Source: Knoellia locipacati | Lineage (GTDB): Bacteria; Actinomycetota; Actinomycetes; Actinomycetales; Dermatophilaceae | Reading direction: 5' to 3' | Assembly (NCBI RefSeq): GCF_007992835.1 | Contig: NZ_BKBA01000008.1 | Span: 248,001 to 312,000, forward strand | DNA length: 64,000 nt | Part shown: one piece after another, positions 1-64,000 of the stretch | Position numbering within the stretch: the stretch's first letter is position 1 | How the letters are laid out: every line of letters starts with the position of its first letter | Position numbers and translations under genes: made by a program | The notes under the pieces: generated by a model | Told to the model about the DNA's origin: nothing | Databases searched by the model: none | What the model saw: the letters and a program-made list of their open reading frames with translations, nothing else

Positions 1-1
1 C

Positions 2-1198
2 GTCATCCTCATCGCGGCGACCAACCGCCCCGACATCCTCGACCCGGCGCTGCTGCGCCCCGGCCGCTTCGACCGCCAGATCGCCGTCGAGGCCCCCGAC
101 ATGCTCGGCCGCCACCGCATCCTCGAGGTCCACTCGCAGGGCAAGCCGATGGCTCCCGGTGTCGACCTGCTCGCCGTCGCCCGACGCACCCCCGGCTTCA
201 CCGGTGCCGACCTCGCCAACGTCCTCAACGAGGCCGCGCTGCTCACGGCCCGCACCGACAAGACGCTCATCGACGACGCCACGCTCGACGAGGCCATCGA
301 CCGCGTCATCGCCGGCCCGCAGAAGAAGACGCGGATCATGTCGGCCAAGGAGCGCAAGATCACGGCCTACCACGAGGGTGGTCACGCCCTCGTCGCCGCG
401 GCGATGAACCACACCGACCCGGTCACCAAGGTGACGATCCTGCCCCGCGGTCGCGCACTCGGCTACACGATGGTCATGCCGATCGACGACAAGTACTCGA
501 CGACCCGCAACGAGATCCTCGACCAGCTCGCCTACGCGCTCGGTGGCCGCGTCGCGGAGGAGATCATCTTCCACGACCCGACGACCGGCGCCGCCAACGA
601 CATCGAGAAGGCCACCGCGATGGCCCGCAAGATGGTCACCGAGTACGGCATGAGCGAGCGCGTCGGCGCGATCAAGCTGGGCCAGAGCCAGGGCGAGGTC
701 TTCCTCGGCCGCGACATGGGCCACCAGCGCGACTACTCCGAGAAGATCGCCGGCATCGTCGACGAGGAGGTGCGCTCGCTCATCGAGGCCGCCCACGACG
801 AGGCGTGGCACGTCATCAACGACAACCGCCACATCCTCGACCGCATGGTCCTCGAGCTGCTCGAGCGCGAGACGCTCAACCAGAAGGAGATCGCCGAGGT
901 CTTCCAGGGCATCGTCAAGCGCCCGCTGCGCCCGACGTGGCTCTCGAGCGAGCACCGTGGCATCTCCGACCAGCCGCCCGTCCTCACCCCCGCCGAGCAG
1001 GTGGCCCTCAACGGCCACGGCCCGTCGGGCGAGCCCACCGGCGCACGCGTCAACGAGGGTGACCCGTCGACGTCGGCGGCGATCGACCGGGCCGCGACCG
1101 AGGGTGCCCACCCGGAGGCCGAGGCCGCCGGCGAGCACCCGCCCACCCAGGTGATCGAGGTCCCCGAGGGCCAGCGTGTCGACCCCGACGCCCACTGA
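2..1198 (+). CDS. ftsH: ATP-dependent zinc metalloprotease FtsH (C-terminal part)
   Basis: Membrane-anchored AAA+ protease that degrades misfolded membrane and short-lived proteins. The window opens inside the gene: frame 2 begins in the AAA second region of homology ([20 protein letters not shown]), including the arginine finger. The zinc site HEGGH lies at 371-385, and the later segment GGRVAEEI through [11 protein letters not shown] matches the M41 peptidase domain with its third metal ligand. A tail of about 90 residues after the protease domain (from about 940) is Pro/Glu/Ala rich and low in complexity, as in other actinobacterial FtsH. The N-terminal membrane segments and Walker A lie outside the window. 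folE follows after 13 nt, so the gene heads or belongs to the folate operon. Confidence 0.97.
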
Positions 1199-1211
1199 GG
1201 GAGGCCGGCCG

Positions 1212-1823
1212 GTGCCGGACACGAGCGACGAGACCGACACGCTGCCCCCGCGGCAGGTCGACCACGAGCGTGCCCGCGCGGCCGTGCGCGAGTTCCTCAT
1301 CGCCATCGGCGAGGACCCCGACCGCGAGGGCCTGCTCGACACTCCCGACCGCGTCGCGCGTGCCGCCACGCAGCTGTATGCCGGGCTGTCCCAGGACCCG
1401 GCGCAGGTCCTGTCCGCGCGGTTCTCGATCGACCACGAAGAGCTCATCATCGTGCGCGACATCGAGATCTTCTCGACCTGCGAGCACCACCTGCTGCCCT
1501 TCCACGGGGTCGCCCACGTCGGCTACATCCCGGCGACCGACGGCACCGTGACCGGGCTGTCCAAGCTCGCCCGTCTCGTCGACGTCTTCGCCCGCCGCCC
1601 CCAGGTGCAGGAGCGGATCACGACCCAGGTCGCGGACGCACTCGTCGAGAACCTCGGCGTCCAGGGCGTCATCGTCGTCATCGAGGCCGAGCACCTCTGC
1701 ATGTCGATGCGGGGCGTTCACAAGCCCGGCTCCCGCACGATCACCTCGGCCGTGCGCGGCCAACTGCGCGACCCCGCCACCCGGGCCGAGGCGATGTCGC
1801 TGCTGCTCGGCGGCAAGCGGTGA
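1212..1823 (+). CDS. folE: GTP cyclohydrolase I
   Basis: Converts GTP to 7,8-dihydroneopterin triphosphate, the first step of folate synthesis. The type IA signature is present: zinc and catalytic residues in [19 protein letters not shown], and the [12 protein letters not shown] segment carrying the second zinc Cys. I chose GTG 1212 because GAGGGAGG (1197-1204) sits 7 nt upstream. An in-frame GTG at 1176 would overlap ftsH by 23 nt and lacks a ribosome site. The chosen start gives 203 residues, normal for the family. The gene lies between ftsH and folP, a layout typical of actinobacterial ftsH-folate loci. Confidence 0.95.
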
Positions 1824-1833
1824 GCAGCGCCAC

Positions 1834-2700
1834 GTGATCCCGCTCGTCGCTGGTCCGCGACCCCTCGTCATGGGGGTCGTCAACGTCACTCCCGACTCGT
1901 TCAGCGACGGCGGCGAGTGGTTCGAGCCGGAGGCCGCGATCGCCCACGGGCGAGACCTGCTGGCCGCCGGGGCCGACCTCATCGACGTCGGTGGCGAGTC
2001 CACCCGCCCGGGTGCGACCCGGCCCTCGGTCGACGAGGAGCTGCGTCGCGTGGTCCCCGTCGTGCGCGCCCTGGCCGCCGAGGGCGCCGTGATCTCGATC
2101 GACACGATGCGTGCGGCTGTCGCCGCTGCCGCGGTCGAGGCCGGCGCCGAGATCATCAACGACGTGAGCGCAGGCCTCGCGGACGGCGAGATGGCATCGC
2201 TCGCCGCGCAGGCCGGCATACCCTTCATCGCCATGCACTGGCGCGGCCACAGCACCGAGATGCAGTCGCGCGCCGTCTACGACGATGTCGTGGCCGACGT
2301 CTGCCGAGAGCTGCGCGAGCGGGTGGCGGCGTTGCAGGAGAGCGGGATCGACTCCGCCAACATCATCCTCGACCCCGGGTTCGGGTTCGCCAAGACGGCC
2401 GAGCACAACTGGGCCCTGCTGCGCAGCCTCGACGAGGTCGTCGCCCTGGGGCACCCCGTCCTCGTCGGCACCTCGCGCAAGACCTTCCTCGGGCGTCTGG
2501 GGCGGGCCGCGGGCGAGGACCCGCGACCGCCGACCGAGCGCGACCTCTCGACCGCCGTCACGTCGTTCCACGCCGCGCGCCGGGGTGCGTGGGCGGTGCG
2601 CGTGCACGACGTCGGCTCGACGATCCAGGCCCTCGATGTGGCCGACGCGCTCAAGGACCCCGATGCGCTCAAGGACCCCGATGCGAAGGAGCGCTCGTGA
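1834..2700 (+). CDS. folP: dihydropteroate synthase
   Basis: Condenses dihydropterin pyrophosphate with p-aminobenzoate; the sulfonamide target. The TIM-barrel motifs are clear: MGVVNVTPDSFSDGG near the N-terminus, DVGGESTRPGA, DPGFGFAKT and GTSRK. It starts at GTG 10 nt after folE. The last 18 codons contain an exact 18-bp tandem duplication (2647-2664 and 2665-2682) encoding ALKDPD twice, beyond the conserved domain, so probably neutral. The stop overlaps the folB-folK start by 4 nt (GTGA), which indicates translational coupling. Confidence 0.95.
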   Translation: MIPLVAGPRPLVMGVVNVTPDSFSDGGEWFEPEAAIAHGRDLLAAGADLIDVGGESTRPGATRPSVDEELRRVVPVVRALAAEGAVISIDTMRAAVAAAAVEAGAEIINDVSAGLADGEMASLAAQAGIPFIAMHWRGHSTEMQSRAVYDDVVADVCRELRERVAALQESGIDSANIILDPGFGFAKTAEHNWALLRSLDEVVALGHPVLVGTSRKTFLGRLGRAAGEDPRPPTERDLSTAVTSFHAARRGAWAVRVHDVGSTIQALDVADALKDPDALKDPDAKERS

Positions 2701-3581
2701 GCGACCGGATCACCCTCAAGGGCATCTCGGCCAAGGGCTTCCACGGGGTCCTCGACTTCGAGAAGCGCGACGGACAGACCTTCGTCGTCGACGTCGAGAT
2801 GGACGTCGACCTCAGCCAGGCCGGCACGAGCGACGACCTCGCCGACACGGTGAACTACGCCGAGGTCGCCGGTGACGTCGTGGCGCTCGTCGAGGGGGAG
2901 TCGCTCGACCTCATCGAGGCGCTGGCCGACAGGATCGCCGCCAAGGTGCTGACCCGCCCCCTTGTCGAGTCCGTCGTCGTCTCCGTCCACAAGCCGCAGG
3001 CGCCGGTCGGGCACCCGTTCACCGACGTCGCCGTGACCGTCGAGCGGCTGCGCGAGACGCCCGTCGTCGTCGCCATCGGCTCCAACATGGGCGACCCGCT
3101 CGAGACCATCCAGAACGCCGTGAGCGCCCTCTGGCTCGCCCTCGACCTCAAGTCGGCCTCGCGCGTCTACGAGACGGCACCCGTCGGTGGGCCGGCCCAG
3201 TCGGCCTACCTCAACGCCGTGGTCGTGGGGACGACCTCGCTCTCGCCCCAGCGCCTGCTGCGCACCCTGCAGGACATCGAGCTCGACCACGGTCGCGTCC
3301 GTAAGGAGCGGTGGGGCCCTCGCACGCTCGACCTCGACCTCATCCAGTACGGCGACCCCGTCTTCGACACCGACGTCCGCCTGTCCACCGAGGCGCTGAC
3401 CCTGCCGCACCCGCGGGCGCACGAGCGGGCGTTCGTGCTCGTGCCGTGGGTGGATGCGGACGCCGAGGCGGCACTGCGGGTCGACGGCCAGGTGCGACGC
3501 GTCGCCGAGCTCGTCTCCGAGGTCGGCAGCGCCGGCGTCTCGCTCGGCCCCGACGTCGACCTCATGGAGGACGGGTGGTGA
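2697..3581 (+). CDS. folKB: bifunctional dihydroneopterin aldolase / HPPK (FolB-FolK fusion)
   Basis: A 294-residue fusion supplying two consecutive folate steps. Residues 1 to about 120 are dihydroneopterin aldolase (KGISAKGFHGVLDFEK, with the catalytic-loop Lys near VVSVHKPQAPV). Residues 121-294 are 6-hydroxymethyl-dihydropterin pyrophosphokinase, with AIGSNMGDP, WGPRTLDLDLI (the HPPK signature with its magnesium-binding Asp pair) and LPHPRAHERAFVL. There is no stop or restart between the domains. GTG 2697 overlaps the folP stop. The downstream DUF3180 gene overlaps by 4 nt, so folE-folP-folBK-DUF3180 reads as one operon. Confidence 0.93.
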   Translation: MSDRITLKGISAKGFHGVLDFEKRDGQTFVVDVEMDVDLSQAGTSDDLADTVNYAEVAGDVVALVEGESLDLIEALADRIAAKVLTRPLVESVVVSVHKPQAPVGHPFTDVAVTVERLRETPVVVAIGSNMGDPLETIQNAVSALWLALDLKSASRVYETAPVGGPAQSAYLNAVVVGTTSLSPQRLLRTLQDIELDHGRVRKERWGPRTLDLDLIQYGDPVFDTDVRLSTEALTLPHPRAHERAFVLVPWVDADAEAALRVDGQVRRVAELVSEVGSAGVSLGPDVDLMEDGW

Positions 3582-4036
3582 GCAGCTCCGGCGTGCGCGC
3601 CCGCGTGGCCGTGCTCGTGACGCTCGTGGTGGGCCTCGCCTCGTGGCTGCTCTGGAAGCTCCTCACCGGTGGGGGCACGCTCGTGCCGCGCCCGTCGTGG
3701 CTCGCGGCGGTGCTGCTCGTCGGCATGGCGGCGTTCGTCGCCGGCTGGGCGTGGCCGGTCCGCTCCTACCTCGCCGGGCGCTCGACCCGTCGCCTCGACC
3801 CGTTGCGCGCGGCGCGCGTCGTCGTGCTCGCGCAGGCGGCGACCCTCACCGGCGCTGCTGCCGCCGGCTGGTATGCCGGCCAGCTGGCCGTCGTCGCCAG
3901 CGACCTCTCGCTCGTGGCCAACCAGGACCGCGTGTGGCGGCTCGCCGTGCTCGTCGGCGCCGGGTTCGTGCTCGCCGCCGCGGGGCTTCTCGCCCAGTCG
4001 TGGTGCCGGGTCGACCCCCGAGACGACGACGACTGA
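3578..4036 (+). CDS. DUF3180 family membrane protein
   Basis: A small integral membrane protein of about 152 residues with four predicted membrane segments: VAVLVTLVVGLASWLLW, WLAAVLLVGMAAFVAGW, VVLAQAATLTGAAAAGWY and LAVLVGAGFVLAAAGLL. It ends in an acidic tail (RDDDD). The family follows folK in many actinobacteria; its function is unknown. Two in-frame GTG codons are available (3575 and 3578). I prefer 3578 because GGAGG at 3566-3570 is then 7 nt away and the start forms GTGA with the folBK stop. The convergent gap after it holds a large palindromic repeat. Confidence 0.85.
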   Translation: MSSSGVRARVAVLVTLVVGLASWLLWKLLTGGGTLVPRPSWLAAVLLVGMAAFVAGWAWPVRSYLAGRSTRRLDPLRAARVVVLAQAATLTGAAAAGWYAGQLAVVASDLSLVANQDRVWRLAVLVGAGFVLAAAGLLAQSWCRVDPRDDDD

Positions 4037-4049
4037 CGTCACCCCCCTC

Positions 4050-4138
4050 GCAACTGATTGCCCCACGCCGCGGCCCCACCCCGCAACTGATTGCCCCACG
4101 CCGAGGCGACCCGCCCTCACCGTGGGGCAATCAGTTGC
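4050..4138. repeat. palindromic repeat cluster, GGGGCAATCAGT family (2 direct + 1 inverted copy)
   Basis: Direct copies of a 21-base unit begin at 4050 and 4083. An inverted copy lies at 4121-4138. The second and third form a perfect 18-bp inverted repeat (4083-4100 and 4121-4138) with a 20-nt loop. It sits between convergent genes (DUF3180 and the nuoD-like gene), so it may act as a bidirectional terminator, although no T-run follows either arm. The same core recurs at 15091-15234 and 31400-31479. Confidence 0.85.
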
Positions 4139-4180
4139 AGCCGGGGCGGGGCGGGGCGGGGCGGGCCGAGGGGTGGGGGC

Positions 4181-5359
4181 CTACTTGTCGACGTCGCCGA
4201 CGACGAAGAACGTCGACCCGAGGATCGCCACCATGTCGGACACGAGGGTCCCGGGCAGCAGCTCGGTGAGCACCTGCACGTTGTTGAACGACGCCGAGCG
4301 CAGCTTGAGCCGCCACGGCGTCTTGTCGCCGCGTGAGACGAGGTAGTAGCCGTTGAACCCGAGCGGGTTCTCGGTCGCGACGTAGGTCTCGCCCTCGGGG
4401 ACCTTGAGCACCTTGGGCAGCCGCTGGTTCACGGGTCCGGAGGCCATCGACCCGAGCACGGACAGGCAGTGCTCGACGAGGTCGAGGCTCACGTGGACCT
4501 GCTCGAGCAGCACCTCGAGCCGGGCGAGGCAGTCGCCGGCCGTGCGGGTGACGACCCGACCGGGCCCGTCCTCGCCGAACAGCTCGGCATACGCGAGGTA
4601 GGGCGCGTCGCGGCGCAGGTCGACGTCGAGACCGGAGGCGCGCGCGATCGGACCGGAGACGCCGTACTGCTGCACGGTTGCCACGTCGAGGACCCCGACC
4701 CCGCGGGTGCGCGCCGTGAGGATCTCGTTGCCGACGAGCATCGACTCGAGGTCCGGCAGCCTGCGCCGCACCGCCTGCACGGCGTCGTCGACCCGGCCCA
4801 GCCAGCCGGCCGGCACGTCCTCCTTGAGGCCGCCGACGCGGTTGAACATGTAGTGCATCCGCCCGCCCGACGCCTCCTCCATCACCGCCTGGAGCTCCTC
4901 GCGCTCCCTGAAGGCGTAGAAGACGGGCGTGATCGCCCCGAGCTCGAGCGGGTAGGACCCGAGGAACATGAGGTGCGACAGGACGCGGTTGAGCTCGGCG
5001 AGCATCGTCCGCAGCCACACGGCACGCTCGGGCACCTCCATGCCGAGCATCTCCTCGACCGCGAGGACGACCCCGAGCTCGTTGCCGAACGCGCTGAGCC
5101 AGTCGTGGCGGTTGGCGAGGACGATGATCTGCCGGTAGTCGCGGACCTCGAAGAGCTTCTCCGCCCCGCGGTGCATGTAGCCGATGATCGGCTCGGCCCG
5201 CACGATCCGCTCGCCGTCGAGGGTGAGGCGAAGCCGGAGCACGCCGTGCGTCGCCGGGTGCTGGGGGCCGATGTTGAGCACCATGTCGGCCGTCGCCAGG
5301 CCGCCTGCGCCGACGGCGACCGTGGTCGTCTGCGCTGCGTCGGGCGTGGGCTCAGGCAT
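4181..5359 (-). CDS. NuoD-like (49-kDa) subunit, stand-alone paralogue
   Basis: Homologue of the NADH:quinone oxidoreductase subunit that forms the quinone pocket, 392 residues. Family landmarks: [15 protein letters not shown] (His38), [12 protein letters not shown] (Arg64), [39 protein letters not shown] and a C-terminal VDK. It lacks hydrogenase-type nickel Cys pairs. No other nuo genes flank it. It is the second gene of a two-gene operon after a MidA-type methyltransferase, with which it overlaps by 8 nt. The position matching the quinone-ligand Tyr (human Tyr108, Thermus Tyr87, aligned by spacing from the HRG Arg) is Trp87. Likely a specialised or accessory paralogue; the canonical nuoD is probably elsewhere. 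Confidence 0.88.
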
Positions 5360-6302
5360 GGCCCCGAGTATGCCGGGTCATCGCCCAGGAGAACCCGCCG
5401 AGCCCGTTCGGGTCGGTGAGCGCGGCGACCGTCGACGAGCGGCCGAGCGCCCGGACGTAGCCGAGCGGGTCGCTGCCGGCCAGCGCGTGCTCGGGCGTGG
5501 CGGCCCTGGTGCCGAGCCGGTGGAGCAGCTCGCGCTGCGTGAGGACCTCGTCGGCGCCGAGCGAGTCGGTGGCGACGTGCGCGGTGAGGTCACGCCGCCC
5601 GTCCGGGACCGTCTCGGTCACCTGTCCCTCTTGGTATGCCGTGAGCGTCCCGAAACTCGGCCGTCCCGTCCGCACGTGGCCGTAGTCCACCGCGACGGTG
5701 AGCCCGGAACGGTTGCGGGACAGCAGGTCCCGCCATGCCAGGTCACGGCTCAGGCCGACCTCGACGCGCTCCCCGGGGGTGGCGCTCGTCCACCACGCGT
5801 CGGCCCAGGCGCGGTCGTCGCCGGTGAGCGTGCCACCCAACGTCTCGGTCCCGGAGTCATCGACGAGCACCTCGCGCAGCTCGCCCTCGTCGTCGACCTC
5901 GGCCACCGTGCACGGCACGACGTCGAGCCACTCGTGCGCGAGGACGAGGGCGTCGAGGTCACGCAGCTCGTCGGGCAGCAGTGCGCCGCCGGGGGAGCGA
6001 AGCCACTCGACGGCGCCCGGCAGGTCGCCGGGGCGCTCGACGACGTCGACCCCGACGAGGTCGAGGTCGGGCCGCTGGTCGTGCAGGTGGTGCAGCAGCT
6101 CGCCGCGCCCGCACGCGAGGTCGACCACACGGCATACGCCCGCCTCGTCCGCGAGCCGGCCGACCGCCTCGGCGAGGACGGCACCCAGCCCGCCGTGCGC
6201 CGAGGTCGTGAAGTGCCCTGCCGGTCCCTCGTCGCGGCGGTAGAACCCGTCCGGGCCGTAGAGCGCGTCCCACCACGCGTCACGCCAGGGTCGAGGGTCC
6301 AC
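5352..6302 (-). CDS. MidA/NDUFAF7-family SAM-dependent protein methyltransferase
   Basis: A 316-residue class I methyltransferase of the MidA/NDUFAF7 type. Evidence in order: GHFTTSAH (30-36), the SAM loop [12 protein letters not shown] (59-70), [10 protein letters not shown] (121-130, like the family NEFFDALP), AVDYGH (204-209), and TLTAYQEG followed by RRDLTAHV (about 219-243, matching the family GTLR-DLTAHVDF block). In mitochondria NDUFAF7 dimethylates an Arg of the NuoD homologue NDUFS2, and here the gene is directly coupled to a NuoD-like gene. GTG 6302 has a -10 box (TAGGTT on the minus strand, 6309-6314) 6 nt away, so the transcript looks leaderless. Substrate assignment is inference. 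Confidence 0.82.
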
Positions 6303-6365
6303 CCCGGCAACCTACGACAGGGAATCCGTTCGCGTCACGGCCGGCACGAGGGCACACTCGATGCG
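6303..6365. promoter_or_regulatory. divergent promoter region, midA-nuoD-like operon and FBP gene
   Basis: A 63-bp divergent gap. Minus strand: -10 TAGGTT at 6309-6314, 6 nt from GTG 6302, with TGACGC 17 nt further upstream as a possible -35. Plus strand: the weaker box CACACT (6353-6358), 7 nt before GTG 6366. Both genes appear to be leaderless. Confidence 0.55.
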
Positions 6366-6866
6366 GTGAAACCCCTCACCGAGAACGAGATCCGCTCCAG
6401 CTTCGTCAACGCCTCCAAGCGCGAGGTCGCGCAGGCGAGCCTGCCGGACCTGGGGAGCCTGGACTGGGACAGCCTCGAGTACCTCGGGTGGCAGGACGCC
6501 AAGCGGCCGCTGGGCTACGCCGTCGTCGACGTCGACGGCGAGCCGCGCGGCATCATCCTGCGTGCCGCACCGCCGCCCACGGCACTCGGTGGTCGTCGCC
6601 GCAGCGCGATCTGCGCGTGGTGCGAGGACCCGCTCGAGACGCAGGACGTGAGCCTGTGGGTCGCGAAGCGCGCCGGCGCGGCAGGCCGCAAGGGCGACAC
6701 CGTCGGCACGCTCATCTGCACACAGTTCCGCTGCTCGGCCAACGTGCGACGCAAGCCCACCTTCGCCGAGCTCGGCTCGAACGACCCGTCGGCGCGCGAG
6801 CAGTTCGTCGAGCGTCGCATCGCCGGGCTGCAGGACCGGGCGGCCAGGTTCGTCGCGCAGGTCTGA
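6366..6866 (+). CDS. FBP-domain zinc-finger protein (elongation factor G-binding type)
   Basis: A 166-residue protein like the actinobacterial FBP/EF-G-binding family, related in fold to the FusB fusidic-acid resistance proteins that release EF-G from the ribosome. The C-terminal half has a treble-clef zinc site: CAWCEDPLE, then LICTQFRCSANVRRKP. The N-terminus (MKPLTENEIRSSFVNASKRE) matches the helical entry of the family. The GTG start lies 7 nt after a weak -10 box. It stands alone between divergent and downstream genes. A role in translation rescue is inferred from the family, not from context. Confidence 0.78.
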   Translation: MKPLTENEIRSSFVNASKREVAQASLPDLGSLDWDSLEYLGWQDAKRPLGYAVVDVDGEPRGIILRAAPPPTALGGRRRSAICAWCEDPLETQDVSLWVAKRAGAAGRKGDTVGTLICTQFRCSANVRRKPTFAELGSNDPSAREQFVERRIAGLQDRAARFVAQV

Positions 6867-6871
6867 GGGTC

Positions 6872-6877
6872 TAGGTT
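6872..6877 (+). promoter_or_regulatory. -10 box of leaderless DUF2520-pan-nad operon
   Basis: TAGGTT ends 6 nt before GTG 6884, and no Shine-Dalgarno sequence is present. This would be the main promoter for the pantothenate/NAD genes, which overlap or nearly abut down to nadC. Confidence 0.5.
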
Positions 6878-6883
6878 GGCTGC

Positions 6884-7780
6884 GTGAGTTCAGGCGAGCA
6901 CCCCGCGCGGTTGTCCATCGGGGTCATCGGGGCCGGCCGTGTCGGTGCCGTCCTGGGGGCCGCTCTCGCGCGTGCCGGCCACCGGATCCAGGCCGCGTAT
7001 GCCGTGAGCGCGGAGAGCCGTGAGCGTGCGGCCGCGCTCCTGCCGGGAGTGCCCCTCAAGGAGATCCCGGAGGTCATCGACGGCGCCGACCTCGTGCTCC
7101 TCGCCGTCCCCGACGACGCCCTCCCCGAACTCGTCGCCGGCCTGGCCGCCACCGACACGTGGCAGGCGGGGCAGATCGTCGTCCACACGAGCGGGCGCTA
7201 CGGCGCCGAGGTCCTGCGCCCTGCGATGGCGGCGCACATCCTTCCGGTGGCGATCCACCCGGCGATGACCTTCACCGGCACGGCCCTCGACCTCGGACGT
7301 CTCGAGGAGTGTGCGTTCGGCGTCACCGGGCCCGACGCGCTGCGGCCCATGGCCGAGGCCCTCGTCGTCGAGATGGGCGGCGAGCCCGTGTGGGTCCCCG
7401 AGTCGCAGCGGGCGGCCTACCACGCAGCCCTCGCCCACGGGTCGAACCACCTCGTCACCCTCGTCGCCGAGGCGATGGAGGTGCTCGCGGCCGCCGGTGT
7501 CGAGCAGCCCCGCAGCGTGCTCGGGCCGCTCGCCAGGGCGGCGCTCGACAACGCCCTGCGGCTGGGTGACGCAGCGCTCACCGGGCCGGTGGCTCGTGGT
7601 GATGTGAGTACCGTGGGTGCGCACCTGCGCGAGCTGGGCCGGATCTCGCCCGAGATCAGGACGACGTACGTCGCCCTGGCCCGCGCCACCGCGGTGCGCG
7701 CGCTCGAGAGCGGGCGGCTCCAGCCGTCGGCCGCCGAGCCCTTGCTCGACACCCTCGCCGACCAGGAGCCCACACCGTGA
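6884..7780 (+). CDS. Rossmann-fold/DUF2520 dehydrogenase-like protein
   Basis: A 298-residue protein with an N-terminal NAD(P)-binding domain (IGVIGAGRVGAVLG) and a C-terminal helical DUF2520 domain (YHAALAHGSNHLVTLVAEA). The architecture resembles ketopantoate reductase and ProC-type enzymes. It is the first gene of a run whose next member, panC, overlaps by 4 nt (GTGA), so a role in pantothenate synthesis, possibly as the ketopantoate reductase, is plausible. No panE or panB appears in the window. The family has no settled function that I know of; the pathway assignment is inferred from context. Confidence 0.8.
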   Translation: MSSGEHPARLSIGVIGAGRVGAVLGAALARAGHRIQAAYAVSAESRERAAALLPGVPLKEIPEVIDGADLVLLAVPDDALPELVAGLAATDTWQAGQIVVHTSGRYGAEVLRPAMAAHILPVAIHPAMTFTGTALDLGRLEECAFGVTGPDALRPMAEALVVEMGGEPVWVPESQRAAYHAALAHGSNHLVTLVAEAMEVLAAAGVEQPRSVLGPLARAALDNALRLGDAALTGPVARGDVSTVGAHLRELGRISPEIRTTYVALARATAVRALESGRLQPSAAEPLLDTLADQEPTP

Positions 7781-8736
7781 CCGACAGCGCCACCTCCACC
7801 GCGACGCCGGACTCCTCGACGGCGCCGGTCGTCGCGAGGACCCGCGACGAGATGCGGGCCGCCCGGGCGGCCCTCGCGGGCGCCGACGTGGCCGTCGTCA
7901 TGACGATGGGTGCCCTCCACGAGGGCCACGCTCAGCTGCTCCGCGAGGCCCGGCGCGCCGCCGAGCACGTCATCCTCACGATCTTCCTCAACCCCCTGCA
8001 GTTCGGGCCCAAGGAGGACCTCTCCCGCTACCCGCGCACCTTCGACGACGACATGCGGATCGCCACCGACGCCGGCGTCGACATCGTCTTCGCGCCGACC
8101 CCCGACGTCGTCTACCCCGACGGCGACCCCGGGGTGCGGGTGTCCGCCGGACCCCTCGGTGACGTCCTCGAGGGTGCGTCGCGACCGGGTCACTTCGACG
8201 GCATGCTCACCGTCGTCGGCAAGCTGCTCCACCTCACCGGGGCACGACGCGCCTTCTTCGGCCAGAAGGACGCCCAGCAGCTGCTCCTCATCCGCCGGAT
8301 GGTGCGCGACCTCGACTTCCCCGTCGACGTCGTCTCGGTCCCGACGGTGCGCGAGCCCGACGGCCTCGCCCTGAGCAGCCGCAACACCTACCTCACCGAC
8401 TCCGACCGCGAGGTCGCGCTGTGCCTGAGCCGCGCGCTCACCGCGGGAGCCGACCAGACGGCATACGGGCCCTCGGCCATCCGCCGTGCCGCCCGCGAGG
8501 TCCTCGTCGAGGAGCCGCTGGCCCTCGTCGACTACCTCGTGCTCGTGCACCCGAGCACCCTCCAGGACGTGCCCGAGTGGTACCGCGGGGAGGCGCTGCT
8601 CGCGGTCGCCGCCCGGGTCGGGACGACGCGGCTCATCGACAACACCCCGATCCTCGTCGGCCCGGGCGGTGGGAGACTCGACGTCTTCTCGCAGCCCGAG
8701 TCCGGCAGCATCCCCGCCCGCCCGGCCGCCGGCTGA
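7777..8736 (+). CDS. panC: pantothenate synthetase
   Basis: Joins pantoate and beta-alanine with ATP hydrolysis. Signatures: [19 protein letters not shown] (HIGH-type ATP site), [35 protein letters not shown] and [11 protein letters not shown] (KMSKS-like loop). At 319 residues it is slightly longer than usual because of an N-terminal Ser/Thr-rich leader of about 20 residues. GTG 7777 overlaps the upstream stop. panD, which makes the beta-alanine substrate, follows after 29 nt. Confidence 0.95.
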
Positions 8737-8765
8737 CCGGCATCTCGACCAGGAGCCCCCGCCCC

Positions 8766-9191
8766 ATGTACCGCTACATGCTGCACAGCAAGATCCACCG
8801 CGCCACCGTCACGCAGGCCGACCTGCACTACGTCGGTTCGCTGACGATCGACATGGACCTCATGGAGGCCGCCGACCTCCTCCCCGGCCAGCAGGTCGAC
8901 GTCGTCGACGTGGACAACGGCAACCGCCTGACGACCTACGCGATCGAGGGCGAGCGCGGCTCCGGCATCCTCTGCATCAACGGTGCGGCGGCGCGGCTCA
9001 TCAGCCCCGGCGACACCGTCATCATCATCGCGTACGCGTCGATGTCCGACGAGGACGCGCGGGCCCACGACCCGCACGTCGTCTTCGTCGACAAGGACAA
9101 CCGGATCGTCGAGGTCGGTGACGACGGTGGCGACGTGCCCGAGGGCTTCGGGCTCAAGACCTCCGCCGTCACGAAGCGTTCGCACGAGTGA
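8766..9191 (+). CDS. panD: aspartate 1-decarboxylase proenzyme
   Basis: Decarboxylates L-aspartate to beta-alanine for PanC. The self-cleavage site is conserved: HYVG24-S25LTID, where cleavage generates the pyruvoyl group on Ser25. [14 protein letters not shown] and [19 protein letters not shown] match the small-chain core. It is 141 residues long, normal for the family. It sits between panC and nadB, so two aspartate-consuming pathways (CoA and NAD) are cotranscribed. Its stop overlaps nadB by 4 nt. Confidence 0.96.
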
Positions 9192-10888
9192 CCGCTCCCG
9201 ACGCGCGGATCCCTCGGGCGCTGGCCGCGCCCGCACCGGGCTGGACGACCTCGGCCGACGTCATCGTCGTCGGCTCGGGGATCGCCGGGCTCACCTGCGC
9301 CCTGCGGCTGCGCGAGCAGGTCGACCGCGTCCTGCTCGTCACCAAGACGGTGCTCGACGAGGGTTCCACGGCCTGGGCGCAGGGCGGGATCGCCGCGGCG
9401 CTCCACCCCGAGGACTCACCCGAGGAGCACCTCGAGGACACCCTCGTCGCCGGTGTCGGGCTCTGTGACCGCGACGCCGTCGAGGCCCTCGTCACCGAGG
9501 GCCCGAAGCGGGTGCGCGAGCTCGTCGCCCTGGGCGCGGAGTTCGACCGCGACGCCGAGGGCGAGATCAAGCTGACCCGCGAGGGTGGTCACCACCGCGA
9601 CCGCATCGCCCACGCCGGTGGCGACGCGACGGGACGCGAGATCTCACGGGCCCTCATCGCAGCCCTCCACCGCGTCATCGACGACCCGGGCATCGAGGTG
9701 GTCGAGCACGCCCTCGTCGTCGACCTCCTCCAGGCGGGATCCGACGACGGCGAGGTCGTCGGGGTGACGCTGCACGTCATCGGCGAGGGCCAGCTCGACG
9801 GCGTGGGGGCGGCCTACGCGCGGGCGGTGGTGCTCGCGACCGGCGGGCTCGGCCAGATCTACACGTCGACGACGAACCCCCCGGTGGCGACCGGCGACGG
9901 CATGGCCGCGGCGCTGCGTGCCGGCGCCCGGATCACCGACCTCGAGTTCATCCAGTTCCACCCGACGGTGCTCTTCCTCGGGGAGGGGTCGACGGGCCAG
10001 CAGCCGCTCATCTCGGAGGCCGTGCGCGGCGAGGGCGCGTTCCTCGTCGACGGCGCCGGGCGCCGCATCATGGAGGGGCGGCACGAGCTCGCCGACCTCG
10101 CGCCGCGCGACGTCGTGGCCCGGGCGATCCTCGAGACGATGCGCGAGCAGGGCACCGACCACGTGTTCCTCGACGCCCGCCACCTCGGCGGTGCCTTCCT
10201 CGAGGAGCGATTCCCCTCGATCGTCGCGTCCTGCCGCTCGCTGGGCTTCGACCCGGCGACCGACCTGCTGCCCGTGGCGCCAGCCCAGCACTACGCCTCG
10301 GGTGGCATCGAGACCGACCTGCGCGGGCGCACCTCGCTGCCCGGGCTCTATGCCTGTGGTGAGTGCTCGTGCACCGGCGTCCACGGCGCCAACCGGCTCG
10401 CCTCCAACAGCCTGCTCGAAGGGCTCGTCTTCGCCAGCCGGATCGCCGCCGACATCCCCGAGCGGATCGCGGCGGGGGAGCTGCCCGAGGTCGTGGTGCC
10501 CGCGACGCCGGCGCACGCCGGTGGCGAGGGCTCCGGCCCGGGTGCCCTCCTCGACAGCACGCAGCGGCTCACGGTGCAGCGGGCGATGACGGCGGGGTCG
10601 GGTCCGGTCCGCTCGGCGAACTCCACGGCGGCGACCGCCGGGACGCTCGCGGACCTCGCCGCGCTCCCGCCCTCGACGGCCGCCCCGGGGCCGCGCACCT
10701 GGGAGACGACCAACCTCCTCCACCTCGGGCAGGTGCTCACCGAGCTGGCCCACCGACGCGCCGAGACCCGTGGTGGGCACGTGCGTCGCGACTTCCCCGA
10801 GCGTGACGACGCCCGCTGGCTCGTGCGCCAGAGCGTCGTCGTCTCACCCGACCGCACCCTCACCGTGACCGAACGGAGTATGCCGTGA
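9188..10888 (+). CDS. nadB: L-aspartate oxidase
   Basis: FAD enzyme oxidising aspartate to iminoaspartate for quinolinate synthesis. The dinucleotide motif [17 protein letters not shown] is near the N-terminus. [33 protein letters not shown] and [20 protein letters not shown] are family blocks of the succinate dehydrogenase/NadB superfamily, and [19 protein letters not shown] is present. 566 residues. nadA is not adjacent, so quinolinate synthase must be encoded elsewhere. GTG 9188 overlaps the panD stop and its own stop overlaps nadC. The last four codons before the stop contain a GTATGCCG octamer. Confidence 0.95.
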
Positions 10889-11778
10889 GCGCCCCCTCGC
10901 GCCCCGACCTCGCCTTCCCCGTGGCGGACGCCCGGCGCGTCGTCACCGTGGCGCTCGACGAGGACCTCGGTGGACCCGACGGCGTCGACGTCACGACGAC
11001 CGCGACGATCCCGGCCGCCCAGCAGACGCGCGCCGCGGTGGTGGCGCGCGAGGCGGGCACCGTCGCCGGTGTCGACGTCATCGCCCTCACCCTCGACGAG
11101 GTCGCCCGACGGCTCGGCGCCGAACCGGTGTCGGTCTCGCTCGTGGCGGCCGACGGTGACCGCGTGGAGCGCGGTGACGTCGTGGCCGAGCTCAGCGGGT
11201 CGACCCGGGTGACCCTCGTCGCCGAGCGGACCCTGCTCAACGTTCTCAGCCGGTTGTCCGGCATCGCCACGCACACCCGTCGCTGGGCCGACGAGCTCGA
11301 GGGGTCCGGCGCCACCGTCCTCGACACCCGCAAGACGACGCCGGGGCTGCGGGCGCTCGAGAAGTTCGCGGTGCGCGCGGGCGGCGGGACCAACAAGCGC
11401 ATGGGCCTGCACGACGTCGCGATGATCAAGGACAACCACAAGCTGGCCGCCGGAAGTCTCGCCGCGGCATACGCCGCCGTGCGTGAGCAGTTCCCGCAGG
11501 TGCCGGTCCAGGTCGAGGTGACCACGACGGAGGAGGCCCTCGAGTCGGTCGCAGCCGGTGCGCGGTTCCTCTTGTGCGACAACATGTCCACGGACCTGCT
11601 GCGCGCGACGGTCGAGGCGGTGCGCGGCACCGGTGAGGACGTCGAGATCGAGGCCACGGGCGGTCTGACGCTCGAGGTGGCGGCGGACTACGCCGCGACG
11701 GGTGTGGACTACCTCAGCGTCGGTGGGCTGACCCACTCGAGCCCGATCCTCGACCTCGCCCTCGACCTGCGTGACTAA
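10885..11778 (+). CDS. nadC: nicotinate-nucleotide pyrophosphorylase (carboxylating)
   Basis: Quinolinate phosphoribosyltransferase giving nicotinate mononucleotide. Recognised by ALDEDLGGPDGVDVTT, the catalytic block TVLDTRKTTPGLRALEKFAV, GGGTNKRMGLHD, IKDNH and VEIEATGGLTLE. 297 residues, usual length. GTG 10885 is coupled to the nadB stop. It is the last gene of the operon: a 27-bp perfect palindrome begins at its stop codon, and the next gene is convergent. Confidence 0.96.
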   Translation: MSAPSRPDLAFPVADARRVVTVALDEDLGGPDGVDVTTTATIPAAQQTRAAVVAREAGTVAGVDVIALTLDEVARRLGAEPVSVSLVAADGDRVERGDVVAELSGSTRVTLVAERTLLNVLSRLSGIATHTRRWADELEGSGATVLDTRKTTPGLRALEKFAVRAGGGTNKRMGLHDVAMIKDNHKLAAGSLAAAYAAVREQFPQVPVQVEVTTTEEALESVAAGARFLLCDNMSTDLLRATVEAVRGTGEDVEIEATGGLTLEVAADYAATGVDYLSVGGLTHSSPILDLALDLRD

Positions 11779-11841
11779 CTCACCAATTCCTCCCCTCCGT
11801 CACGTGCCGAGCCGGTGACGGAGGGGAGGAATTGGTGAGTT
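11777..11841. terminator. long perfect palindrome between convergent genes (bidirectional terminator)
   Basis: Arms of 27 bp at 11777-11803 and 11815-11841 match perfectly, with an 11-nt loop. The first arm starts inside the nadC stop TAA. The outer ends of the arms are AT-rich (AACTCACCAATT) while the inner part is purine/pyrimidine-biased. There is no T-run. Its place between convergent genes suggests transcription termination in both directions. Confidence 0.75.
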
Positions 11842-11870
11842 GATCACGGACGGGGCGCGTAGGACGGAGC

Positions 11871-12686
11871 TCAGTGACCCTTGCGGAGCGTCGGGTGGTC
11901 GGCCTCGATGGTCGCCGGGTGGACGAAGAGGGGCAGCAGCCGGCGCGACGCCGGGGTGCGCAGCGCCTTGACGGCCGCGAGGTGGGCCTCGCAGCGCAGC
12001 ACCAGCTCGTCGTAGGCCTCCTGGCCCATGAGCTCGACCAGCTCGGCGCGGTTGCTCCGGTAGACCGGTTCGGCGCCGACGTGGGCGTCGGGGTTGCCCG
12101 AGCAGTACCAGTCGAGGTCGTGCCCACCCGGACCCCAGCCACGTCGGTCGTACTCGCCGATCGACACCTCGAGGTGGCTCGTGTCGTCGGGGTGCTCGAC
12201 GGTGCGGAAGGTGCGGCGGATCGGCAGCTGCCAGCAGACGTCGGGCTTCTGCGTGTGCGGCGGCTGGCCGGTGAGGACCGCGTGCTGGTGCAGCGCGCAC
12301 CCGGCGCCGGCGGGGAATCCGGGCCGGTTGAGGAAGATGCAGGCGCCGTCGACGACCTTGGTCTTGCGGGCGTCGTCCTCGAGCTCGGTCCAGTGGGACA
12401 CCTTGGCCGGGTTCTTCTTCTCCGGGCGCAGCTGCCACTCGTCCTCACCGAGCTGCTCGACGACGGCGGCCACGCGAGCCAGGTCGTCGTCGTCGGAGAA
12501 GTGCGCGCCGAGGGTGCAGCACCCGTCGTCGGGGCGCCCGGCATAGATCCCCTCGCACCCCGACCCGAAGATGCAGGTCCAGCGCGAGGTCAGCCACGTG
12601 AGGTCGCACCGGAAGCGCTGCCCGGCGTCGGCGGGGTCGGGGAACTCGACCCACGTGCGGGGGATGTCCAACGGGGTCTCGGCCAC
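11871..12686 (-). CDS. conserved cysteine-rich protein (possible metal- or cluster-binding)
   Basis: 271 residues with about eleven Cys in recurring groups: [57 protein letters not shown] and DWYCSGN. The CIFL-n-GCALH spacing recalls the YkgJ/DUF3109 cysteine-cluster proteins, so an Fe-S or zinc site is likely. I cannot assign a function. Minus-strand GTG 12686 lies 6 nt from a TAGGGT box (12693-12698), which supports the start. It is transcribed divergently from the ppx/gppA-type gene. Confidence 0.7.
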
Positions 12687-12692
12687 CGGTTC

Positions 12693-12721
12693 ACCCTATG
12701 TCGCCACCCGCCGACTACCGT
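12693..12721. promoter_or_regulatory. divergent -10 boxes (Cys-rich gene / ppx)
   Basis: Minus-strand TAGGGT (12693-12698) serves GTG 12686. Plus-strand TACCGT (12716-12721) serves ATG 12728. Each box lies exactly 6 nt from its start codon, so both transcripts look leaderless. Confidence 0.5.
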
Positions 12722-12727
12722 GGACCC

Positions 12728-13654
12728 ATGCGGCTCGGGGTCATCGACGTGGGATCCAACACCGTGCACCTCCTCGTCGTCGACGCCCACGTCGGCGCCC
12801 AGCCGATCCCGGCCAGCTCCCACAAGCGCGAGCTCCGGCTGTCCGAGCACGTCACCGACGACGGCGCGATCGACGACGCGGGCTGCGAGCAGCTCGCCGA
12901 GTTCGTGGCCGAGTGCCTCACCGTCGCCGAGGACCAGGGCGTCGAGGACCTCATGGGCTTCGTCACCAGCGCGATCCGCGAGGCCCCCAACGGCGACGAC
13001 GTCCTCGCTGCCGTCAAGGAGCGCACCGGTGTCGTGCTCGAGGTGCTCTCGGGCGAGGACGAGGCGCGGCTGACCTTCCTCGCCGCCCGTCGTTGGTTCG
13101 GCTGGTCGGCCGGCACCCTCCTCGTCGCGGACATCGGCGGCGGCTCGCTCGAGATCGCCCAGGGCATGGACGAGGACCCCGACATCTCGATCTCGCTGCC
13201 GCTCGGCGCCGGCCGGGTCACGCGCGACCACCTCGCCGGCGACCCGCCGGGTGAGGCCGCGGTCCGGGCTGCGCGCAAGCACGTGCGGGCGACGATCGCG
13301 CGAGAGCTCCGCCCGCTCGCCAAGGCCGGTGCGCCGGACCGGGTCGTCGGCACCTCCAAGACGATGCGGTCCCTCGCCCGGATCACGGGGGCCGCCCCCA
13401 GCAGCGAAGGCATGTATGCCGTACGCCACCTCGAGCGCGACGCTCTCGACGCGATCCTGCCCCGGATCGCGAGCATGACTGCGGCGCAGCGCAGCTCGCT
13501 GCCCGGTGTCTCGTCGTCACGTGCCCAGCAGCTGCTCGCCGGCGGCCTCGTCGCCTCAGCCACGATGGACCTGCTCGGCGTCGACCGGCTCGAGCTCTGC
13601 CCCTGGGCCCTGCGCGAGGGCATCATCCTGCGCAGGCTCGACGGAATGCACTGA
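12728..13654 (+). CDS. Ppx/GppA family phosphatase (exopolyphosphatase-like)
   Basis: A 308-residue member of the ASKHA-fold polyphosphate/pppGpp phosphatases. Phosphate-1 loop [17 protein letters not shown] at the N-terminus, [23 protein letters not shown], the phosphate-2 loop [12 protein letters not shown] and [13 protein letters not shown]. The short form lacks the C-terminal HD domain, as in the Ppx1/Ppx2 paralogues of actinobacteria. ATG 12728 is 6 nt after a -10 box. The stop overlaps the next ATG by one base (TGATG), coupling it to the isomerase gene. Confidence 0.88.
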
Positions 13655-14481
13655 TGGCCGCCGGTGACGCCGTCCTGATCCCGGACATCCCCGTGGCGCT
13701 CTCCACGGCGTCGGTCTACCCGGAGAACTGCGCCGCGGCCTTCCAGTACGCCGCACGGCTCGGCTACGACGCCGTCGAGGTCATGGTGTGGACCGACCCG
13801 GTGACCCAGGAGGCCGGTGCGCTGCAAGCGCTGGCCGAGCTGCACGGCATACGGATCGTCTCGGTCCACGCACCGACCCTGCTCATCAGCCAGCGGATCT
13901 ACGGCGTCGAGCCGTGGGGCAAGATCGACCGCTCGCTCGAGCTGGCGCACGACCTGGGCGCCGAGACGGTCGTGCTGCACCCGCCCTTCCGCTGGCAGAA
14001 GGACTATGCGCGCGACTTCGCCGACGGCATCGCCACCCGCGAGCACGAGTGGGGCATCACGCTCGCCGTCGAGAACATGTACCCGTGGCGGGTGCGTGGC
14101 CGCGAGATCGAGGCCTACCTGCCGCACTGGGACCCGGTGCCCCAGCCCTACGACCACGTGACGCTAGACCTGTCGCACACGGCGACCGCGGGCTCGGACG
14201 CGATGGCGATGGTGGCGGCGCTCGGCCCGCGCCTCACGCACCTCCACCTCGCGGACGGGCTCGGGTCGATGCGCGACGAGCACCTCGTCCCCGGGCACGG
14301 TTCGCAGCCGTGCGCCGAGGTGCTGGACACGTTGGTGCACAACGGATATGCGGGCTCGGTCGTCGTCGAGATCTCGACGCGGCGCCTCACCGCCGAGCAG
14401 CGCGAGATGGCGCTCACCGAGTCGCTCGCGTTCTGCCGGCTGCACCTCGCCGGCGCGCTCGAGACGGGGGAGGGCACGTGA
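13654..14481 (+). CDS. sugar phosphate isomerase/epimerase family (xylose isomerase-like TIM barrel)
   Basis: 275 residues of the AP-endonuclease-2/xylose-isomerase TIM-barrel superfamily. It carries ALSTASVYPENCAAAF, TVVLHPPFRWQ, LAVENMYPWRV (metal-binding Glu), VTLDLSHTATAG and VVVEISTRR at barrel strand ends. The substrate is unknown. It is regularly found after the ppx/gppA gene in actinobacteria and is translationally coupled to it here. The TetR gene downstream overlaps by 4 nt, so ppx, the isomerase and tetR form one unit. Confidence 0.8.
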   Translation: MAAGDAVLIPDIPVALSTASVYPENCAAAFQYAARLGYDAVEVMVWTDPVTQEAGALQALAELHGIRIVSVHAPTLLISQRIYGVEPWGKIDRSLELAHDLGAETVVLHPPFRWQKDYARDFADGIATREHEWGITLAVENMYPWRVRGREIEAYLPHWDPVPQPYDHVTLDLSHTATAGSDAMAMVAALGPRLTHLHLADGLGSMRDEHLVPGHGSQPCAEVLDTLVHNGYAGSVVVEISTRRLTAEQREMALTESLAFCRLHLAGALETGEGT

Positions 14482-15095
14482 GCCCTCGGGGGCGCCGGCC
14501 CGGTGGCGAGGACACCCGCGCGGCGATCGTCACCGCGGCCCGGACCGAGTTCGCGCAGCGCGGCTACGACGGCACCTCGCTGCGCGGCGTCGCCCGCGAG
14601 GCCGGGGTCGACCCCAAGCTCGTGCACCACTACTTCGACGGCAAGTCCGAGCTCTTCGTCGAGGTCATGGCCTTCCCCGCCAACCCTGCGGTCCTCGTCG
14701 AGCAGATCGCGGCGGCGCCACGAGACGCCTTGGGCGAGACGCTCGCCCGCGTGTTCCTCGCGGTCTGGGACGGACCCGAGGGTCGTGAGCGCTTCGCGGC
14801 GATGTTCGCGGCCGCCGCGGCCCACGAGGAGCACGCCCGGATGGTGCGTGAGTTCGTCGGGCGCGAGGTCCTGCACCGGGTCGTCGAGTCGATGCACGCC
14901 GACCCCGACGTCGGTCCGCGGCAGAAGGAGGCGCTCGAGGTGCGGGTCGCGCTCGGGGCGGCCCAGCTCATCGGGATGGGCCTGCTCCGCTACGTCGTCA
15001 AGGTCCCCGCGGTGGCCGACGCCAGCGTCGATGAGCTCGTCGCGATCCTCGGGCCGACCCTCCAGCACCACCTCGTCCCGCCATCACCCCACTGA
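14478..15095 (+). CDS. TetR family transcriptional regulator
   Basis: 205 residues. The N-terminal helix-turn-helix is canonical: AAIVTAARTEFAQRGYDGTS, then LRGVAREAGVDPKLVHHYF. The C-terminal ligand domain is all-helical (ALGETLARVFLAVWDG, AAAAHEEHARMVREFV). GTG 14478 overlaps the upstream stop. The stop codon is the first part of a repeat cluster. The next genes encode an ABC exporter whose promoter carries a 16-bp palindrome, a natural candidate target for this repressor; that link is inference. Confidence 0.88.
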   Translation: MSPRGRRPGGEDTRAAIVTAARTEFAQRGYDGTSLRGVAREAGVDPKLVHHYFDGKSELFVEVMAFPANPAVLVEQIAAAPRDALGETLARVFLAVWDGPEGRERFAAMFAAAAAHEEHARMVREFVGREVLHRVVESMHADPDVGPRQKEALEVRVALGAAQLIGMGLLRYVVKVPAVADASVDELVAILGPTLQHHLVPPSPH

Positions 15096-15234
15096 TTGCC
15101 CCTGGGCGCGCACGGTGGGGCAATCAGTCGCGTCGCATCCGCAACTGATTGCCCCTCGCCGCGCACTTTGGGGCAATCAGTCGCGTCGCATCCGCAACTG
15201 ATTGCCCCTCGCCGCGCACTGTGGGGCAATCAGT
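15091..15234. repeat. three tandem palindromes of the GGGGCAATCAGT family
   Basis: Three hairpins, each with 12-bp perfect arms (ACTGATTGCCCC/GGGGCAATCAGT) and a 14-nt loop: 15091-15128, 15144-15181 and 15197-15234. The last two lie in a 53-bp tandem duplication (15129-15181 and 15182-15234) differing at one base. The first begins within the tetR stop. The arrangement resembles REP/BIME-type elements more than a simple terminator. Confidence 0.88.
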
Positions 15235-15240
15235 GGGGCC

Positions 15241-15284
15241 TTGCGCGCGACCCGTCGTCGGGTCTAAATTCATCATATGATGAA
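15241..15284 (+). promoter_or_regulatory. leaderless promoter with 16-bp operator palindrome
   Basis: TTGCGC (15241-15246), an 18-nt spacer and TAAATT (15265-15270) form a promoter whose expected +1 is the A of ATG 15277. The perfect palindrome TTCATCATATGATGAA (15269-15284) covers the -10 edge, the +1 site and the start codon. A repressor bound there would block initiation. The upstream TetR protein is the obvious candidate. Confidence 0.7.
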
Positions 15285-16083
15285 AAGCCAGCAGGAGGGG
15301 GCCGCGACGGACGCGATCGTCGTCGAGCACCTCGTCGTGCGGCGTGGGGGTCGGGACGTCCTGCCCGACCTCAGAGTCACGGTCCCCGCCGGGCAGGTCG
15401 TCGGGCTGCTCGGGCCGAGCGGTGGCGGCAAGTCCACGCTGATGCGCGCGATCGTCGGCGTCCAGCAGGTCGAGAGCGGCACGGTGACCGTGCTGGACCT
15501 GCCAGCGGGACACCCGGACCTGCGCCACCGCGTCGGCTACGTCACCCAGTCGCCGAGCATCTACGCCGACCTGTCGGTGCGTCACAATCTCACCTACTTC
15601 GCCCAGGTCCTCGGCGCACCCAGGGACGCGGTCGACAGGGCCATCGACGCCGTCGACCTCGCCAGCCACGCCGATGCCACGGTCGCCACCCTCTCCGGCG
15701 GCCAGCGCTCGCGCGCCTCGCTCGCGGCGGCCCTCGTGGGGGACCCCGAGGTCCTCGTCCTCGACGAGCCCACCGTCGGCCTCGACCCCGTGCTGCGCCG
15801 CGACCTGTGGAGCCTCTTCCGCCGGCTCGCGCACGACGAGGGCCGCACGCTCCTCGTCTCGAGCCACGTCATGGACGAGGCCACCCGCTGCGACCGCCTG
15901 CTCCTGCTGCGCGAGGGCGAGATCCTCAGCGACTCCACTCTCCCCGAACTCCTCGAGCGCACCGGGGCTCCCGATGCCGAGCAGGCCTTCCTGCACCTCG
16001 TCGACCGCGCCGCGGCCGGCGCACCGACGAGCGCACCGACGAGCCCATCGACGAGCGCACCGACGACGGGGGACCGGTCGTGA
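15277..16083 (+). CDS. ABC transporter ATP-binding protein
   Basis: 268 residues, ATPase of an ABC-2 type exporter. Walker A GPSGGGKST, Q-loop region GYVTQSPSIYADL, signature LSGGQRSRASLA, Walker B VLVLDEPTVGLDP and the switch His in LLVSSHVMDEA. The C-terminus carries a short Ala-Pro-Thr-Ser repeat (about 16017-16070) after the domain. It starts at ATG 15277 from a leaderless promoter; no Shine-Dalgarno lies before it. The permease gene overlaps by 4 nt. Substrate unknown; drug or lipid export is typical of this type. Confidence 0.93.
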   Translation: MMKSQQEGAATDAIVVEHLVVRRGGRDVLPDLRVTVPAGQVVGLLGPSGGGKSTLMRAIVGVQQVESGTVTVLDLPAGHPDLRHRVGYVTQSPSIYADLSVRHNLTYFAQVLGAPRDAVDRAIDAVDLASHADATVATLSGGQRSRASLAAALVGDPEVLVLDEPTVGLDPVLRRDLWSLFRRLAHDEGRTLLVSSHVMDEATRCDRLLLLREGEILSDSTLPELLERTGAPDAEQAFLHLVDRAAAGAPTSAPTSPSTSAPTTGDRS

Positions 16084-16814
16084 ACCCGCGCATCACCCTG
16101 GCCACCGCCGCGCGCATCCTGCGCCAGCTGCGGGCCGACCACCGGACGATCGCGATGATGCTCGTCGTGCCCTGCGTCCTGCTCGGGCTGCTCGCGTGGA
16201 TCTTCGACGGGACACCGGTCTTCGACCGCATCGGCGCCGCCCTGCTCGGCGTCTTCCCGTTCGTCGTGATGTTCATCGTCACGAGCGTGGCGACGCTGCG
16301 CGAACGCACCTCGGGCACGCTCGAGCGACTCCTCACCACACCGCTCGGCAAGGGCGACTTCATGCTCGGCTACGCCCTGGCCTTCGGGCTCATGGCGGTC
16401 ATCCAGGCGCTCGTGGCCACGGGGTTCGCCGTGTGGGTCTGCGACCTCGACGTCGCCGGACCGACCTGGCTGCTCGTCGTCATCGCCGTCTGCGACGCCC
16501 TGCTCGGCACCGCCCTCGGCCTGCTCGTGAGCGGCTTCGCGTCGACCGAGTTCCAGGCGGTCCAGTTCATGCCGGCGCTCGTCCTCCCGCAGTTCCTCCT
16601 CTGCGGCCTCCTCGTACCCCGCGACGCCCTGCCGTCGATCCTCTCGACGGTCTCGGACTACCTCCCCCTCTCGTATGCCGTGGACGCGATGCGCACGATC
16701 GCCTCGGTCCCGGAGCCGCTGGGTGACGTCACCTCGGACATCGGCGTCATCGTCGGGGCCATCGCCCTCGCTCTGGCGCTCGGCAGCCTCACGCTGCGCC
16801 GGCGCACTCCCTGA
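16080..16814 (+). CDS. ABC-2 type transporter permease
   Basis: 244 residues with six hydrophobic segments. The first is MMLVVPCVLLGLLAWIF, and PFVVMFIVTSVATLRERTSG opens the ABC-2 core, followed by LERLLTTPLGKGDFMLGYAL (a conserved cytoplasmic loop) and QFLLCGLLVPRDALPSIL. GTG 16080 overlaps the stop of the ATPase gene, which is its partner. With the upstream TetR protein and the operator palindrome it makes a small regulated efflux module. Confidence 0.92.
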   Translation: MNPRITLATAARILRQLRADHRTIAMMLVVPCVLLGLLAWIFDGTPVFDRIGAALLGVFPFVVMFIVTSVATLRERTSGTLERLLTTPLGKGDFMLGYALAFGLMAVIQALVATGFAVWVCDLDVAGPTWLLVVIAVCDALLGTALGLLVSGFASTEFQAVQFMPALVLPQFLLCGLLVPRDALPSILSTVSDYLPLSYAVDAMRTIASVPEPLGDVTSDIGVIVGAIALALALGSLTLRRRTP

Positions 16815-16893
16815 GCGGGCAGGTCGGGTGCGGGTCCCACGCTGCCTGCGGGCCGGCATACCGGCTGGGTTCTGGACCGGCCACGGGAGCAGT

Positions 16894-16899
16894 TAGCCT
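16894..16899 (+). promoter_or_regulatory. -10 box of leaderless proline dehydrogenase gene
   Basis: TAGCCT ends 7 nt before GTG 16907, and no Shine-Dalgarno sequence precedes the start. Confidence 0.45.
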
Positions 16900-16906
16900 G
16901 ACGACC

Positions 16907-17857
16907 GTGGATGCCTCCGACCTGCTCCGCAGCAGCCTGCTGCACCTGTCCGACTCCTCGCTCGTGCGCACCACGATCGAGAAGGCCCCCGTGAGCCGGG
17001 CGGTCGTCCAGCGCTACGTGCCCGGCACCGACGTGCCCCACGCCGTGTCGGCCGCCGCCGAGCTGCGCGCGACCAACCGGCAGGTGACGATCGACTACCT
17101 CGGCGAGGACACCCTCGACGCCGGGCAGGCCGCGCACACCGTCGACACCTACGTCGGGCTGCTCCGCGCGCTCAGGGTCAAGGACCTGTCGCAGTTCGGC
17201 GCGGCCGAGGTCAGCGTCAAGCTCAGCGCCGTCGGTCAGGCGCTGCCGCAGGACGGCGAGAAGATCGCCCTCGACAACGCCCGCACCATCTGCGAGGCCG
17301 CCAAGGACGCCGACACGACGGTCACCCTCGACATGGAGGACCACACGACGACGGACTCGACGCTGTCGATCCTCGCCGAGCTGCGCAAGGACTTCCCCGA
17401 GACCGGTGCCGTGCTTCAGTCGTACCTGCACCGCACCGAGGCCGACTGCCGCGACCTCGCCACGGCGGGCAGCCGGGTCCGGCTCTGCAAGGGCGCCTAC
17501 AAGGAGCCCGCCTCGGTCGCCTACCAGGACGCCGAGGACGTCGACCTGTCCTACGTGCGCTGCCTCAAGGTGCTCATGGCCGGCGAGGGCTATCCCATGG
17601 TCGCGAGCCACGACCCCCGCCTCATCGACATCGCCCGGGCGCTCGCGAGCCGCCACGGACGCGAGCCCGACTCCTACGAGTTCCAGATGCTCTACGGCAT
17701 CCGCCCCGACGAGCAGACCCGGATCGCCGACCGCGGCCACCAGATGCGCGTCTACGTGCCGTTCGGCGAGGAGTGGTACGGCTACCTCATGCGTCGCATG
17801 GCCGAGCGCCCCGCCAACCTGCAGTTCTTTCTGCGCTCCTTGGTCTCGAAGGGCTGA
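16907..17857 (+). CDS. proline dehydrogenase
   Basis: Monofunctional FAD-dependent PRODH (316 residues), oxidising proline to pyrroline-5-carboxylate. Barrel motifs: VTIDYLGEDT, VSVKLSAVGQALPQDG, TVTLDMEDHTTTDSTL, VLQSYLHRTEAD, RLCKGAYKEP and the C-terminal YVPFGEEWYGYLMRRMAERP, which holds the substrate-contacting Tyr and the Arg pair. The companion P5C dehydrogenase is not adjacent. The next gene is proC, which catalyses the opposite overall direction, so the two are probably not co-expressed. Two hairpins and a separate promoter intervene. Confidence 0.93.
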   Translation: MDASDLLRSSLLHLSDSSLVRTTIEKAPVSRAVVQRYVPGTDVPHAVSAAAELRATNRQVTIDYLGEDTLDAGQAAHTVDTYVGLLRALRVKDLSQFGAAEVSVKLSAVGQALPQDGEKIALDNARTICEAAKDADTTVTLDMEDHTTTDSTLSILAELRKDFPETGAVLQSYLHRTEADCRDLATAGSRVRLCKGAYKEPASVAYQDAEDVDLSYVRCLKVLMAGEGYPMVASHDPRLIDIARALASRHGREPDSYEFQMLYGIRPDEQTRIADRGHQMRVYVPFGEEWYGYLMRRMAERPANLQFFLRSLVSKG

Positions 17858-17947
17858 CGCAGCCCAACGGTCCGCTCCACACGACGCTCCTCCCGCGCAG
17901 TCTCGTCACCAAGGGCTGAGGTCGGCGCTCGACCCGACTTCGTCGCG

Positions 17948-18007
17948 CTCGACCCCGACTGGCAACTCGGGTCGAGTCCAGCATTATCGGGTGACCCGAT
18001 AATGCTG
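17948..18007. other. two inverted repeats between prodh and proC
   Basis: The first has arms CTCGACCC/GGGTCGAG (17948-17955 and 17969-17976) and a 13-nt loop, fitting a weak terminator. The second is a 29-bp near-perfect palindrome: 14-bp arms at 17979-17992 and 17994-18007 around a single base. It is unusually AT-rich for this genome. With a one-base centre it suits a protein-binding site (dimeric operator) for proC better than an RNA hairpin. Confidence 0.6.
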
Positions 18008-18032
18008 AGGCGGGGCGCAGGGGCATGCGGCA

Positions 18033-18038
18033 TAGTCT
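18033..18038 (+). promoter_or_regulatory. -10 box of leaderless proC
   Basis: TAGTCT ends 6 nt before ATG 18045. The 29-bp palindrome ends 25 bp upstream of this box and so covers the expected -35 region. Confidence 0.5.
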
Positions 18039-18044
18039 CGCGCC

Positions 18045-18845
18045 ATGGGAACGGTTGCGATCTTCGGTGCGGGTGTCATGGGCGAGACGTTGCTCTCGGG
18101 GCTGTTGCGAGCGGGCCGACCGGCCGGTGAGCTCCTCATCACCGAGCGCCGGGCCGAGCGTGCCGCCGAGCTGACCGAGAAGTACGGCGTGCGCGCCGTG
18201 AGCAACGTCGAGGCGGCCACGGAGGCCGACACCCTCGTGCTCGTCGTCAAGCCCCAGGACATGGCCGCCCTGCTCGACGAGATCAGCCCGCACGTCGCCG
18301 ACGGCAACCTCGTCGTCAGCCTCGCGGCCGGCATCACGACCGAGTTCCTCGAGAGTCGCCTCGCGGAGGGCCGCTCCGTCGTCCGCGTCATGCCCAACAC
18401 CCCTGCCCTGGTCGACGAGGGCATGGCGGCCGTGAGCGCCGGCCGGCACTGCCTGCCCGAGCAGCTCCAGCACGCCATCGAGCTCCTCGCCGCGACCGGC
18501 AAGGTCACCGAGGTCCCCGAGAAGCAGCTCGACGCGGTCACCGCGATCTCCGGCAGCGGGCCGGCATACATCTTCTACGTCGTCGAGGCGATGATCGAGG
18601 CGGGCGTCGTCCTCGGCATGCCCCGAGCGACGGCGACCGAGCTCGTCACCCAGACCCTCTACGGCGCGGCCACCATGCTCCGCGACACCGGCCAGCACCC
18701 CACCGTCCTGCGCGAGCAGGTCACCTCGCCGGGCGGCACGACCGCCGCCGCCCTGCGTGAGCTCGACGACCACAAGGTCCGCGCCGCCTTCATCAGCGCG
18801 ATGGAGGCCGCGGCCGTGCGCTCCAAGGAGCTCTCGGGTGGCTGA
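18045..18845 (+). CDS. proC: pyrroline-5-carboxylate reductase
   Basis: Last step of proline synthesis, NAD(P)H-dependent, 266 residues. N-terminal Rossmann loop VAIFGAGVMGETLLSGLL, VRVMPNTPALVDEGMAAV, and the family signature region ISGSGPAYIFYVVEAM through LREQVTSPGGTTAAAL. ATG 18045 follows a -10 box by 6 nt. The gene overlaps the start of a GNAT gene by 8 nt. A large palindrome upstream hints at specific control. Confidence 0.95.
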   Translation: MGTVAIFGAGVMGETLLSGLLRAGRPAGELLITERRAERAAELTEKYGVRAVSNVEAATEADTLVLVVKPQDMAALLDEISPHVADGNLVVSLAAGITTEFLESRLAEGRSVVRVMPNTPALVDEGMAAVSAGRHCLPEQLQHAIELLAATGKVTEVPEKQLDAVTAISGSGPAYIFYVVEAMIEAGVVLGMPRATATELVTQTLYGAATMLRDTGQHPTVLREQVTSPGGTTAAALRELDDHKVRAAFISAMEAAAVRSKELSGG

Positions 18846-19380
18846 GGGCCCGGCGCCCAGGATCGTCCCGGTCACCTCCGACAACTGGCGCACCTACCGC
18901 GACGTCCGCCTTGCCGCCCTGCTCGACACCCCGCGTGCCTTTGCCAACACGTATGCCGTGAGCGCGGCCTACCCGGACGAGTCCTGGCTCGCGCGCCTCA
19001 CCACGATGCGCATCTGGCTCGCCGAGGTCGACGACCGTCCGGTCGGCACCGTCTCGCTCTGGCACTCGCAGGACCAGCCGGACGACGCGGTCTACCTCAT
19101 CGGCATGTGGGTCTCCGCCTCCGCACGCGGCACGGGAGCGAGCGACCTCCTCGTGAGGACCGCCGTGGACGCCGCCGCCGAGGCGGGATTCGCCCACGTC
19201 GACCTCGAGGTGGCGGAGGAGAACCTGCCCGCGCAGCGTCTCTACGAGCGGCACGGCTTCGTCCGCACGGGCACGACGTGGGACAACCCGCTCTACGGCG
19301 GGATCCGCGAGATCGGGTACTCGGTCAGGGTGGACCCGGGTTGCCGCCCTCGCGTGGCGTCGGGGACAGTGGACGCATGA
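18838..19380 (+). CDS. GNAT family N-acetyltransferase
   Basis: 180 residues. The acetyl-CoA motif A appears as GMWVSASARGTGASDLLVRT, followed by HVDLEVAEENLPAQRLYERHGF (motif B). GTG 18838 has AAGGAG (18825-18830) 7 nt upstream and overlaps proC. The next gene is a paralogue (shared N-terminal pattern W-x-x-YRD-x-RL-x-AL), so the pair arose by tandem duplication. The substrate is unknown. Confidence 0.88.
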   Translation: MAEGPAPRIVPVTSDNWRTYRDVRLAALLDTPRAFANTYAVSAAYPDESWLARLTTMRIWLAEVDDRPVGTVSLWHSQDQPDDAVYLIGMWVSASARGTGASDLLVRTAVDAAAEAGFAHVDLEVAEENLPAQRLYERHGFVRTGTTWDNPLYGGIREIGYSVRVDPGCRPRVASGTVDA

Positions 19381-19898
19381 GCGAGATCACCGTGCGCCCG
19401 CTGGGCGAAGAGGACTGGCAGCAGTACCGCGACACCCGGCTGACCGCGCTCCGCGAGTCACCCGAGGCCTTCGCGGCGACGGTGGACGAGGAACAGGCCT
19501 TCGACGAGGACTTCTGGCGGCTGCGGATGACCCGCTCGACCCGGCTCCTCGCCGAACGTGACGGCAGCCCGCTCGGCATCGTGAGCCTGGGTCGCTCCGA
19601 CGAGCGTCCGCAGACCTCGGAGCTCTTCGGGCTGTGGGTCTCGCCCGACGCCCGCGGCAGCGGGGTGGCCACCGAGCTCGTCCGCGCCGGCGCCAACCTG
19701 GCCCGGCAGCAGGGACAGACGCAGCTCGCCTACTGGGTCGGCAGCGACAACGGCCGCGCCGTCGCGTTCGCCAGCGGCTTCGGGTTCCGGCCCACCGCCG
19801 ACCGTCGCCCGATGCGCGTCCAGGGTGACGACGAGGACGAGGTGGCCATGGTCCTCGCCCTCGGCGGCGACCGCGGGTCGGCTCCCGTCGAGTTCTGA
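19377..19898 (+). CDS. GNAT family N-acetyltransferase (tandem paralogue)
   Basis: 173 residues. LFGLWVSPDARGSGVATELV is the acetyl-CoA binding segment, and LAYWVGSDNGRAVAFASGFG follows. ATG 19377 overlaps the previous stop (ATGA). It shares the opening pattern of the preceding GNAT (DWQQYRDTRLTALRESPEAF against NWRTYRDVRLAALLDTPRAF) but has diverged elsewhere. Acceptor substrate unknown. The next gene is convergent, with a 30-nt gap. Confidence 0.88.
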   Translation: MSEITVRPLGEEDWQQYRDTRLTALRESPEAFAATVDEEQAFDEDFWRLRMTRSTRLLAERDGSPLGIVSLGRSDERPQTSELFGLWVSPDARGSGVATELVRAGANLARQQGQTQLAYWVGSDNGRAVAFASGFGFRPTADRRPMRVQGDDEDEVAMVLALGGDRGSAPVEF

Positions 19899-19928
19899 GC
19901 CCGTCGCCTCCGAGAGCTCCCGCCCGGC

Positions 19929-20594
19929 CTACGGGCGGGAGCTGAGGCGTTCGAGGAGCTCGGTGGGGCCGCTGACGATGATCGTGTCGTGCGCGGAGAC
20001 CTTGGTGGAGGGGACGGCGTAGGTGAAGTCGGCGCCGGGCGACTTCACGCCGACGACGGTGACGCCGTACTTGCTGCGGATGGCGCTCTGCTCGAGCGTG
20101 AAGCCGATGGCCTCGGTCGGCGGACGCATCTTGACGATCGCGAAGCCGTCGTCGAACTCGATGTAGTCCTGGAGCTTGCCGCCGACGAGGTGCGCGACGC
20201 GGCGGCCCGTGTCGGCCTCGGGCCGGACGATGTGCTGGACGCCGATCCGGTCGAGGATGCGGGCGTGCTCGGGCGACATCGCCTTGGCCCAGATGTCGGG
20301 GATGCCCGCGTCGACGAGGTTGGCCGACGAGAGGACCGACGCCTCGATCGAGGAGCCGACCCCCACGACGGCGATCTGGTAGCGCGACGCCTTCGCGTCG
20401 CGGATGACCTCGGCGTCGCTGGCGTCGCCGTGGATCACCGAGCTGAGCCGTCCGAGGAACTTCTCCGCGAGGAAGCCGTCCTTCTCGATGGCGACGACGC
20501 GGTGGCCGAGGCGGCGCAGCTCCAAGGCGGCCGCCCCACCGAAGCGACCGAGCCCGACGACGAGGACGTCGAGATCGCTGTTCTTGCCTCCCAC
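19929..20594 (-). CDS. TrkA/KtrA-type potassium transport regulatory protein (RCK)
   Basis: 221 residues. The RCK-N Rossmann domain is VLVVGLGRFGGAAALEL with the acidic dinucleotide-binding end in VVAIEKD. IHGDASD and RYQIAVVGVGSSIEASVLSS are typical, and an RCK-C domain follows (KSPGADFTYAVPSTKVSAHD). Such proteins gate Trk/Ktr potassium channels on ATP, NAD or c-di-AMP binding. I chose minus-strand GTG 20594 because AGGAGG (20600-20605) sits 5 nt upstream; a longer reading from 20636 lacks a ribosome site. No TrkH/KtrB membrane partner lies in the window. Confidence 0.88.
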   Translation of the reverse strand: MGGKNSDLDVLVVGLGRFGGAAALELRRLGHRVVAIEKDGFLAEKFLGRLSSVIHGDASDAEVIRDAKASRYQIAVVGVGSSIEASVLSSANLVDAGIPDIWAKAMSPEHARILDRIGVQHIVRPEADTGRRVAHLVGGKLQDYIEFDDGFAIVKMRPPTEAIGFTLEQSAIRSKYGVTVVGVKSPGADFTYAVPSTKVSAHDTIIVSGPTELLERLSSRP

Positions 20595-20686
20595 GGCTTC
20601 CTCCTGGTGACGGGCCGGCCGTGACGGCAGGTCCACGATGACGGGCGCAACGGGACGAGGCTAACGCCAGCGGGCCCCCCTGCGGG

Positions 20687-20692
20687 TAGCGT
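20687..20692 (+). promoter_or_regulatory. -10 box of leaderless acuC
   Basis: TAGCGT ends 7 nt before ATG 20700, which favours this ATG over GTG 20691, itself overlapped by the box. Confidence 0.5.
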
Positions 20693-20699
20693 GCCCGAC

Positions 20700-21890
20700 A
20701 TGGCTCACCGCACGCGCCTGGTCTGGGACGACGGCTTCACGGCATACAACTTCGGTCCGAGCCACCCGATGGCTCCCGTGCGCCTCGACCTCACGACGCG
20801 TCTCGCGCGCTCGCTGGGAGTCCTCGACAAGGTCGAGGTCGTCTGTCCGGGCGTCGCGAGCGACGAGCTGCTGTCCTCGGTCCACGACCCCGGCTACGTC
20901 GCCGCCGTCCGGGCCGCGTCCGCCGACCCGGCCGCGGCCGAGCCCCGGCGCGGGCTCGGCACCGAGGACGACCCGGCGTTCCTCGGGATGCACGAGGCGA
21001 GCGCCCGCATCGTCCAGGGCACGGTCGACCTCTGCGACGCCGTGTGGCGCGGCGAGATCGACCACGGCGTCAACTACTGCGGCGGGATGCACCACGCCAT
21101 GGCCACCCACGCCGCCGGCTTCTGCATCTACAACGACGCCGCGGTCGGCATCCAGCACCTGCTCGACAGTGGCGCCGAGCGCGTCGCCTACGTCGACATC
21201 GACGTGCACCACGGTGATGGCGTCGAGCGCATCTTCTGGAACGACCCCCGCGTGCTCACCGTGTCGGTGCACGAGTCGGGTCGCGCGCTCTTCCCCGGCA
21301 CGGGCTACCCCGGCGACATCGGCGGACCGGACGCGCGGGGGAGCGCTGCCAACGTCGCCCTGCCGCCGGGCACGGGCGACTCCGAGTGGCTGCGCGCGAT
21401 CGAGTCGGTCGTGCCCCACCTCGTCGAGGCCTTCGACCCCGACGTCCTCGTGACCCAGCACGGCTGCGACACCCACAGCCAGGACCCCCTCGCGCACCTC
21501 ACCGTGTCGGTGGACGCGCAGCGCCGGGCCCACGAGTGCCTCCACCGGCTCGCCCACGACGTCGCGGACGGTCGGTGGGTGGCTCTCGGCGGCGGGGGCT
21601 ACGAGCTCGTCGACGTCGTGCCGCGCTCGTGGACCCACCTCGCCGCGATCGCCGCCCACGCACCCGTCCCCGCCGAGACCGAGGTCCCGCAGGACTGGCG
21701 CGACCACGTCCTCGAGATCAGCGGCCGCGAGGGCCCCGCGACCATGGGCGACCTCAGGCCCGAGGACCTGCCCATCTGGGTGCGGTCGTGGGGGATGGGG
21801 CACAACCCCGACCGCCCCGTCGACGCCGCGATCCTCGCCACGCGTCAAGCCGTGTTCCCGCTCCACGGGCTCGACCCGTGGTTTGACTAG
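20700..21890 (+). CDS. acuC: AcuC-like class I histone deacetylase family protein
   Basis: Zinc-dependent deacetylase of the arginase/deacetylase fold, 396 residues. YNFGPSHPMAP at the N-terminus, the catalytic pocket GMHHAMATHAAGFCIYNDAA, the zinc-binding DIDVHHGDGVERIFW and QHGCDTHSQDPLAHL. In other bacteria AcuC deacetylates acetyl-CoA synthetase; the substrate here is inferred. ATG 20700 fits a leaderless promoter. The following gap of 167 nt holds the bldC promoter region. Confidence 0.9.
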   Translation: MAHRTRLVWDDGFTAYNFGPSHPMAPVRLDLTTRLARSLGVLDKVEVVCPGVASDELLSSVHDPGYVAAVRAASADPAAAEPRRGLGTEDDPAFLGMHEASARIVQGTVDLCDAVWRGEIDHGVNYCGGMHHAMATHAAGFCIYNDAAVGIQHLLDSGAERVAYVDIDVHHGDGVERIFWNDPRVLTVSVHESGRALFPGTGYPGDIGGPDARGSAANVALPPGTGDSEWLRAIESVVPHLVEAFDPDVLVTQHGCDTHSQDPLAHLTVSVDAQRRAHECLHRLAHDVADGRWVALGGGGYELVDVVPRSWTHLAAIAAHAPVPAETEVPQDWRDHVLEISGREGPATMGDLRPEDLPIWVRSWGMGHNPDRPVDAAILATRQAVFPLHGLDPWFD

Positions 21891-22057
21891 TGGAGGAAAT
21901 CTCCCCACTGCGCCGCGTGTCGGCTGGACTTGTCAAAGATTCCGCTCCAACCGCTTCCCCAATGGTCACATCAGCCCCTATGGTTGCTTCTTGCACGCCC
22001 GTAGATGACCGCCGGTGGGGAAGCCGGCGATGCGGGTGTGCAGAAGTTGAGGTGGCC

Positions 22058-22255
22058 ATGTCCCAGGAACGTCTTGCCGAGGTGCGGTTTCTCACCGTCG
22101 CCGAGGTCGCCTCGATCATGCGCGTGTCGAAGATGACCGTCTACCGCATGGTCCACGGAGGTGAGCTCCCCGCCGTTCGTGTCGGTCGGTCCTTCCGGGT
22201 TCCCGAGGACGAGGTGCAGAAGTACCTCCGGGAGTCCTACATGGGCACCGCCTGA
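22058..22255 (+). CDS. bldC: BldC-type MerR-like DNA-binding protein
   Basis: 65 residues, a single winged helix domain of the BldC/excisionase kind: RFLTVAEVASIMRVSKMTVY then HGGELPAVRVGRSFRVPEDE. BldC of Streptomyces binds head-to-tail on AT-rich direct repeats and controls development. The length and the position just upstream of bS22 match actinobacterial BldC orthologues. ATG 22058 has GAGGTGG upstream. A strong hairpin terminator follows. The 167-nt upstream gap contains TATGGT (21979-21984) as a possible -10. Confidence 0.88.
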   Translation: MSQERLAEVRFLTVAEVASIMRVSKMTVYRMVHGGELPAVRVGRSFRVPEDEVQKYLRESYMGTA

Positions 22256-22271
22256 GCGCGTCGAGCTCCAT

Positions 22272-22306
22272 GCCGAAGGCCGGACCGACATGGTCCGGCC
22301 TTCGGC
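22272..22306. terminator. intrinsic terminator after bldC
   Basis: 15-bp perfect arms (22272-22286 and 22292-22306) with a 5-nt loop, starting 17 nt after the bldC stop. A short T-containing tail (TTCCC) follows. Confidence 0.8.
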
Positions 22307-22343
22307 GTTCCCGCCCCCGTTTGGGCGCGCGGCCACGCGCCGG

Positions 22344-22392
22344 TAGGGTTGCCCCCTGACACACGCGCGCCGGTCGGCCGCGCAGGCCGACC
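22344..22392 (+). promoter_or_regulatory. promoter and leader hairpin of the bS22 gene
   Basis: TAGGGT (22344-22349) is a -10 box giving a leader of about 85 nt. The leader folds GGTCGGCC/GGCCGACC (22372-22379 and 22385-22392), and CCAGCAGCTGCTGG follows. A structured leader before a ribosomal protein gene could serve feedback control, but I see no specific known motif. Confidence 0.4.
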
Positions 22393-22443
22393 AGCAGCTG
22401 CTGGTCCACCGTCGTTCGAATTCCTCAAAAGCAAGGACTGCTC

Positions 22444-22542
22444 ATGGGTTCAGTGATCAAGAAGCGTCGCAAGCGCATGGCGAAGAAGAAGCACCGCAAG
22501 CTGCTTCGCAAGACTCGCCACCAGCGTCGCAACAAGAAGTGA
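22444..22542 (+). CDS. small ribosomal subunit protein bS22 (AURKAIP1/COX24 domain)
   Basis: A 32-residue, extremely basic protein: MGSVIKKRRKRMAKKKHRKL then LRKTRHQRRNKK. This matches the actinobacterial 30S protein bS22 seen in mycobacterial ribosome structures, which shares the COX24/AURKAIP1 motif of mitochondrial ribosomes. It is too short for many gene finders. AAGGA lies about 9 nt before the ATG. It sits between bldC and an NAD-dependent epimerase, the order I recall at M. tuberculosis Rv0500A-Rv0501. Confidence 0.92.
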   Translation: MGSVIKKRRKRMAKKKHRKLLRKTRHQRRNKK

Positions 22543-22560
22543 CGCGTCCCTGACGCGACC

Positions 22561-22593
22561 GGACGACCCCCGCCCCTTCGGCGGGGGTCGTCC
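22561..22593. terminator. intrinsic terminator after bS22
   Basis: 14-bp perfect arms (22561-22574 and 22580-22593) around a CCTTC loop, 18 nt after the bS22 stop. Very stable GC stem; no T-run. Confidence 0.8.
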
Positions 22594-22755
22594 TGCGTTC
22601 GGACCCGGTATGCCGTCCGCCCGCCGACCGCCGTCGGCGCGCCTTCGCCGCCGGTGGCCACGGTGACCGGACTCTCGCGAACAACAGTGCCGTCGTGCGG
22701 TGACGACGAAGTAGGGTCGGGACCGACGGTGTCGACACGAGGAGAGGCGGGACCC

Positions 22756-23799
22756 GTGGGCCAGGTTGTACTCGTGACGGGGGTGTCCCGCTACATCGGC
22801 GGCGTCCTCGCCCGGCGGCTGGCAGCGGACCCGTCCGTCGACAAGGTCATCGGCGTCGACGTCATCCCGCCGCCGCGTGACCTCGGTGCCGCGGAGTTCG
22901 TCCGCGCCGACATCCGCAACCCGATGATCGGCAAGGTCATCGCGCAGGGCGACGTCGACACGGTCGTCCACGCCAACGTCATCGCGACACCCACCTTCGC
23001 CGGGGGACGGACCCCGCAGAAGGAGATCAACGTCATCGGCACCATGCAGCTGCTCGCTGCGTGCCAGAAGGCGTCCACCGTCAAGCGGCTCGTCGTGAAG
23101 TCCACCGCTGCGGTCTACGGCTCGACGCCGCGCGACCCGGCGATGTTCACCGAGGAGATGACGGCCAAGCGGCTGCCGTCCTCGGGCTTCGGCAAGGACT
23201 CGATCGAGGTCGAGGGCTACGTGCGCGGCTTCGCCCGCCGCCGCCCCGACGCCGAGATCCTCACACTGCGCTTCGCCAACATCATCGGCCCGCGCATCCG
23301 CACCTCGATCACCGACTACTTCAACCTGCCGGTCATCCCGATCCCCTTCGGCTACGACGCCCGCCTGCAGTTCTTCCACGAGGACGACGCCATCGCGGCC
23401 CTCGCCCGTGGCGTCACCGGCACGAGCACCGGCGTGGTCAACCTCGCCGGTGACGGCGTGCTCACCGTCATGCAGGCCGCGGCGATCGCCCGCCGGCCGT
23501 TCGTCGTCGTCCCGATGGCTGCCGCCGGCCCGCTCGGCAGCCTCGGCAAGCGGTTCGGCCTCGTCGACTTCAGCCCCGACCAGATGTCGTTCCTCGCCTA
23601 CGGCCGGGGGATGGACACGACGGTGATGCGCGAGCGCTTCGGCTTCAACCCGTCGTTCTCGACCCGGGCGGCGTTCGAGGACTTCGCCCGCACGCTCTCC
23701 CCGATCGTCCCGTCGTTCGACGCGATGAGCGGCGCCGTCGGCGGCGTGGCCGGCGTCGCCCAGCAGGTACTCGGACGCGCGACCGGAGGACGGCTCTGA
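22756..23799 (+). CDS. NAD-dependent epimerase/dehydratase (extended SDR)
   Basis: 347 residues. A Rossmann SDR start (QVVLVTGVSRYIGGVLARRL; atypical, with S-R-Y-I-G in place of G-x-x-G) is followed by VIGVDVIPPP. The usual YxxxK is not obvious; SGFGKDSIEVEGYVRGFARR stands where the catalytic Tyr-Lys would be expected. RFANIIGPRI and FFHEDDAIAAL fit the nucleotide-sugar epimerase group. I chose GTG 22756 (GGAGAGG 8 nt upstream, -10 TAGGGT at 22712-22717); an in-frame GTG at 22729 is the alternative. Orthologous in position to Rv0501 (galE2). The stop overlaps the acyltransferase start by one base. Confidence 0.85.
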   Translation: MGQVVLVTGVSRYIGGVLARRLAADPSVDKVIGVDVIPPPRDLGAAEFVRADIRNPMIGKVIAQGDVDTVVHANVIATPTFAGGRTPQKEINVIGTMQLLAACQKASTVKRLVVKSTAAVYGSTPRDPAMFTEEMTAKRLPSSGFGKDSIEVEGYVRGFARRRPDAEILTLRFANIIGPRIRTSITDYFNLPVIPIPFGYDARLQFFHEDDAIAALARGVTGTSTGVVNLAGDGVLTVMQAAAIARRPFVVVPMAAAGPLGSLGKRFGLVDFSPDQMSFLAYGRGMDTTVMRERFGFNPSFSTRAAFEDFARTLSPIVPSFDAMSGAVGGVAGVAQQVLGRATGGRL

Positions 23800-25337
23800 T
23801 GGCGACCACGAAGAAGGCCGCGACCCCGAAGAAGGCTGCGGCGACGAAGACTGCGGTGACCAAGGCTGCCGCCCCGAAGAAGGCCGTCGCGAAGAAGGCG
23901 ATCACGAAGAAGGCGGTCGCCACGAAGGCTGCCACGAAGACCACGACGCCCATGTCGTCGGCTCCGGGGAGAGCCGCCCGCCGCTCACCCTCGGTCGCCG
24001 CTGGTGCCGCTCGCGCCTCCGGCGAGCGCGCCCGCCGACGCTCCACGCCCCTGCTGTCGGCCTCCGCCAGCGAGGGCGTCGCCGAGCAGGCGCCGGCCCC
24101 GAAGGCCGTGTCGCAGCCGACGCCGGAACCCCAGCCCACGCCTGCTCCCGCGCCGGCAGCCTCGACTCCCGCCACCCGGCGTGCGGCTCACCGTCCCCAG
24201 CCCACGGTCCGCGCGAAGGCGTCGCCCAAGGCGACCCGGCAGGCCGGCATACGCCCGCAGAGTCCTCGTGCCAAGCGCGCGGCGGACGAGGCGGCGCGAC
24301 GGCACCTGCGCGTGGCCACGGTCGCGGAGCCGCCGCCCAGGCCCACGTCGTCCAGGCCCTCGTCGGCACGTCCCGCGTCCCCGGACCCCACGGCGACCCA
24401 GACCGACATGTCGCTGCCCGTGCCCGGGATCGAGGAGCTGCTCAGCGCGTCGATCGCCGCGATGCGGATGGCGGCACAGGGTGCCGGGATCTCGCCCGAG
24501 GAGATCGAGCGCCGGATCGCCGCGACCCTGGCGTTCCTGCGCCGCCGCCTCGAGGGCGACTACTCGGTCGACGAGTTCGGCTACGACGAGCACTTCGCCG
24601 AGCACGTGATCTTCCCGATGCTCCGCCCGATCTACCGCAACTGGTTCCGGGTCGAGGTGCGTGGGCTCGAGAACATCCCCGACGAGGGTGGCGCGCTCAT
24701 CGTGAGCAACCACTCGGGGACCATCGCCATCGACTCGCTCATGGTCGCCCAGGCCATCCACGACGAGCACCCGAAGCACCGCGTCATGCGCGCCCTCGGC
24801 GCCGACCTCGTCTTCCAGACCCCCGTGCTCGGGTCGTTCGCCCGTCGCGGCGGCTCGACCCTCGCGACCGGTGACGACGTCGACCGCCTCTTCGCCAAGG
24901 GCGAGCTCGTCGGTGTCTTCCCCGAGGGCTTCAAGGGTGTCGGCAAGCCGTTCAAGGAGCGCTACAAGCTCCAGCGCTTCGGCCGCGGCGGGTTCGTGTC
25001 CGCGGCGCTCAAGGCCGGCGCGCCGATCATCCCGACGTCGGTCGTCGGCGCCGAGGAGATCGCGCCGATCCTCGGCAACATGAAGACCGTCGCCCGGCTC
25101 CTCGGTCTGCCCTACGCCCCGGTGACGCCGACGTTCCCGCTGCTCGGACCGCTCGGGCTCATCCCGCTGCCGAGCAAGTGGATCATCGAGTTCGGTGCGC
25201 CGATCGAGACCGCGCCCCACGGCGCCGCGGCCGCCGACGACCCGATGCTCGTCTTCGACCTCACCGACCAGGTGCGCGAGACGATCCAGCAGACCCTCTA
25301 CTCGCTGCTCATGCAGCGTCGCTCCGTCTTCTTCTGA
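23799..25337 (+). CDS. lysophospholipid acyltransferase-like protein with Lys/Ala-rich N-terminal tail
   Basis: 512 residues. Residues 1-50 are Lys/Ala/Thr repeats (KKAATPKKAAATK, KKAVAKKAITKKAVATK) like histone-H1-type tails. Residues 51-200 are Pro/Ala/Arg-rich and disordered-looking. The catalytic domain from about 255 carries VSNHSGTIAIDSLM (His305, Asp312; an HX6D spacing instead of the PlsC HX4D) and VGVFPEGFKGVGKPF. The position matches Rv0502. It probably acylates glycerolipids at the membrane; the role of the basic tail is unknown. ATG 23799 forms TGATG with the epimerase stop, so the two genes are coupled. Confidence 0.85.
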   Translation: MATTKKAATPKKAAATKTAVTKAAAPKKAVAKKAITKKAVATKAATKTTTPMSSAPGRAARRSPSVAAGAARASGERARRRSTPLLSASASEGVAEQAPAPKAVSQPTPEPQPTPAPAPAASTPATRRAAHRPQPTVRAKASPKATRQAGIRPQSPRAKRAADEAARRHLRVATVAEPPPRPTSSRPSSARPASPDPTATQTDMSLPVPGIEELLSASIAAMRMAAQGAGISPEEIERRIAATLAFLRRRLEGDYSVDEFGYDEHFAEHVIFPMLRPIYRNWFRVEVRGLENIPDEGGALIVSNHSGTIAIDSLMVAQAIHDEHPKHRVMRALGADLVFQTPVLGSFARRGGSTLATGDDVDRLFAKGELVGVFPEGFKGVGKPFKERYKLQRFGRGGFVSAALKAGAPIIPTSVVGAEEIAPILGNMKTVARLLGLPYAPVTPTFPLLGPLGLIPLPSKWIIEFGAPIETAPHGAAAADDPMLVFDLTDQVRETIQQTLYSLLMQRRSVFF

Positions 25338-25351
25338 GCAAGGACCCTCGT

Positions 25352-25630
25352 ATGCCGTCCGCCCCCGACCCGGACCGCGCGCCGGACCCGCGCGTCACCC
25401 TCATCGGCAAGCCGGGCTGCCACCTGTGCGACGACGCGCGTGCGGTCATCACGGCGGTGACGGCCGAGCTGGGGGAGACGTTCGTCGAGCGGTCGGTGCT
25501 CGACGAGCCCGACCTCATGGCGCGCTACGCCGAGGAGATCCCGGTGACGCTCGTCGACGGCCGGCAGCACGACTTCTGGCGGGTCGACGCCGACCGTCTG
25601 CGCGCCGCCCTCGGCCGCCCCCGCGCCTGA
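25352..25630 (+). CDS. glutaredoxin-like (DUF836) thiol protein
   Basis: 92 residues. A thioredoxin-fold core VTLIGKPGCHLCDDARAVI with a CHLC dithiol, cis-Pro in EEIPVTLVDG, and HDFWRVDADRL at the end. The family is small and common next to hem genes in actinobacteria. The ATG lies inside a GTATGCCG octamer (25350-25357), and AAGGA about 8 nt upstream supports it. The reductant is probably a thioredoxin- or mycoredoxin-type partner (inference). Confidence 0.85.
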   Translation: MPSAPDPDRAPDPRVTLIGKPGCHLCDDARAVITAVTAELGETFVERSVLDEPDLMARYAEEIPVTLVDGRQHDFWRVDADRLRAALGRPRA

Positions 25631-25733
25631 GCCGGGAGCCCGGTCGGGTGGGCCGGGAGGACGTGCAAGCGGTTACGCAGCCCGCTTGTACCAGAGGGTC
25701 ACGAGCACTCTGTCTCGGGGTCCGCTCGTGACT

Positions 25734-25762
25734 TTGTGCATCCCTTCACAAATGCGTACGCT
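25734..25762 (+). promoter_or_regulatory. Rex operator and promoter of rex-hem operon
   Basis: TTGTGCATCCCTTCACAA (25734-25751) matches the Rex operator pattern TTGTGAA-N4-TTCACAA with two mismatches in the left half-site. Its first six bases are also the -35 (TTGTGC), 17 nt before the -10 TACGCT (25757-25762). Rex bound here would occlude the -35, which implies NADH-responsive autoregulation of rex and the heme genes, as known in Streptomyces. Confidence 0.8.
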
Positions 25763-25805
25763 GACAGGGCACCACCATCCGTGAAGAACAGGAGTCGAAG
25801 GCCTC

Positions 25806-26503
25806 GTGTCCGCCGACGTCGCAGCCCGCCGGGGTATCCCCGATGCATCCGTGGCGCGACTCCCGGGATACCTCCAGGCCCTCACCAACCTCGCCGAGCG
25901 GGGCATCAGCTCGGTGAGCTCCGAGGAGCTGGCGGCAGCGGCAGGGGTGAGCTCGGCCAAGCTCCGCAAGGACCTCTCCCACCTCGGCTCCTACGGCGTG
26001 CGTGGCGTCGGCTACGAGGTCGACCGCCTCGCCTACGAGATCTCCACGGCGCTGGGCCTCACCCAGGACTGGCCCGTCGCGATCGTCGGCATGGGCAACC
26101 TCGGCCGCGCGCTCGCGGCATACAGCGGGTTCTCCACGCGCGGCTTCAACGTCATCGCGCTGCTCGACCGCGACGACAGCATCGTCGGGACCGCGGTGGG
26201 CGAGCGGCGGATCCGCCCGATGGGTGACCTCGGCGCGCTCGTGCGCGACGACCGGCTCGCCATCGGTGTCATCGCGACCCCCGCCGAGTCCGCGCAGGAC
26301 GTCGCCGACCGCCTCGTCGAGGCCGGCGTCCGCTCGATCCTCAACTTCGCTCCCTGCGTCCTCGACGTGCCGTCGGACGTCATGGTCCGCAAGGTCGACA
26401 TGTCGACCGAGCTGCAGATCCTCGCCTTCCACGAGCAGCGCCGCACCGGCGAGCTCGACCTCACCCGGTCCGCCGCCGACGCCGACGTCGAGGAGCTGGC
26501 CCT

Positions 26504-26507
<4 letters not shown>
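25806..26507 (+). CDS. rex: redox-sensing transcriptional repressor Rex
   Basis: Senses the NADH/NAD+ ratio and represses respiratory and heme genes when NAD+ is high. 233 residues: winged helix 1 to about 80 (VSSEELAAAAGVSSAKLRKD then LSHLGSYGVRGVGYEV), a Rossmann domain with VAIVGMGNLGRALA (Gly motif 95-100) and ILNFAPCVLDVPSDVMVRKV. The GTG start has an AGGAG-containing leader. The Rex operator upstream supports autoregulation. The stop overlaps hemA, so heme synthesis is tied to redox state. Confidence 0.96.
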
Positions 26508-27825
<1,318 letters not shown>

Positions 27826-27829
<4 letters not shown>

Positions 27830-28779
27830 CGCTGCGCCTCGGCACCCGCCGCTCGACGCTGGCGACCACGCAGTCCACGTGGGTCGCCGACCGCCTGCGC
27901 GACCTCGGGCACGAGGTCGAGCTCGTCGAGATCACGACCGAGGGCGACCGCGACCGCACCACCCCGCTCGCGTCGATGGGTGGCACCGGCGTCTTCGTCT
28001 CCGCGCTGCGCGAGGCGCTGCGCGAGGGGACTGTCGACCTCGCCGTGCACTCCCTCAAGGACCTGCCGACCACTCCCGAGGCCGACCTCGTCGTCGCCGC
28101 GATCCCGACGCGCGAGGACCCGCGCGACGCCCTCGTGGCGCGTGACGGCCTCACCCTCGGTGAGCTCCCCGCGGGCTCCACCGTCGGCACGGGCTCGCCC
28201 CGGCGACGGGCCCAGCTCGAGGCCCTGGGGCTCGGGCTCGAGCTCCGCGAGCTGCGCGGCAACGTCGGCACCCGCCTCGGCAAGGTGGCCGACGGCGAGC
28301 TCGACGCCGTCGTCCTGGCGCACGCGGGCCTGCGCCGCATCGGCCGCGCCGACGTCGTCACCGAGGTCCTCGACCCCATCCAGATGCTGCCGGCCCCGGG
28401 CCAGGGTGCCCTCGCCGTCGAGGTCCGGGCCGACGACACCGCCACCCGCGACGCCGTGGCCGCCCTCGACGACGCCGACACCCGCGCCTGCGTCGTCGCC
28501 GAGCGCGCCGTCCTCGCCGAGCTCGAGGCCGGCTGCTCCGCACCCATCGGCGCCCTGGCCGAGATCGTCCTCGGCGACGAGGGTGACGAGCTCTCGCTGC
28601 GCGCCGTCGTCGCCAACATCGACGGTGAGGGCGACGTGCGCCGCTCCGCCGCCGGCTCCCCGGCCGACGCCGACGCCGTCGGGCGCCGCCTCGCCCGGCT
28701 CCTGCTCGAGGACGGCGCTGCCGACCTCGCCCCCCTGACCTCCAGCCCCACCGTCCACACCGAACGTTCCGGAGCGTGA
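27826..28779 (+). CDS. hemC: porphobilinogen deaminase (hydroxymethylbilane synthase)
   Basis: 317 residues. [15 protein letters not shown], the dipyrromethane-proximal catalytic loop [32 protein letters not shown] and the cofactor-attachment Cys237 in [11 protein letters not shown]. Builds the linear tetrapyrrole from porphobilinogen. ATGA overlap with hemA; hemD follows after 3 nt. Confidence 0.96.
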
Positions 28780-28782
28780 CCA

Positions 28783-30408
28783 GTGAGCACCACCCGCTCG
28801 AATCGACCCACCACCCCTCCCCGCACCCCCGCGCGCGTCGCCTTCGTCGGCGCCGGGCCGGGTGACGCCGGGCTGATGACGGTGCGCGCCCTCGAGTACC
28901 TCGCGGAGGCGGACGCCGTCGTCATCGACCAGGTCGCGCGGGAGCAGGTCGTCGAACGTCACGCCCGCGCCGAGGTCGAGATCGTCGACGCCGGTCACGG
29001 TGAGCACGGCCAGCCGCTGACCCACGCCTCCCGCGCCAAGCTCGTCGTCAAGGCGGCCAAGGCCCACCCGCGTGGCCTCGTCGTCCGGCTCATGGACGGC
29101 GACCCGGCGACGTTCAACGGCCTCGCCGAGGAGGCCGCCGCCTGCGTCAAGGCCGGCGTCCCGTTCGAGGTCGTCCCCGGCGTGAGCTCGGTGACCGCCG
29201 TCCCGACCTACGCCGGTGTGCCGCTGACGACGTCGAGCTCGCGCGGCATCCACGTCATCACCGCGGGACAGAAGATCAAGGACGTCGCGCTCGCGACCGA
29301 CCCGTCGGTCACCGTCGTCGTCCTCGGCCAGCCCGACACCCTCGTCCCCACCCTCGAGGCACTGCGTGACGCCGGCCGCTCGGCGCAGACGCCCGTGGCC
29401 GTCACCGAGCGCGGCACCACCGTGCAGCAGGCGACCGTGACGACCACGTTGGGCGAGGTCGCCAAGGCCGCGAAGTCGATGCAGTTCCCGGCCCTCGCCG
29501 TCGTCGGCGACACCGTCGCGCTGCGCGAGACCCTGTCGTGGTTCGAGACCAAGCCGCTCTTCGGCTGGAACGTCCTCGTGCCCCGGACCAAGGACCAGGC
29601 CGGCACGATGATGCGCCGCCTCGAGCGCTACGGCGCCGAGGCCACGAGCGTCCCGACGATCTCCGTCGAGCCGCCCCGGACCCCGCAGCAGATCGAGCGC
29701 GCCGTCAAGGGCCTCGTCACCGGTCGCTACGAGTGGGTCGGCTTCACCTCGGTCAACGCCGTCAAGGCGATCCGCGAGAAGTTCGAGGAGTTCGGTCTCG
29801 ACGCCCGCTCGTTCGCCGGGCTCAAGGTCGCCGCCGTCGGTGGCGTCACCGCCGAGGCGCTGCGCGACTGGGGCATCAACCCCGACCTCGTCCCCGAGGG
29901 CGAGCAGTCGGCCAAGGGCCTGCTCGACGAGTGGCCGCCCTTCGACGAGCTTCTCGACCCGATCAACCGCGTCTTCCTGCCCCGGGCCGACATCGCCACC
30001 GAGACCCTCGTCGCCGGGCTCCAGGACATGGGCTGGGAGGTGGACGACGTCACGGCATACCGGACGGTCCGTGCCGCCCCGCCGGCCGCCGAGATCCGCG
30101 ACGCGATCAAGAGCGGCAGCTTCGACGCGGTCGTCTTCACGTCGAGCTCGACGGTGCGCAACCTCGTCGGCATCGCCGGCAAGCCGCACCCGTCGACGGT
30201 CATCGCCTGCATCGGTCCGGCGACCGCCAAGACGGCCGAGGAGTGTGGCCTGCGGGTCGACGTCCTCGCGCCGGAGCCGTCCGCCGACGAGCTCGTCGAC
30301 GCCCTCGCCGACCACGGTCGGTCGCTGGCGCTGACGGCCGCCGAGGCCGGCGAGAGCGCGGTCCGCCCGAGCCAGAAGCGGCCCACCGCACGTCGTCGCG
30401 CCAAGTGA
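28783..30408 (+). CDS. hemD: HemD fusion: uroporphyrinogen-III methyltransferase-like + uroporphyrinogen-III synthase
   Basis: 541 residues. Residues 20 to about 260 resemble SUMT (FVGAGPGDAGLMTVRALEYL, FEVVPGVSSVTAVPTYAGVP), and residues 265-520 are uroporphyrinogen-III synthase (NVLVPRTKDQAGTMMRRLER, FTSVNAVKAI, VVFTSSSTVRNL, ACIGPATAKTAEE). The usual SUMT block GGDP-F-x-FGRGGEE is degenerate here (LMDGDPATFNGLAEE), so methyltransferase activity may be altered or absent; other actinobacterial fusions should be compared. A basic C-terminal tail (SQKRPTARRRAK) follows. The start is GTG, 3 nt after hemC. Confidence 0.93.
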   Translation: MSTTRSNRPTTPPRTPARVAFVGAGPGDAGLMTVRALEYLAEADAVVIDQVAREQVVERHARAEVEIVDAGHGEHGQPLTHASRAKLVVKAAKAHPRGLVVRLMDGDPATFNGLAEEAAACVKAGVPFEVVPGVSSVTAVPTYAGVPLTTSSSRGIHVITAGQKIKDVALATDPSVTVVVLGQPDTLVPTLEALRDAGRSAQTPVAVTERGTTVQQATVTTTLGEVAKAAKSMQFPALAVVGDTVALRETLSWFETKPLFGWNVLVPRTKDQAGTMMRRLERYGAEATSVPTISVEPPRTPQQIERAVKGLVTGRYEWVGFTSVNAVKAIREKFEEFGLDARSFAGLKVAAVGGVTAEALRDWGINPDLVPEGEQSAKGLLDEWPPFDELLDPINRVFLPRADIATETLVAGLQDMGWEVDDVTAYRTVRAAPPAAEIRDAIKSGSFDAVVFTSSSTVRNLVGIAGKPHPSTVIACIGPATAKTAEECGLRVDVLAPEPSADELVDALADHGRSLALTAAEAGESAVRPSQKRPTARRRAK

Positions 30409-31400
30409 CCGGCTCCGTGGCCGGCCGCTCGCCGTTCCTGCCCGTCCGCCCGCGCCGGCTGCGTCAGACGCCGGCCGTGCGGCGGCTCGTCGCCCAGACG
30501 CGGCTGCACCCGGCCGAGCTCGTCCTGCCCGTCTTCGTGCGTGAGGGCATCGACGAGCCGCAGCCCATCGAGGCCATGCCGGGCGTCGTCCAGCACACCG
30601 TCGACTCGCTCGTGGCCGAGGCCAGGCGCTGTGTCGAGGCCGGGATCGGCGGGATCATGCTCTTCGGCGTGCCCTCCGAGAAGGACGCCGTCGGCTCCGG
30701 GGCCGATGCCGAGGACGGCATCCTCAACGTCGGACTGCGCGCGGTCCGCGACGCGGTCGGCGACGACCTCGTCGTCATGGCCGACCTCTGCCTCGACGAG
30801 TTCACCGACCACGGCCACTGCGGCGTGCTTGACGAGCAGGGCCGGGTCGACAACGACGCCACCCTCGAGCGCTACGCCGCGATGGGGCTGGCCCAGGCCC
30901 GCGCCGGGGCCCACGTGCTCGGGCTGAGCGGGATGATGGACGGCCAGGTCGCCCACGTCCGCGAGGCGCTCGACGAGGCGGGCCTCACCGACACGATCAT
31001 CCTCGCGTATGCCGCGAAGTACACCTCCGCGCTCTACGGCCCCTTCCGCGAGGCGGTCCAGTCCTCGCTCGTGGGGGACCGTGCGACCTACCAGCAGGAC
31101 CCCGCCAACGCGACCGAGTCGCTGCGCGAGATCGAGCTCGACGTCGCCGAGGGCGCCGACATCATCATGGTCAAGCCGGCCCAGACCCACCTCGACATCA
31201 TCGCGATGGCGGCCGAGGTCTCACCGGTGCCGGTCGCGGCCTATCAGATCTCCGGCGAGTACGCCCAGATCAGGGCGGCCGCCGAGCGCGGCTGGATCGA
31301 CGGCGACCGGGCCGTCCTGGAGTCGCTTCTGCACATCCGCCGGGCCGGCGCGCAGATCATCCTCACCTACAGCGCCCTCGACGTCGCGGCTTCCCTCTGA
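30405..31400 (+). CDS. hemB: porphobilinogen synthase
   Basis: Condenses two 5-aminolevulinates; 331 residues. FVREGIDEPQPIEAMPGVVQ, the metal-site region ADLCLDEFTDHGHCG, the Schiff-base Lys segment MMVKP-like (IIMVKPAQTHLD) and AAYQISGEYAQI. The three-Cys zinc site of classic enzymes is reduced to two Cys with Asp in the middle (C-x-D...C), a mixed type common in actinobacteria as I recall. GTG 30405 overlaps the hemD stop. It is the last gene of the rex-hem run; a long palindrome starts at its stop codon. Confidence 0.95.
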   Translation: MTGSVAGRSPFLPVRPRRLRQTPAVRRLVAQTRLHPAELVLPVFVREGIDEPQPIEAMPGVVQHTVDSLVAEARRCVEAGIGGIMLFGVPSEKDAVGSGADAEDGILNVGLRAVRDAVGDDLVVMADLCLDEFTDHGHCGVLDEQGRVDNDATLERYAAMGLAQARAGAHVLGLSGMMDGQVAHVREALDEAGLTDTIILAYAAKYTSALYGPFREAVQSSLVGDRATYQQDPANATESLREIELDVAEGADIIMVKPAQTHLDIIAMAAEVSPVPVAAYQISGEYAQIRAAAERGWIDGDRAVLESLLHIRRAGAQIILTYSALDVAASL

Positions 31401-31479
31401 ACGACTGATTGCCCGTTCGGGCCACTCCCACGCACCGGTGACCCGGCGTCGGAAGGGCCCGAACGGGCAATCAGTCGTT
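31400..31479. repeat. 24-bp perfect inverted repeat, GGGGCAATCAGT family variant
   Basis: Arms at 31400-31423 and 31456-31479 are perfectly complementary with a 32-nt loop. The arms contain ACTGATTGCCC, the core shared with the clusters at 4050 and 15091, but then diverge. It lies between convergent hemB and yceI, reaching from the last base of the hemB stop to 4 nt before the yceI stop, so it probably terminates both. Confidence 0.85.
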
Positions 31480-31482
31480 GGC

Positions 31483-32025
31483 TCAGGCCTGCTTGGCGAG
31501 CTGCACGTCGATGTTGATCGTGATCTTGTCGGAGACGAGCACGCCGCCACCCTCGACGGCCGCGTTCCAGGTGAGGCCCCAGTCCTTGCGGTTGACGGTC
31601 GTGGTGGCCTCGAAGCCGGCCTTGGTGTTGCCCCACGGGTCCTGGCCGACGCCGCCGAAGTCGACGTCGAAGGTCACGGGCTTGGTGACGTCCTTGATGG
31701 TGAGGTCGCCGGTGAGGGTCTCGCCGTCGAAGGAGGTCGAGACGAAGTGCATGGTGGGGAAGGTCTCGGCGTCGAAGAAGTCGGCGCTCTTGAGGTGACC
31801 GTCACGGTCGGCGCTGCCGGTCTCGACGGAGGCGATCTGGGCGACGACGTCGACCTTGGACTGCGTGATGTCCTCGGCGACCTCGACGGTGCCCGAAACG
31901 TCGCGGAAGGTGCCGCGGACCTTGCTCACCATGAGGTGGCGGGCGACGAAGCCGACCTCGGTGTGCGAGGCGTCGATGGTCCAGGTGCCGGCGGGGATCT
32001 GCTGCGTGGTGACGGTGGTGCTCAT
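31483..32025 (-). CDS. YceI family protein
   Basis: 180 residues, lipocalin-like YceI fold that binds isoprenoid or amphiphilic ligands. GTWTIDASHTEVGFVARHLM opens the domain; TGDLTIKDVTKPVTFDVDFG and AGFEATTTVNRKDWGL are family blocks. No signal peptide, so it is cytoplasmic, as in most actinobacterial members. AAGGAG lies 10 nt before ATG 32025. It is divergent from a MarR regulator; the shared 166-nt gap holds a CRP-type palindrome and an AT-rich tract (32085-32105). Regulation by the neighbouring MarR protein is likely but inferred. Confidence 0.9.
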   Translation of the reverse strand: MSTTVTTQQIPAGTWTIDASHTEVGFVARHLMVSKVRGTFRDVSGTVEVAEDITQSKVDVVAQIASVETGSADRDGHLKSADFFDAETFPTMHFVSTSFDGETLTGDLTIKDVTKPVTFDVDFGGVGQDPWGNTKAGFEATTTVNRKDWGLTWNAAVEGGGVLVSDKITINIDVQLAKQA

Positions 32026-32121
32026 GATCGAGAACTCCTTGGGAAGGGTGTGGGTGCTGCCTCTTTCAGGTGGTTCAACTCCACCCTATTAGTAGATATT
32101 TCAACCTTCCTCGCGACAGCC

Positions 32122-32137
32122 TGTGATCTGGGTCACA
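32122..32137. promoter_or_regulatory. CRP/GlxR-type binding site
   Basis: TGTGATCTGGGTCACA is an exact match to the CRP-family consensus TGTGA-N6-TCACA. It lies between divergent yceI and marR, about 43 bp upstream of the marR -10 and 97 bp upstream of yceI. The cAMP receptor GlxR/CRP of actinobacteria recognises this palindrome. Confidence 0.7.
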
Positions 32138-32179
32138 TCGGGTCTCGCCAGTCTGCGCAGGTCAGGGCCCCGACTTCGC

Positions 32180-32185
32180 TAGCAT
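32180..32185 (+). promoter_or_regulatory. -10 box of leaderless marR
   Basis: TAGCAT ends 6 nt before ATG 32192, with no Shine-Dalgarno sequence. Confidence 0.5.
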
Positions 32186-32191
32186 TCGGGC

Positions 32192-32686
32192 ATGTCCGCG
32201 GATGAGAGCTCCAGCACCCGCTGGCTGACCCATGAGGAGCAGCAGGCGTGGCGCGCCTACCTGCGCGCCCACCGCGAGCTCCAGGTGGCCCTCGAACGGG
32301 ACCTCACGGCACACGACATCAGCCTCCCCGAGTACGAGCTCCTCTCGATGCTCTCCGAGCAGGACGGTGACCGGGCCCGCATGTCGGTGCTCGCCGACCT
32401 CGTCGTCCAGAGCCGGAGCCGTGTGACCCACACCGCCAAGCGCCTCGAGACGCGCGGCTGGGTCCGTCGCGAGCCCACCCCGGAGGACGGTCGCGGCGTC
32501 GCCCTCGCCCTCACCCCCGCCGGTCGGGAGCTCGTCGAGAGCGCGGCGCCGACACACGTGCAGTCGGTCCGCGACCACTTCATCGACCACCTCACGCACG
32601 AGCAGCTCTGCGTGCTGCGCGACGCCTTCTCGGAGGTGCGCTCCCACCTCGTGCCGGGCGCCCGGCCGGAGGACGAGATCGTCTAG
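32192..32686 (+). CDS. MarR family transcriptional regulator
   Basis: 164 residues. The winged helix is LPEYELLSMLSEQDGDRARM, SVLADLVVQSRSRVTHTAKR and LETRGWVRREPTPEDGRG (the wing with the conserved D-x-R-G). Long N- and C-terminal helices form the dimer. ATG 32192 fits a leaderless promoter. It is divergent from yceI, its likeliest target, in a gap with a CRP-type site. hemL follows 15 nt later but has its own -10-like box. Confidence 0.9.
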   Translation: MSADESSSTRWLTHEEQQAWRAYLRAHRELQVALERDLTAHDISLPEYELLSMLSEQDGDRARMSVLADLVVQSRSRVTHTAKRLETRGWVRREPTPEDGRGVALALTPAGRELVESAAPTHVQSVRDHFIDHLTHEQLCVLRDAFSEVRSHLVPGARPEDEIV

Positions 32687-32701
32687 GACGACAATGGGGG
32701 C

Positions 32702-34036
32702 ATGACGTCCACCCCCGTCCCCGCCGCCACCTCCGACGCCCCCGCCTCCGCCGCGCTCCTCGAGCGCGCGACCCGCGTCATCCCCGGCGGGGTGAACTCG
32801 CCGGTGCGCGCCTTCCGCGCCGTGGGCGGCACCCCACGCTTCATCGCGTCCGCGCAGGGCCCCTGGCTCACCGACGCCGACGGCCGCCGCTACGTCGACC
32901 TGCTCTGCTCGTGGGGCCCGATGATCCTCGGGCACGCCCACCCTGACGTCCTCGACGCCGTGCGCACCGCCGCCGCCAAGGGCTTCTCGTTCGGCACCCC
33001 GAGCGAGAACGAGGTCCTCCTCGCCGAGGAGATCGTCGCCCGCATCGAGCCGCTCGAGCAGGTCCGCCTCGTCTCCTCCGGCACCGAGGCCACGATGAGC
33101 GCCGTCCGCCTGGCCCGCGGCGCCACCGGTCGCGCCGTCATCGTGAAGTTCGCCGGCTGCTACCACGGCCACGTCGACGCCCTGCTCGCCGCCGCAGGCT
33201 CCGGCGTCGCCACCCTCGCGCTGCCCGACTCCGCCGGCGTCCCCGCGGAGATGACGGCCGACACGGTCGTCCTGCCCTACAACGACGTCGCCGCGCTCGA
33301 GGCCACCTTCGCCGCCCGCGGGGGAGAGATCGCCGCGGTCATCACCGAGGCGGCCGCGGGCAACATGGGCGTCGTGCCGCCCGCCCCGGGCTTCACCGAG
33401 GCCCTGCGCCGGGTCACCCGCGAGCACGGCGCGCTCCTCATCTCGGACGAGGTCATGACCGGCTTCCGCTGCAGCAAGGCGGGGTGGTTCGGTCTCGAGG
33501 GCCCGTATGCCGCCGGCGCACCCGACCTGTTCACCTTCGGCAAGGTCATGGGCGGTGGCTTCCCGGCTGCCGCCTTCGGTGGCAGCGCCGAGCTCATGAG
33601 CCACCTCGCGCCGCTGGGCCCGGTCTACCAGGCGGGCACGCTCAGCGGGAACCCCGTCGCCACCGCGGCCGGACTCGCCACCCTCAAGGGCTGCACCGAC
33701 GACCTCTACCCGCGGCTCGAGGCCACGGCCCACACCATCGCCGACGCGGCCAGCGCGGCGCTGTCCGCCGAGGGAGTGGCGCACACCGTGCAGTGGGCCG
33801 GCTCGATGTTCTCGGTCTTCTTCCGCGACTCCGCGGTCACGAACTACGACGAGGCGCGCGACCAGGACACCGCGGCATACGGGCGGTTCTTCCACTCGAT
33901 GCTCGAGTCGGGAGTGCACCTGCCGCCGAGCGCCTTCGAGGCCTGGTTCGTCAGCGGTGCGCACGACGACGAGGCCATCGGCCAGGTCGTCGAGGCGCTG
34001 CCCGCGGCGGCCCGGGCGGCCGCCCACGGGGGTTGA
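32702..34036 (+). CDS. hemL: glutamate-1-semialdehyde 2,1-aminomutase
   Basis: PLP enzyme making 5-aminolevulinate. 444 residues: [48 protein letters not shown] and the PLP Lys281 in [19 protein letters not shown] possible -10 (GACAAT, 32690-32695) lies 6 nt before the ATG, so it may be leaderless and separately controlled from the rex-hem operon. It heads the set leading into cytochrome c maturation. Confidence 0.96.
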
Positions 34037-34071
34037 CGGAACGCTCAGGTTCGTTTGCGACAATCGGCGTC

Positions 34072-34740
34072 ATGACCCCGCCCGCCCACGCCTCCGACGC
34101 GGTCGACCGCACGGTCGTGCACCTCGTGCGGCACGGTGAGGTCCACAACCCCGACCGGATCCTCTACGGCCGGCTGCCGGAGTTCCACCTCTCGCAGCTC
34201 GGCCGCGAGATGGCCGACCTCGTCGCCGTGCACCTCGCCGACCACGACGTCACCCAGGTGATCTCGAGCCCGCTCGAGCGCGCGCGCGAGACCGCGGCCC
34301 CCATCGCGGCGGCGCACGGTCTCGAGGTCGAGCTCGACGAGCGCGCGCTCGAGGCCGAGAACGCGTTCGAGGGGCGCGCCGTCGCCGGCGGCAAGGGCAT
34401 CTTCCGCGACCCGAAGATGTGGCGTCTCATGGCCAACCCGATGCGCCCGTCGTGGGGCGAGCCCTACGTCGACCTCGCTGCGCGGATGCAGGCCGCCGTG
34501 GACTCCGCCCGCGAGCTGGCCCGCGGCCACGAGGCCGTCATCGTGTCGCACCAGGCCCCGATCTGGATGCTGCGGCTCGCGATCGAGGGCCGCCGCTTCG
34601 TCCACGACCCCCGCAAGCGCCAGTGCACGCTCGCCTCGTTCACCTCGCTGACCTACCGCGGTGACGAGCTCGAGTCGCTCGCCTACAGCGAGCCCGCCGC
34701 CGCGCTGCTGCCGATGGCCCACTCCGGAGCAGGTGCATGA
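34072..34740 (+). CDS. histidine phosphatase family protein
   Basis: 222 residues of the phosphoglycerate-mutase-like fold. Phospho-His motif VVHLVRHGEVHNP, ISSPLERARETAAPI, the Glu region ALEAENAFEG and the second His in EAVIVSHQAPI. In actinobacteria it regularly stands between hemL and the cytochrome c assembly genes; substrate unknown. ATG 34072 is 7 nt after GACAAT. The stop overlaps the thioredoxin-like gene (ATGA). Confidence 0.88.
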   Translation: MTPPAHASDAVDRTVVHLVRHGEVHNPDRILYGRLPEFHLSQLGREMADLVAVHLADHDVTQVISSPLERARETAAPIAAAHGLEVELDERALEAENAFEGRAVAGGKGIFRDPKMWRLMANPMRPSWGEPYVDLAARMQAAVDSARELARGHEAVIVSHQAPIWMLRLAIEGRRFVHDPRKRQCTLASFTSLTYRGDELESLAYSEPAAALLPMAHSGAGA

Positions 34741-35363
34741 CCCCTCGAACCCCGCGGTATGCCGTGTCCCGCCGCCGTGCCCTCGGCGTCGCCTCCGTCG
34801 CTGCGCTCCTCGCGCTCGGCGCGTGCTCGTCGGACCCCAACTCGATCGCCGAGCAGGCCAAGAAGGGCGACCAGAAGGGCTACATCGCTGGCGACGGGAC
34901 GATCGAGCAGATTCCCGTCGACCAGCGGCTCGACCCGATCACGCTCGAGGGCGAGACCCTCGACGGCCGCCAGTGGTCGAGCACCCGCGAGCGCGGCAAG
35001 CAGGTCGTCGTCGTCAACATGTGGGCGTCGTGGTGCGGCCCCTGTCTCGTCGAGATCCCGCACCTCGAGAAGGTCTGGACCGACGTCCAGGCCGCCGGCA
35101 AGCCGGTGCAGTTCATGGGGATCAACTTCCGCGAGAGCCCTGAGCGCGCTGCTGCCGCCGCCGACAAGGCGAAGATGACCTACCCCAGCCTCAGTGACGA
35201 GTCGGGCGTGCTCATCCTCGCCTTCGGCCGGCAGGCCCCGACGACGACGCCGTCCACGCTCGTGCTCGACACGCAGGGCCGGGTCGCCGCCCGGGCCAGC
35301 GGTCCGGTGTCGGAGACCACGCTGCGAGGCCTCGTCGACGACGTGCTGAAGTCCGAGTCCTGA
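34737..35363 (+). CDS. resA: TlpA/ResA-like thioredoxin lipoprotein
   Basis: 208 residues. A twin-Arg-like leader (SRRRALGVASVAALLALGAC) ends in a lipobox with Cys30, so it is probably an exported lipoprotein. The TlpA domain has NMWASWCGPC (Cys100, Cys103), GINFRESPERAAA and cis-Pro in TTTPSTLVLD. It reduces apocytochrome c haem-site cysteines before ligation by ResB-CcsB. Electrons would come from CcdA, encoded next after 5 nt. Confidence 0.92.
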   Translation: MTPRTPRYAVSRRRALGVASVAALLALGACSSDPNSIAEQAKKGDQKGYIAGDGTIEQIPVDQRLDPITLEGETLDGRQWSSTRERGKQVVVVNMWASWCGPCLVEIPHLEKVWTDVQAAGKPVQFMGINFRESPERAAAAADKAKMTYPSLSDESGVLILAFGRQAPTTTPSTLVLDTQGRVAARASGPVSETTLRGLVDDVLKSES

Positions 35364-35368
35364 CCGAC

Positions 35369-36118
35369 GTGACCGACCAGATCGCCTCCGGAGCGCTCCC
35401 GCTCGCCGTCCTCGTGGCGGCGCTGGCCGGGCTCGTCTCGTTCGCGTCCCCGTGCGTGCTGCCCCTCGTGCCGGGCTTCCTCGGCTACGTCACGGGGCTG
35501 AGCGACACCGCGCTGGAGCAGCGGTCGAAGGGTCGGATGGTGCTCGGCGCCCTGCTCTTCGTCCTCGGCTTCGCGCTGGTCTTCGTGGTGGGCTCGATCT
35601 TCATCGCCACGCTGGGCCGCTCGCTCGTCGAGAACCGTGTGCTCCTGATGCGCGTCGGGGGCGCGTTCGTCATCCTCATGGGGCTCGTCTTCCTCGGGGT
35701 CGGTGCGCGCGCCGGGTCCCAGCGGCAGTTCGCCCCGACGTGGCGGCCGCGCGCCGGCCTCCTCGGCGCCCCGGTCCTCGGCGCCGTGTTCGGCCTTGGC
35801 TGGGCGCCCTGCACCGGCCCGACCCTCGCTGCCGTCATGACCCTGTCCGCCTCGACCACGAACCCGAGCACGGGCCGCGCGATGACGCTCGCGACGGCAT
35901 ACGCGCTGGGTCTGGGACTGCCGTTCATCCTCGCGGCGGCCGGGATCGAGAGGTTCGGGAGCGTCTCGCGGTGGGTCAGCCGGCACCACCGCGTCGTCCA
36001 GCTCGTCGGTGGCGGGCTCCTCGTCGTCGTCGGTGTGCTGCTGCTCACCGGTGTGTGGGAGTCGCTCACGCGCTGGCTCCAGTCCGAGCTGGTCAACGGG
36101 TTCCAGGTGCCGATCTGA
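35369..36118 (+). CDS. ccdA: cytochrome c biogenesis thiol transporter CcdA
   Basis: 249 residues, six membrane segments. The redox Cys pair lies in LVSFASPCVLPLVPGFLGY and GLGWAPCTGPTLAAVM. It carries reducing equivalents across the membrane to the ResA-like protein. GTG 35369; the stop shares a base with the resB ATG (TGATG). Confidence 0.94.
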   Translation: MTDQIASGALPLAVLVAALAGLVSFASPCVLPLVPGFLGYVTGLSDTALEQRSKGRMVLGALLFVLGFALVFVVGSIFIATLGRSLVENRVLLMRVGGAFVILMGLVFLGVGARAGSQRQFAPTWRPRAGLLGAPVLGAVFGLGWAPCTGPTLAAVMTLSASTTNPSTGRAMTLATAYALGLGLPFILAAAGIERFGSVSRWVSRHHRVVQLVGGGLLVVVGVLLLTGVWESLTRWLQSELVNGFQVPI

Positions 36119-37710
36119 TGAGTCTGTCCACCCAGCCCAAGGACCCGCGGACCGAGCGCGACGACATCACCCAGCCCTCCCTCGGGCCCGTCGGGCTGCT
36201 GCGGTTCGCCTGGCGCCAGCTCACGTCGATGCGCACGGCGCTGTTCCTGCTGCTCCTGCTGGCCGTGGCCGCGCTGCCCGGCTCGATCTTCCCGCAGCGC
36301 TCCATCGACGCCGTCCGCACCGCCGACTGGATCGCCCGGCACGAGACGGCGGGCCCGTGGCTCGACAAGCTCGGCTTCTTCGAGGTCTACGCGTCGCCAT
36401 GGTTCGCGGCGATCTACCTGCTGCTCCTCGTCTCGCTCGTCGGCTGCGTCCTGCCGCGCTCGAAGGTCCACTGGAAAGCCATGCGCTCGCAGCCCCCGCG
36501 CGCGCCCAAGCGTCTCGAGCGGCTCGCCGCGCACGACAGCGTGACCGTCGACGGGACGCCCGACGAGGTGCTGGAACGCGTGCGCGGCGCCCTCAAGGAC
36601 GGCCGCTTCCGCACCCACTCGCACGACGCCTCGACGGTGTCGGCCGAGAAGGGCTACCTCAAGGAGACGGGCAACCTCTTCTTCCACCTCGCGCTCATCG
36701 GCGTCATCCTCGGGATGGCCGGCGGCCACCTCTTCGGCTGGAAGGCCGACATCATCCTGCCGGTGGGCGAGTCGATGGCCAACGTCGCGGCCCGCTACGA
36801 CACCCTCAACACCGGCCCGCTCGTGGACCCGGCCGACTTCACGCCGTTCACGATGAAGCTCACGCGCTTCGACGCCGAGTTCGAGAGCGACGTCAAGGGC
36901 AAGGGCCAGTTCGGCTCGCCGCGTGACTTCACGGCCCACGTCGACTTCACCAAGGAGCCCGGCGCCAAGGTCGAGAAGAAGGTCATCCGGGTCAACGGCC
37001 CGCTCGAGACCGGCGGCGGCACGGCGTTTCTGCTCGGCAACGGCTACGCGCCGAAGATCACCGTCAAGGACGCCCAGGGCAACGTCACCTACTCGGACGC
37101 GACGCCGTTCCTCGCCCAGGACAACAACTACACGTCGGTCGGCGCGGTCAAGGTCGCCGGCGCGGGCCCTGCCGGCAAGCAGCTCGGGTTCGCCGGGCTC
37201 TTCCTGCCGACCGCGGTCCTCGACGAGCAGGGGCCGCACTCGGTCTTCCCCGACCTGCTCGAGCCGGCGCTCGCGCTGTCGGCCTTCGAGGGCACGCTCT
37301 TCCCGGGTGGGCGGCCGCAGTCGGTCTACTCGCTCGACACCGAGGGCATGACCCAGCTCAAGAACAAGGAGGGCACCGACCTCCTGCGCATCTGGCTCAA
37401 GCCGGGCGAGACCTACACGCTGCCCGGTGGTCAGGGCTCGATCACGTTCGACGGGGTCGAGCGGTTCGCCGGGATCTCGGTGCGCAACGACCCGGGCAAG
37501 GAGCTCACTCTCGTCGCCGCGCTCGTCGCGCTGCTCGGGCTCATCCTCTCCCTGACGATCCGGCGGCGCCGGGTCTTCGTGCGGGTTGTGCCCGCGCAGG
37601 AGGAGGGTCGTACCGTAGTGAGCATCGGCGGACTGGCCAAGGACGACGACGAGGGCATGGGCGATGAGCTCGAGGACGTCCTCACCCGACTGAAGGAACG
37701 ACGCACGTGA
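36118..37710 (+). CDS. resB: cytochrome c biogenesis protein ResB
   Basis: 530 residues. Three N-terminal membrane helices (RTALFLLLLLAVAALPGSIF, WFAAIYLLLLVSLVGCVLP, LFFHLALIGVILGMAGG), a large extracytoplasmic beta-rich domain and a final helix (TLVAALVALLGLILSLTI). With CcsB it forms the system II haem ligase. An acidic C-terminal tail (DDDEGMGDELEDV) is present. ATG 36118 and the 4-nt overlap with ccsB show coupled translation. Confidence 0.94.
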   Translation: MSLSTQPKDPRTERDDITQPSLGPVGLLRFAWRQLTSMRTALFLLLLLAVAALPGSIFPQRSIDAVRTADWIARHETAGPWLDKLGFFEVYASPWFAAIYLLLLVSLVGCVLPRSKVHWKAMRSQPPRAPKRLERLAAHDSVTVDGTPDEVLERVRGALKDGRFRTHSHDASTVSAEKGYLKETGNLFFHLALIGVILGMAGGHLFGWKADIILPVGESMANVAARYDTLNTGPLVDPADFTPFTMKLTRFDAEFESDVKGKGQFGSPRDFTAHVDFTKEPGAKVEKKVIRVNGPLETGGGTAFLLGNGYAPKITVKDAQGNVTYSDATPFLAQDNNYTSVGAVKVAGAGPAGKQLGFAGLFLPTAVLDEQGPHSVFPDLLEPALALSAFEGTLFPGGRPQSVYSLDTEGMTQLKNKEGTDLLRIWLKPGETYTLPGGQGSITFDGVERFAGISVRNDPGKELTLVAALVALLGLILSLTIRRRRVFVRVVPAQEEGRTVVSIGGLAKDDDEGMGDELEDVLTRLKERRT

Positions 37711-38702
37711 CCCACGAGACCCTGGCGAGCTACTCCAACCTCAGCCTGTACTCCGCGATGGCGGTCCTCACGCTCTCGATGCTCGGGTATGCCGGCTACC
37801 TCGCCGGCCTGCTCCCGGCACGTGAGCGACGGGGCGAGTCCGTCGACACCGCCGAGGCTCCCGAGCGCGAGCTCGTCGCGGCCGGTGGCGGACCCGTCGG
37901 TGGCGGCTCCGCTGCCGCGGCGGCTGCTGCGCCGGGCTCCGACTCCGAGGGCGAGGTGCCGTTGCGGGCCCGCAAGGCCGGCGGCGTCGCGCACATGTTC
38001 GCGATCCTCGGCACCGTCCTGCTGTTCGTGTCCGCCGCGCTGCGCGGTGGGTCGGTGGAGCGCTGGCCGCTGGGCAACATGTTCGAGTTCGGTGTGGCCG
38101 CCGCGCTGTTCACGATGGTCGTCTTCGTGGGCTGGGGCGTGCGCCGCGACCTCACGTGGCTCGGCCTGTTCGTCGTGGCGCCCGTGCTCATCCTGCTCGG
38201 CCTCGCCAACACGGTCTGGTACACCGAGGCCGCCGAGCTCATGCCGTCGCTCAAGAGCGTCTGGCTCATCATCCACGTCACCGTCGCGACGATCTCAGTG
38301 GGCCTGTTCGCCGTCGGGTTCATCGTCGCCCTGCTCTACCTCGCCAAGGACCGGTTCGGGGCCGACCGCGGCATCCTGCGTGCCCTGCCCTCCGAGAAGT
38401 CGCTCGAGCGCCTGACCTACGGGCTGCACATCGTCGCCTTCCCGCTGTGGACGTTCACCCTCATCGCCGGCGCCATCTGGGCCCGCCAGGCCTGGGGCTC
38501 CTACTGGAACTGGGACCCCAAGGAGGTCTGGACGTTCATCATCTGGGTCGTCTACGCGGCATACCTGCACGCGCGGGTGACCCGGGGCTGGCGTCGGCAG
38601 TCGGCCAGCTGGGTCGCCGTCGCGGGGTTCGTCTGCATCATCGTCAACTACGCCGTCGTCAACGTGTACTTCGTCGGCCAGCACTCGTACTCGGGACTCT
38701 GA
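37707..38702 (+). CDS. ccsB: cytochrome c synthase subunit CcsB/ResC
   Basis: 331 residues, eight hydrophobic segments. The haem-handling WWD motif is WGSYWNWDPKEVWTFIIW, and conserved His residues occur in LIIHVTVATIS, GLHIVAFPLW and VGQHSYSGL. A Gly/Ala/Pro-rich linker (about residues 35-85) follows the first helix. It is the last core gene of the system II set; a DUF4229 gene follows after 4 nt. Confidence 0.94.
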   Translation: MTHETLASYSNLSLYSAMAVLTLSMLGYAGYLAGLLPARERRGESVDTAEAPERELVAAGGGPVGGGSAAAAAAAPGSDSEGEVPLRARKAGGVAHMFAILGTVLLFVSAALRGGSVERWPLGNMFEFGVAAALFTMVVFVGWGVRRDLTWLGLFVVAPVLILLGLANTVWYTEAAELMPSLKSVWLIIHVTVATISVGLFAVGFIVALLYLAKDRFGADRGILRALPSEKSLERLTYGLHIVAFPLWTFTLIAGAIWARQAWGSYWNWDPKEVWTFIIWVVYAAYLHARVTRGWRRQSASWVAVAGFVCIIVNYAVVNVYFVGQHSYSGL

Positions 38703-38706
38703 CCAC

Positions 38707-39027
38707 ATGTCGATGGTTCGCTACCTCATCCTGCGCACGCTGATCTTCGTCGGCTGCCTCGCCGCGACCTGGCTGCTCGGCATGCGTGACCGCGAGGAGC
38801 AGCTGCTCGCCGTGGTCATCGCCGCTGTCGCCTCGCTCGTCATCTCGGCGTTCGTGCTCAAGCCGTTCCGGCAGCAGGCCTCGGCCGCCCTCGCCGAGCG
38901 CGTCGACCGACGGGTGGAGCGCCGGCGCGAGCACACCACCGGCGTCGACGAGGACGCCGAGGACGCCGAGATCCAGCGCCCGCAGCGGCGTTCCGACGAC
39001 ACGGGCAGCGACTCCGACTTCCGCTAG
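38707..39027 (+). CDS. DUF4229 family small membrane protein
   Basis: 106 residues with two membrane helices (YLILRTLIFVGCLAATWLL and LLAVVIAAVASLVISAFVL) followed by a charged, acidic tail (DEDAEDAEIQ). The family follows ccsB in actinobacteria; no function is known to me. The gene ends before a strong palindrome at a convergent gap. Confidence 0.85.
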   Translation: MSMVRYLILRTLIFVGCLAATWLLGMRDREEQLLAVVIAAVASLVISAFVLKPFRQQASAALAERVDRRVERRREHTTGVDEDAEDAEIQRPQRRSDDTGSDSDFR

Positions 39028-39064
39028 GCCGCCCGAGGCAGCCGCATGTCGCGGCACGGCGACG

Positions 39065-39125
39065 GTCGAGATAGCACGACACGCCGCACCGAAGCGTCGG
39101 TGGCGGCGTGTCGTGCTATCTCGAC
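39065..39125. terminator. 23-bp perfect palindrome between convergent DUF4229 and menA
   Basis: Arms at 39065-39087 and 39103-39125 with a 15-nt loop. As at 11777 and 31400, the outer part of each arm is AT-richer (GAGATAG) and there is no T-run, so it could terminate from both sides. Confidence 0.78.
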
Positions 39126-39158
39126 CCGGCGGGGTCGTGGGAGCTGCGCGGTCGCGGG

Positions 39159-40043
39159 TCAGGCGAGGACGCGCGAGGCGAGGATGCCCGCGAAGACCGC
39201 CACGGCATACACGAGCTCGTAGCGACCGGTGGACCCGAGCACGGGCACGAGCCCGCGGCCCTCGACGCCACCCATGACAACCTGGACCGCGCGCCAGATG
39301 GCGGCGATCGACAGCAGGCCGACGAGCGCCCACGGGTCCCAGATGGCCATGACGCCGATGCAGAGGATGCTCAGCACGATGAGGCCGAGCCAGAGGCGGC
39401 GGGTGCCCGCGTCGCCGAGGCGCACGGCGAGGGTGTGCTTGCCGGTCTGCGAGTCCGTGGGGATGTCGCGCAGATTGTTGACGACGAGGATCGCCGACGC
39501 GATGGCGCCCACACCGACCGCCGCAGCCACGCCGAACCAAGTGAGGGTGCCGACCTGGGCGTACTGCGTGCCGAGGGTGGCGACCAGCCCGAAGAAGACG
39601 AAGACGAAGACCTCGCCGAGCCCCATGTAGCCGTAGGGGTTCTCGCCGCCGGTGTACTTCCACGCCGCGACGATCGACAGGATGCCGAGCGGCAGCAGCC
39701 ACCACGCTTCGGCCAGCGCGACGAGTGCGAGCCCGGTGACCGCCGCGAACCCGAACGACAGGAACGCCGCCGCCTTGACGCTGCTCGGCTGCGCGAGCTT
39801 CTGCCCGACGAGACGCACCGGTCCGACGCGCGAGTCGTCTGTGCCGCGGATGCCGTCGGAGTAGTCGTTGGCGTAGTTCACACCGACCTGGAGCGCGAGG
39901 GCGACGACGCCTGCGAGGATCGCGATCGCGTAGCTCGGGTGGGAGTGCTGGGCGGCCGCGGCGGTGCCGATGACGACGGGGGCGACGGCAGCGAAGAGCG
40001 TGCGGGGGCGCGCACCGGCGACCCACTGATCGAAAGTGGCCAT
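39159..40043 (-). CDS. menA: 1,4-dihydroxy-2-naphthoate polyprenyltransferase
   Basis: Membrane UbiA-family prenyltransferase attaching the isoprenoid tail to DHNA. 294 residues: NYANDYSDGIRGTDDSRVGP (first Asp motif), a second Asp region near NNLRDIPTDSQTGKHTL (NLRD-x-x-x-D), GVMAIWDPWALVGLL, and eight or nine helices. Minus strand, last gene of menE-PLDc_N-menA; 12 nt from the upstream gene. Confidence 0.94.
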   Translation of the reverse strand: MATFDQWVAGARPRTLFAAVAPVVIGTAAAAQHSHPSYAIAILAGVVALALQVGVNYANDYSDGIRGTDDSRVGPVRLVGQKLAQPSSVKAAAFLSFGFAAVTGLALVALAEAWWLLPLGILSIVAAWKYTGGENPYGYMGLGEVFVFVFFGLVATLGTQYAQVGTLTWFGVAAAVGVGAIASAILVVNNLRDIPTDSQTGKHTLAVRLGDAGTRRLWLGLIVLSILCIGVMAIWDPWALVGLLSIAAIWRAVQVVMGGVEGRGLVPVLGSTGRYELVYAVAVFAGILASRVLA

Positions 40044-40055
40044 GAGCAGGGGTGC

Positions 40056-40307
40056 CTAGAGTCCTTTGAGGAAGTCGGGGTCGTCATCGGGTCCGCGCGG
40101 CATCGGGCGACGCGGCGCGGGCGGGGCCGCCTTGGGCCGTCCGGCGAGGAGCCAGGCGGCGGAGCCGGCGAACGGGAACAGCAGGATGACGAAGACCCAG
40201 ATGAGCTTGGGCAGGCCCCGGACCTGCGAGTCGTCGGTCTGAACGCAGTCGACGACGCAGTAGATCGACAGCGCGAGCGCGAGCAGGAACGGCAGGAAGC
40301 GGAGCAC
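40056..40307 (-). CDS. PLDc_N domain small membrane protein
   Basis: 83 residues. Two membrane helices (FLPFLLALALSIYCVVDCV and LIWVFVILLFPFAGSAAWLL) with the family ending AGRPK, then a Pro/Arg-rich tail. This is the phospholipase D N-terminal-like domain without any catalytic part. It lies between menE and menA on the same strand; a role in membrane assembly is unproven. Confidence 0.85.
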   Translation of the reverse strand: MLRFLPFLLALALSIYCVVDCVQTDDSQVRGLPKLIWVFVILLFPFAGSAAWLLAGRPKAAPPAPRRPMPRGPDDDPDFLKGL

Positions 40308-40311
40308 GCCC

Positions 40312-41493
40312 CTATTCTCCCACGGCCCCGAACAGCGCCCGGATGGCCGCCCGGTCGGGCTTGCCGGGCCCGCGCACAGGGATCGCGTCGACCTCCCGGA
40401 CCGCTCGGGGCAGGGCGTGGTCGGGGAGTATGCCGCGCAGCTGCTCGCGCAGCCCGCTCACCGTGGGTGCGGGGCCGGGTGTGCTCGACGAGCGCTCGCG
40501 GACGACTACGACGGCGAGCACCTCGCCCCACTCGGGGTCGGGGACGCCGACGGCGACGGCCTCGCTGATGCCGTCGAGGCGGGAGACGGCCTCCTCGACG
40601 AGGCGGGGTGCGACCTTGAGCCCGCCGGTGTTGACGAGGTCGTCGATGCGCCCGTCGACCCGCAGCCGTCCGTCGGGGTCGAGGTGGCCGATGTCGTCGG
40701 TGCGGAAGGTGCCGGGGCTCGGGAAGGCGTCGTGGGTGCGGGCGGGGTCACCGAGGTAGCCGGAGGCGACGGTAGCGCCGCGCAGCGAGATGCGGCCGTC
40801 GGTGTCGAGGTCGACGGACATGCCGTCGAGCGGGCGACCGTCGTAGACGCAGCCGCCGGCGGTCTCGCTCATGCCGTAGGTCGTCACCGCGGTGACGCCG
40901 GCCGCGGCCGCGCGGGTGAGCAGGTCGGGGTGGGTGGCGGCACCGCCGACGAGGACGGCGGTGAACCGGGCGAGGCGCCCGGTGGCGTCGTCGTCGGCGA
41001 GGAGGCGGGTGAGCTGGGTCGGGACGACCGAGACGTAGGTCGGCAGGTCGGTGTCCGGCATCGCGTCGACGGCGGCGACCCAGGTGGCCGGGGAGAAACC
41101 GTCGGAGAGGTCCATGACGTGAGGGGTCGTCCCGGCGACGACGGACCGCAGCAGCACCTGCAGCCCGGCGATGTGGTGCCCGGGGACGGTGAGCAGCCAC
41201 TGGCCATGGCCCCCGAGCCGGGCAGCGGTGGCGTCGATGCTGCTGCGCAGGTTGGCGGCCGTGAGCATCGCCCGCTTCGGGGCGCCGGTGGAGCCGGACG
41301 TGCCGATCGCGACGGCGAGGCCGGCGGGGGGCTCGTCCACACCCTCGTCCACGGCGGCGGGTGCGAGGTCCGGGGGAGGTGAGCCCACGGCATACGGGGC
41401 GACGGGGGACCCGCCCTCGAGGGCGAGCGCGAGACGGGGGAGGACCTCGAGCGCGGCCGCGCCGGCGGGCACGGCGAGCGGCTCGATCCTCAT
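40312..41493 (-). CDS. menE: o-succinylbenzoate-CoA ligase
   Basis: Adenylate-forming enzyme, 393 residues (short, as in actinobacteria). AIGTSGSTGAPKRAMLT (P-loop A3), TYGMSETAGGCVYDG (A5), DIGHLDPDGRLRVDGRIDD (A7-A8) and VPVRGPGKPDRAAI-like (IPVRGPGKPDRAAI, A10 Lys). Minus-strand ATG 41493 lies 6 nt from TAGAGT (41500-41505), so it is leaderless. The operon continues through the PLDc_N gene to menA. Confidence 0.94.
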   Translation of the reverse strand: MRIEPLAVPAGAAALEVLPRLALALEGGSPVAPYAVGSPPPDLAPAAVDEGVDEPPAGLAVAIGTSGSTGAPKRAMLTAANLRSSIDATAARLGGHGQWLLTVPGHHIAGLQVLLRSVVAGTTPHVMDLSDGFSPATWVAAVDAMPDTDLPTYVSVVPTQLTRLLADDDATGRLARFTAVLVGGAATHPDLLTRAAAAGVTAVTTYGMSETAGGCVYDGRPLDGMSVDLDTDGRISLRGATVASGYLGDPARTHDAFPSPGTFRTDDIGHLDPDGRLRVDGRIDDLVNTGGLKVAPRLVEEAVSRLDGISEAVAVGVPDPEWGEVLAVVVVRERSSSTPGPAPTVSGLREQLRGILPDHALPRAVREVDAIPVRGPGKPDRAAIRALFGAVGE

Positions 41494-41499
41494 GGGACA

Positions 41500-41532
41500 A
41501 CTCTAGGCAGGGCGGGTCCCGGTGAGGATGAT
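41500..41532. promoter_or_regulatory. divergent -10 boxes (menE / hypothetical gene)
   Basis: Minus-strand TAGAGT (41500-41505) is 6 nt from the menE ATG. Plus-strand GATGAT (41527-41532) is 6 nt from ATG 41539. Both starts would be leaderless. Confidence 0.45.
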
Positions 41533-41538
41533 GGGCGC

Positions 41539-41994
41539 ATGGACCCCGAGTTCGCGGCCTACCTCGAGCGGGTTCGCGCCCACCGAGCCGAGCTCGGCGA
41601 GTCGCTGGCCGCGCTCGACGCGGCGCTCGCGCTCCCGATCGGGCTGGGTGTGCTGTGGCGGCGGCGCGTGCGGGCTGCGCTCACCGAGCTCGAGCACGAC
41701 CTGCGCGACCACCGTGCCATCACCGAGGAGCCCGGAGGCCTGTACTCCGACGCGGTGGCCCGGGCGCCCCGGCTGGCCTCCCTGGCGAAGCGCCAGATGG
41801 AGGACCACCTCGACTTCGTCGAGGTCGTGCAACGGCTCCTGGGCGAGCGCGAGGCCGGGCTCCAGAGCGCCGAAGCCGTTGCGGCGCACCGCGAAGCGGC
41901 GACCGAGCTCGTCGGGCGGATCATCCGTCACCGGCAGCGCGGCGCCGACCTCATCTACGAGGCGTACGAGGTCGACATCGGCGGCAGCGGCTGA
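41539..41994 (+). CDS. conserved hypothetical helical protein
   Basis: 151 residues, predicted all-helical and rich in Ala, Arg, Glu and Leu, with no membrane segment. The segments EFAAYLERVRAHRAELGESL and AAHREAATELVGRIIRHRQR suggest a helical bundle. No motif I recognise. It is divergent from menE, and its stop is 4 nt from the convergent menB stop. The GATGAT box 6 nt before the ATG and the codon pattern (GC-rich third positions) support a real gene. Confidence 0.65.
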   Translation: MDPEFAAYLERVRAHRAELGESLAALDAALALPIGLGVLWRRRVRAALTELEHDLRDHRAITEEPGGLYSDAVARAPRLASLAKRQMEDHLDFVEVVQRLLGEREAGLQSAEAVAAHREAATELVGRIIRHRQRGADLIYEAYEVDIGGSG

Positions 41995-41998
41995 CCGG

Positions 41999-42949
41999 TC
42001 AGAAGTACCACGGGAACGGCGACCAGTCGGGCTCGCGCTTCTCGAGGAACTGGTCGCGCCCCTCGACCGCCTCGTCGGTCATGTAGGCGAGGCGGGTCGC
42101 CTCACCGGCGAAGACCTGCTGGCCCATGAGCCCGTCGTCGGTGAGGTTGAAGGCGAACTTGAGCATGCGCTGCGCCTGCGGCGACTTGGACATGATCTCG
42201 CGGGCGACCTGGAGGGCGTCGGACTCGAGCTCGGCGTGGGCGCTGACGATGTTGACCGCCCCCATCCGGTGCATGTCGTCGGCGGTGTAGGTGCGGCCGA
42301 GGAAGAAGATCTCGCGGGCGAACTTCTGCCCGACCATCTTGGCGAGGTAGGCGCTGCCGTAGCCCCCGTCGAATGAGCCCACGTCGGCGTCGGTCTGCTT
42401 GAAGCGGGCGTGCTCGCGCGAGGCCATCGTGAGGTCGCAGACGACGTGCAGCGAGTGGCCACCACCGGCCGCCCAGCCGTTCACGAGGCAGACGACGACC
42501 TTGGGCATCGTGCGGATGAGGCGCTGCACCTCGAGGATGTGGAGCCGCCCGCCCTCGGCCTTGACCCGGCGCTCGTCCACGCCGGCGGCGGTGACGTCGT
42601 CGGTGCCCTCCTGGGCGTACTGGTAACCCGAGCGTCCACGGATGCGCTGGTCGCCGCCGGAGCAGAACGCCCACTTGCCCTCGCTGCCCGTGCCCGACGG
42701 GCCCGGCCCGTTGCCCGTGAGCAGGACGACACCCACGTCGGCGCTGCGGCGGGCGTGGTCGAGCGCGCGGTAGAGCTCGTCGACGGTGTGCGGCCGGAAG
42801 GCGTTGAGCACCTCGGGCCGGTCGAAGGCGATGCGCACGGCACCGAGCCCGCGAGCCCGGTGGTAGGTGATGTCGGTGAAGTCGAAGCCCTCGACCTCGT
42901 CCCACGCCGCCGGGTCGAACGTCTCACTCACACCATCGATCGCAGTCAC
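41999..42949 (-). CDS. menB: 1,4-dihydroxy-2-naphthoyl-CoA synthase
   Basis: Crotonase-fold ring-closing enzyme, 316 residues. FDRPEVLNAFRPHTVDEL, the oxyanion/active-site region FCSGGDQRIRG, VNGWAAGGGHSLHVVCDLTM, QTDADVGSFDGGYGSAYLAK and a C-terminal PDWSPFPWYF typical of MenB. GTG 42949 lies 7 nt from minus-strand TAGGCT (42957-42962). It is the only gene of its transcript unless menE is reached by separate promoters. Confidence 0.96.
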   Translation of the reverse strand: MTAIDGVSETFDPAAWDEVEGFDFTDITYHRARGLGAVRIAFDRPEVLNAFRPHTVDELYRALDHARRSADVGVVLLTGNGPGPSGTGSEGKWAFCSGGDQRIRGRSGYQYAQEGTDDVTAAGVDERRVKAEGGRLHILEVQRLIRTMPKVVVCLVNGWAAGGGHSLHVVCDLTMASREHARFKQTDADVGSFDGGYGSAYLAKMVGQKFAREIFFLGRTYTADDMHRMGAVNIVSAHAELESDALQVAREIMSKSPQAQRMLKFAFNLTDDGLMGQQVFAGEATRLAYMTDEAVEGRDQFLEKREPDWSPFPWYF

Positions 42950-42991
42950 GCGTCGGAGCCTAACCGCGAGACGTGGAACGGCGTCAGGGCG

Positions 42992-43234
42992 TCAGCGCTG
43001 CCAGTCGTAGTCGGCGGCACCCTCGGCCGCCACGAGCTCGTCCGGCACGACGACGAAGTGGGTGCGCTCGGCCTCGGTGAGCGTGGCCGGGTCGACGGTG
43101 CCGTCGGGGTCGACGACCTCGAGGTGCGCTCGCAGGGCACCTTCCGCGAACTCGTTCCACGTGAGGCCCGAGCGCTTGGCGTAGGCGCGGGCCTGCTTGA
43201 GGAGGGCGGAGTCGAGGCTGATCGTGGTCTGCAT
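42992..43234 (-). CDS. ribbon-helix-helix DNA-binding protein (CopG-like, orphan antitoxin type)
   Basis: 80 residues. The N-terminal strand and two helices MQTTISLDSALLKQARAYAK then RSGLTWNEFAEGALRAHLE fit the ribbon-helix-helix fold of VapB/CopG-type repressors. The rest (TLTEAERTHFVVVPDELVAA) is a possible toxin-binding tail. No toxin gene is adjacent on either side. ATG 43234 is 6 nt from TACTCT (43241-43246), a leaderless start. It is divergent from menC with overlapping -10 boxes. It may be a solitary regulator. Confidence 0.75.
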   Translation of the reverse strand: MQTTISLDSALLKQARAYAKRSGLTWNEFAEGALRAHLEVVDPDGTVDPATLTEAERTHFVVVPDELVAAEGAADYDWQR

Positions 43235-43240
43235 GCTCCC

Positions 43241-43250
43241 AGAGTAGGTT
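43241..43250. promoter_or_regulatory. overlapping divergent -10 boxes (RHH gene / menC)
   Basis: Minus-strand TACTCT (43241-43246) and plus-strand TAGGTT (43245-43250) share two base pairs. RNA polymerase cannot occupy both, so the promoters exclude each other, and a repressor here would control both genes. Confidence 0.6.
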
Positions 43251-43258
43251 CGCACCAT

Positions 43259-44269
43259 GTGTTTGCTCCCTCCCACACGCGGCCGATGAGCCGGCCGACC
43301 CTCGACGACGTCCTCGCCTCGCTGCGGGTCGTGTCGATCCCGATGCGGGTGCGCTTCCGTGGCGTGACCGAGCGCGAGGTCGCGCTCGTCGAGGGCCCGG
43401 CCGGGTGGGGCGAGTTCGGGCCGTTCCTCGAGTACGGACCGGCCGAGGCCAGTCGCTGGCTGGCGTCCGCGGTCGAGGCGGCGTGGGTCGGGTGGCCGGA
43501 CGCGGTGCGCGACTCGGTGCCGGTCAACGCGACCGTCCCGGCGGTGGGTCCCGAGGCCGTCCCCGGCGTGCTGCAGCGCTTCCCGGGGTGCACGACGGCC
43601 AAGGTCAAGGTCGCCGAGCCCGGGCAGACCGCGGACGACGACGTATGCCGTGTGGCCGCCGTCCGTGATGCGATGGGACCTGCCGCTCGGGTCCGGGTCG
43701 ACGCCAACGGCGCCTGGGACGTCGACACCGCGACCGACGTGCTCGGGCGGCTCACGGCATACGACATCGAGTACGCCGAGCAGCCGTGCGCCACGGTCGA
43801 GGAGCTGCGCGACCTGCGAGTCGTGCTGGCGCGCAGCGGGATCGACGTGCCGGTCGCTGCCGACGAGTCGATCCGCAAGGCCGAGGACCCCATGCGCGTG
43901 CGCGACCTCGAGGCCGCCGACATCATCGTCATCAAGGCGGCGCCGCTCGGGGGAGTGCGGCGGGCGCTCGACATCGTGCAGGAGTGCGGGCTGCCCGCCG
44001 TGGTGTCGTCGGCCCTCGACACGAGCGTCGGCATGGCGGCCGGCGTGGCACTGGCCGCCGCCCTGCCACGGCTCGACCACGCGTGCGGACTCGGGACGGT
44101 GGCGCTGCTCGACGGTGACGTGACCACCGAGTCGCTCACGCCGGTCGACGGCGCCCTCCCGGTGCGCCGGGTGGTCGCCGACCCCGGCCTGCTCGACCGT
44201 CACGCCGCGGCGCCCGAGCGGGCCGCGTGGTGGCGCGACCGGGTGAGCGCTGCCTGGGGGCTCGCATGA
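43259..44269 (+). CDS. menC: o-succinylbenzoate synthase
   Basis: Enolase-superfamily dehydratase of menaquinone synthesis. TAKVKVAEP carries the catalytic Lys, and RVRVDANGAWDVDTA, EYAEQP and VAADESI give the metal-binding Asp/Glu/Asp; IIVIKAAPLGG has the second Lys. Two starts are possible: GTG 43259, 8 nt after the -10 TAGGTT (336 residues), or ATG 43286 (327 residues) without a Shine-Dalgarno sequence. I list the first on promoter spacing. The stop overlaps the VOC gene (ATGA). Confidence 0.9.
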   Translation: MFAPSHTRPMSRPTLDDVLASLRVVSIPMRVRFRGVTEREVALVEGPAGWGEFGPFLEYGPAEASRWLASAVEAAWVGWPDAVRDSVPVNATVPAVGPEAVPGVLQRFPGCTTAKVKVAEPGQTADDDVCRVAAVRDAMGPAARVRVDANGAWDVDTATDVLGRLTAYDIEYAEQPCATVEELRDLRVVLARSGIDVPVAADESIRKAEDPMRVRDLEAADIIVIKAAPLGGVRRALDIVQECGLPAVVSSALDTSVGMAAGVALAAALPRLDHACGLGTVALLDGDVTTESLTPVDGALPVRRVVADPGLLDRHAAAPERAAWWRDRVSAAWGLA

Positions 44270-44991
44270 TCGACGTCCGTTGGGTCTGGGCCTTCCTCGA
44301 CACCGTCGAGGCAGACGCCGACCGCTCGTGGGAGTTCTGGAGCACGGTGACGAGAGCTGCCCTCGCGCCGGCTCGTGGCCCGCGCGACGAGTTCTCGACG
44401 CTCGTCCCTGCCACTGGCGACGCGTGGGTCAAGCTCCAGAAGGTCCTCGACGGCGGTGGCGTGCACCTCGACCTGGACGTCGACGTCCCGCTGGCGGAGG
44501 CGGCGGAGGAGGCGGCCCGGCTCGGTGCCGCCGAGGTCCACCGCGCCGACGACGTCGTCGTCATGCGGTCACCGGCCGGCTTCACCTTCTGCCTCACGTC
44601 GTGGACCAACGCCGGCTCGGCCGCGGCACAGGTCCGCGACGGCGAGCCCGACCTGCTCGACCAGGTCTGCCTCGACGTCCCCGCCGACGGGTACGCCCGT
44701 GAGGTGGACTTCTGGGAGTCGCTCACCGGCTGGCCGAAGCGGCCCGGGTCGCTCCCGGAGTTCGTCTCGCTGACGCGACCGGACGGCATACCCGTGCGGT
44801 TGCTGTTCCAACGTCTCGGTGAGGCGAGCGGTGCGGCCCGCGGCCATGTCGACTTCGCCTGCCGCGACCGCGGGGCGAGCCGGGAGGTCCACGTCGCCGC
44901 CGGGGCGGGCGTCGTGTCCGAGCACGACTTCTGGACCGTGATGCGCGACCCCGTGGGGCGGGTCTACTGCCTCACCCACCGGCAGCCCTGA
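44266..44991 (+). CDS. VOC-fold (glyoxalase-like) protein
   Basis: 241 residues with two vicinal-oxygen-chelate modules. The first has WVWAFLDTVEADADRSWEFW and VHLDLDVDVPLAEAAEEAAR; the second has QVCLDVPADGYAREVDFWES and GHVDFACRD, ending VMRDPVGRVYCLTHRQP. Metal-ligand His/Glu positions are only partly evident, so it may bind without catalysis. Coupled to menC by a 4-nt overlap. Substrate unknown. Confidence 0.83.
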   Translation: MIDVRWVWAFLDTVEADADRSWEFWSTVTRAALAPARGPRDEFSTLVPATGDAWVKLQKVLDGGGVHLDLDVDVPLAEAAEEAARLGAAEVHRADDVVVMRSPAGFTFCLTSWTNAGSAAAQVRDGEPDLLDQVCLDVPADGYAREVDFWESLTGWPKRPGSLPEFVSLTRPDGIPVRLLFQRLGEASGAARGHVDFACRDRGASREVHVAAGAGVVSEHDFWTVMRDPVGRVYCLTHRQP

Positions 44992-44998
44992 GGATTCG

Positions 44999-45022
44999 CC
45001 CGCCACGTCACAGGCTGGCGGG
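44999..45022. terminator. hairpin after VOC gene
   Basis: CCCGCCA/TGGCGGG arms (44999-45005 and 45016-45022) with a 10-nt loop, 7 nt after the VOC stop. The next -10 box (TAGCGT, 45024-45029) follows at once. Confidence 0.55.
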
Positions 45023-45057
45023 TTAGCGTCGTCGGGAGCGACGGAGATGGAGGGTCG

Positions 45058-46287
45058 ATGGCGACCAAGGGTCTGCGAGGTCGGCGCAGTGCGCTCGAGC
45101 GTGCGCGCTCGGCGTGGGCGGACCGGCTCGGCCCCCGCCCCGTGACGACCGACGTCGACGACACGATCGTCGACAGCTGGGACCGCAGCGCCGGCCACGT
45201 GTCCGAGGGCATGACCGAGGCGCCCATGGCCGACCCCGACCAGACCCGCGCCGAGTTCGAGGACTCGCCCCTGCACGTCGCCGTCGGCAACATCTCGACC
45301 GAGCTCCGCAGGGCCGCCGAGGACGGTGACCTCGTCGTCGCCGTCACCGACCGCGACACCCGGATCCTGTGGACCTACGGCGGACGCGTCATGCGGCGCA
45401 AGGCCGAGCGGGTGAACTTCGTCCCCGGTGGGCGGTGGGACGAGGAGAGCGTCGGCACCAACGCGCTCAGCCTCGCGCAGCAGACCGGCCGGACGCAGAC
45501 GGTCTTCTCGGCCGAGCACTTCGCGCCGATCGTCCACAACTGGGTCTGCTGGGCCGCGCCGGTCCACGACCCGACGACGGGCGAGCAGATCGGCGTCCTC
45601 GACCTGTCGACGACGTGGGACCGCACCCACCCCATCGGCGCCGCCACCGCGACGGCCCTCGCGGCCCTCCTCGAGCGCGAGATCCCGCGCGGCGGGCTCG
45701 CGGGGGTGACGCCCCAGCTGGGCACGGGGCTGACGCTGCGGATCCTCGGTGCCGCCGAGGCCCACCTCGACGGGGCCCGGCTGCTGCTCACCCGGCGCCA
45801 GAGCGAGATCCTCGCCCTGCTCGCCCTCCATCCCGAGGGGCTCACCCTCGACGCCCTGCACGCCGCGCTCTACGGCGATGCCCGGGTCTCGCCGTCGACC
45901 CTCAAGGCCGAGGTGTCGCACTTGCGGCACGCCCTCGGCGGCCGGCTCTCGTCCCGGCCCTACCGCCTCGACCTGCCCGTGACCTGCGACGCCCTCACCG
46001 TCACCGAGGCGGTCCGCGCCCGGGATGTGCAGCGAGCGGTCGAGCACTACGGCGGGGACCTCGTCCCGGGCACCGAGTCGCCCGAGCTGACGTCCACGGG
46101 GGAGTACCTCGCCGTCGCCGTCCGCGAGTCGCTGCTCGCCGACCCGCGCCCGGACGTCGTCGTCCGCTACGCCCGGGCGGTGCCGTGGGACGTCGAGGTC
46201 GTCGAGCGGGCGCTCGCGGTCCTGGGCGACCGGCCGCACCCGGCGCGGGCCGAGCTCGTGGCCCAGGCGCGCGCCGCCAACCTCTGA
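45058..46287 (+). CDS. GAF-domain transcriptional regulator with C-terminal winged helix
   Basis: 409 residues. The N-terminal part resembles AcoR-type activators: a helical lead (RRSALERARSAWADRL), then a GAF domain at about 80-210 (LVVAVTDRDTRILWTYGG, WDEESVGTNALSLA, HNWVCWAAPVHDPTTGEQIG). There is no sigma54 AAA domain. Instead, residues 225 to about 330 carry an OmpR/SARP-like winged helix (LLLTRRQSEILALLALHPEG, SPSTLKAEVSHLRHALGG). GGAGGG precedes the ATG, and TAGCGT (45024-45029) gives the promoter. It precedes the aldehyde dehydrogenase-DUF779 pair and probably activates it in response to an aldehyde, alcohol or acetoin-like signal (inference). Confidence 0.85.
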   Translation: MATKGLRGRRSALERARSAWADRLGPRPVTTDVDDTIVDSWDRSAGHVSEGMTEAPMADPDQTRAEFEDSPLHVAVGNISTELRRAAEDGDLVVAVTDRDTRILWTYGGRVMRRKAERVNFVPGGRWDEESVGTNALSLAQQTGRTQTVFSAEHFAPIVHNWVCWAAPVHDPTTGEQIGVLDLSTTWDRTHPIGAATATALAALLEREIPRGGLAGVTPQLGTGLTLRILGAAEAHLDGARLLLTRRQSEILALLALHPEGLTLDALHAALYGDARVSPSTLKAEVSHLRHALGGRLSSRPYRLDLPVTCDALTVTEAVRARDVQRAVEHYGGDLVPGTESPELTSTGEYLAVAVRESLLADPRPDVVVRYARAVPWDVEVVERALAVLGDRPHPARAELVAQARAANL

Positions 46288-46292
46288 CGGGG

Positions 46293-46329
46293 TCGGCCAA
46301 CCTTCGACCAACCCTCCCCGACCTAGCGT
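46293..46329 (+). promoter_or_regulatory. 11-bp-phased direct repeats and -10 before aldehyde dehydrogenase gene
   Basis: TCGGCCAACC (46293-46302) and TCGACCAACC (46304-46313) are direct repeats 11 bp apart, ending 10 bp before a -10 box TAGCGT (46324-46329). There is no good -35. This layout is what SARP/OmpR-type winged-helix activators use, and the upstream gene encodes such a domain. Confidence 0.6.
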
Positions 46330-46383
46330 CCGTCCCAGACGGTGATGCAGTGGCGCGTCGCCCGTGGACAAGGAGGTCCGGTC

Positions 46384-47901
<1,518 letters not shown>

Positions 47902-47902
47902 G

Positions 47903-48292
47903 ATGACCAAGCCATCGGTGGCGACCCGCGTCGAGCTCACGGACCCTGCCGCGGAGCTCCTCGCGCGACTGGAGCGCATCCACGGTGCGCTCATGTTCCA
48001 CCAGTCGGGCGGGTGCTGCGACGGGTCGTCACCGATGTGCTTTCCGGCCGGGGAGTTCATCACCTCGGATGCCGACGTGCTGCTCGGCACGTTGGCGCCC
48101 GAGGGCGTGACGCCGATCGAGTTCTGGATGAGCCGCTCGCAGTACGAGTACTGGAAGCACACCCACCTCACCGTCGACGTCGTCCCCGGGCGCGGCTCGG
48201 GGTTCTCGGTCGAGGCACCCGAGGGCGTGCGCTTCCTGATCCGGAGCCGGCTCATGACCCAGGAGGAGCTGGAGGCGTTCGACCTGCTGTGA
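47903..48292 (+). CDS. DUF779 family protein
   Basis: 129 residues. The defining motif is FHQSGGCCDGSSPMCFP; later blocks are VEFWM-like (IEFWMSRSQYEYWKHTHLTV) and FSVEAPEGVRFLIRSR. The paired Cys suggest metal or thiol chemistry. It accompanies ExaC-type aldehyde dehydrogenases in many bacteria; the function is not known to me. The ATG is 1 nt after the dehydrogenase stop. Confidence 0.9.
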   Translation: MTKPSVATRVELTDPAAELLARLERIHGALMFHQSGGCCDGSSPMCFPAGEFITSDADVLLGTLAPEGVTPIEFWMSRSQYEYWKHTHLTVDVVPGRGSGFSVEAPEGVRFLIRSRLMTQEELEAFDLL

Positions 48293-48333
48293 GACGGCCT
48301 CCGTCGCGTATGCCGTCCGCCCACGTCCGGACA

Positions 48334-48339
48334 TAGGCT
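48334..48339 (+). promoter_or_regulatory. -10 box of leaderless MFS gene
   Basis: TAGGCT ends 7 nt before GTG 48347. A GTATGCCG octamer (48308-48315) lies in the spacer region upstream. Confidence 0.45.
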
Positions 48340-48346
48340 TCCTCGC

Positions 48347-49633
48347 GTGCCGCTGCTCCTCGACCTCGAACCGCTGAGGAGCAACACCGACTACCGGCGC
48401 CTGTATGCCGGGTTCACCCTGTCGAACATCGGCTCCCAGCTCGCTGTCGTCGCGATCGGGCTCCAGGTCTACGACCTGACCCGGTCGACGGCGTCGGTGG
48501 GCGTCGTCGGGCTCTGCGCCCTCGTGCCGCTCGTCGTCATGGGCCTCTACGGCGGGACGCTCGTCGACCACTTCGACCGGCGCATCGTCGGGCTCGTGGC
48601 GCAGTCGGTCGCGTTCGTCGTGTCCGTGCTCTGCGCGCTGCAGGCGTGGATGGGCAACAGCTCGGTGCTCGTGCTCTACGCGCTCGTCGCCGCGTGGAAC
48701 GCCGCGTTCGCGGTGTCGTCGCCGGCCCGCACGTCGATCTATCCGCGCATCCTGCGCCGCGAGCAGCTGCCCGCCGCCAACGCGCTGTCGGTGTTCGCGA
48801 TGAACGCCTCGATGACCGTCGGGCCGCTGCTCGCCGGCCTGCTCGTCGACTGGGGCGGGTTCCGCGCGGCCTACACCGTCGACGCCGTCATCACCACGGC
48901 CGCGCTGTGGGGCCTGGCCCGGTTGCCCTCCCTCCCACCGGAACCCGGCGACTCCGGTGAGGCGACGTCCACGAGGCGAGCACCCGGCATACGGTCGGTT
49001 CTCGATGGCTTCTCGTTCCTCGCGACCCGGCCCAACGTCCGGATGACCTTCATCGCCGACATCTGCGCGATGGTGCTCGCCCAGCCCCGCGTGCTCTTCC
49101 CGGCGGCCGGTGCGGTGATCTTCGGCGGGGGCGCGACGACCGTCGGGCTGCTGTCGGCGGCGGCCGCGGTGGGCGGCATCGGGGCGATGTTCTTCTCGGG
49201 CCGGCTGGGCTCGGTGATCCACCAGGGCAGGGCGATCCTCGTCTCGATCGTCGGGTGGGGCGCGGCGATCGCGGGGCTGGGCGCGGCGATGCTCGCCGCC
49301 GGCGACGTGCTCACCCGTGGGCAGGCGCTCTGGGTCGGGCTCGTGGCGATGGCCGTCGCGGGTGGGTCGGACTCGGTGAGCGCGGTGTTCCGGACGACGA
49401 TCCTCCAGTCAGCGACGCCGGACCACCTGCGTGGTCGCCTCCAGGGCGTGTTCATCGTCGTCGTCGCGGGTGGGCCGCGCCTGGGTGAGCTGCTCGGCGG
49501 GTTCGTCGCCGAGAACATCGGTGAGGGGATGACGGCTCTGGTGGGCGGGTTCGCCTGTGTCGCAGCGATCGTCGTCCTCGCGCGGGTGACGCCGGGGTTC
49601 CTGCGCTACGACGCGCGCAACCCCACCCCCTGA
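48347..49633 (+). CDS. MFS transporter (EntS/enterobactin exporter-like)
   Basis: 428 residues with twelve predicted helices. LYAGFTLSNIGSQLAVVAIG, GLYGGTLVDHFDRRIVGLVA (the MFS loop 2-3 motif) and GSDSVSAVFRTTILQSATPD followed by LRGRLQGVFIVVVAGGPRLG place it in the MFS_3/EntS-like group. Such proteins export siderophores or drugs; no siderophore genes are nearby. GTG start from a leaderless promoter. Convergent with the SDR gene, with a 4-nt gap. Confidence 0.88.
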   Translation: MPLLLDLEPLRSNTDYRRLYAGFTLSNIGSQLAVVAIGLQVYDLTRSTASVGVVGLCALVPLVVMGLYGGTLVDHFDRRIVGLVAQSVAFVVSVLCALQAWMGNSSVLVLYALVAAWNAAFAVSSPARTSIYPRILRREQLPAANALSVFAMNASMTVGPLLAGLLVDWGGFRAAYTVDAVITTAALWGLARLPSLPPEPGDSGEATSTRRAPGIRSVLDGFSFLATRPNVRMTFIADICAMVLAQPRVLFPAAGAVIFGGGATTVGLLSAAAAVGGIGAMFFSGRLGSVIHQGRAILVSIVGWGAAIAGLGAAMLAAGDVLTRGQALWVGLVAMAVAGGSDSVSAVFRTTILQSATPDHLRGRLQGVFIVVVAGGPRLGELLGGFVAENIGEGMTALVGGFACVAAIVVLARVTPGFLRYDARNPTP

Positions 49634-49637
49634 CCGT

Positions 49638-50471
49638 TCACGCCCCGGTCGGCGGCTCGATCCACGTGCCGGTGTCGTCGACGACGCGGGAGCCGTCGAG
49701 GTCCGCGAGCGAGAGTCCGACGAAGGTCCGCGCGGCCTCGGAGGTCTGCCACCGGAAGCGGTACTCGGCGCTCGTCGCCGCGTCCGCGACGGCCGCACCG
49801 GCGTCGGCGGCGCTCTGGGCGTTGGCGAACGACCCGGCCGCGCGCGCCAGGTAGGCGTCGAGCTGGGCGGCATACGGCCCGGGGGCGATGCGCACGCCGT
49901 TGTCGACGAAGTCGCTCCCGACGGCGGCGGGCTCGACGACGCTGACCCACACCCCGACCGAGCGGGCGACCGGGGCGAGCGACTGCATGAAGCCCTCGAC
50001 CGCGAACTTCGCGCCGCAGTAGGCATCGGCGAACGGCTGGCCGACGACACCACCGACGCTGCTCACGGTGAGGATGCGCCCCTCGCCGGCCTCGCGCATG
50101 AGGGGGAGGGCGGCGCGGGTGAGGTTCACCGGGCCGAGGTAGTTGACGTCGAGCTGGGCCTGCACGTCGGCCGTCGACAGCTGCTCGGCCGTCCCCACGA
50201 GCCCCTGGCCGGCATTGTTGACGAGGACGTCGAGCCGGCCGTGGTCGGCGTGCACCTGCTCCACGAGGGCCGTCGCCGCGGCGTGGTCGGTGACGTCGAG
50301 CGGCCGGACGTCGAGCGTGACGCCTGCTGCGTCGGCGGCCTCGCGCAGCCGTGTCGCACGACCCGTGTCGCGCATCGTCGCCACGACCGTGTGGCCGCGG
50401 CGGGCCAGCTCGACGGCGGCGTGCAGGCCGATGCCGGAGGACGTGCCGGTGAGAAGTGCGACGGGTCCCAT
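49638..50471 (-). CDS. short-chain dehydrogenase/reductase (classical SDR)
   Basis: 277 residues. Cofactor loop ALLTGTSSGIGLHAAVELAR, VLVNNAGQGLVGTAEQ, catalytic Ser in LTVSSVGGVVGQPFADAYCG, with Tyr and Lys in the YCGAKFAVEG segment. The substrate is unknown. ATG 50471 lies 2 nt after the mycothione reductase stop with GGAGAG upstream, so the two are cotranscribed. Confidence 0.9.
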   Translation of the reverse strand: MGPVALLTGTSSGIGLHAAVELARRGHTVVATMRDTGRATRLREAADAAGVTLDVRPLDVTDHAAATALVEQVHADHGRLDVLVNNAGQGLVGTAEQLSTADVQAQLDVNYLGPVNLTRAALPLMREAGEGRILTVSSVGGVVGQPFADAYCGAKFAVEGFMQSLAPVARSVGVWVSVVEPAAVGSDFVDNGVRIAPGPYAAQLDAYLARAAGSFANAQSAADAGAAVADAATSAEYRFRWQTSEAARTFVGLSLADLDGSRVVDDTGTWIEPPTGA

Positions 50472-50473
50472 GG

Positions 50474-51898
50474 TCACTCTCCGGGGAGGTCGAGTCCGAG
50501 GAGGGCGTTCTCGACGACCTCGGCGAGGGCGGGGTGGATCCAGTACTGGCCGCGGGCGACCTCGCGCGCCGACTGCCCGAACGACGCCGCCTGGATGAGC
50601 GGCTGGATGAGCGTCGACGCCTGCGGGCCCATGCAGTGCGCGGACAGCAGCAGGCCCGTGGTCGGGTCGGCGTAGACGGAGAGGATGCCGGTGGTGTCCT
50701 CGAGGGCCCACCCGTATGCCGTGTCGCCGAAGGACTGCGTGTAGCTCACGTAGGGCGTGCCGGCCTCGTCGAGCTCGGCCCGCGTGGGTCCGAACGCGGC
50801 GATCTGGGGGTGTCCGAAGACGGCGTGCGGGACGAAGCGGTGGTCGGCGTCCATGGGCGTGGCGTCGGGGTCGCGGTGGCGGCCGGTGTCGACGGCGAGG
50901 TTGTGCGCGACGACGCGCGCCTCGTGGTTGGCGACGTGCTTGAGCTGCCACGTGTTCGCGACGTCACCGAGCGCCCAGACCCCGTCGGCGGTGGTGCGCT
51001 GCTGCTCGTCGACGACGACCACGCCGCGGTCGTCGAGCTCGATGCCGGCGGCCTCGACCCCGAGCCGTGAGCCGTTGGGCGTGCGGCCGACCGCGACGAG
51101 GACCGCGTCGACCTCGACGTCGGTGTCGCCGTCGAGCCCCTTGAGGGCGAGGGTCCACGTGCCGGTGTCGGAGCGCGTGGCCGACGACACGACGGTCTCG
51201 AGCCGCAGGTCGTGGCGCCCGCGGGCCAGCTCGGTGTAGCGCCGCGAGATGGCCTCGTCCTCGGCCCGGAGCAGGCGGCCCGAGCGCTGGACCTGGGTGA
51301 CCTCGACGCCCAGCGAGCTGAAGACGTGCGCGAACTCGCAGGCGACGAACCCGCCGCCGATGATCGCCATCCGCTGAGGCAGCTCGTCCATGCGCATCAC
51401 GGTGTCGCTCGTGTGGACGCCACGGGCGGGGTCGACCCGGTCGAGACCGTCGACGTCGAGCAGGTCCGCGCGCGAGCCGGCGGCCACGACGACGCGGTCG
51501 GCCGTGATCTCCTCACCGGTCGACAGCGCGAGGCGACGCTCGCCGACGAAACGGGCGGTCGCGGCATACACGGTCACGAAGTCCTGGCTGCGCCGGTAGC
51601 GCTCACCACCCGCGGCGATCTGGTCGATCCGGTCGGTGAAGATCCGGTCGCGGATGGCCGGCCAGTCGACCTCGACCTCGCGGCTGATGTGCACCCCGAG
51701 CCGCTCGGCCTCGCGGGACTCGAGCACGCGGTCGGCGGGCAGGACGAGCATCTTGGTCGGGATGCAGCCGACGTTGAGGCAGGTGCCCCCGAACGTGCCC
51801 TCCTCGACGATGGCGATGTCGAGCCCGTCGAGCTCCGGGGTGAGGAGCGAGTTGCCCGACCCGGTGCCGATGATGATCAGGTCGTGGTGGGTCGCCAT
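50474..51898 (-). CDS. mtr: mycothione reductase
   Basis: 474 residues. NADPH-dependent flavoenzyme that regenerates mycothiol from its disulfide. TGSGNSLLTPELDG at the FAD site, the redox disulfide GTFGGTCLNVGCIPTKM (Cys40, Cys45), AIIGGGFVACEFAHVFSSLG, LKHVANHEARVVAHNL and the C-terminal QYWIHPALAEVVENALLGL, which is the mycothione reductase pattern rather than glutathione reductase or lipoamide dehydrogenase. ATG 51898 lies 6 nt from TACGCT (51905-51910); the longer reading frame upstream is spurious. Presence of mtr implies mycothiol. Confidence 0.93.
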   Translation of the reverse strand: MATHHDLIIIGTGSGNSLLTPELDGLDIAIVEEGTFGGTCLNVGCIPTKMLVLPADRVLESREAERLGVHISREVEVDWPAIRDRIFTDRIDQIAAGGERYRRSQDFVTVYAATARFVGERRLALSTGEEITADRVVVAAGSRADLLDVDGLDRVDPARGVHTSDTVMRMDELPQRMAIIGGGFVACEFAHVFSSLGVEVTQVQRSGRLLRAEDEAISRRYTELARGRHDLRLETVVSSATRSDTGTWTLALKGLDGDTDVEVDAVLVAVGRTPNGSRLGVEAAGIELDDRGVVVVDEQQRTTADGVWALGDVANTWQLKHVANHEARVVAHNLAVDTGRHRDPDATPMDADHRFVPHAVFGHPQIAAFGPTRAELDEAGTPYVSYTQSFGDTAYGWALEDTTGILSVYADPTTGLLLSAHCMGPQASTLIQPLIQAASFGQSAREVARGQYWIHPALAEVVENALLGLDLPGE

Positions 51899-51904
51899 GA
51901 CAGC

Positions 51905-51915
51905 AGCGTATGCCG
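51905..51915 (-). promoter_or_regulatory. -10 box of leaderless mtr, overlapping a GTATGCCG octamer
   Basis: Minus-strand TACGCT (51905-51910) is 6 nt from ATG 51898. Its first bases belong to the octamer at 51908-51915, so the octamer also forms part of a promoter. Confidence 0.5.
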
Positions 51916-52155
51916 GGTGCCCGCGTGCCGTTCCGGCCGCCGGTCGGCTCACCTTTCCCGCCCGGAGTGGGTTCCGTGCACTGGGCCCGGCGTCGGCACC
52001 CCTGCGAAGCGCACGTTTCCGGGGTGCAGTCGCGTTCGCGCCACGAACCCGACCGGGGCGCGCCGACGACTTCACCTCGCCCCAGTGCTCGGCGCAGGCT
52101 GGTCACCCCGCCGACTCGACGACCTCGAACCCCCGTACGACCCCACCGACCAGCG

Positions 52156-53448
52156 CTACGTCCCCGACGACTGGGTCCCCGATGACGAAATCTCAGCCGC
52201 CTGACCAACCTGTCCAGCCTCGCCCACCTCGTCGAGGTCGGTGAGGTCGTGCAGCGTGCGGATTCGACTCAACAGGACGATCGCCACCTGGACCGCCCCG
52301 ACCGCAGCGAACGCGACGAGCGCCCACCGCGCCCCGACCCACGTCGCCACGAGACCCGCGACGAGACCGCCGACCGGGATCGCGCCCCACGACACGAACC
52401 GCACCGTCGCCATGACGCGCGACAGCATCTCGGGCGGACTCGCCTGCTGCCGGTAGGTCCGGGTCGCGGTGCTGAACACGACCACGCCGCCCGAGAAGAC
52501 GATGTTGCCGAGCGCGAAGGCGGCCCACGCCAGCCACCCGGTCCCGAGCGGGATGAGCAGCCCGCCGACGAACGACACGACCGACGCTGCGACGCAGGCC
52601 CGCGCGGACCCGAGCGCACGGACGATGCGAGGGGACAGTGCCGCACCGATGAGGGCGCCGACCCCCTCAGCGGCGAGCAGAAAGCCGACGAACGCAGCAG
52701 GGGTGTCGAGGTCGCGCACGAGATAGAGCGCGAAGAGCGCCATCTGGGCGCCGCACACGAAGTTCACGGCGGTGGCCGACCACATGCACGGGGCCATCAC
52801 CGGGTGCCGTGACACGAACCGCCACCCCTCGCCGATCATCTGCCGCATCGGCGGGCGGTCGTCGGAAGTCGTCGCGGCGGGCCGACTCGGCAGTGTCCGC
52901 AGGAGCACCGCGGACACCAGATAGCTCACGGCATCGACGAGCAGCGTCGGCACCGCGCCGAGCAGCTGGATCGCGAGTCCGCCGACCGAGGGCCCGCCGA
53001 GCTGCGTCGTCGCGTGCGTCCCCGACATGAGGCTGTTGCGCTCGTGCAGCTGGTCCCGGGGGACGACGAGCGGCAGGAAGGTCGAGTTCGCCACGTCGAA
53101 GACCACGTCCGCGAACCCGACGACGAGGGCCACGACGACGAGCTGGGCGATGCTGAGGTGGCCGGTCCACCACGTGACGGGCACCGAGGCGACCGCGACG
53201 GCTCGGGCGAGGTCCATGGTCACCTGTGTGCCGCGTAGGGGGAGCCGGGCCACGAGCGCACCGGCGGGCAGGCCCATGACGAGCCACGCGGCATACGCGG
53301 CGGCAGCGATGAGTCCCATCTGGAACGGTGTCGCGTCGAGCACGGTGATCGCGGTGAGCGGCAGGGCGATCGACCCGACCGCCGAGCCCAGGTTGCTCGT
53401 CGCGCTGGCTCCCCAGTAGGTCCAGAACGACCGTGCGTTCCCGGTCAT
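52156..53448 (-). CDS. MFS transporter, divergent from HxlR-peroxiredoxin fusion
   Basis: 430 residues, twelve helices. RSFWTYWGASATSNLGSAVG, GLPAGALVARLPLRGTQVTM (loop 2-3) and LVVPRDQLHERNSLMSGTHA resemble macrolide-efflux/MFS_3 pumps. ATG 53448 is preceded by GGAGGG at 7 nt; the long upstream reading frame on this strand is antisense to the regulator and is rejected. A thiol-based regulator is encoded divergently, so export of an electrophile, quinone or antibiotic is a reasonable guess. Confidence 0.87.
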   Translation of the reverse strand: MTGNARSFWTYWGASATSNLGSAVGSIALPLTAITVLDATPFQMGLIAAAAYAAWLVMGLPAGALVARLPLRGTQVTMDLARAVAVASVPVTWWTGHLSIAQLVVVALVVGFADVVFDVANSTFLPLVVPRDQLHERNSLMSGTHATTQLGGPSVGGLAIQLLGAVPTLLVDAVSYLVSAVLLRTLPSRPAATTSDDRPPMRQMIGEGWRFVSRHPVMAPCMWSATAVNFVCGAQMALFALYLVRDLDTPAAFVGFLLAAEGVGALIGAALSPRIVRALGSARACVAASVVSFVGGLLIPLGTGWLAWAAFALGNIVFSGGVVVFSTATRTYRQQASPPEMLSRVMATVRFVSWGAIPVGGLVAGLVATWVGARWALVAFAAVGAVQVAIVLLSRIRTLHDLTDLDEVGEAGQVGQAAEISSSGTQSSGT

Positions 53449-53471
53449 GCCATGCCCTCCGCATCTAATGA

Positions 53472-53496
53472 GTTCCAATATGGAACGGACTATACT
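53472..53496. promoter_or_regulatory. operator palindrome and promoter of HxlR-peroxiredoxin gene
   Basis: GTTCCAATATGGAAC (53472-53486) has 6-bp perfect arms. It is followed by the -10 TATACT (53491-53496), 6 nt before ATG 53503. It lies between the divergent MFS and regulator genes, so an HxlR dimer could repress both. The tract is strikingly AT-rich for the window. Confidence 0.68.
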
Positions 53497-53502
53497 CACG
53501 TC

Positions 53503-54399
53503 ATGCGCCGAGAGGACCTGTCCGACGAGGACTGCGGCATCGCCCAGTCCCTCGGCGTGCTCCGGGACTGGTGGACCTTCCTCATCGTCCGCGACGTCGC
53601 CGGCGGGGCCACCCGCTTCGACGCCCTCCAGGCTGAGCTGGGCATCAGCCGTCGCGCGCTCAGCGAACGGCTCACCGGCCTCGTCGACGACGGCGTGCTC
53701 GACCGCGTCGCCTACTCGCAGCGCCCGCTGCGCCACGAGTACGTCCTCACGGCAAAGGGCGAGGCGCTCCTCCCGGTCCTCGTCGCCCTCCAGGACTGGG
53801 GTGCCCGCCACGTCCTCGGCGACGGCTCGGTGAGCGCCGGAATCACCCTGGGCTCGGCCGAGGCGCGCCGCGTCGGTGACCTCGTGGGCCAGGCGCTGCC
53901 AGCGGTCATCCTGACCGGCCACGACGGCATACCGGTCGATCTGTCGTCCCTGGGCTCGTGCGCCGTTCTCTTCTGTATGCCGGGGGCCTGGGCCCCTGCG
54001 GCACAGGGCTATCCGCCGGGCTGGGGTGAGATCCCCGGTGCGGCCGGGTGCACCGTCGAGGCGAAGGCGTATGCCGCGGCGCAGACCGCGTTCGTCGAGC
54101 GTGGCGTCGTAGTGCACGGCGTGAGCACCCAGAGGCCGGACCAGCAGGCGGCGTTCGCCGGGCATGCGGACCTGCCCTACGTGCTGCTGTCCGACGAGGA
54201 CCTGCGGTTAGCGGGGTCGCTGCGGCTGCCGACCTTCCGGTCCGGGGGCGTCGACCGGCTCAAGCGCTGCACGCTGGTGCTCGACCCGGCGGGGGTGGTC
54301 CGGGCGGTACAGGCTCCGGTGACAGACCCGGCGGCCTCGGCCCTCGAGGTGCTGGCGATCGTCGACGACCTCGTCGAGGGGGCCATGGCTCGACGCTGA
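53503..54399 (+). CDS. HxlR-type winged helix fused to a peroxiredoxin-like domain
   Basis: 298 residues. Residues 1 to about 110 are an HxlR/MarR-like DNA-binding domain: DEDCGIAQSLGVLRDWWTFL with Cys11 at the position of the sensing Cys of YodB/HypR, ISRRALSERLTGLVDDGVLD, then RHEYVLTAKGEALLPVL. Residues 128-290 look like a redoxin: AVLFCMPGAWAP, EIPGAAGCTVEAKAY (candidate peroxidatic Cys183), GVVVHGVSTQRPDQQAAF, LPYVLLSDEDLRLAGSL and RCTLVLDPAGVVRAV. One chain thus carries a DNA reader and a peroxide-reactive fold. Divergent from an MFS pump and close to mycothione reductase. Leaderless ATG 53503. Confidence 0.85.
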   Translation: MRREDLSDEDCGIAQSLGVLRDWWTFLIVRDVAGGATRFDALQAELGISRRALSERLTGLVDDGVLDRVAYSQRPLRHEYVLTAKGEALLPVLVALQDWGARHVLGDGSVSAGITLGSAEARRVGDLVGQALPAVILTGHDGIPVDLSSLGSCAVLFCMPGAWAPAAQGYPPGWGEIPGAAGCTVEAKAYAAAQTAFVERGVVVHGVSTQRPDQQAAFAGHADLPYVLLSDEDLRLAGSLRLPTFRSGGVDRLKRCTLVLDPAGVVRAVQAPVTDPAASALEVLAIVDDLVEGAMARR

Positions 54400-54492
54400 G
54401 ATCTGTCCACAGGCGACCCAGCGCGCCCGCGTCGTCCACAACTTCTACCGGTGAGGTCGACGGGGAAAGCGCTGTCGGAGTTGGCTGTTCGC

Positions 54493-54735
54493 ATGGTCGA
54501 TGCAGCGGATCTCAGACGACGGGCCGGACGCTGGCGAGAGGCGGCCGAGGTGACGAGGCAGGAGTGTGCCGTGCTGCGCCAGGTGGCCGAGCTCAGCTGG
54601 CGGTCACCGTCGGCCGCCGAGTTCCGGCGGGTCCTCGAGGTCCGTCTGCGCGAGCTGCGCGACCTCGCCGAGCGTGAGGACGCGGTCGCCGACCTGCTCG
54701 ACCGCGTCGCGGACACCGCCGAGCGCGCGGCGTGA
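54493..54735 (+). CDS. small helical WXG100-like protein
   Basis: 80 residues from ATG 54493; an in-frame GTG at 54451 would give 94. Two long helices flank LSWRSPSAAEF, resembling the helix-turn-helix of WXG100 proteins, with WRS in place of WxG. No signal peptide or membrane segment. Its stop overlaps the next gene (GTGA), whose product begins with a similar helical region. An ESX-like secretion role is only a suggestion; no secretion genes are in the window. Confidence 0.6.
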   Translation: MVDAADLRRRAGRWREAAEVTRQECAVLRQVAELSWRSPSAAEFRRVLEVRLRELRDLAEREDAVADLLDRVADTAERAA

Positions 54736-55913
54736 GCGACCTCGACGTCACCGGGGGCGTCGGCGGGATCGAGGTCGCGATCGAGGACCTCCGCCGCGCC
54801 GCGTCGCGGCTGCGCCGGGCCGCCGACGTCGTCGAGGGTGCGGTGCCCGAGCGCTGGCGTGCGCCCTCGTGGGACCTGCTGACCGCAGCGCCCGACCTCG
54901 CGCACCTCGTCGTCCGGGCCCGGCTGGCGTCGACCGCGGCCGCAGATGCGGTCGGCCACAGCGTGCAGCGGCTGCGGGCCCTCGCCGTCTCGACCGACCG
55001 CGCGGCAACGGCATACGAACGGGCCGAGGCGACGACCCGTGGGCTCCTGGCCGGGCTGCACGACCAGGCCATGTCGATCGCGTGGTTGGTGTCGGCGGTC
55101 ACCGGCAGGGCGTTCGGCCTGCTCGACGAGGGGAAGGGGTGGGACGTCACGCTGACCCCGGTGCCAGCGCCCGACTGCGTTCCGTCGCCCACGTCCGCCG
55201 ACTCGATGCTGGCCGGTGTCGAGACCCTCGGCGACCGCGACAGCACCGGCGGTGTGCGCGTCGTCGAACTCGCCGCCACCGACGGCACCACCACGTGGGT
55301 CGTGCAGGTGCCGGGCACGCACGGCGGCTGGGCGGAGGGCGGCCGCGTCCCGATGGACTGGCCGGCCAACGTCTCGCTCATGCTCAGTGCCACGAGCGCC
55401 TCCAAGGTCGCGGCCACGCGGGCGCTCGACCTCGCCCAGGCCGGCCGGGCGGGGCCACACGACCGGGTCGTCCTCGTCGGCCACAGCCAGGGCGGCATCG
55501 TCGCGGCCGCCCTCGCCTCCGACCCCGCGTTCACGCGCACCCACCGGGTGAGCCACGTCCTCACCGCGGGCTCGCCCATCGACGACTTCCCGATCCCCGA
55601 CTCGACGCAGGTCCTCTCGCTCCAGCACGGGACCGACCCGGTGCACGCGCTCGACGCCTCGCCACCGCCCGACCGGCGGAGCTGGACGACGGTCGAGGCG
55701 CCGGCCCCGGTCGACGTCCGCACCCACCTCACCGCGGGGGCCCACGCCCTCTCCGCCTACCGCGCGACGGCCTCGAAGGTCGACCGGTCCGGCGACGTCT
55801 CGCTGCGCCGGTGGCGGGCGGGGATCGCCCCTGCCCTCACGCTCGCCCCGGGCGCCGAGCCTGTGGTGCATGAGTTCCGCTCGGAGCGGCGGTGGCAGAA
55901 TCGCGACTCGTGA
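54732..55913 (+). CDS. alpha/beta hydrolase with N-terminal helical (WXG-like) domain
   Basis: 393 residues. Residues 1 to about 125 are helical (IEDLRRAASRLRRAADVVEG, the W-rich ERWRAPSWDLL, and long Ala/Arg helices). Residues 150-390 are an alpha/beta hydrolase: TWVVQVPGTHGGWAEG, nucleophile Ser in VVLVGHSQGGIVAAALA, ITAGSP-like (VLTAGSPIDDFPIP), LQHGTDPVHALDA (Asp) and LTAGAHALSAY (His). It lacks a signal peptide. The gene is coupled to the small helical protein gene upstream. Lipase or esterase activity is inferred. Confidence 0.8.
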   Translation: MSDLDVTGGVGGIEVAIEDLRRAASRLRRAADVVEGAVPERWRAPSWDLLTAAPDLAHLVVRARLASTAAADAVGHSVQRLRALAVSTDRAATAYERAEATTRGLLAGLHDQAMSIAWLVSAVTGRAFGLLDEGKGWDVTLTPVPAPDCVPSPTSADSMLAGVETLGDRDSTGGVRVVELAATDGTTTWVVQVPGTHGGWAEGGRVPMDWPANVSLMLSATSASKVAATRALDLAQAGRAGPHDRVVLVGHSQGGIVAAALASDPAFTRTHRVSHVLTAGSPIDDFPIPDSTQVLSLQHGTDPVHALDASPPPDRRSWTTVEAPAPVDVRTHLTAGAHALSAYRATASKVDRSGDVSLRRWRAGIAPALTLAPGAEPVVHEFRSERRWQNRDS

Positions 55914-56368
55914 CCCCCAAACTGCTGTTCCGCCGCGTGGCCGTCGCCGAGGCGTTCACCTGGGCCCTGCTCCTCATCGGCATGTTCCTCAAGTACGTCG
56001 CGGGGACCACCGACCTCGGCGTCCGGATCTTCGGCATGGTGCACGGGGTCGTCTTCATCGCCTACGGGCTCATCGCCATCACGACGTGGGTCAACCAGCG
56101 CTGGCAGCTCGGCGTGGGCATGCTCGCCCTCGTGAGCGCCGTCCCGCCGTTCGTGACGATCCTCTTCGACCGTCGCGTCGAGGCCGCCGGGCTGCTTGAG
56201 GGCCCGTGGCGCTTCGGCGCCGGCGGTGAGACGCCGAGCACCCTGCCCGAGCGCGTCCTCGCCTGGCTGACCCGCAACCCCGGCCTCGCCGCCGTCGTGG
56301 GCATCGTGGCCGTGGCCGGGCTCACCGGCGTCGCGCTCGTCGTCGGCCCGCCCGCCTCGGGCAGCTGA
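55910..56368 (+). CDS. DUF3817 family membrane protein
   Basis: 152 residues. The conserved N-terminal part LLFRRVAVAEAFTWALLLIG then FLKYVAGT and GMVHGVVFIAYGLIAITTW defines DUF3817, with three or four helices. It commonly precedes menD in actinobacteria. GTG 55910 overlaps the upstream stop; an in-frame GTG at 55892 is the alternative. The stop overlaps the menD ATG by one base. Confidence 0.87.
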   Translation: MTPKLLFRRVAVAEAFTWALLLIGMFLKYVAGTTDLGVRIFGMVHGVVFIAYGLIAITTWVNQRWQLGVGMLALVSAVPPFVTILFDRRVEAAGLLEGPWRFGAGGETPSTLPERVLAWLTRNPGLAAVVGIVAVAGLTGVALVVGPPASGS

Positions 56369-58089
56369 TGAACCCCTCCACCGCGCTCGCTCGCGTGCTC
56401 GTCGACGAGCTCATTCGCGGTGGGGTGCGTGACGTCGTCCTCGCCCCCGGTTCGCGCTCCGCGCCCCTCGCGTATGCCGTCCAGCAGGCCGAGCGCGACG
56501 GCCGACTCCGGCTGCACGTCCGGGTGGACGAGCGCACGGCAGGATTCCTCGCGCTGGGTCTCGCGAAGGGCTCCGGCGCACCGGTTCCCGTCATCACGAC
56601 ATCGGGCACGGCCGTCGCGAACCTCCATCCCGCGGTGCTCGAGGCACACCACACCGGCATCCCGCTCGTGGTGCTCTCGGCCGACCGCCCGGCAGAGCTG
56701 CGTGGAACCGGCGCCAACCAGACGACGGTCCAACCCGGCATGTTCGGCCCGGCGGTGCGGTGGTCCGCGGACCTCCCCGCGCCGGAGGCGGTCGGGTCCG
56801 TGGGTGCCTTCCACCGCAGTTCCGTATGCCGTGCCCTCGCCGCCGCCCTCGGCGCGCCGGGCAGCGGCGTCCCCGCGTCCTCCCGTGGTCCGGTCCACCT
56901 CAACGTCTCCTTCCGTGACCCCCTCACCCCCGCCGCCCCAGATCGCGATCAGTCGGAGGTCCATGCGGGGCGGGCCGACGGCCGGCCGTGGGTCGAGGTG
57001 CCCCAGGACGCCCACCTCGCCGGGCACGGCGGCATCCCAGACGTGCCACGCACGCTCGTCGTCCTCGGTGACCTCACGCCGTCCCCGGTGAGCTCGCAAC
57101 AGGTCCTCCGGTGGGCGGCGGGTCGTTCGTACCCCGTCATCGCCGAACCCTTCGGCGACCACGCCCGGGACGGCGTCGTGCCGCACGGCCCGCTCGTCCT
57201 CACCGACGCCGACTGGCTCGCCGAGCACCTGCCGGAGCGGGTGCTCGTCGTCGGGCGCATCACCCTCTCGCGCGCCGTGGCCGGTCTCCTTCGCAACCCG
57301 GCCGTGCGCGTCGAGGTGCTCAGCGGTCAGCCCCAGTGGTCGGACCCCGGTCACGTCGCCCACGCGGTCCATCCTCTGGTGCACCTTGCCGGCGACGCCG
57401 AGGTCGAGGGCGACGCAGCCTGGGCGGCGGCGTGGGCTGACGCGGGCTCGGCCGTCGCGAAGGCGGTCTCGGTCTCCCCACCGCAGTGGGGCACCGGACT
57501 GGCGGTCGGCGAGCTCCTCGGCGAGGTGCTGCCCGAGGACGCCCGGCTCTTCATCGGCTCGTCGAACCCGGTCCGCGACCTCGACCTCGGACTCGCGCCC
57601 CGGCGCGCCCCGCTCACGGTCGTCGGCAACCGCGGTCTCGCTGGCATTGACGGCTGCCTCTCGACCGCCATCGGGCTCGCCCTGACGACCGAGGCACCCA
57701 GCTATGCCTGGGTCGGCGACCTCACCTTCCTCCACGACTCCAACGCGCTCGCCCTCGGTCCCGACGAGCCCCGTCCGGACCTCACGGTCCTCGTCACCAA
57801 CGACGACGGCGGTGGCATCTTCCGCACCCTCGAGCACGGCGCACCCGAGCGGGCCGACGACTTCGGCCGCATCTTCGGCACCCCGACGGGGACCGACTTC
57901 GGGGCACTGTGCCGGGCACACGGCATACGCCATGTCCTTGCCGAGTCCCGCGACGCGGCAGCCGAGGCGCTGCGCGCGACTCCCGAAGGGATCACCGTCG
58001 TCGAGGTGCCGGTCGACGCCGAGTCGCACCGTGGGGCGCACGAGCGTCTGCGGCAGGTCGCGCGCGGGGCCCTGGCGATTTCGGCCTGA
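56368..58089 (+). CDS. menD: SEPHCHC synthase (MenD)
   Basis: Thiamine-diphosphate enzyme adding succinic semialdehyde (from 2-oxoglutarate) to isochorismate. 573 residues: VLAPGSRSAPLAYAVQQAER, the early Glu in LHVRVDERTAGFLALGLAKG, VITTSGTAVANLHPAVLEA, VVLSADRPAELRGTGANQT, and the ThDP-binding GDLTFLHDSNAL. TGATG coupling with the DUF3817 gene. The next gene is a menJ-like reductase 25 nt away with its own promoter-like box. Confidence 0.95.
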   Translation: MNPSTALARVLVDELIRGGVRDVVLAPGSRSAPLAYAVQQAERDGRLRLHVRVDERTAGFLALGLAKGSGAPVPVITTSGTAVANLHPAVLEAHHTGIPLVVLSADRPAELRGTGANQTTVQPGMFGPAVRWSADLPAPEAVGSVGAFHRSSVCRALAAALGAPGSGVPASSRGPVHLNVSFRDPLTPAAPDRDQSEVHAGRADGRPWVEVPQDAHLAGHGGIPDVPRTLVVLGDLTPSPVSSQQVLRWAAGRSYPVIAEPFGDHARDGVVPHGPLVLTDADWLAEHLPERVLVVGRITLSRAVAGLLRNPAVRVEVLSGQPQWSDPGHVAHAVHPLVHLAGDAEVEGDAAWAAAWADAGSAVAKAVSVSPPQWGTGLAVGELLGEVLPEDARLFIGSSNPVRDLDLGLAPRRAPLTVVGNRGLAGIDGCLSTAIGLALTTEAPSYAWVGDLTFLHDSNALALGPDEPRPDLTVLVTNDDGGGIFRTLEHGAPERADDFGRIFGTPTGTDFGALCRAHGIRHVLAESRDAAAEALRATPEGITVVEVPVDAESHRGAHERLRQVARGALAISA

Positions 58090-58114
58090 GCCGACCGCTT
58101 GCGAGAATGAGCGC

Positions 58115-59344
58115 GTGACCACCCCCCAGCGCACGGACGTCCTCGTCGTCGGAGCCGGCCCAGCCGGCTCCGCTGCAGCGGCCTGGGCGGCGCGTGACGG
58201 CCGAGATGTCGTCCTCGCCGACGCCGCCGTCTTCCCCCGTGACAAGACCTGTGGCGACGGGCTCACCCCGCGGGCCATCGGTGAGCTCGAACGCCTGGGC
58301 CTGCGCGACTGGGTCCGTGCCCACACCGTGAACAAGGGCCTGCGCGCACACGGCTTCGGCCAGACACTCGAGCTCGAGTGGCCCGGCGGGACACTGCCCG
58401 ACTACGGCTCTGCCGTGGCCCGCACGGAGCTCGACGACCACCTCCGGACCACCGCGCTCAAGTCCGGCGCGCTCGGGGTCGAGGGGGCCAAGGCGGTCGA
58501 CGCGCGCATCGAGGGCGGGCGCGTGCGCGGTGTGACGTTCCAGCGCGACGGCGAGACCTTCGAGATCGAGTGCGAGCGGCTCATCGTCGCCGACGGCGTG
58601 CGCTCGCCGCTCGGCAAGGTGCTCGGTCGTGAGTGGCACAAGGACACCGTGTATGCCGTGGCCGGCCGGTGCTACGTCGACTCCGGGATGTCCGACGACC
58701 CGTGGATCAGCAGCCACCTCGAGCTGCGTGGTGAGCAGGGCGAGATCCTCTCGGGCTACGGCTGGATCTTCCCGCTCGGCGACGGCTCCGTGAACGTCGG
58801 TGCGGGCACGCTCGCCACGACGAAGCGCCCGGCCGAGGTGGCGATCAAGCCGCTCATGGCCCACTACGTCGAGCAGCGCCGGACCGACTTCCAGCTCAGC
58901 GGCGAGGCTCGGATGCCCACGAGCGCGCTCCTGCCCATGGGCGGCGCGGTGAGCAACATCGCCGGGCCCAACTGGGCGCTCATCGGCGACGCCGCCGCGT
59001 GCGTCAACCCGCTCAACGGCGAGGGCATCGACTACGGGCTCGAGGGTGGTCGCCTGGTCGTCGACGTGCTCGACACCGATCTCTCGGTGACGTGGCCGGC
59101 GACGCTCCAGGAGCACTACGGCGAGTCGTTCTCCATCGCCCGCCGCCTGGCCGGTGTCGTCACCGTGCCGCGGGTGCTCCCCGCACTCGGCCCGGCCGGG
59201 ATGCGCTCGGACTGGCTCATGACCCTCGCGCTCCGCTGGATGGGCAACCTCGTCACCGACGAGGACGCCGACCGCGCCGCCCGTGTGTGGCGCTGGGCCG
59301 GTCGCCGGTCGATCGCGCTCGACCACCGCCCGCCCTTCACCTGA
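58115..59344 (+). CDS. geranylgeranyl reductase family flavoprotein (MenJ-like)
   Basis: 409 residues. FAD loop VLVVGAGPAGSAAAAWAAR, the family motif FPRDKTCGDGLTPRAIGELE, YGWIFPLGDGSVNVGAGTL and LIGDAAACVNPLNGEGIDYG. The closest described relative is M. tuberculosis MenJ (Rv0561c), which saturates one isoprene unit of menaquinone. GTG 58115 follows GAGAAT (58103-58108) by 6 nt. A second, more divergent member starts at 62.85 kb. Confidence 0.9.
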   Translation: MTTPQRTDVLVVGAGPAGSAAAAWAARDGRDVVLADAAVFPRDKTCGDGLTPRAIGELERLGLRDWVRAHTVNKGLRAHGFGQTLELEWPGGTLPDYGSAVARTELDDHLRTTALKSGALGVEGAKAVDARIEGGRVRGVTFQRDGETFEIECERLIVADGVRSPLGKVLGREWHKDTVYAVAGRCYVDSGMSDDPWISSHLELRGEQGEILSGYGWIFPLGDGSVNVGAGTLATTKRPAEVAIKPLMAHYVEQRRTDFQLSGEARMPTSALLPMGGAVSNIAGPNWALIGDAAACVNPLNGEGIDYGLEGGRLVVDVLDTDLSVTWPATLQEHYGESFSIARRLAGVVTVPRVLPALGPAGMRSDWLMTLALRWMGNLVTDEDADRAARVWRWAGRRSIALDHRPPFT

Positions 59345-59811
59345 TGCGTGGGGTGGCGTCGGGCCGTCGCCTGATGCTGCGCGGGTCCGGCTACCTGACC
59401 CTGGTCGTCGTCATCCTCACGGTCTTCCTGGCCGCTGGCGTCATGGGGTTCCTCGACCCCGCGATGGATGCCTCGTCCGATCCCGACTGGATGTTCTGGG
59501 TGTGGACGGCAGCGAATGTGGGGTTGTTGGCCCGAGCGCCCTTCGTCGGCCTCCTCATCGACGAGGACAGGGTGGTGCGCAGGGGATGGGTGCGCAGCCG
59601 GACCTACGCCGCGTCCGACGTGGTCGGGGTGGGGTCGCGCGGCTACTCGGGCCTCCTCAACCGGGGCTCGCAGTCACGTCGGTTCACGATGCTCACGCTG
59701 AAGAGAGCCAACGGACCGACCGTCGAGGTCCCGGAGGTCACGGGCCGTGCGGCCACCACCGCCCACTCGGTGAGCGCCGCTCGTTCCGTGCTCGGCCTTG
59801 ACGGCAGGTAG
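59344..59811 (+). CDS. PH-domain-like membrane protein
   Basis: 155 residues. An N-terminal basic lead and two helices (YLTLVVVILTVFLAAGVMG and FWVWTAANVGLLARAPFVGL), then a bacterial PH-type beta domain (LIDEDRVVRRGWVRSRTYAA). It is coupled to the menJ-like gene (TGATG). Function unknown. Confidence 0.72.
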   Translation: MRGVASGRRLMLRGSGYLTLVVVILTVFLAAGVMGFLDPAMDASSDPDWMFWVWTAANVGLLARAPFVGLLIDEDRVVRRGWVRSRTYAASDVVGVGSRGYSGLLNRGSQSRRFTMLTLKRANGPTVEVPEVTGRAATTAHSVSAARSVLGLDGR

Positions 59812-59851
59812 GCGCGTCCCGGTCGACCTGTTGTCGCCGCCACCTCGCGTC

Positions 59852-59894
59852 GTCGGGGCTGAAGATGGGCCCGACAACGCAGGTTGGCCCCGAC
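59852..59894. terminator. inverted repeat between convergent genes
   Basis: GTCGGGGC/GCCCCGAC arms (59852-59859 and 59887-59894) with a 27-nt loop; AAAA follows. It lies between the convergent PH-domain and SanA/YdcF-like genes. The 126-nt gap otherwise shows nothing. Confidence 0.45.
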
Positions 59895-59937
59895 AAAAGG
59901 AGACGCACCCCCGCAGCCCGCAGCGGCGACCGGCGCC

Positions 59938-60609
59938 TCAGGAGGTCCGGGCCAGGGCGTCGCGGACGCCGGGCTCCGGGTCTCCGAGCACCGGGTCGCG
60001 ACGGCTCACCACGTCGGCGACGGCCTTGAGGTTCGCGACCTTCTCGCGGGCCCAGCCGATCCGCCAGTCCCGAGGGAAGCGGTCGCGCACCGAGACGTCG
60101 CCGACCCCCTGCGTCGTCATCCCCGCCGCCCGGCACAGCGCCACGGCGCGCCCGACGTGGTAGCGCTGTGAGACGACGGTGACCTCGTCGACGCCGAAGA
60201 TCCGGTGGGCACGCTGGCACGAGTCATAGGTGTCGCGCCCGGCGAAGTCGAGCACGACCGCCTCCGTCGGCACCCCGGCCGCGACGAGGTAGTCGCGCAT
60301 CGCCGTCGGCTCGTCGTAGGCGTGGGTGCGGTTATCGCCGGACACGAGCAGCACCCGCACCTTGCCCGCCCTGTAGAGCTCGACCCCGGCGTCGAGCCGG
60401 GCCTTGAGATAGGGCGAGGGAACCCCGTTCGCATCGATGCCAGCGCCCAGGACGAGGGCCACGGGAGTCGTCGGCGCCTCCGCCACAGAGTGCACGCGGC
60501 CGGCCGAGGCCACCGAGACCCACAGCCACGGCCCGAGCACCGCGACCAGCCCGAGGACCACGGGCACGGTGAGCACCCGGACCCAGCGCCGCCCCCAGAA
60601 CCTCTTCAC
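59938..60609 (-). CDS. SanA/YdcF-like DUF218 membrane protein
   Basis: 223 residues. One N-terminal helix (VLTVPVVLGLVAVLGPWLWV) anchors a DUF218 domain outside: VALVLGAGIDANGVPSPYLK, VLLVSGDNRTHAYDEPTAMR, FAGRDTYDSCQRAHRIFGV and VVSQRYHVGRAVALCRAAGM. The SanA subgroup is linked to envelope barrier function and vancomycin tolerance in enterics. GTG 60609; the longer reading upstream has no start signal. Confidence 0.86.
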   Translation of the reverse strand: MKRFWGRRWVRVLTVPVVLGLVAVLGPWLWVSVASAGRVHSVAEAPTTPVALVLGAGIDANGVPSPYLKARLDAGVELYRAGKVRVLLVSGDNRTHAYDEPTAMRDYLVAAGVPTEAVVLDFAGRDTYDSCQRAHRIFGVDEVTVVSQRYHVGRAVALCRAAGMTTQGVGDVSVRDRFPRDWRIGWAREKVANLKAVADVVSRRDPVLGDPEPGVRDALARTS

Positions 60610-60676
60610 CGCAGCAGTGTGTCGCACCGGATGTGTCCGTCGTGGGAGGGAACCGTGAAGGTCCTGCGACGGCGGG

Positions 60677-61978
60677 TCAGGGGCGGGTGGCGGTGAGGGC
60701 GTCGCGCATCGGGATGAGCTTGGCGTCCGACTCGGCCACCTCGGCCTCGGGCACCGAACCGGCGACGATGCCGCAGCCGGCATAGAGCGACATGCGCTGC
60801 GGGTCCTCGGCCGAGATCGCGCCCGACCGCAGGGCGATGCCCCACTCGCCGTCGCCGCTCGTGTCCATCCAGCCCACCGGCCCGGCGTAGCGACCGCGGT
60901 CCATGTGCTCGAGCTCGGAGATCAACGCGTCCGCCACCGGGGTCGGGGTGCCGCACACCGCCGCGCTCGGGTGGAGCGACGCGGCCAGCGCCAGCGACGA
61001 GGTCGCGTCGGTGAGGACGCCTGCCACGTCGGTCGCCAGGTGCATGACGTTGGACAGGTGCAGGACGAACGGCGCCTCGGGGACGTTCATCGAGGAGCAG
61101 TGCGGCGCAAGGGCATCGGCGACCGAGCGCACGGCGTACTCGTGCTCCTCGAGGTCCTTCGACGACCGCGCCAGGGAGGCAGCCAGGGCCAGGTCGTGGT
61201 CGTCGTCGCCGGTGCGCCGGATGGTGCCGGCGAGCACGCGCGAGGTGACGAGGCCCTTCTCGCGGCGCACGAGCATCTCGGGCGTCGCGCCGACCAGGCC
61301 GTCGACGGCGAACACCCACGTCGACTCGTAGCTCTCGGCCAGCCGTGACAGCAGCCACCGCACGTCGACCGGCGCGGCGGTGCGCACGTCGAGGTCGCGC
61401 GCGAGCACGACCTTGTCGAGGTCGCCGCGCTGGATCCGCGTGACCGCCTCGGCCACGGCTCCGGCCCACTCGGCCGGCGAGAGGGAGCCGTCGGCGAAGG
61501 CCACCTCGCCGGGCGCCTCGACGTCGTCGTGGACGACCGGGTCCACCGTCGGGGGCAGCGCGTCGGGGGTGGTCGTCGTCGTGACCCACCACTGGTCGCC
61601 GCGCCGGCCGATGACGACCGAGGGTACGACGAGCGTTGCGCCGGAAGGGGAGTCGGCGGCATACGAGATGGCGCCGAAGGCGACGGGTCCAGTGCCGGGC
61701 AGGTCGACCTCGTCGCGCACGACCGCGGAGGCCGCGACCGACTGCCACCACGACTCGAGCAGCGCGAACCGCGACTCACCGTGCGCCGTCACCGACGCCG
61801 CGCGGCCCCAGCCGACGAGGCCCTCGCCGCGACGCACCCAGGAGGTGGTGTCGTGGGGGCTCGTCGCGGGCAGGAGCGACAGCAGTGCCGTGCCGTCCGC
61901 GGGGGACAGGGCAACGGTGCGCGTGACCAGCGGCGCGAGGGGTGCAGTGTCCGGGTGGGACGTGGGCAGGGACGTCAT
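60677..61978 (-). CDS. menF: isochorismate synthase
   Basis: Chorismate-utilising enzyme, 433 residues. The C-terminal catalytic half has KVVLARDLDVRT, VFAVDGLVGATPEMLVRREK, RVLAGTIRRTGDD, HPSAAVCGTPTPVADALI and a final YAGCGIVAGSVPEAEVAESD with metal-binding Glu residues. No TrpE-type feedback site or glutaminase is associated, and the men context favours MenF over a siderophore role. A minus-strand TACGCT (61987-61992) is 8 nt from ATG 61978, or 5 nt from GTG 61981. Confidence 0.92.
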   Translation of the reverse strand: MTSLPTSHPDTAPLAPLVTRTVALSPADGTALLSLLPATSPHDTTSWVRRGEGLVGWGRAASVTAHGESRFALLESWWQSVAASAVVRDEVDLPGTGPVAFGAISYAADSPSGATLVVPSVVIGRRGDQWWVTTTTTPDALPPTVDPVVHDDVEAPGEVAFADGSLSPAEWAGAVAEAVTRIQRGDLDKVVLARDLDVRTAAPVDVRWLLSRLAESYESTWVFAVDGLVGATPEMLVRREKGLVTSRVLAGTIRRTGDDDHDLALAASLARSSKDLEEHEYAVRSVADALAPHCSSMNVPEAPFVLHLSNVMHLATDVAGVLTDATSSLALAASLHPSAAVCGTPTPVADALISELEHMDRGRYAGPVGWMDTSGDGEWGIALRSGAISAEDPQRMSLYAGCGIVAGSVPEAEVAESDAKLIPMRDALTATRP

Positions 61979-62052
61979 CACCGGGAAGCGTAGCCCCGCC
62001 CCCACCGGAGTCCCGCACTGGAGCAGTCGCCGCGCGGTGAGAGGATGACGCC

Positions 62053-62748
62053 ATGAGCCGCGCCTCCCTCGACAAGCAACCGCGCGACGTCGCCGCGATG
62101 TTCGACGACGTCGCCGAGAGGTACGACGTCACCAACGACGTGCTGTCCCTCGGCCAGGACCGCCTGTGGCGGCGTGCCGTCCTCAAGGCCGTCGACGCCA
62201 AGCCGGGGGAGCGGGTCCTCGACATCGCCGCCGGCACGGGCACGTCGAGCGAGCCGTTCGCCGACACGGGCGTCCACGTCGTCCCCGCCGACTTCTCGCT
62301 CGGCATGCTCCGCGTGGGCAAGGAGCGCCGCGACGACCTCGGCTTCACCGCCGCCGACGCGATGCGCCTGCCGTTCGCCGACGCGAGCTTCGACGCCGTG
62401 ACGATGTCGTTCGGCCTGCGCAACGTCGCCGACATCGACGCCGCCCTGCGCGAGTTCGCGCGGGTGAGCAAGCCGGGTGGGCGCCTCGTCGTCTGCGAGT
62501 TCAGCCAGCCGGTCAACGGCGCCTTCCGCAAGGTCTACAGCGAGTACCTCATGGAGGCGCTCCCGCGCGTGGCCCGCAAGGTGAGCTCCAACCCCGAGTC
62601 CTACGTCTACCTCGCCGAGTCGATCCAGGCGTGGCCGGACCAGCGCGCGCTCGCGACCCGGGTCGCCGCGGCCGGCTGGGGGAGCGTCGAGTGGCGCAAC
62701 CTCAGCGGTGGGATCGTCGCCCTGCACCGCGCCGTCAAGTCCGCCTGA
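62053..62748 (+). CDS. menG: demethylmenaquinone methyltransferase
   Basis: Final methylation of menaquinone (UbiE/MenG family), 231 residues. [23 protein letters not shown] loop [36 protein letters not shown] and [23 protein letters not shown] 62053 follows GAGGAT by 6 nt and is divergent from menF, so the two men genes share a 74-nt promoter region. Confidence 0.95.
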
Positions 62749-62781
62749 GCGCCCCGAGAGGTCAACTTAGGGTCGCCTGAG

Positions 62782-62838
62782 TGAACCGCCCGGAATCGCC
62801 TGCATAGAGTGGTCCGAAGTTCGTGAAGGCTTTCACAA
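62782..62838 (+). promoter_or_regulatory. promoter with Rex operator before GGR-type flavoprotein (and downstream operon)
   Basis: TGAACC (62782-62787), 17 nt, TAGAGT (62805-62810) form a promoter. TCGTGAAGGCTTTCACAA (62821-62838) matches the Rex operator consensus TTGTGAA-N4-TTCACAA with one mismatch and lies just downstream of the expected +1. Rex bound here would block transcription into the gene at 62.85 kb and whatever follows it. Confidence 0.78.
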
Positions 62839-62845
62839 GCAAGGT

Positions 62846-64000
62846 GTGTCGTTGAGTTTCGTGCCAGATGCCGCAGGCGTCGTCGTCATCGGAGCCGGCC
62901 CGGCCGGTTCCGCTGCTGCGGCACACCTGAGCGCAGCCGGGTGCGACGTCCTCGTCCTCGAGCGCACGCCCGACGCCTCCGACCGGACCGGCGCCGCGGC
63001 GCTCACGCCCGCAGCCGTCCGCGAGCTCGAGGTCCTCGGCCTCGGTGAGGCCGACACCGCCGGCTGGCACCGCACCACCGGCGTCCGCTTCGTCGGCGGC
63101 GGCATGCGCCTCGCGCTCGCCTGGCCCGACGCCTCCGGCCGTCCGGCCCACGGCCTCGTCACCTCACGTTCCGTCCTCGACGAGACCCTCGTGTCGTATG
63201 CCGTCCGCTCCGGTGCGCGCGTCGTGCGCGGCACGGAGGTCACCGGGCTCACGCGCGACGCCGCCGGCCGCGTCGACGGCGTCGCCACCTCCGGCGGCGC
63301 CGTCCGCGCCGACCTCGTCATCGACGCCTCCGGCGCCACGTCCGTCTCTCACGAGGGCACGACGTCGCGTGGCGCCGTCGCCGTCACCGCCGACTTCGAG
63401 AGCCCCCGCCACACCGACGACCACGTCGAGTCGTGGCTGCGGCTGTCCGCCGGCGACGGCGCGCAGCTGCCCGGGCACGGCTGGATCGTCGGCCGCGGCG
63501 ACGGACACGTCAGCGTCGGTGTCGGCGCCCTCGCCGACGACACGACCGCGACCCCCGACGCCTGCGCCGGAGTCCTCCGCCAGTGGCTCACCGCGTTGCC
63601 CGCGAACTGGCAGCTCACCGAGTCGACGATGACCGGCCCCGTCTCCGGCGCCCGCCTCTCCACCGGCCGCCCCGCCTCGCCCCGATACGCCGACGGTGTC
63701 CTCGCCGTCGGTGACGCCGCGGCCGTCGCCAACCCGGTCACCGGCGAGGGCCTCGCCGCCGCCCTGACCTCCGCGCGCCTCGCCGCCGTCACCGTCGCCC
63801 GTGCCCTCGGGCACCCGGGTGAGGAGCAGCGCGAGGCCGAGCTCACGGCATACGACGCGGTGCTCGCCCGTGCGCTGGGAGGCCACCGGACCCTCGGACG
63901 CGCCGTCGCGCGACTCGCCGACCGCCCGCTCGTCACCCGGCTCGCGACGACGTGGGCCCTGCCGCACGAGCCGCTGATGTCGTTCGTCCTCACCCGCGCC
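62846..64000 (+). CDS. geranylgeranyl reductase-like FAD-dependent oxidoreductase (3-prime end missing)
   Basis: Open to the window edge, at least 380 residues. FAD loop VVVIGAGPAGSAAAAHLSAA, VLVLERTPDA, GWIVGRGDGHVSVGVGALAD and LAVGDAAAVANPVTGEGLAA. It is a diverged paralogue of the 58115 gene and lacks the full FPRDKxCGDG motif (here DRTGAAALTPAAVRELE). The start is unresolved among GTG 62846, TTG 62852 (AAGG 7 nt upstream) and GTG 62861. In actinobacteria this gene often stands immediately before nuoA-N, which would explain the Rex operator; that lies outside the window. Confidence 0.82.
   Translation, partial: MSLSFVPDAAGVVVIGAGPAGSAAAAHLSAAGCDVLVLERTPDASDRTGAAALTPAAVRELEVLGLGEADTAGWHRTTGVRFVGGGMRLALAWPDASGRPAHGLVTSRSVLDETLVSYAVRSGARVVRGTEVTGLTRDAAGRVDGVATSGGAVRADLVIDASGATSVSHEGTTSRGAVAVTADFESPRHTDDHVESWLRLSAGDGAQLPGHGWIVGRGDGHVSVGVGALADDTTATPDACAGVLRQWLTALPANWQLTESTMTGPVSGARLSTGRPASPRYADGVLAVGDAAAVANPVTGEGLAAALTSARLAAVTVARALGHPGEEQREAELTAYDAVLARALGGHRTLGRAVARLADRPLVTRLATTWALPHEPLMSFVLTRA

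Follow-up and report, generated by a model that had tools for sequence, protein, structure and literature searches.

The window, a stretch of 64 kb of a Knoellia genome that was analysed as a whole, raises the question of why a single octamer, GTATGCCG, recurs throughout it. A recount gave 56 exact copies, the number stated in the preliminary description, with the same split of 27 forward and 29 reverse copies; as that description had noted, they lie both in genes and in gene gaps (49 within called genes and 7 outside). Dinucleotide shuffles of the window (n = 100) yielded a mean of 0.64 and a maximum of 4 copies, and the expectations from Markov models of order 2 and 3 were 1.2 and 2.4, respectively. 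The orientation of successive copies alternated in 43 of the 55 neighbour pairs, a regularity absent from the preliminary description. The exact matches to GTATGCCG in the window are as follows:

1376..1383, + strand, exact match
2214..2221, - strand, exact match
3871..3878, + strand, exact match
4585..4592, - strand, exact match
5368..5375, + strand, exact match
5634..5641, + strand, exact match
6130..6137, - strand, exact match
6997..7004, + strand, exact match
8459..8466, - strand, exact match
10878..10885, + strand, exact match
11465..11472, - strand, exact match
13414..13421, + strand, exact match
13845..13852, - strand, exact match
16673..16680, + strand, exact match, outside called CDS
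16854..16861, - strand, exact match, outside called CDS
18562..18569, - strand, exact match
18951..18958, + strand, exact match, outside called CDS
20740..20747, - strand, exact match
22608..22615, + strand, exact match, outside called CDS
24245..24252, - strand, exact match
25350..25357, + strand, exact match
26116..26123, - strand, exact match
30053..30060, - strand, exact match
31007..31014, + strand, exact match, outside called CDS
33505..33512, + strand, exact match
33873..33880, - strand, exact match
34757..34764, + strand, exact match
35895..35902, - strand, exact match
37787..37794, + strand, exact match
38557..38564, - strand, exact match
39203..39210, - strand, exact match
40428..40435, + strand, exact match
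41388..41395, - strand, exact match
43643..43650, + strand, exact match
43755..43762, - strand, exact match
44784..44791, - strand, exact match
47702..47709, - strand, exact match
48308..48315, + strand, exact match, outside called CDS
48403..48410, + strand, exact match
48985..48992, - strand, exact match
49868..49875, - strand, exact match, outside called CDS
50714..50721, + strand, exact match
51562..51569, - strand, exact match
51908..51915, + strand, exact match
53289..53296, - strand, exact match
53925..53932, - strand, exact match, close opposite pair with 53975
53975..53982, + strand, exact match, close opposite pair with 53925
54069..54076, + strand, exact match
55009..55016, - strand, exact match
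56472..56479, + strand, exact match
56824..56831, + strand, exact match
57921..57928, - strand, exact match
58651..58658, + strand, exact match
61657..61664, - strand, exact match
63196..63203, + strand, exact match
63846..63853, - strand, exact match

The enrichment extends over the whole genome of this soil bacterium: 2,535 copies of GTATGCCG (1,266 + 1,269) were counted vs. 99 (49 + 50) of the reversed word. This count contradicts the absence elsewhere that had been named there as a refutation. Codon usage, also named there, does not account for the word: called genes in 464 kb of the same genome contained 291 copies, while synonymous shuffles, in which codons were permuted within each gene (30 runs), gave a mean of 24.2 and a maximum of 32. 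Coding copies occupied six phases, and further sites lay outside genes; over the 464 kb the density was 1.22 per kb outside called genes vs. 0.70 per kb inside (overall, ~0.7–0.8 per kb). The rare codons used by the octamer comprised 109 of 210 TAT and 42 of 64 ATA. Of the 260 comparisons of orthologous sites that could be aligned, 211 showed an identical word (summed over seven rows, in which a further 132 of 392 comparisons were not alignable); the values for matched 8-mers of two control kinds were 38% and 50%. Inside GTATGCCG, TAT was kept as TAT in 58 of 65 aligned cases, vs. 27 of 55 outside. One-mismatch neighbours were barely in excess (252 vs. 264 or 193 expected), and in recently acquired DNA a single 5.7-kb island, too small a sample for a conclusion, contained 0 copies with ~4 expected.

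Composition, codon-pair usage, or mutation bias as the origin of the word can hardly be credited: besides the shuffled counts, the density is higher, not lower, outside genes, and the rare codons within the word are conserved. A Markov model of order 5–6 had been proposed as a check, and in a maximal-order model (8-mer predicted from its own 7-mers) GTATGCCG was indeed not among the top words, but the test is circular because GTATGCC almost never occurs here outside GTATGCCG; no point in favour of composition survived the controls. Chance, composition, and codon usage were ruled out as causes by the dinucleotide and synonymous shuffles.

The arrangement of the copies was analysed in three stretches of the genome (464 kb in total, 352 sites), in which the strands were balanced (115:123, 22:28, and 30:34). 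Neighbouring copies were in opposite orientation in 244 of 349 pairs (p = 7e-14), and the copies lay 1.3 kb apart on average, at intervals more regular than random placement would give (KS p = 3e-4). Among pairs less than 60 bp apart, 17 of 18 were in opposite orientation; 9 of these 18 lay between called genes, several being long hairpins adjoining gene ends. Same-orientation copies in Knoellia repel each other within ~1.5 kb, and opposite-orientation copies do not. This repulsion was strong in Knoellia, G141, and G116 and weak or unclear in G164, G102, G083, and G089. Since same-orientation copies avoid each other and opposite ones do not, the word may be read separately on each strand in Knoellia; the orientation-specific spacing is a quantitative hint on its mode of reading, and we did not see this feature in the parts of the published uptake-sequence descriptions examined. 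One-sided uptake starting at the motif was rejected: one of the two opposite arrangements should then be depleted, but opposite pairs at 60–400 bp had only a mild converging preference (73 vs. 43 pairs).

We counted four words, GTATGCCG, GGATGCCG, GTACGCCG, and GTACGGCG, in 186 genomes of the family Intrasporangiaceae. Motif-rich genomes, defined by at least 300 copies of GTATGCCG, numbered 110; among the other 76, a variant (GGATGCCG, GTACG[CG]CG) was clear in 14 and weak in 4, and these 18 other-dialect genomes include G153 and G158 at the threshold used. None of the four words was found in 58 of the 186 genomes at the thresholds used. The dialects mostly consist of a single word per genus, with switches inside genera g15, g32, and g5; the genomes G036, G037, G143, and G146 carry two words or are intermediate. 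The distribution of GTATGCCG is patchy between and within genera (G008, G113, and G083). Outside the family, in 229 genomes of 19 families, the top count of GTATGCCG was 177 (control, 135).

The preliminary description had likened the octamer to DNA uptake sequences, and most of the testable features support this: the occurrence is genome-wide, in both orientations, and free of strand bias in the stretches examined. A density that is higher outside genes, inverted close pairs, conservation, and family dialects, including two-dialect genomes, are further uptake-sequence traits that were borne out. The likeness is, in our judgement, a resemblance and not a demonstration. We lean towards regarding GTATGCCG as a putative self-DNA tag of the DUS kind, spread and kept via preferential import or recombination in natural transformation: DNA bearing the word would be favoured at either step, and the word would spread and persist. 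Natural transformation is probably the process involved, as comEA, comEC, and a Tad-type pilus operon suggest, and the reader would be a fast-evolving extracellular part, e.g., a Tad minor pilin. With single-strand reading, an incoming fragment of ~1 to 1.5 kb would need one copy per strand. Several points weigh against the tag reading: the presence of comEC does not predict the motif, ComEA has no visible dialect signature, 58 of 186 family genomes lack all four words at the thresholds used, the one-mismatch excess is slight, and the orientation-specific spacing, weak or unclear in some genomes, is not what a receptor for double-stranded DNA would yield (ComP prefers double-stranded DNA according to the available text of PMC12061091). 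More tentatively, and with some doubt, an uptake-sequence system with dialects might have evolved independently in Intrasporangiaceae and would then be the first outside Gram-negatives. Knoellia at least would read it strand by strand, the two orientations acting as distinct signals that each extend over ~1–1.5 kb, which would point to recognition of single-stranded DNA (e.g., during or after transport by ComEC) and not to a ComP-type double-strand pilus receptor.

A one-directional reader, which the orientation-specific spacing would suit, is also implied by a Chi-like recombination signal: a helicase-nuclease other than RecBCD, perhaps AdnAB, would read one orientation on single-stranded DNA and switch to recombination, each direction needing its own copies. 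Like GTATGCCG, Chi (GCTGGTGG) is an octamer that is not palindromic and is plausibly read on a single strand, and the small one-mismatch halo of GTATGCCG agrees with such a signal. PDDEXK_1 genes are present in the family, often as neighbouring pairs that can be read as AdnAB-like, but a search of 22 genomes found them in all 22, whether or not the motif was present, and they do not discriminate. Unlike GTATGCCG, Chi was skewed between strands in E. coli K-12, where three stretches of 150 kb were counted (27:10, 3:19, and 5:18), and its same-orientation copies at 60–1500 bp were not depleted (21 vs. 14.8; 82 Chi, a small control), whereas those of GTATGCCG repel each other in Knoellia. Inverted close pairs and the greater density outside genes are also unexpected for a Chi-like signal, which we consider unlikely. 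RecBCD-Chi itself is ruled out by the distribution of the RecC model, which had a match in 0 of the 9 Knoellia genomes and, across the family, in 48 of the 110 genomes rich in the motif and 41 of the 76 poor in it, and the E. coli control also makes it less likely.

The even spacing and strong conservation of sites would fit a site bound inside the cell, for chromosome organisation or another purpose (nucleoid protein, segregation, or replication). However, the balanced orientation in the counted stretches is contrary to KOPS, primase, or replication-bound signals, and the patchiness between and within genera, as well as the six coding phases plus sites outside genes, also weigh against such a site, which appears quite improbable; KOPS/AIMS do not fit, as the 464 kb counted lack the strand bias that such signals have along replichores. 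A restriction-modification or methylation mark, the word being a protected or methylated site, finds a parallel in HIP1, a heavily repeated octamer with a function perhaps tied to orphan methyltransferases (available part of PMC4390886). The comparison with HIP1 (GCGATCGC) of cyanobacteria, drawn in the preliminary description, fails: HIP1 is palindromic, GTATGCCG differs from its reverse complement and is directional with dialects, and only an octamer over-represented across a group is shared. Genomes as a rule avoid restriction sites and do not enrich them, and a methylation mark gives no obvious cause for orientation-specific spacing; we consider it very improbable.

Regarding the putative self-DNA tag, genes of the competence machinery were particularly analysed. 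The comEC gene was found in the studied genome and in 180 of 186 family genomes, motif present or not, and was rejected as the deciding factor; comEA also occurs in relatives without the motif. The studied genome encodes ComEA with SLBB and HHH_3 domains and a Tad-type pilus operon containing a gene for a small Tad-domain protein. No dialect signature was visible by eye in 42 aligned ComEA, which was rejected as the dialect reader. When the genomes of two dialect-switch pairs (G034/G036 and G083/G085) were compared, several genes of the Tad operon proved more diverged than their neighbours, and no single gene was conspicuous; a dialect-linked protein was not identified among the Tad operon genes and ComEA compared. 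Two similar small ORFs of G164 matched no Pfam family. We know of no competence in Knoellia. For USS, ComN/PpdA is the predicted receptor. Scoring of protein–dialect coevolution was used earlier for the USS receptor (PMC12616744, in part), and transformation of the actinobacterium Micrococcus luteus requires Flp pili (PMC6370729, in part).

To our knowledge, uptake sequences are known only from Neisseriaceae and Pasteurellaceae. The matches listed from the open-access literature included no description of uptake sequences in Actinobacteria, and the listed text matches to the octamer were mainly apparent primers or sequencing adapters; neither GTATGCCG nor some genus names searched were found in PMC2843746. 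If true, the uptake reading would add a third, actinobacterial case with dialects and an independent origin. Sister species with a switched dialect would make molecular drive vs. selection for same-species DNA testable, and it could be predicted which environmental actinobacteria transform naturally, and with whose DNA.

As far as the consulted parts of the literature describe them, the DUS of Neisseriaceae, with the minor pilin ComP as their receptor, share with GTATGCCG hundreds to thousands of copies at a spacing of ~1–1.5 kb, close pairs that are inverted, strong conservation, dialects a few bases apart, two-dialect genomes, and family members lacking any word. The available text of PMC2397512 gives ~1.15 to 1.5 kb for meningococcal DUS and reports inverted close pairs for neisserial DUS; that of PMC3630211 reports two dialects in Simonsiella muelleri and a one-mismatch gain of only 21% for the kingDUS of K. 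oralis. Unlike DUS, GTATGCCG has an actinobacterial host, an 8-bp core (vs. 10–12), and orientation-specific spacing over ~1.5 kb. The USS of Pasteurellaceae differ in that the USS-type word, as tabulated in the part consulted, has a large one-mismatch excess, while GTATGCCG has almost none. The record concerned, NC_009053, is presumably that of Actinobacillus pleuropneumoniae. One-mismatch words in this record numbered 947 vs. 86 (PMC1939737, in part). The letters ATGCCGT are shared with AT-DUS, as far as the latter is given in the consulted source, which may be due to chance.

GTATGCCG was present in 27 forward and 29 reverse copies in the window, which reproduces the total of 56 and the split of the preliminary description; 100 dinucleotide shuffles gave a mean of 0.64 and a maximum of 4. 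Across all 19 contigs of the genome (3.59 Mb), 1,266 + 1,269 copies were counted versus 49 + 50 of the control, the reversed word; the enrichment is genome-wide, and a signal restricted to the window, the counter-case raised by the preliminary description, was not what we found. A 464-kb sample of the genome (the window plus further stretches) contained 352 copies at a mean spacing of 1.30 kb. Genes were called by us from codon-position G+C, and the calls are approximate; they held 291 copies versus a mean of 24.2 and a maximum of 32 in 30 runs of per-gene synonymous shuffling, an enrichment beyond codon usage. The rare codons TAT (109 of 210) and ATA (42 of 64) frequently lay within the word in this sample. 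By the same approximate calls, density was 1.22 copies per kb outside genes versus 0.70 inside. Sense and antisense copies were near parity (153 versus 132), and forward and reverse copies were balanced in three stretches of the genome (115:123, 22:28, 30:34) as well as in stretches of 100 kb from four further genera (46:46, 31:41, 47:51, 54:50).

The sites of the window were identical in 211 of 260 alignable comparisons with seven other Knoellia genomes (392 comparisons, 132 unalignable; sites and genomes are non-independent), versus 7,543 of 19,697 for 8-mers of the same composition and 872 of 1,738 for the TA-containing ones. Site losses frequently produced the favoured synonymous codon (GTAGGCCG, GTACGCCG). 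TAT was kept as TAT in 58 of 65 aligned cases inside the word versus 27 of 55 outside, and ATA in 48 of 53 versus 4 of 6; GCA preceding TAC was kept in 48 of 71 cases inside, with zero outside cases for comparison. With the motif masked, one-mismatch forms barely exceeded expectation: 252 versus 264 (order 2) or 193 (order 3).

Adjacent copies in the 464 kb were opposite in 244 of 349 pairs (p 7e-14), or in 227 of 331 when pairs closer than 60 bp were excluded; a null preserving genes and the sense fraction gave 165.5, maximum 190 (2,000 runs). Neighbours alternate because same-orientation copies avoid one another: same versus opposite pairs numbered 13 versus 44 at 60–400 bp, 15 versus 58 at 400–800 bp, 62 versus 113 at 800–1500 bp, and 140 versus 133 at 1.5–2.5 kb. 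None of 1,000 label permutations matched the same-orientation deficits at 60–1500 bp, and the avoidance was present both within and across genes. Its reach was shorter in the four other genera pooled (40 versus 76, 54 versus 86, and 140 versus 139 in the first three distance classes). Singly, it was clear in G141 (5 versus 20; 9 versus 17) and in G116, counted with the 7-mer GTATGCC (8 versus 20; 16 versus 27), and weak in G102 (16 versus 20; 15 versus 20) and G164 (11 versus 12; 9 versus 16); for other dialects it was not evident in small samples of G083 and G089. Opposite copies showed no depletion in the Knoellia genome and were in excess below 50 bp: 17 of the 18 pairs under 60 bp were opposite, nine of the 18 lay between called genes, and several form long hairpins at gene ends.

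From these patterns in the DNA, we infer that the reader of the word in Knoellia takes each strand separately: within about one fragment length, a given copy would make a second one on its own strand redundant but would be no substitute for one on the opposite strand. One-strand reading would also be accounted for by a Chi-like recombination signal, which we consider unlikely: RecC was found in none of the nine Knoellia genomes and was unrelated to the motif in the family (48 of 110 motif-rich and 41 of 76 motif-poor genomes), and Chi of E. coli K-12 is strand-skewed, unlike GTATGCCG (27:10, 3:19, 5:18; 450 kb), with no depletion of same-orientation pairs at 60–1500 bp (21 versus 14.8 expected, from only 82 Chi). 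PDDEXK_1 genes, as in AdnAB, were found in 22 of 22 genomes, motif or no motif, and speak neither for nor against AdnAB. A chromosome-organising or other intracellular DNA-binding site, e.g., of a nucleoid protein, appears somewhat less probable still, and a restriction-modification or methylation mark is the most doubtful of the three. A KOPS-like, replication or transcription signal is contradicted by the orientation balance. RecC was generally patchy (89 of 186 genomes), varying even within genera; in genus g4, the sole carrier, G008, is also the sole genome without the motif.

The best-supported reading is that GTATGCCG is a putative self-DNA tag of the uptake-sequence kind, to which abundance, balance, spacing, hairpins, conservation and dialects all point. 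Of the likenesses proposed in the preliminary description, that to uptake sequences stands on most sequence tests, and that to HIP1 falls, HIP1 being palindromic. Neisserial DNA uptake sequences (DUS) number 943 to 5,918 per genome in eight dialects, with one genome carrying two in near-equal numbers and five family genomes without an obvious DUS (PMC3630211, in part); meningococcal DUS are spaced ~1.15–1.5 kb apart, form terminators as inverted pairs and are strongly conserved (PMC2397512, in part). GTATGCCG resembles DUS in all these respects and differs in host phylum, in its 8-bp length and apparently in its orientation-specific spacing, which is not mentioned for uptake sequences in the consulted passages of PMC1939737 and PMC2397512. 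In N. gonorrhoeae, the single-stranded Crick-strand DUS gives some transforming ability, and ComP prefers double-stranded DNA (PMC12061091, in part).

The family, Intrasporangiaceae, which we take to be the Dermatophilaceae of GTDB, was represented by 186 genomes of 53 genera, with copies summed over both strands. When named genomes were scanned with the LexA protein of the genome studied, Knoellia flava TL1 came closest (96% identity), though the collection may lack that genome's own record. At least 300 copies were found in 110 genomes (motif-rich) and fewer in 76 (motif-poor); the lowest of the former were G028, G181 and G034 (322, 341 and 361; controls 70, 97 and 42), and the nine Knoellia genomes had 1,971 to 3,277. 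Outside the family, 229 genomes from 19 families of the same order gave at most 177 copies (control 135). Loci of 15–21 kb contained 12 to 19 copies in Knoellia flava, Pedococcus, Phycicoccus, Humibacillus and one MAG, and none in Janibacter limosus and Kytococcus aerolatus; the remaining 73 named loci pooled (1.34 Mb) held 23.

A motif search covering stretches from 41 genomes revealed related words where GTATGCCG was absent, three of which were upheld by whole-genome counts.

Dialect words in genomes of the family set (both strands/reversed control)
GGATGCCG: G034 4,480/262; G178 3,949/289; G018 3,838/439; G017 3,816/392; G035 3,619/206
GTACGCCG: G088 4,185/207; G089 3,903/310; G003 2,618/161; G013 2,529/243; G002 2,366/155; G015 2,216/143; G087 2,111/148; lower in G083, G014, G012
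GTACGGCG: G083 3,117/294; alongside GTACGCCG in G013, G015, G087, G012, G003, G002
GGATGCCG + GTATGCCG: G036 2,195 + 1,217; G037 2,099 + 1,189
GTATGCCG + GTACGCCG: G143 625 + 865/227; G146 836 + 1,011/284

G143 and G146 look intermediate between words. With the threshold set at 700 copies and 4x control, a dialect word was present in 18 of the 76 motif-poor genomes, in 14 at 6x control or more and in four weakly (G004, G019, G153, G158; 4.3 to 5.1x), the controls being imperfect, as GGATGCCG and GTACGCCG are commonly 1.5- to 4-fold above them in dialect-free genomes. In the other 58, none of the four words reached this threshold. The counts indicate within-genus switches (G083 versus G084/G085; G034/G035 versus G036/G037). 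The minor variants GTATGCC[GC], GTATG[CG]CG and GTATG[CA]CG were found in stretches only.

Near lexA, the Knoellia genome encodes comEC and comEA, the latter with SLBB and helix-hairpin-helix domains. Its Tad-type operon includes a T2SSE ATPase and a small Tad-domain protein; the other Tad genes were presumptively labelled by position. Natural transformation of the actinobacterium Micrococcus luteus requires Flp pili (PMC6370729, in part). comEC was found in 180 of 186 family genomes, motif-bearing or not (the six misses are 58–95% complete), and T2SSE in 22 of 22 searched; the uptake machinery does not discriminate motif-rich from motif-poor genomes. Since both are present regardless of the motif, the varying part of an uptake system would have to be its specificity factor; our guess, by analogy with ComP and the predicted receptor ComN/PpdA of the Pasteurellaceae uptake signal (USS), is a fast-evolving minor pilin. 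comEC matches were in two to three pieces in, e.g., G101, G125, G134, G145 and G159, with two matches in further genomes; these are possibly broken genes or assembly errors. A full-length T2SSE match (G085:C2:219881-221974, E 7e-135), PilB/GspE-like by our own reading, adjoins a second T2SSE; the others among the matches listed span less of the model.

Other repeats were also observed. Stretches of G056 and G064 and locus L157 (Janibacter limosus) contained a different word, CGAAGGGGG (40 versus 2.8 expected, 120 kb), some copies in hairpins and orientations without alternation (21/44); it could represent a further dialect or a repeat with no relation to GTATGCCG. Stretches of G184 (L084-L086, L108, L135), a genome below threshold for every counted dialect, contained the repeated words AGTAGGTG/CACCTACT and GAGCGTTA. 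A second repeat, ACTGATTGCCC(C), forms tight inverted groups at 4053-4135, 15091-15234 and 31404-31475 of the window, where ACTGATTG had 11 copies versus 0.03 expected; ACTGATTGCCC occurred 20 times in the 464 kb, 16 outside called genes, and only twice in stretches of seven other Knoellia, and looks like a REP/terminator-type element. In locus L148 (9993-16330; G000:C14, ~20.0–26.3 kb), a T2SSE reading frame ends after 184 aa, and the 5.7 kb beyond it, a single island, contained no GTATGCCG versus about 4 expected. The short frame adjoins a lower-G+C stretch whose genes include SMODS (CD-NTase), SLATT_4 and AbiTii, which together resemble a defence island.
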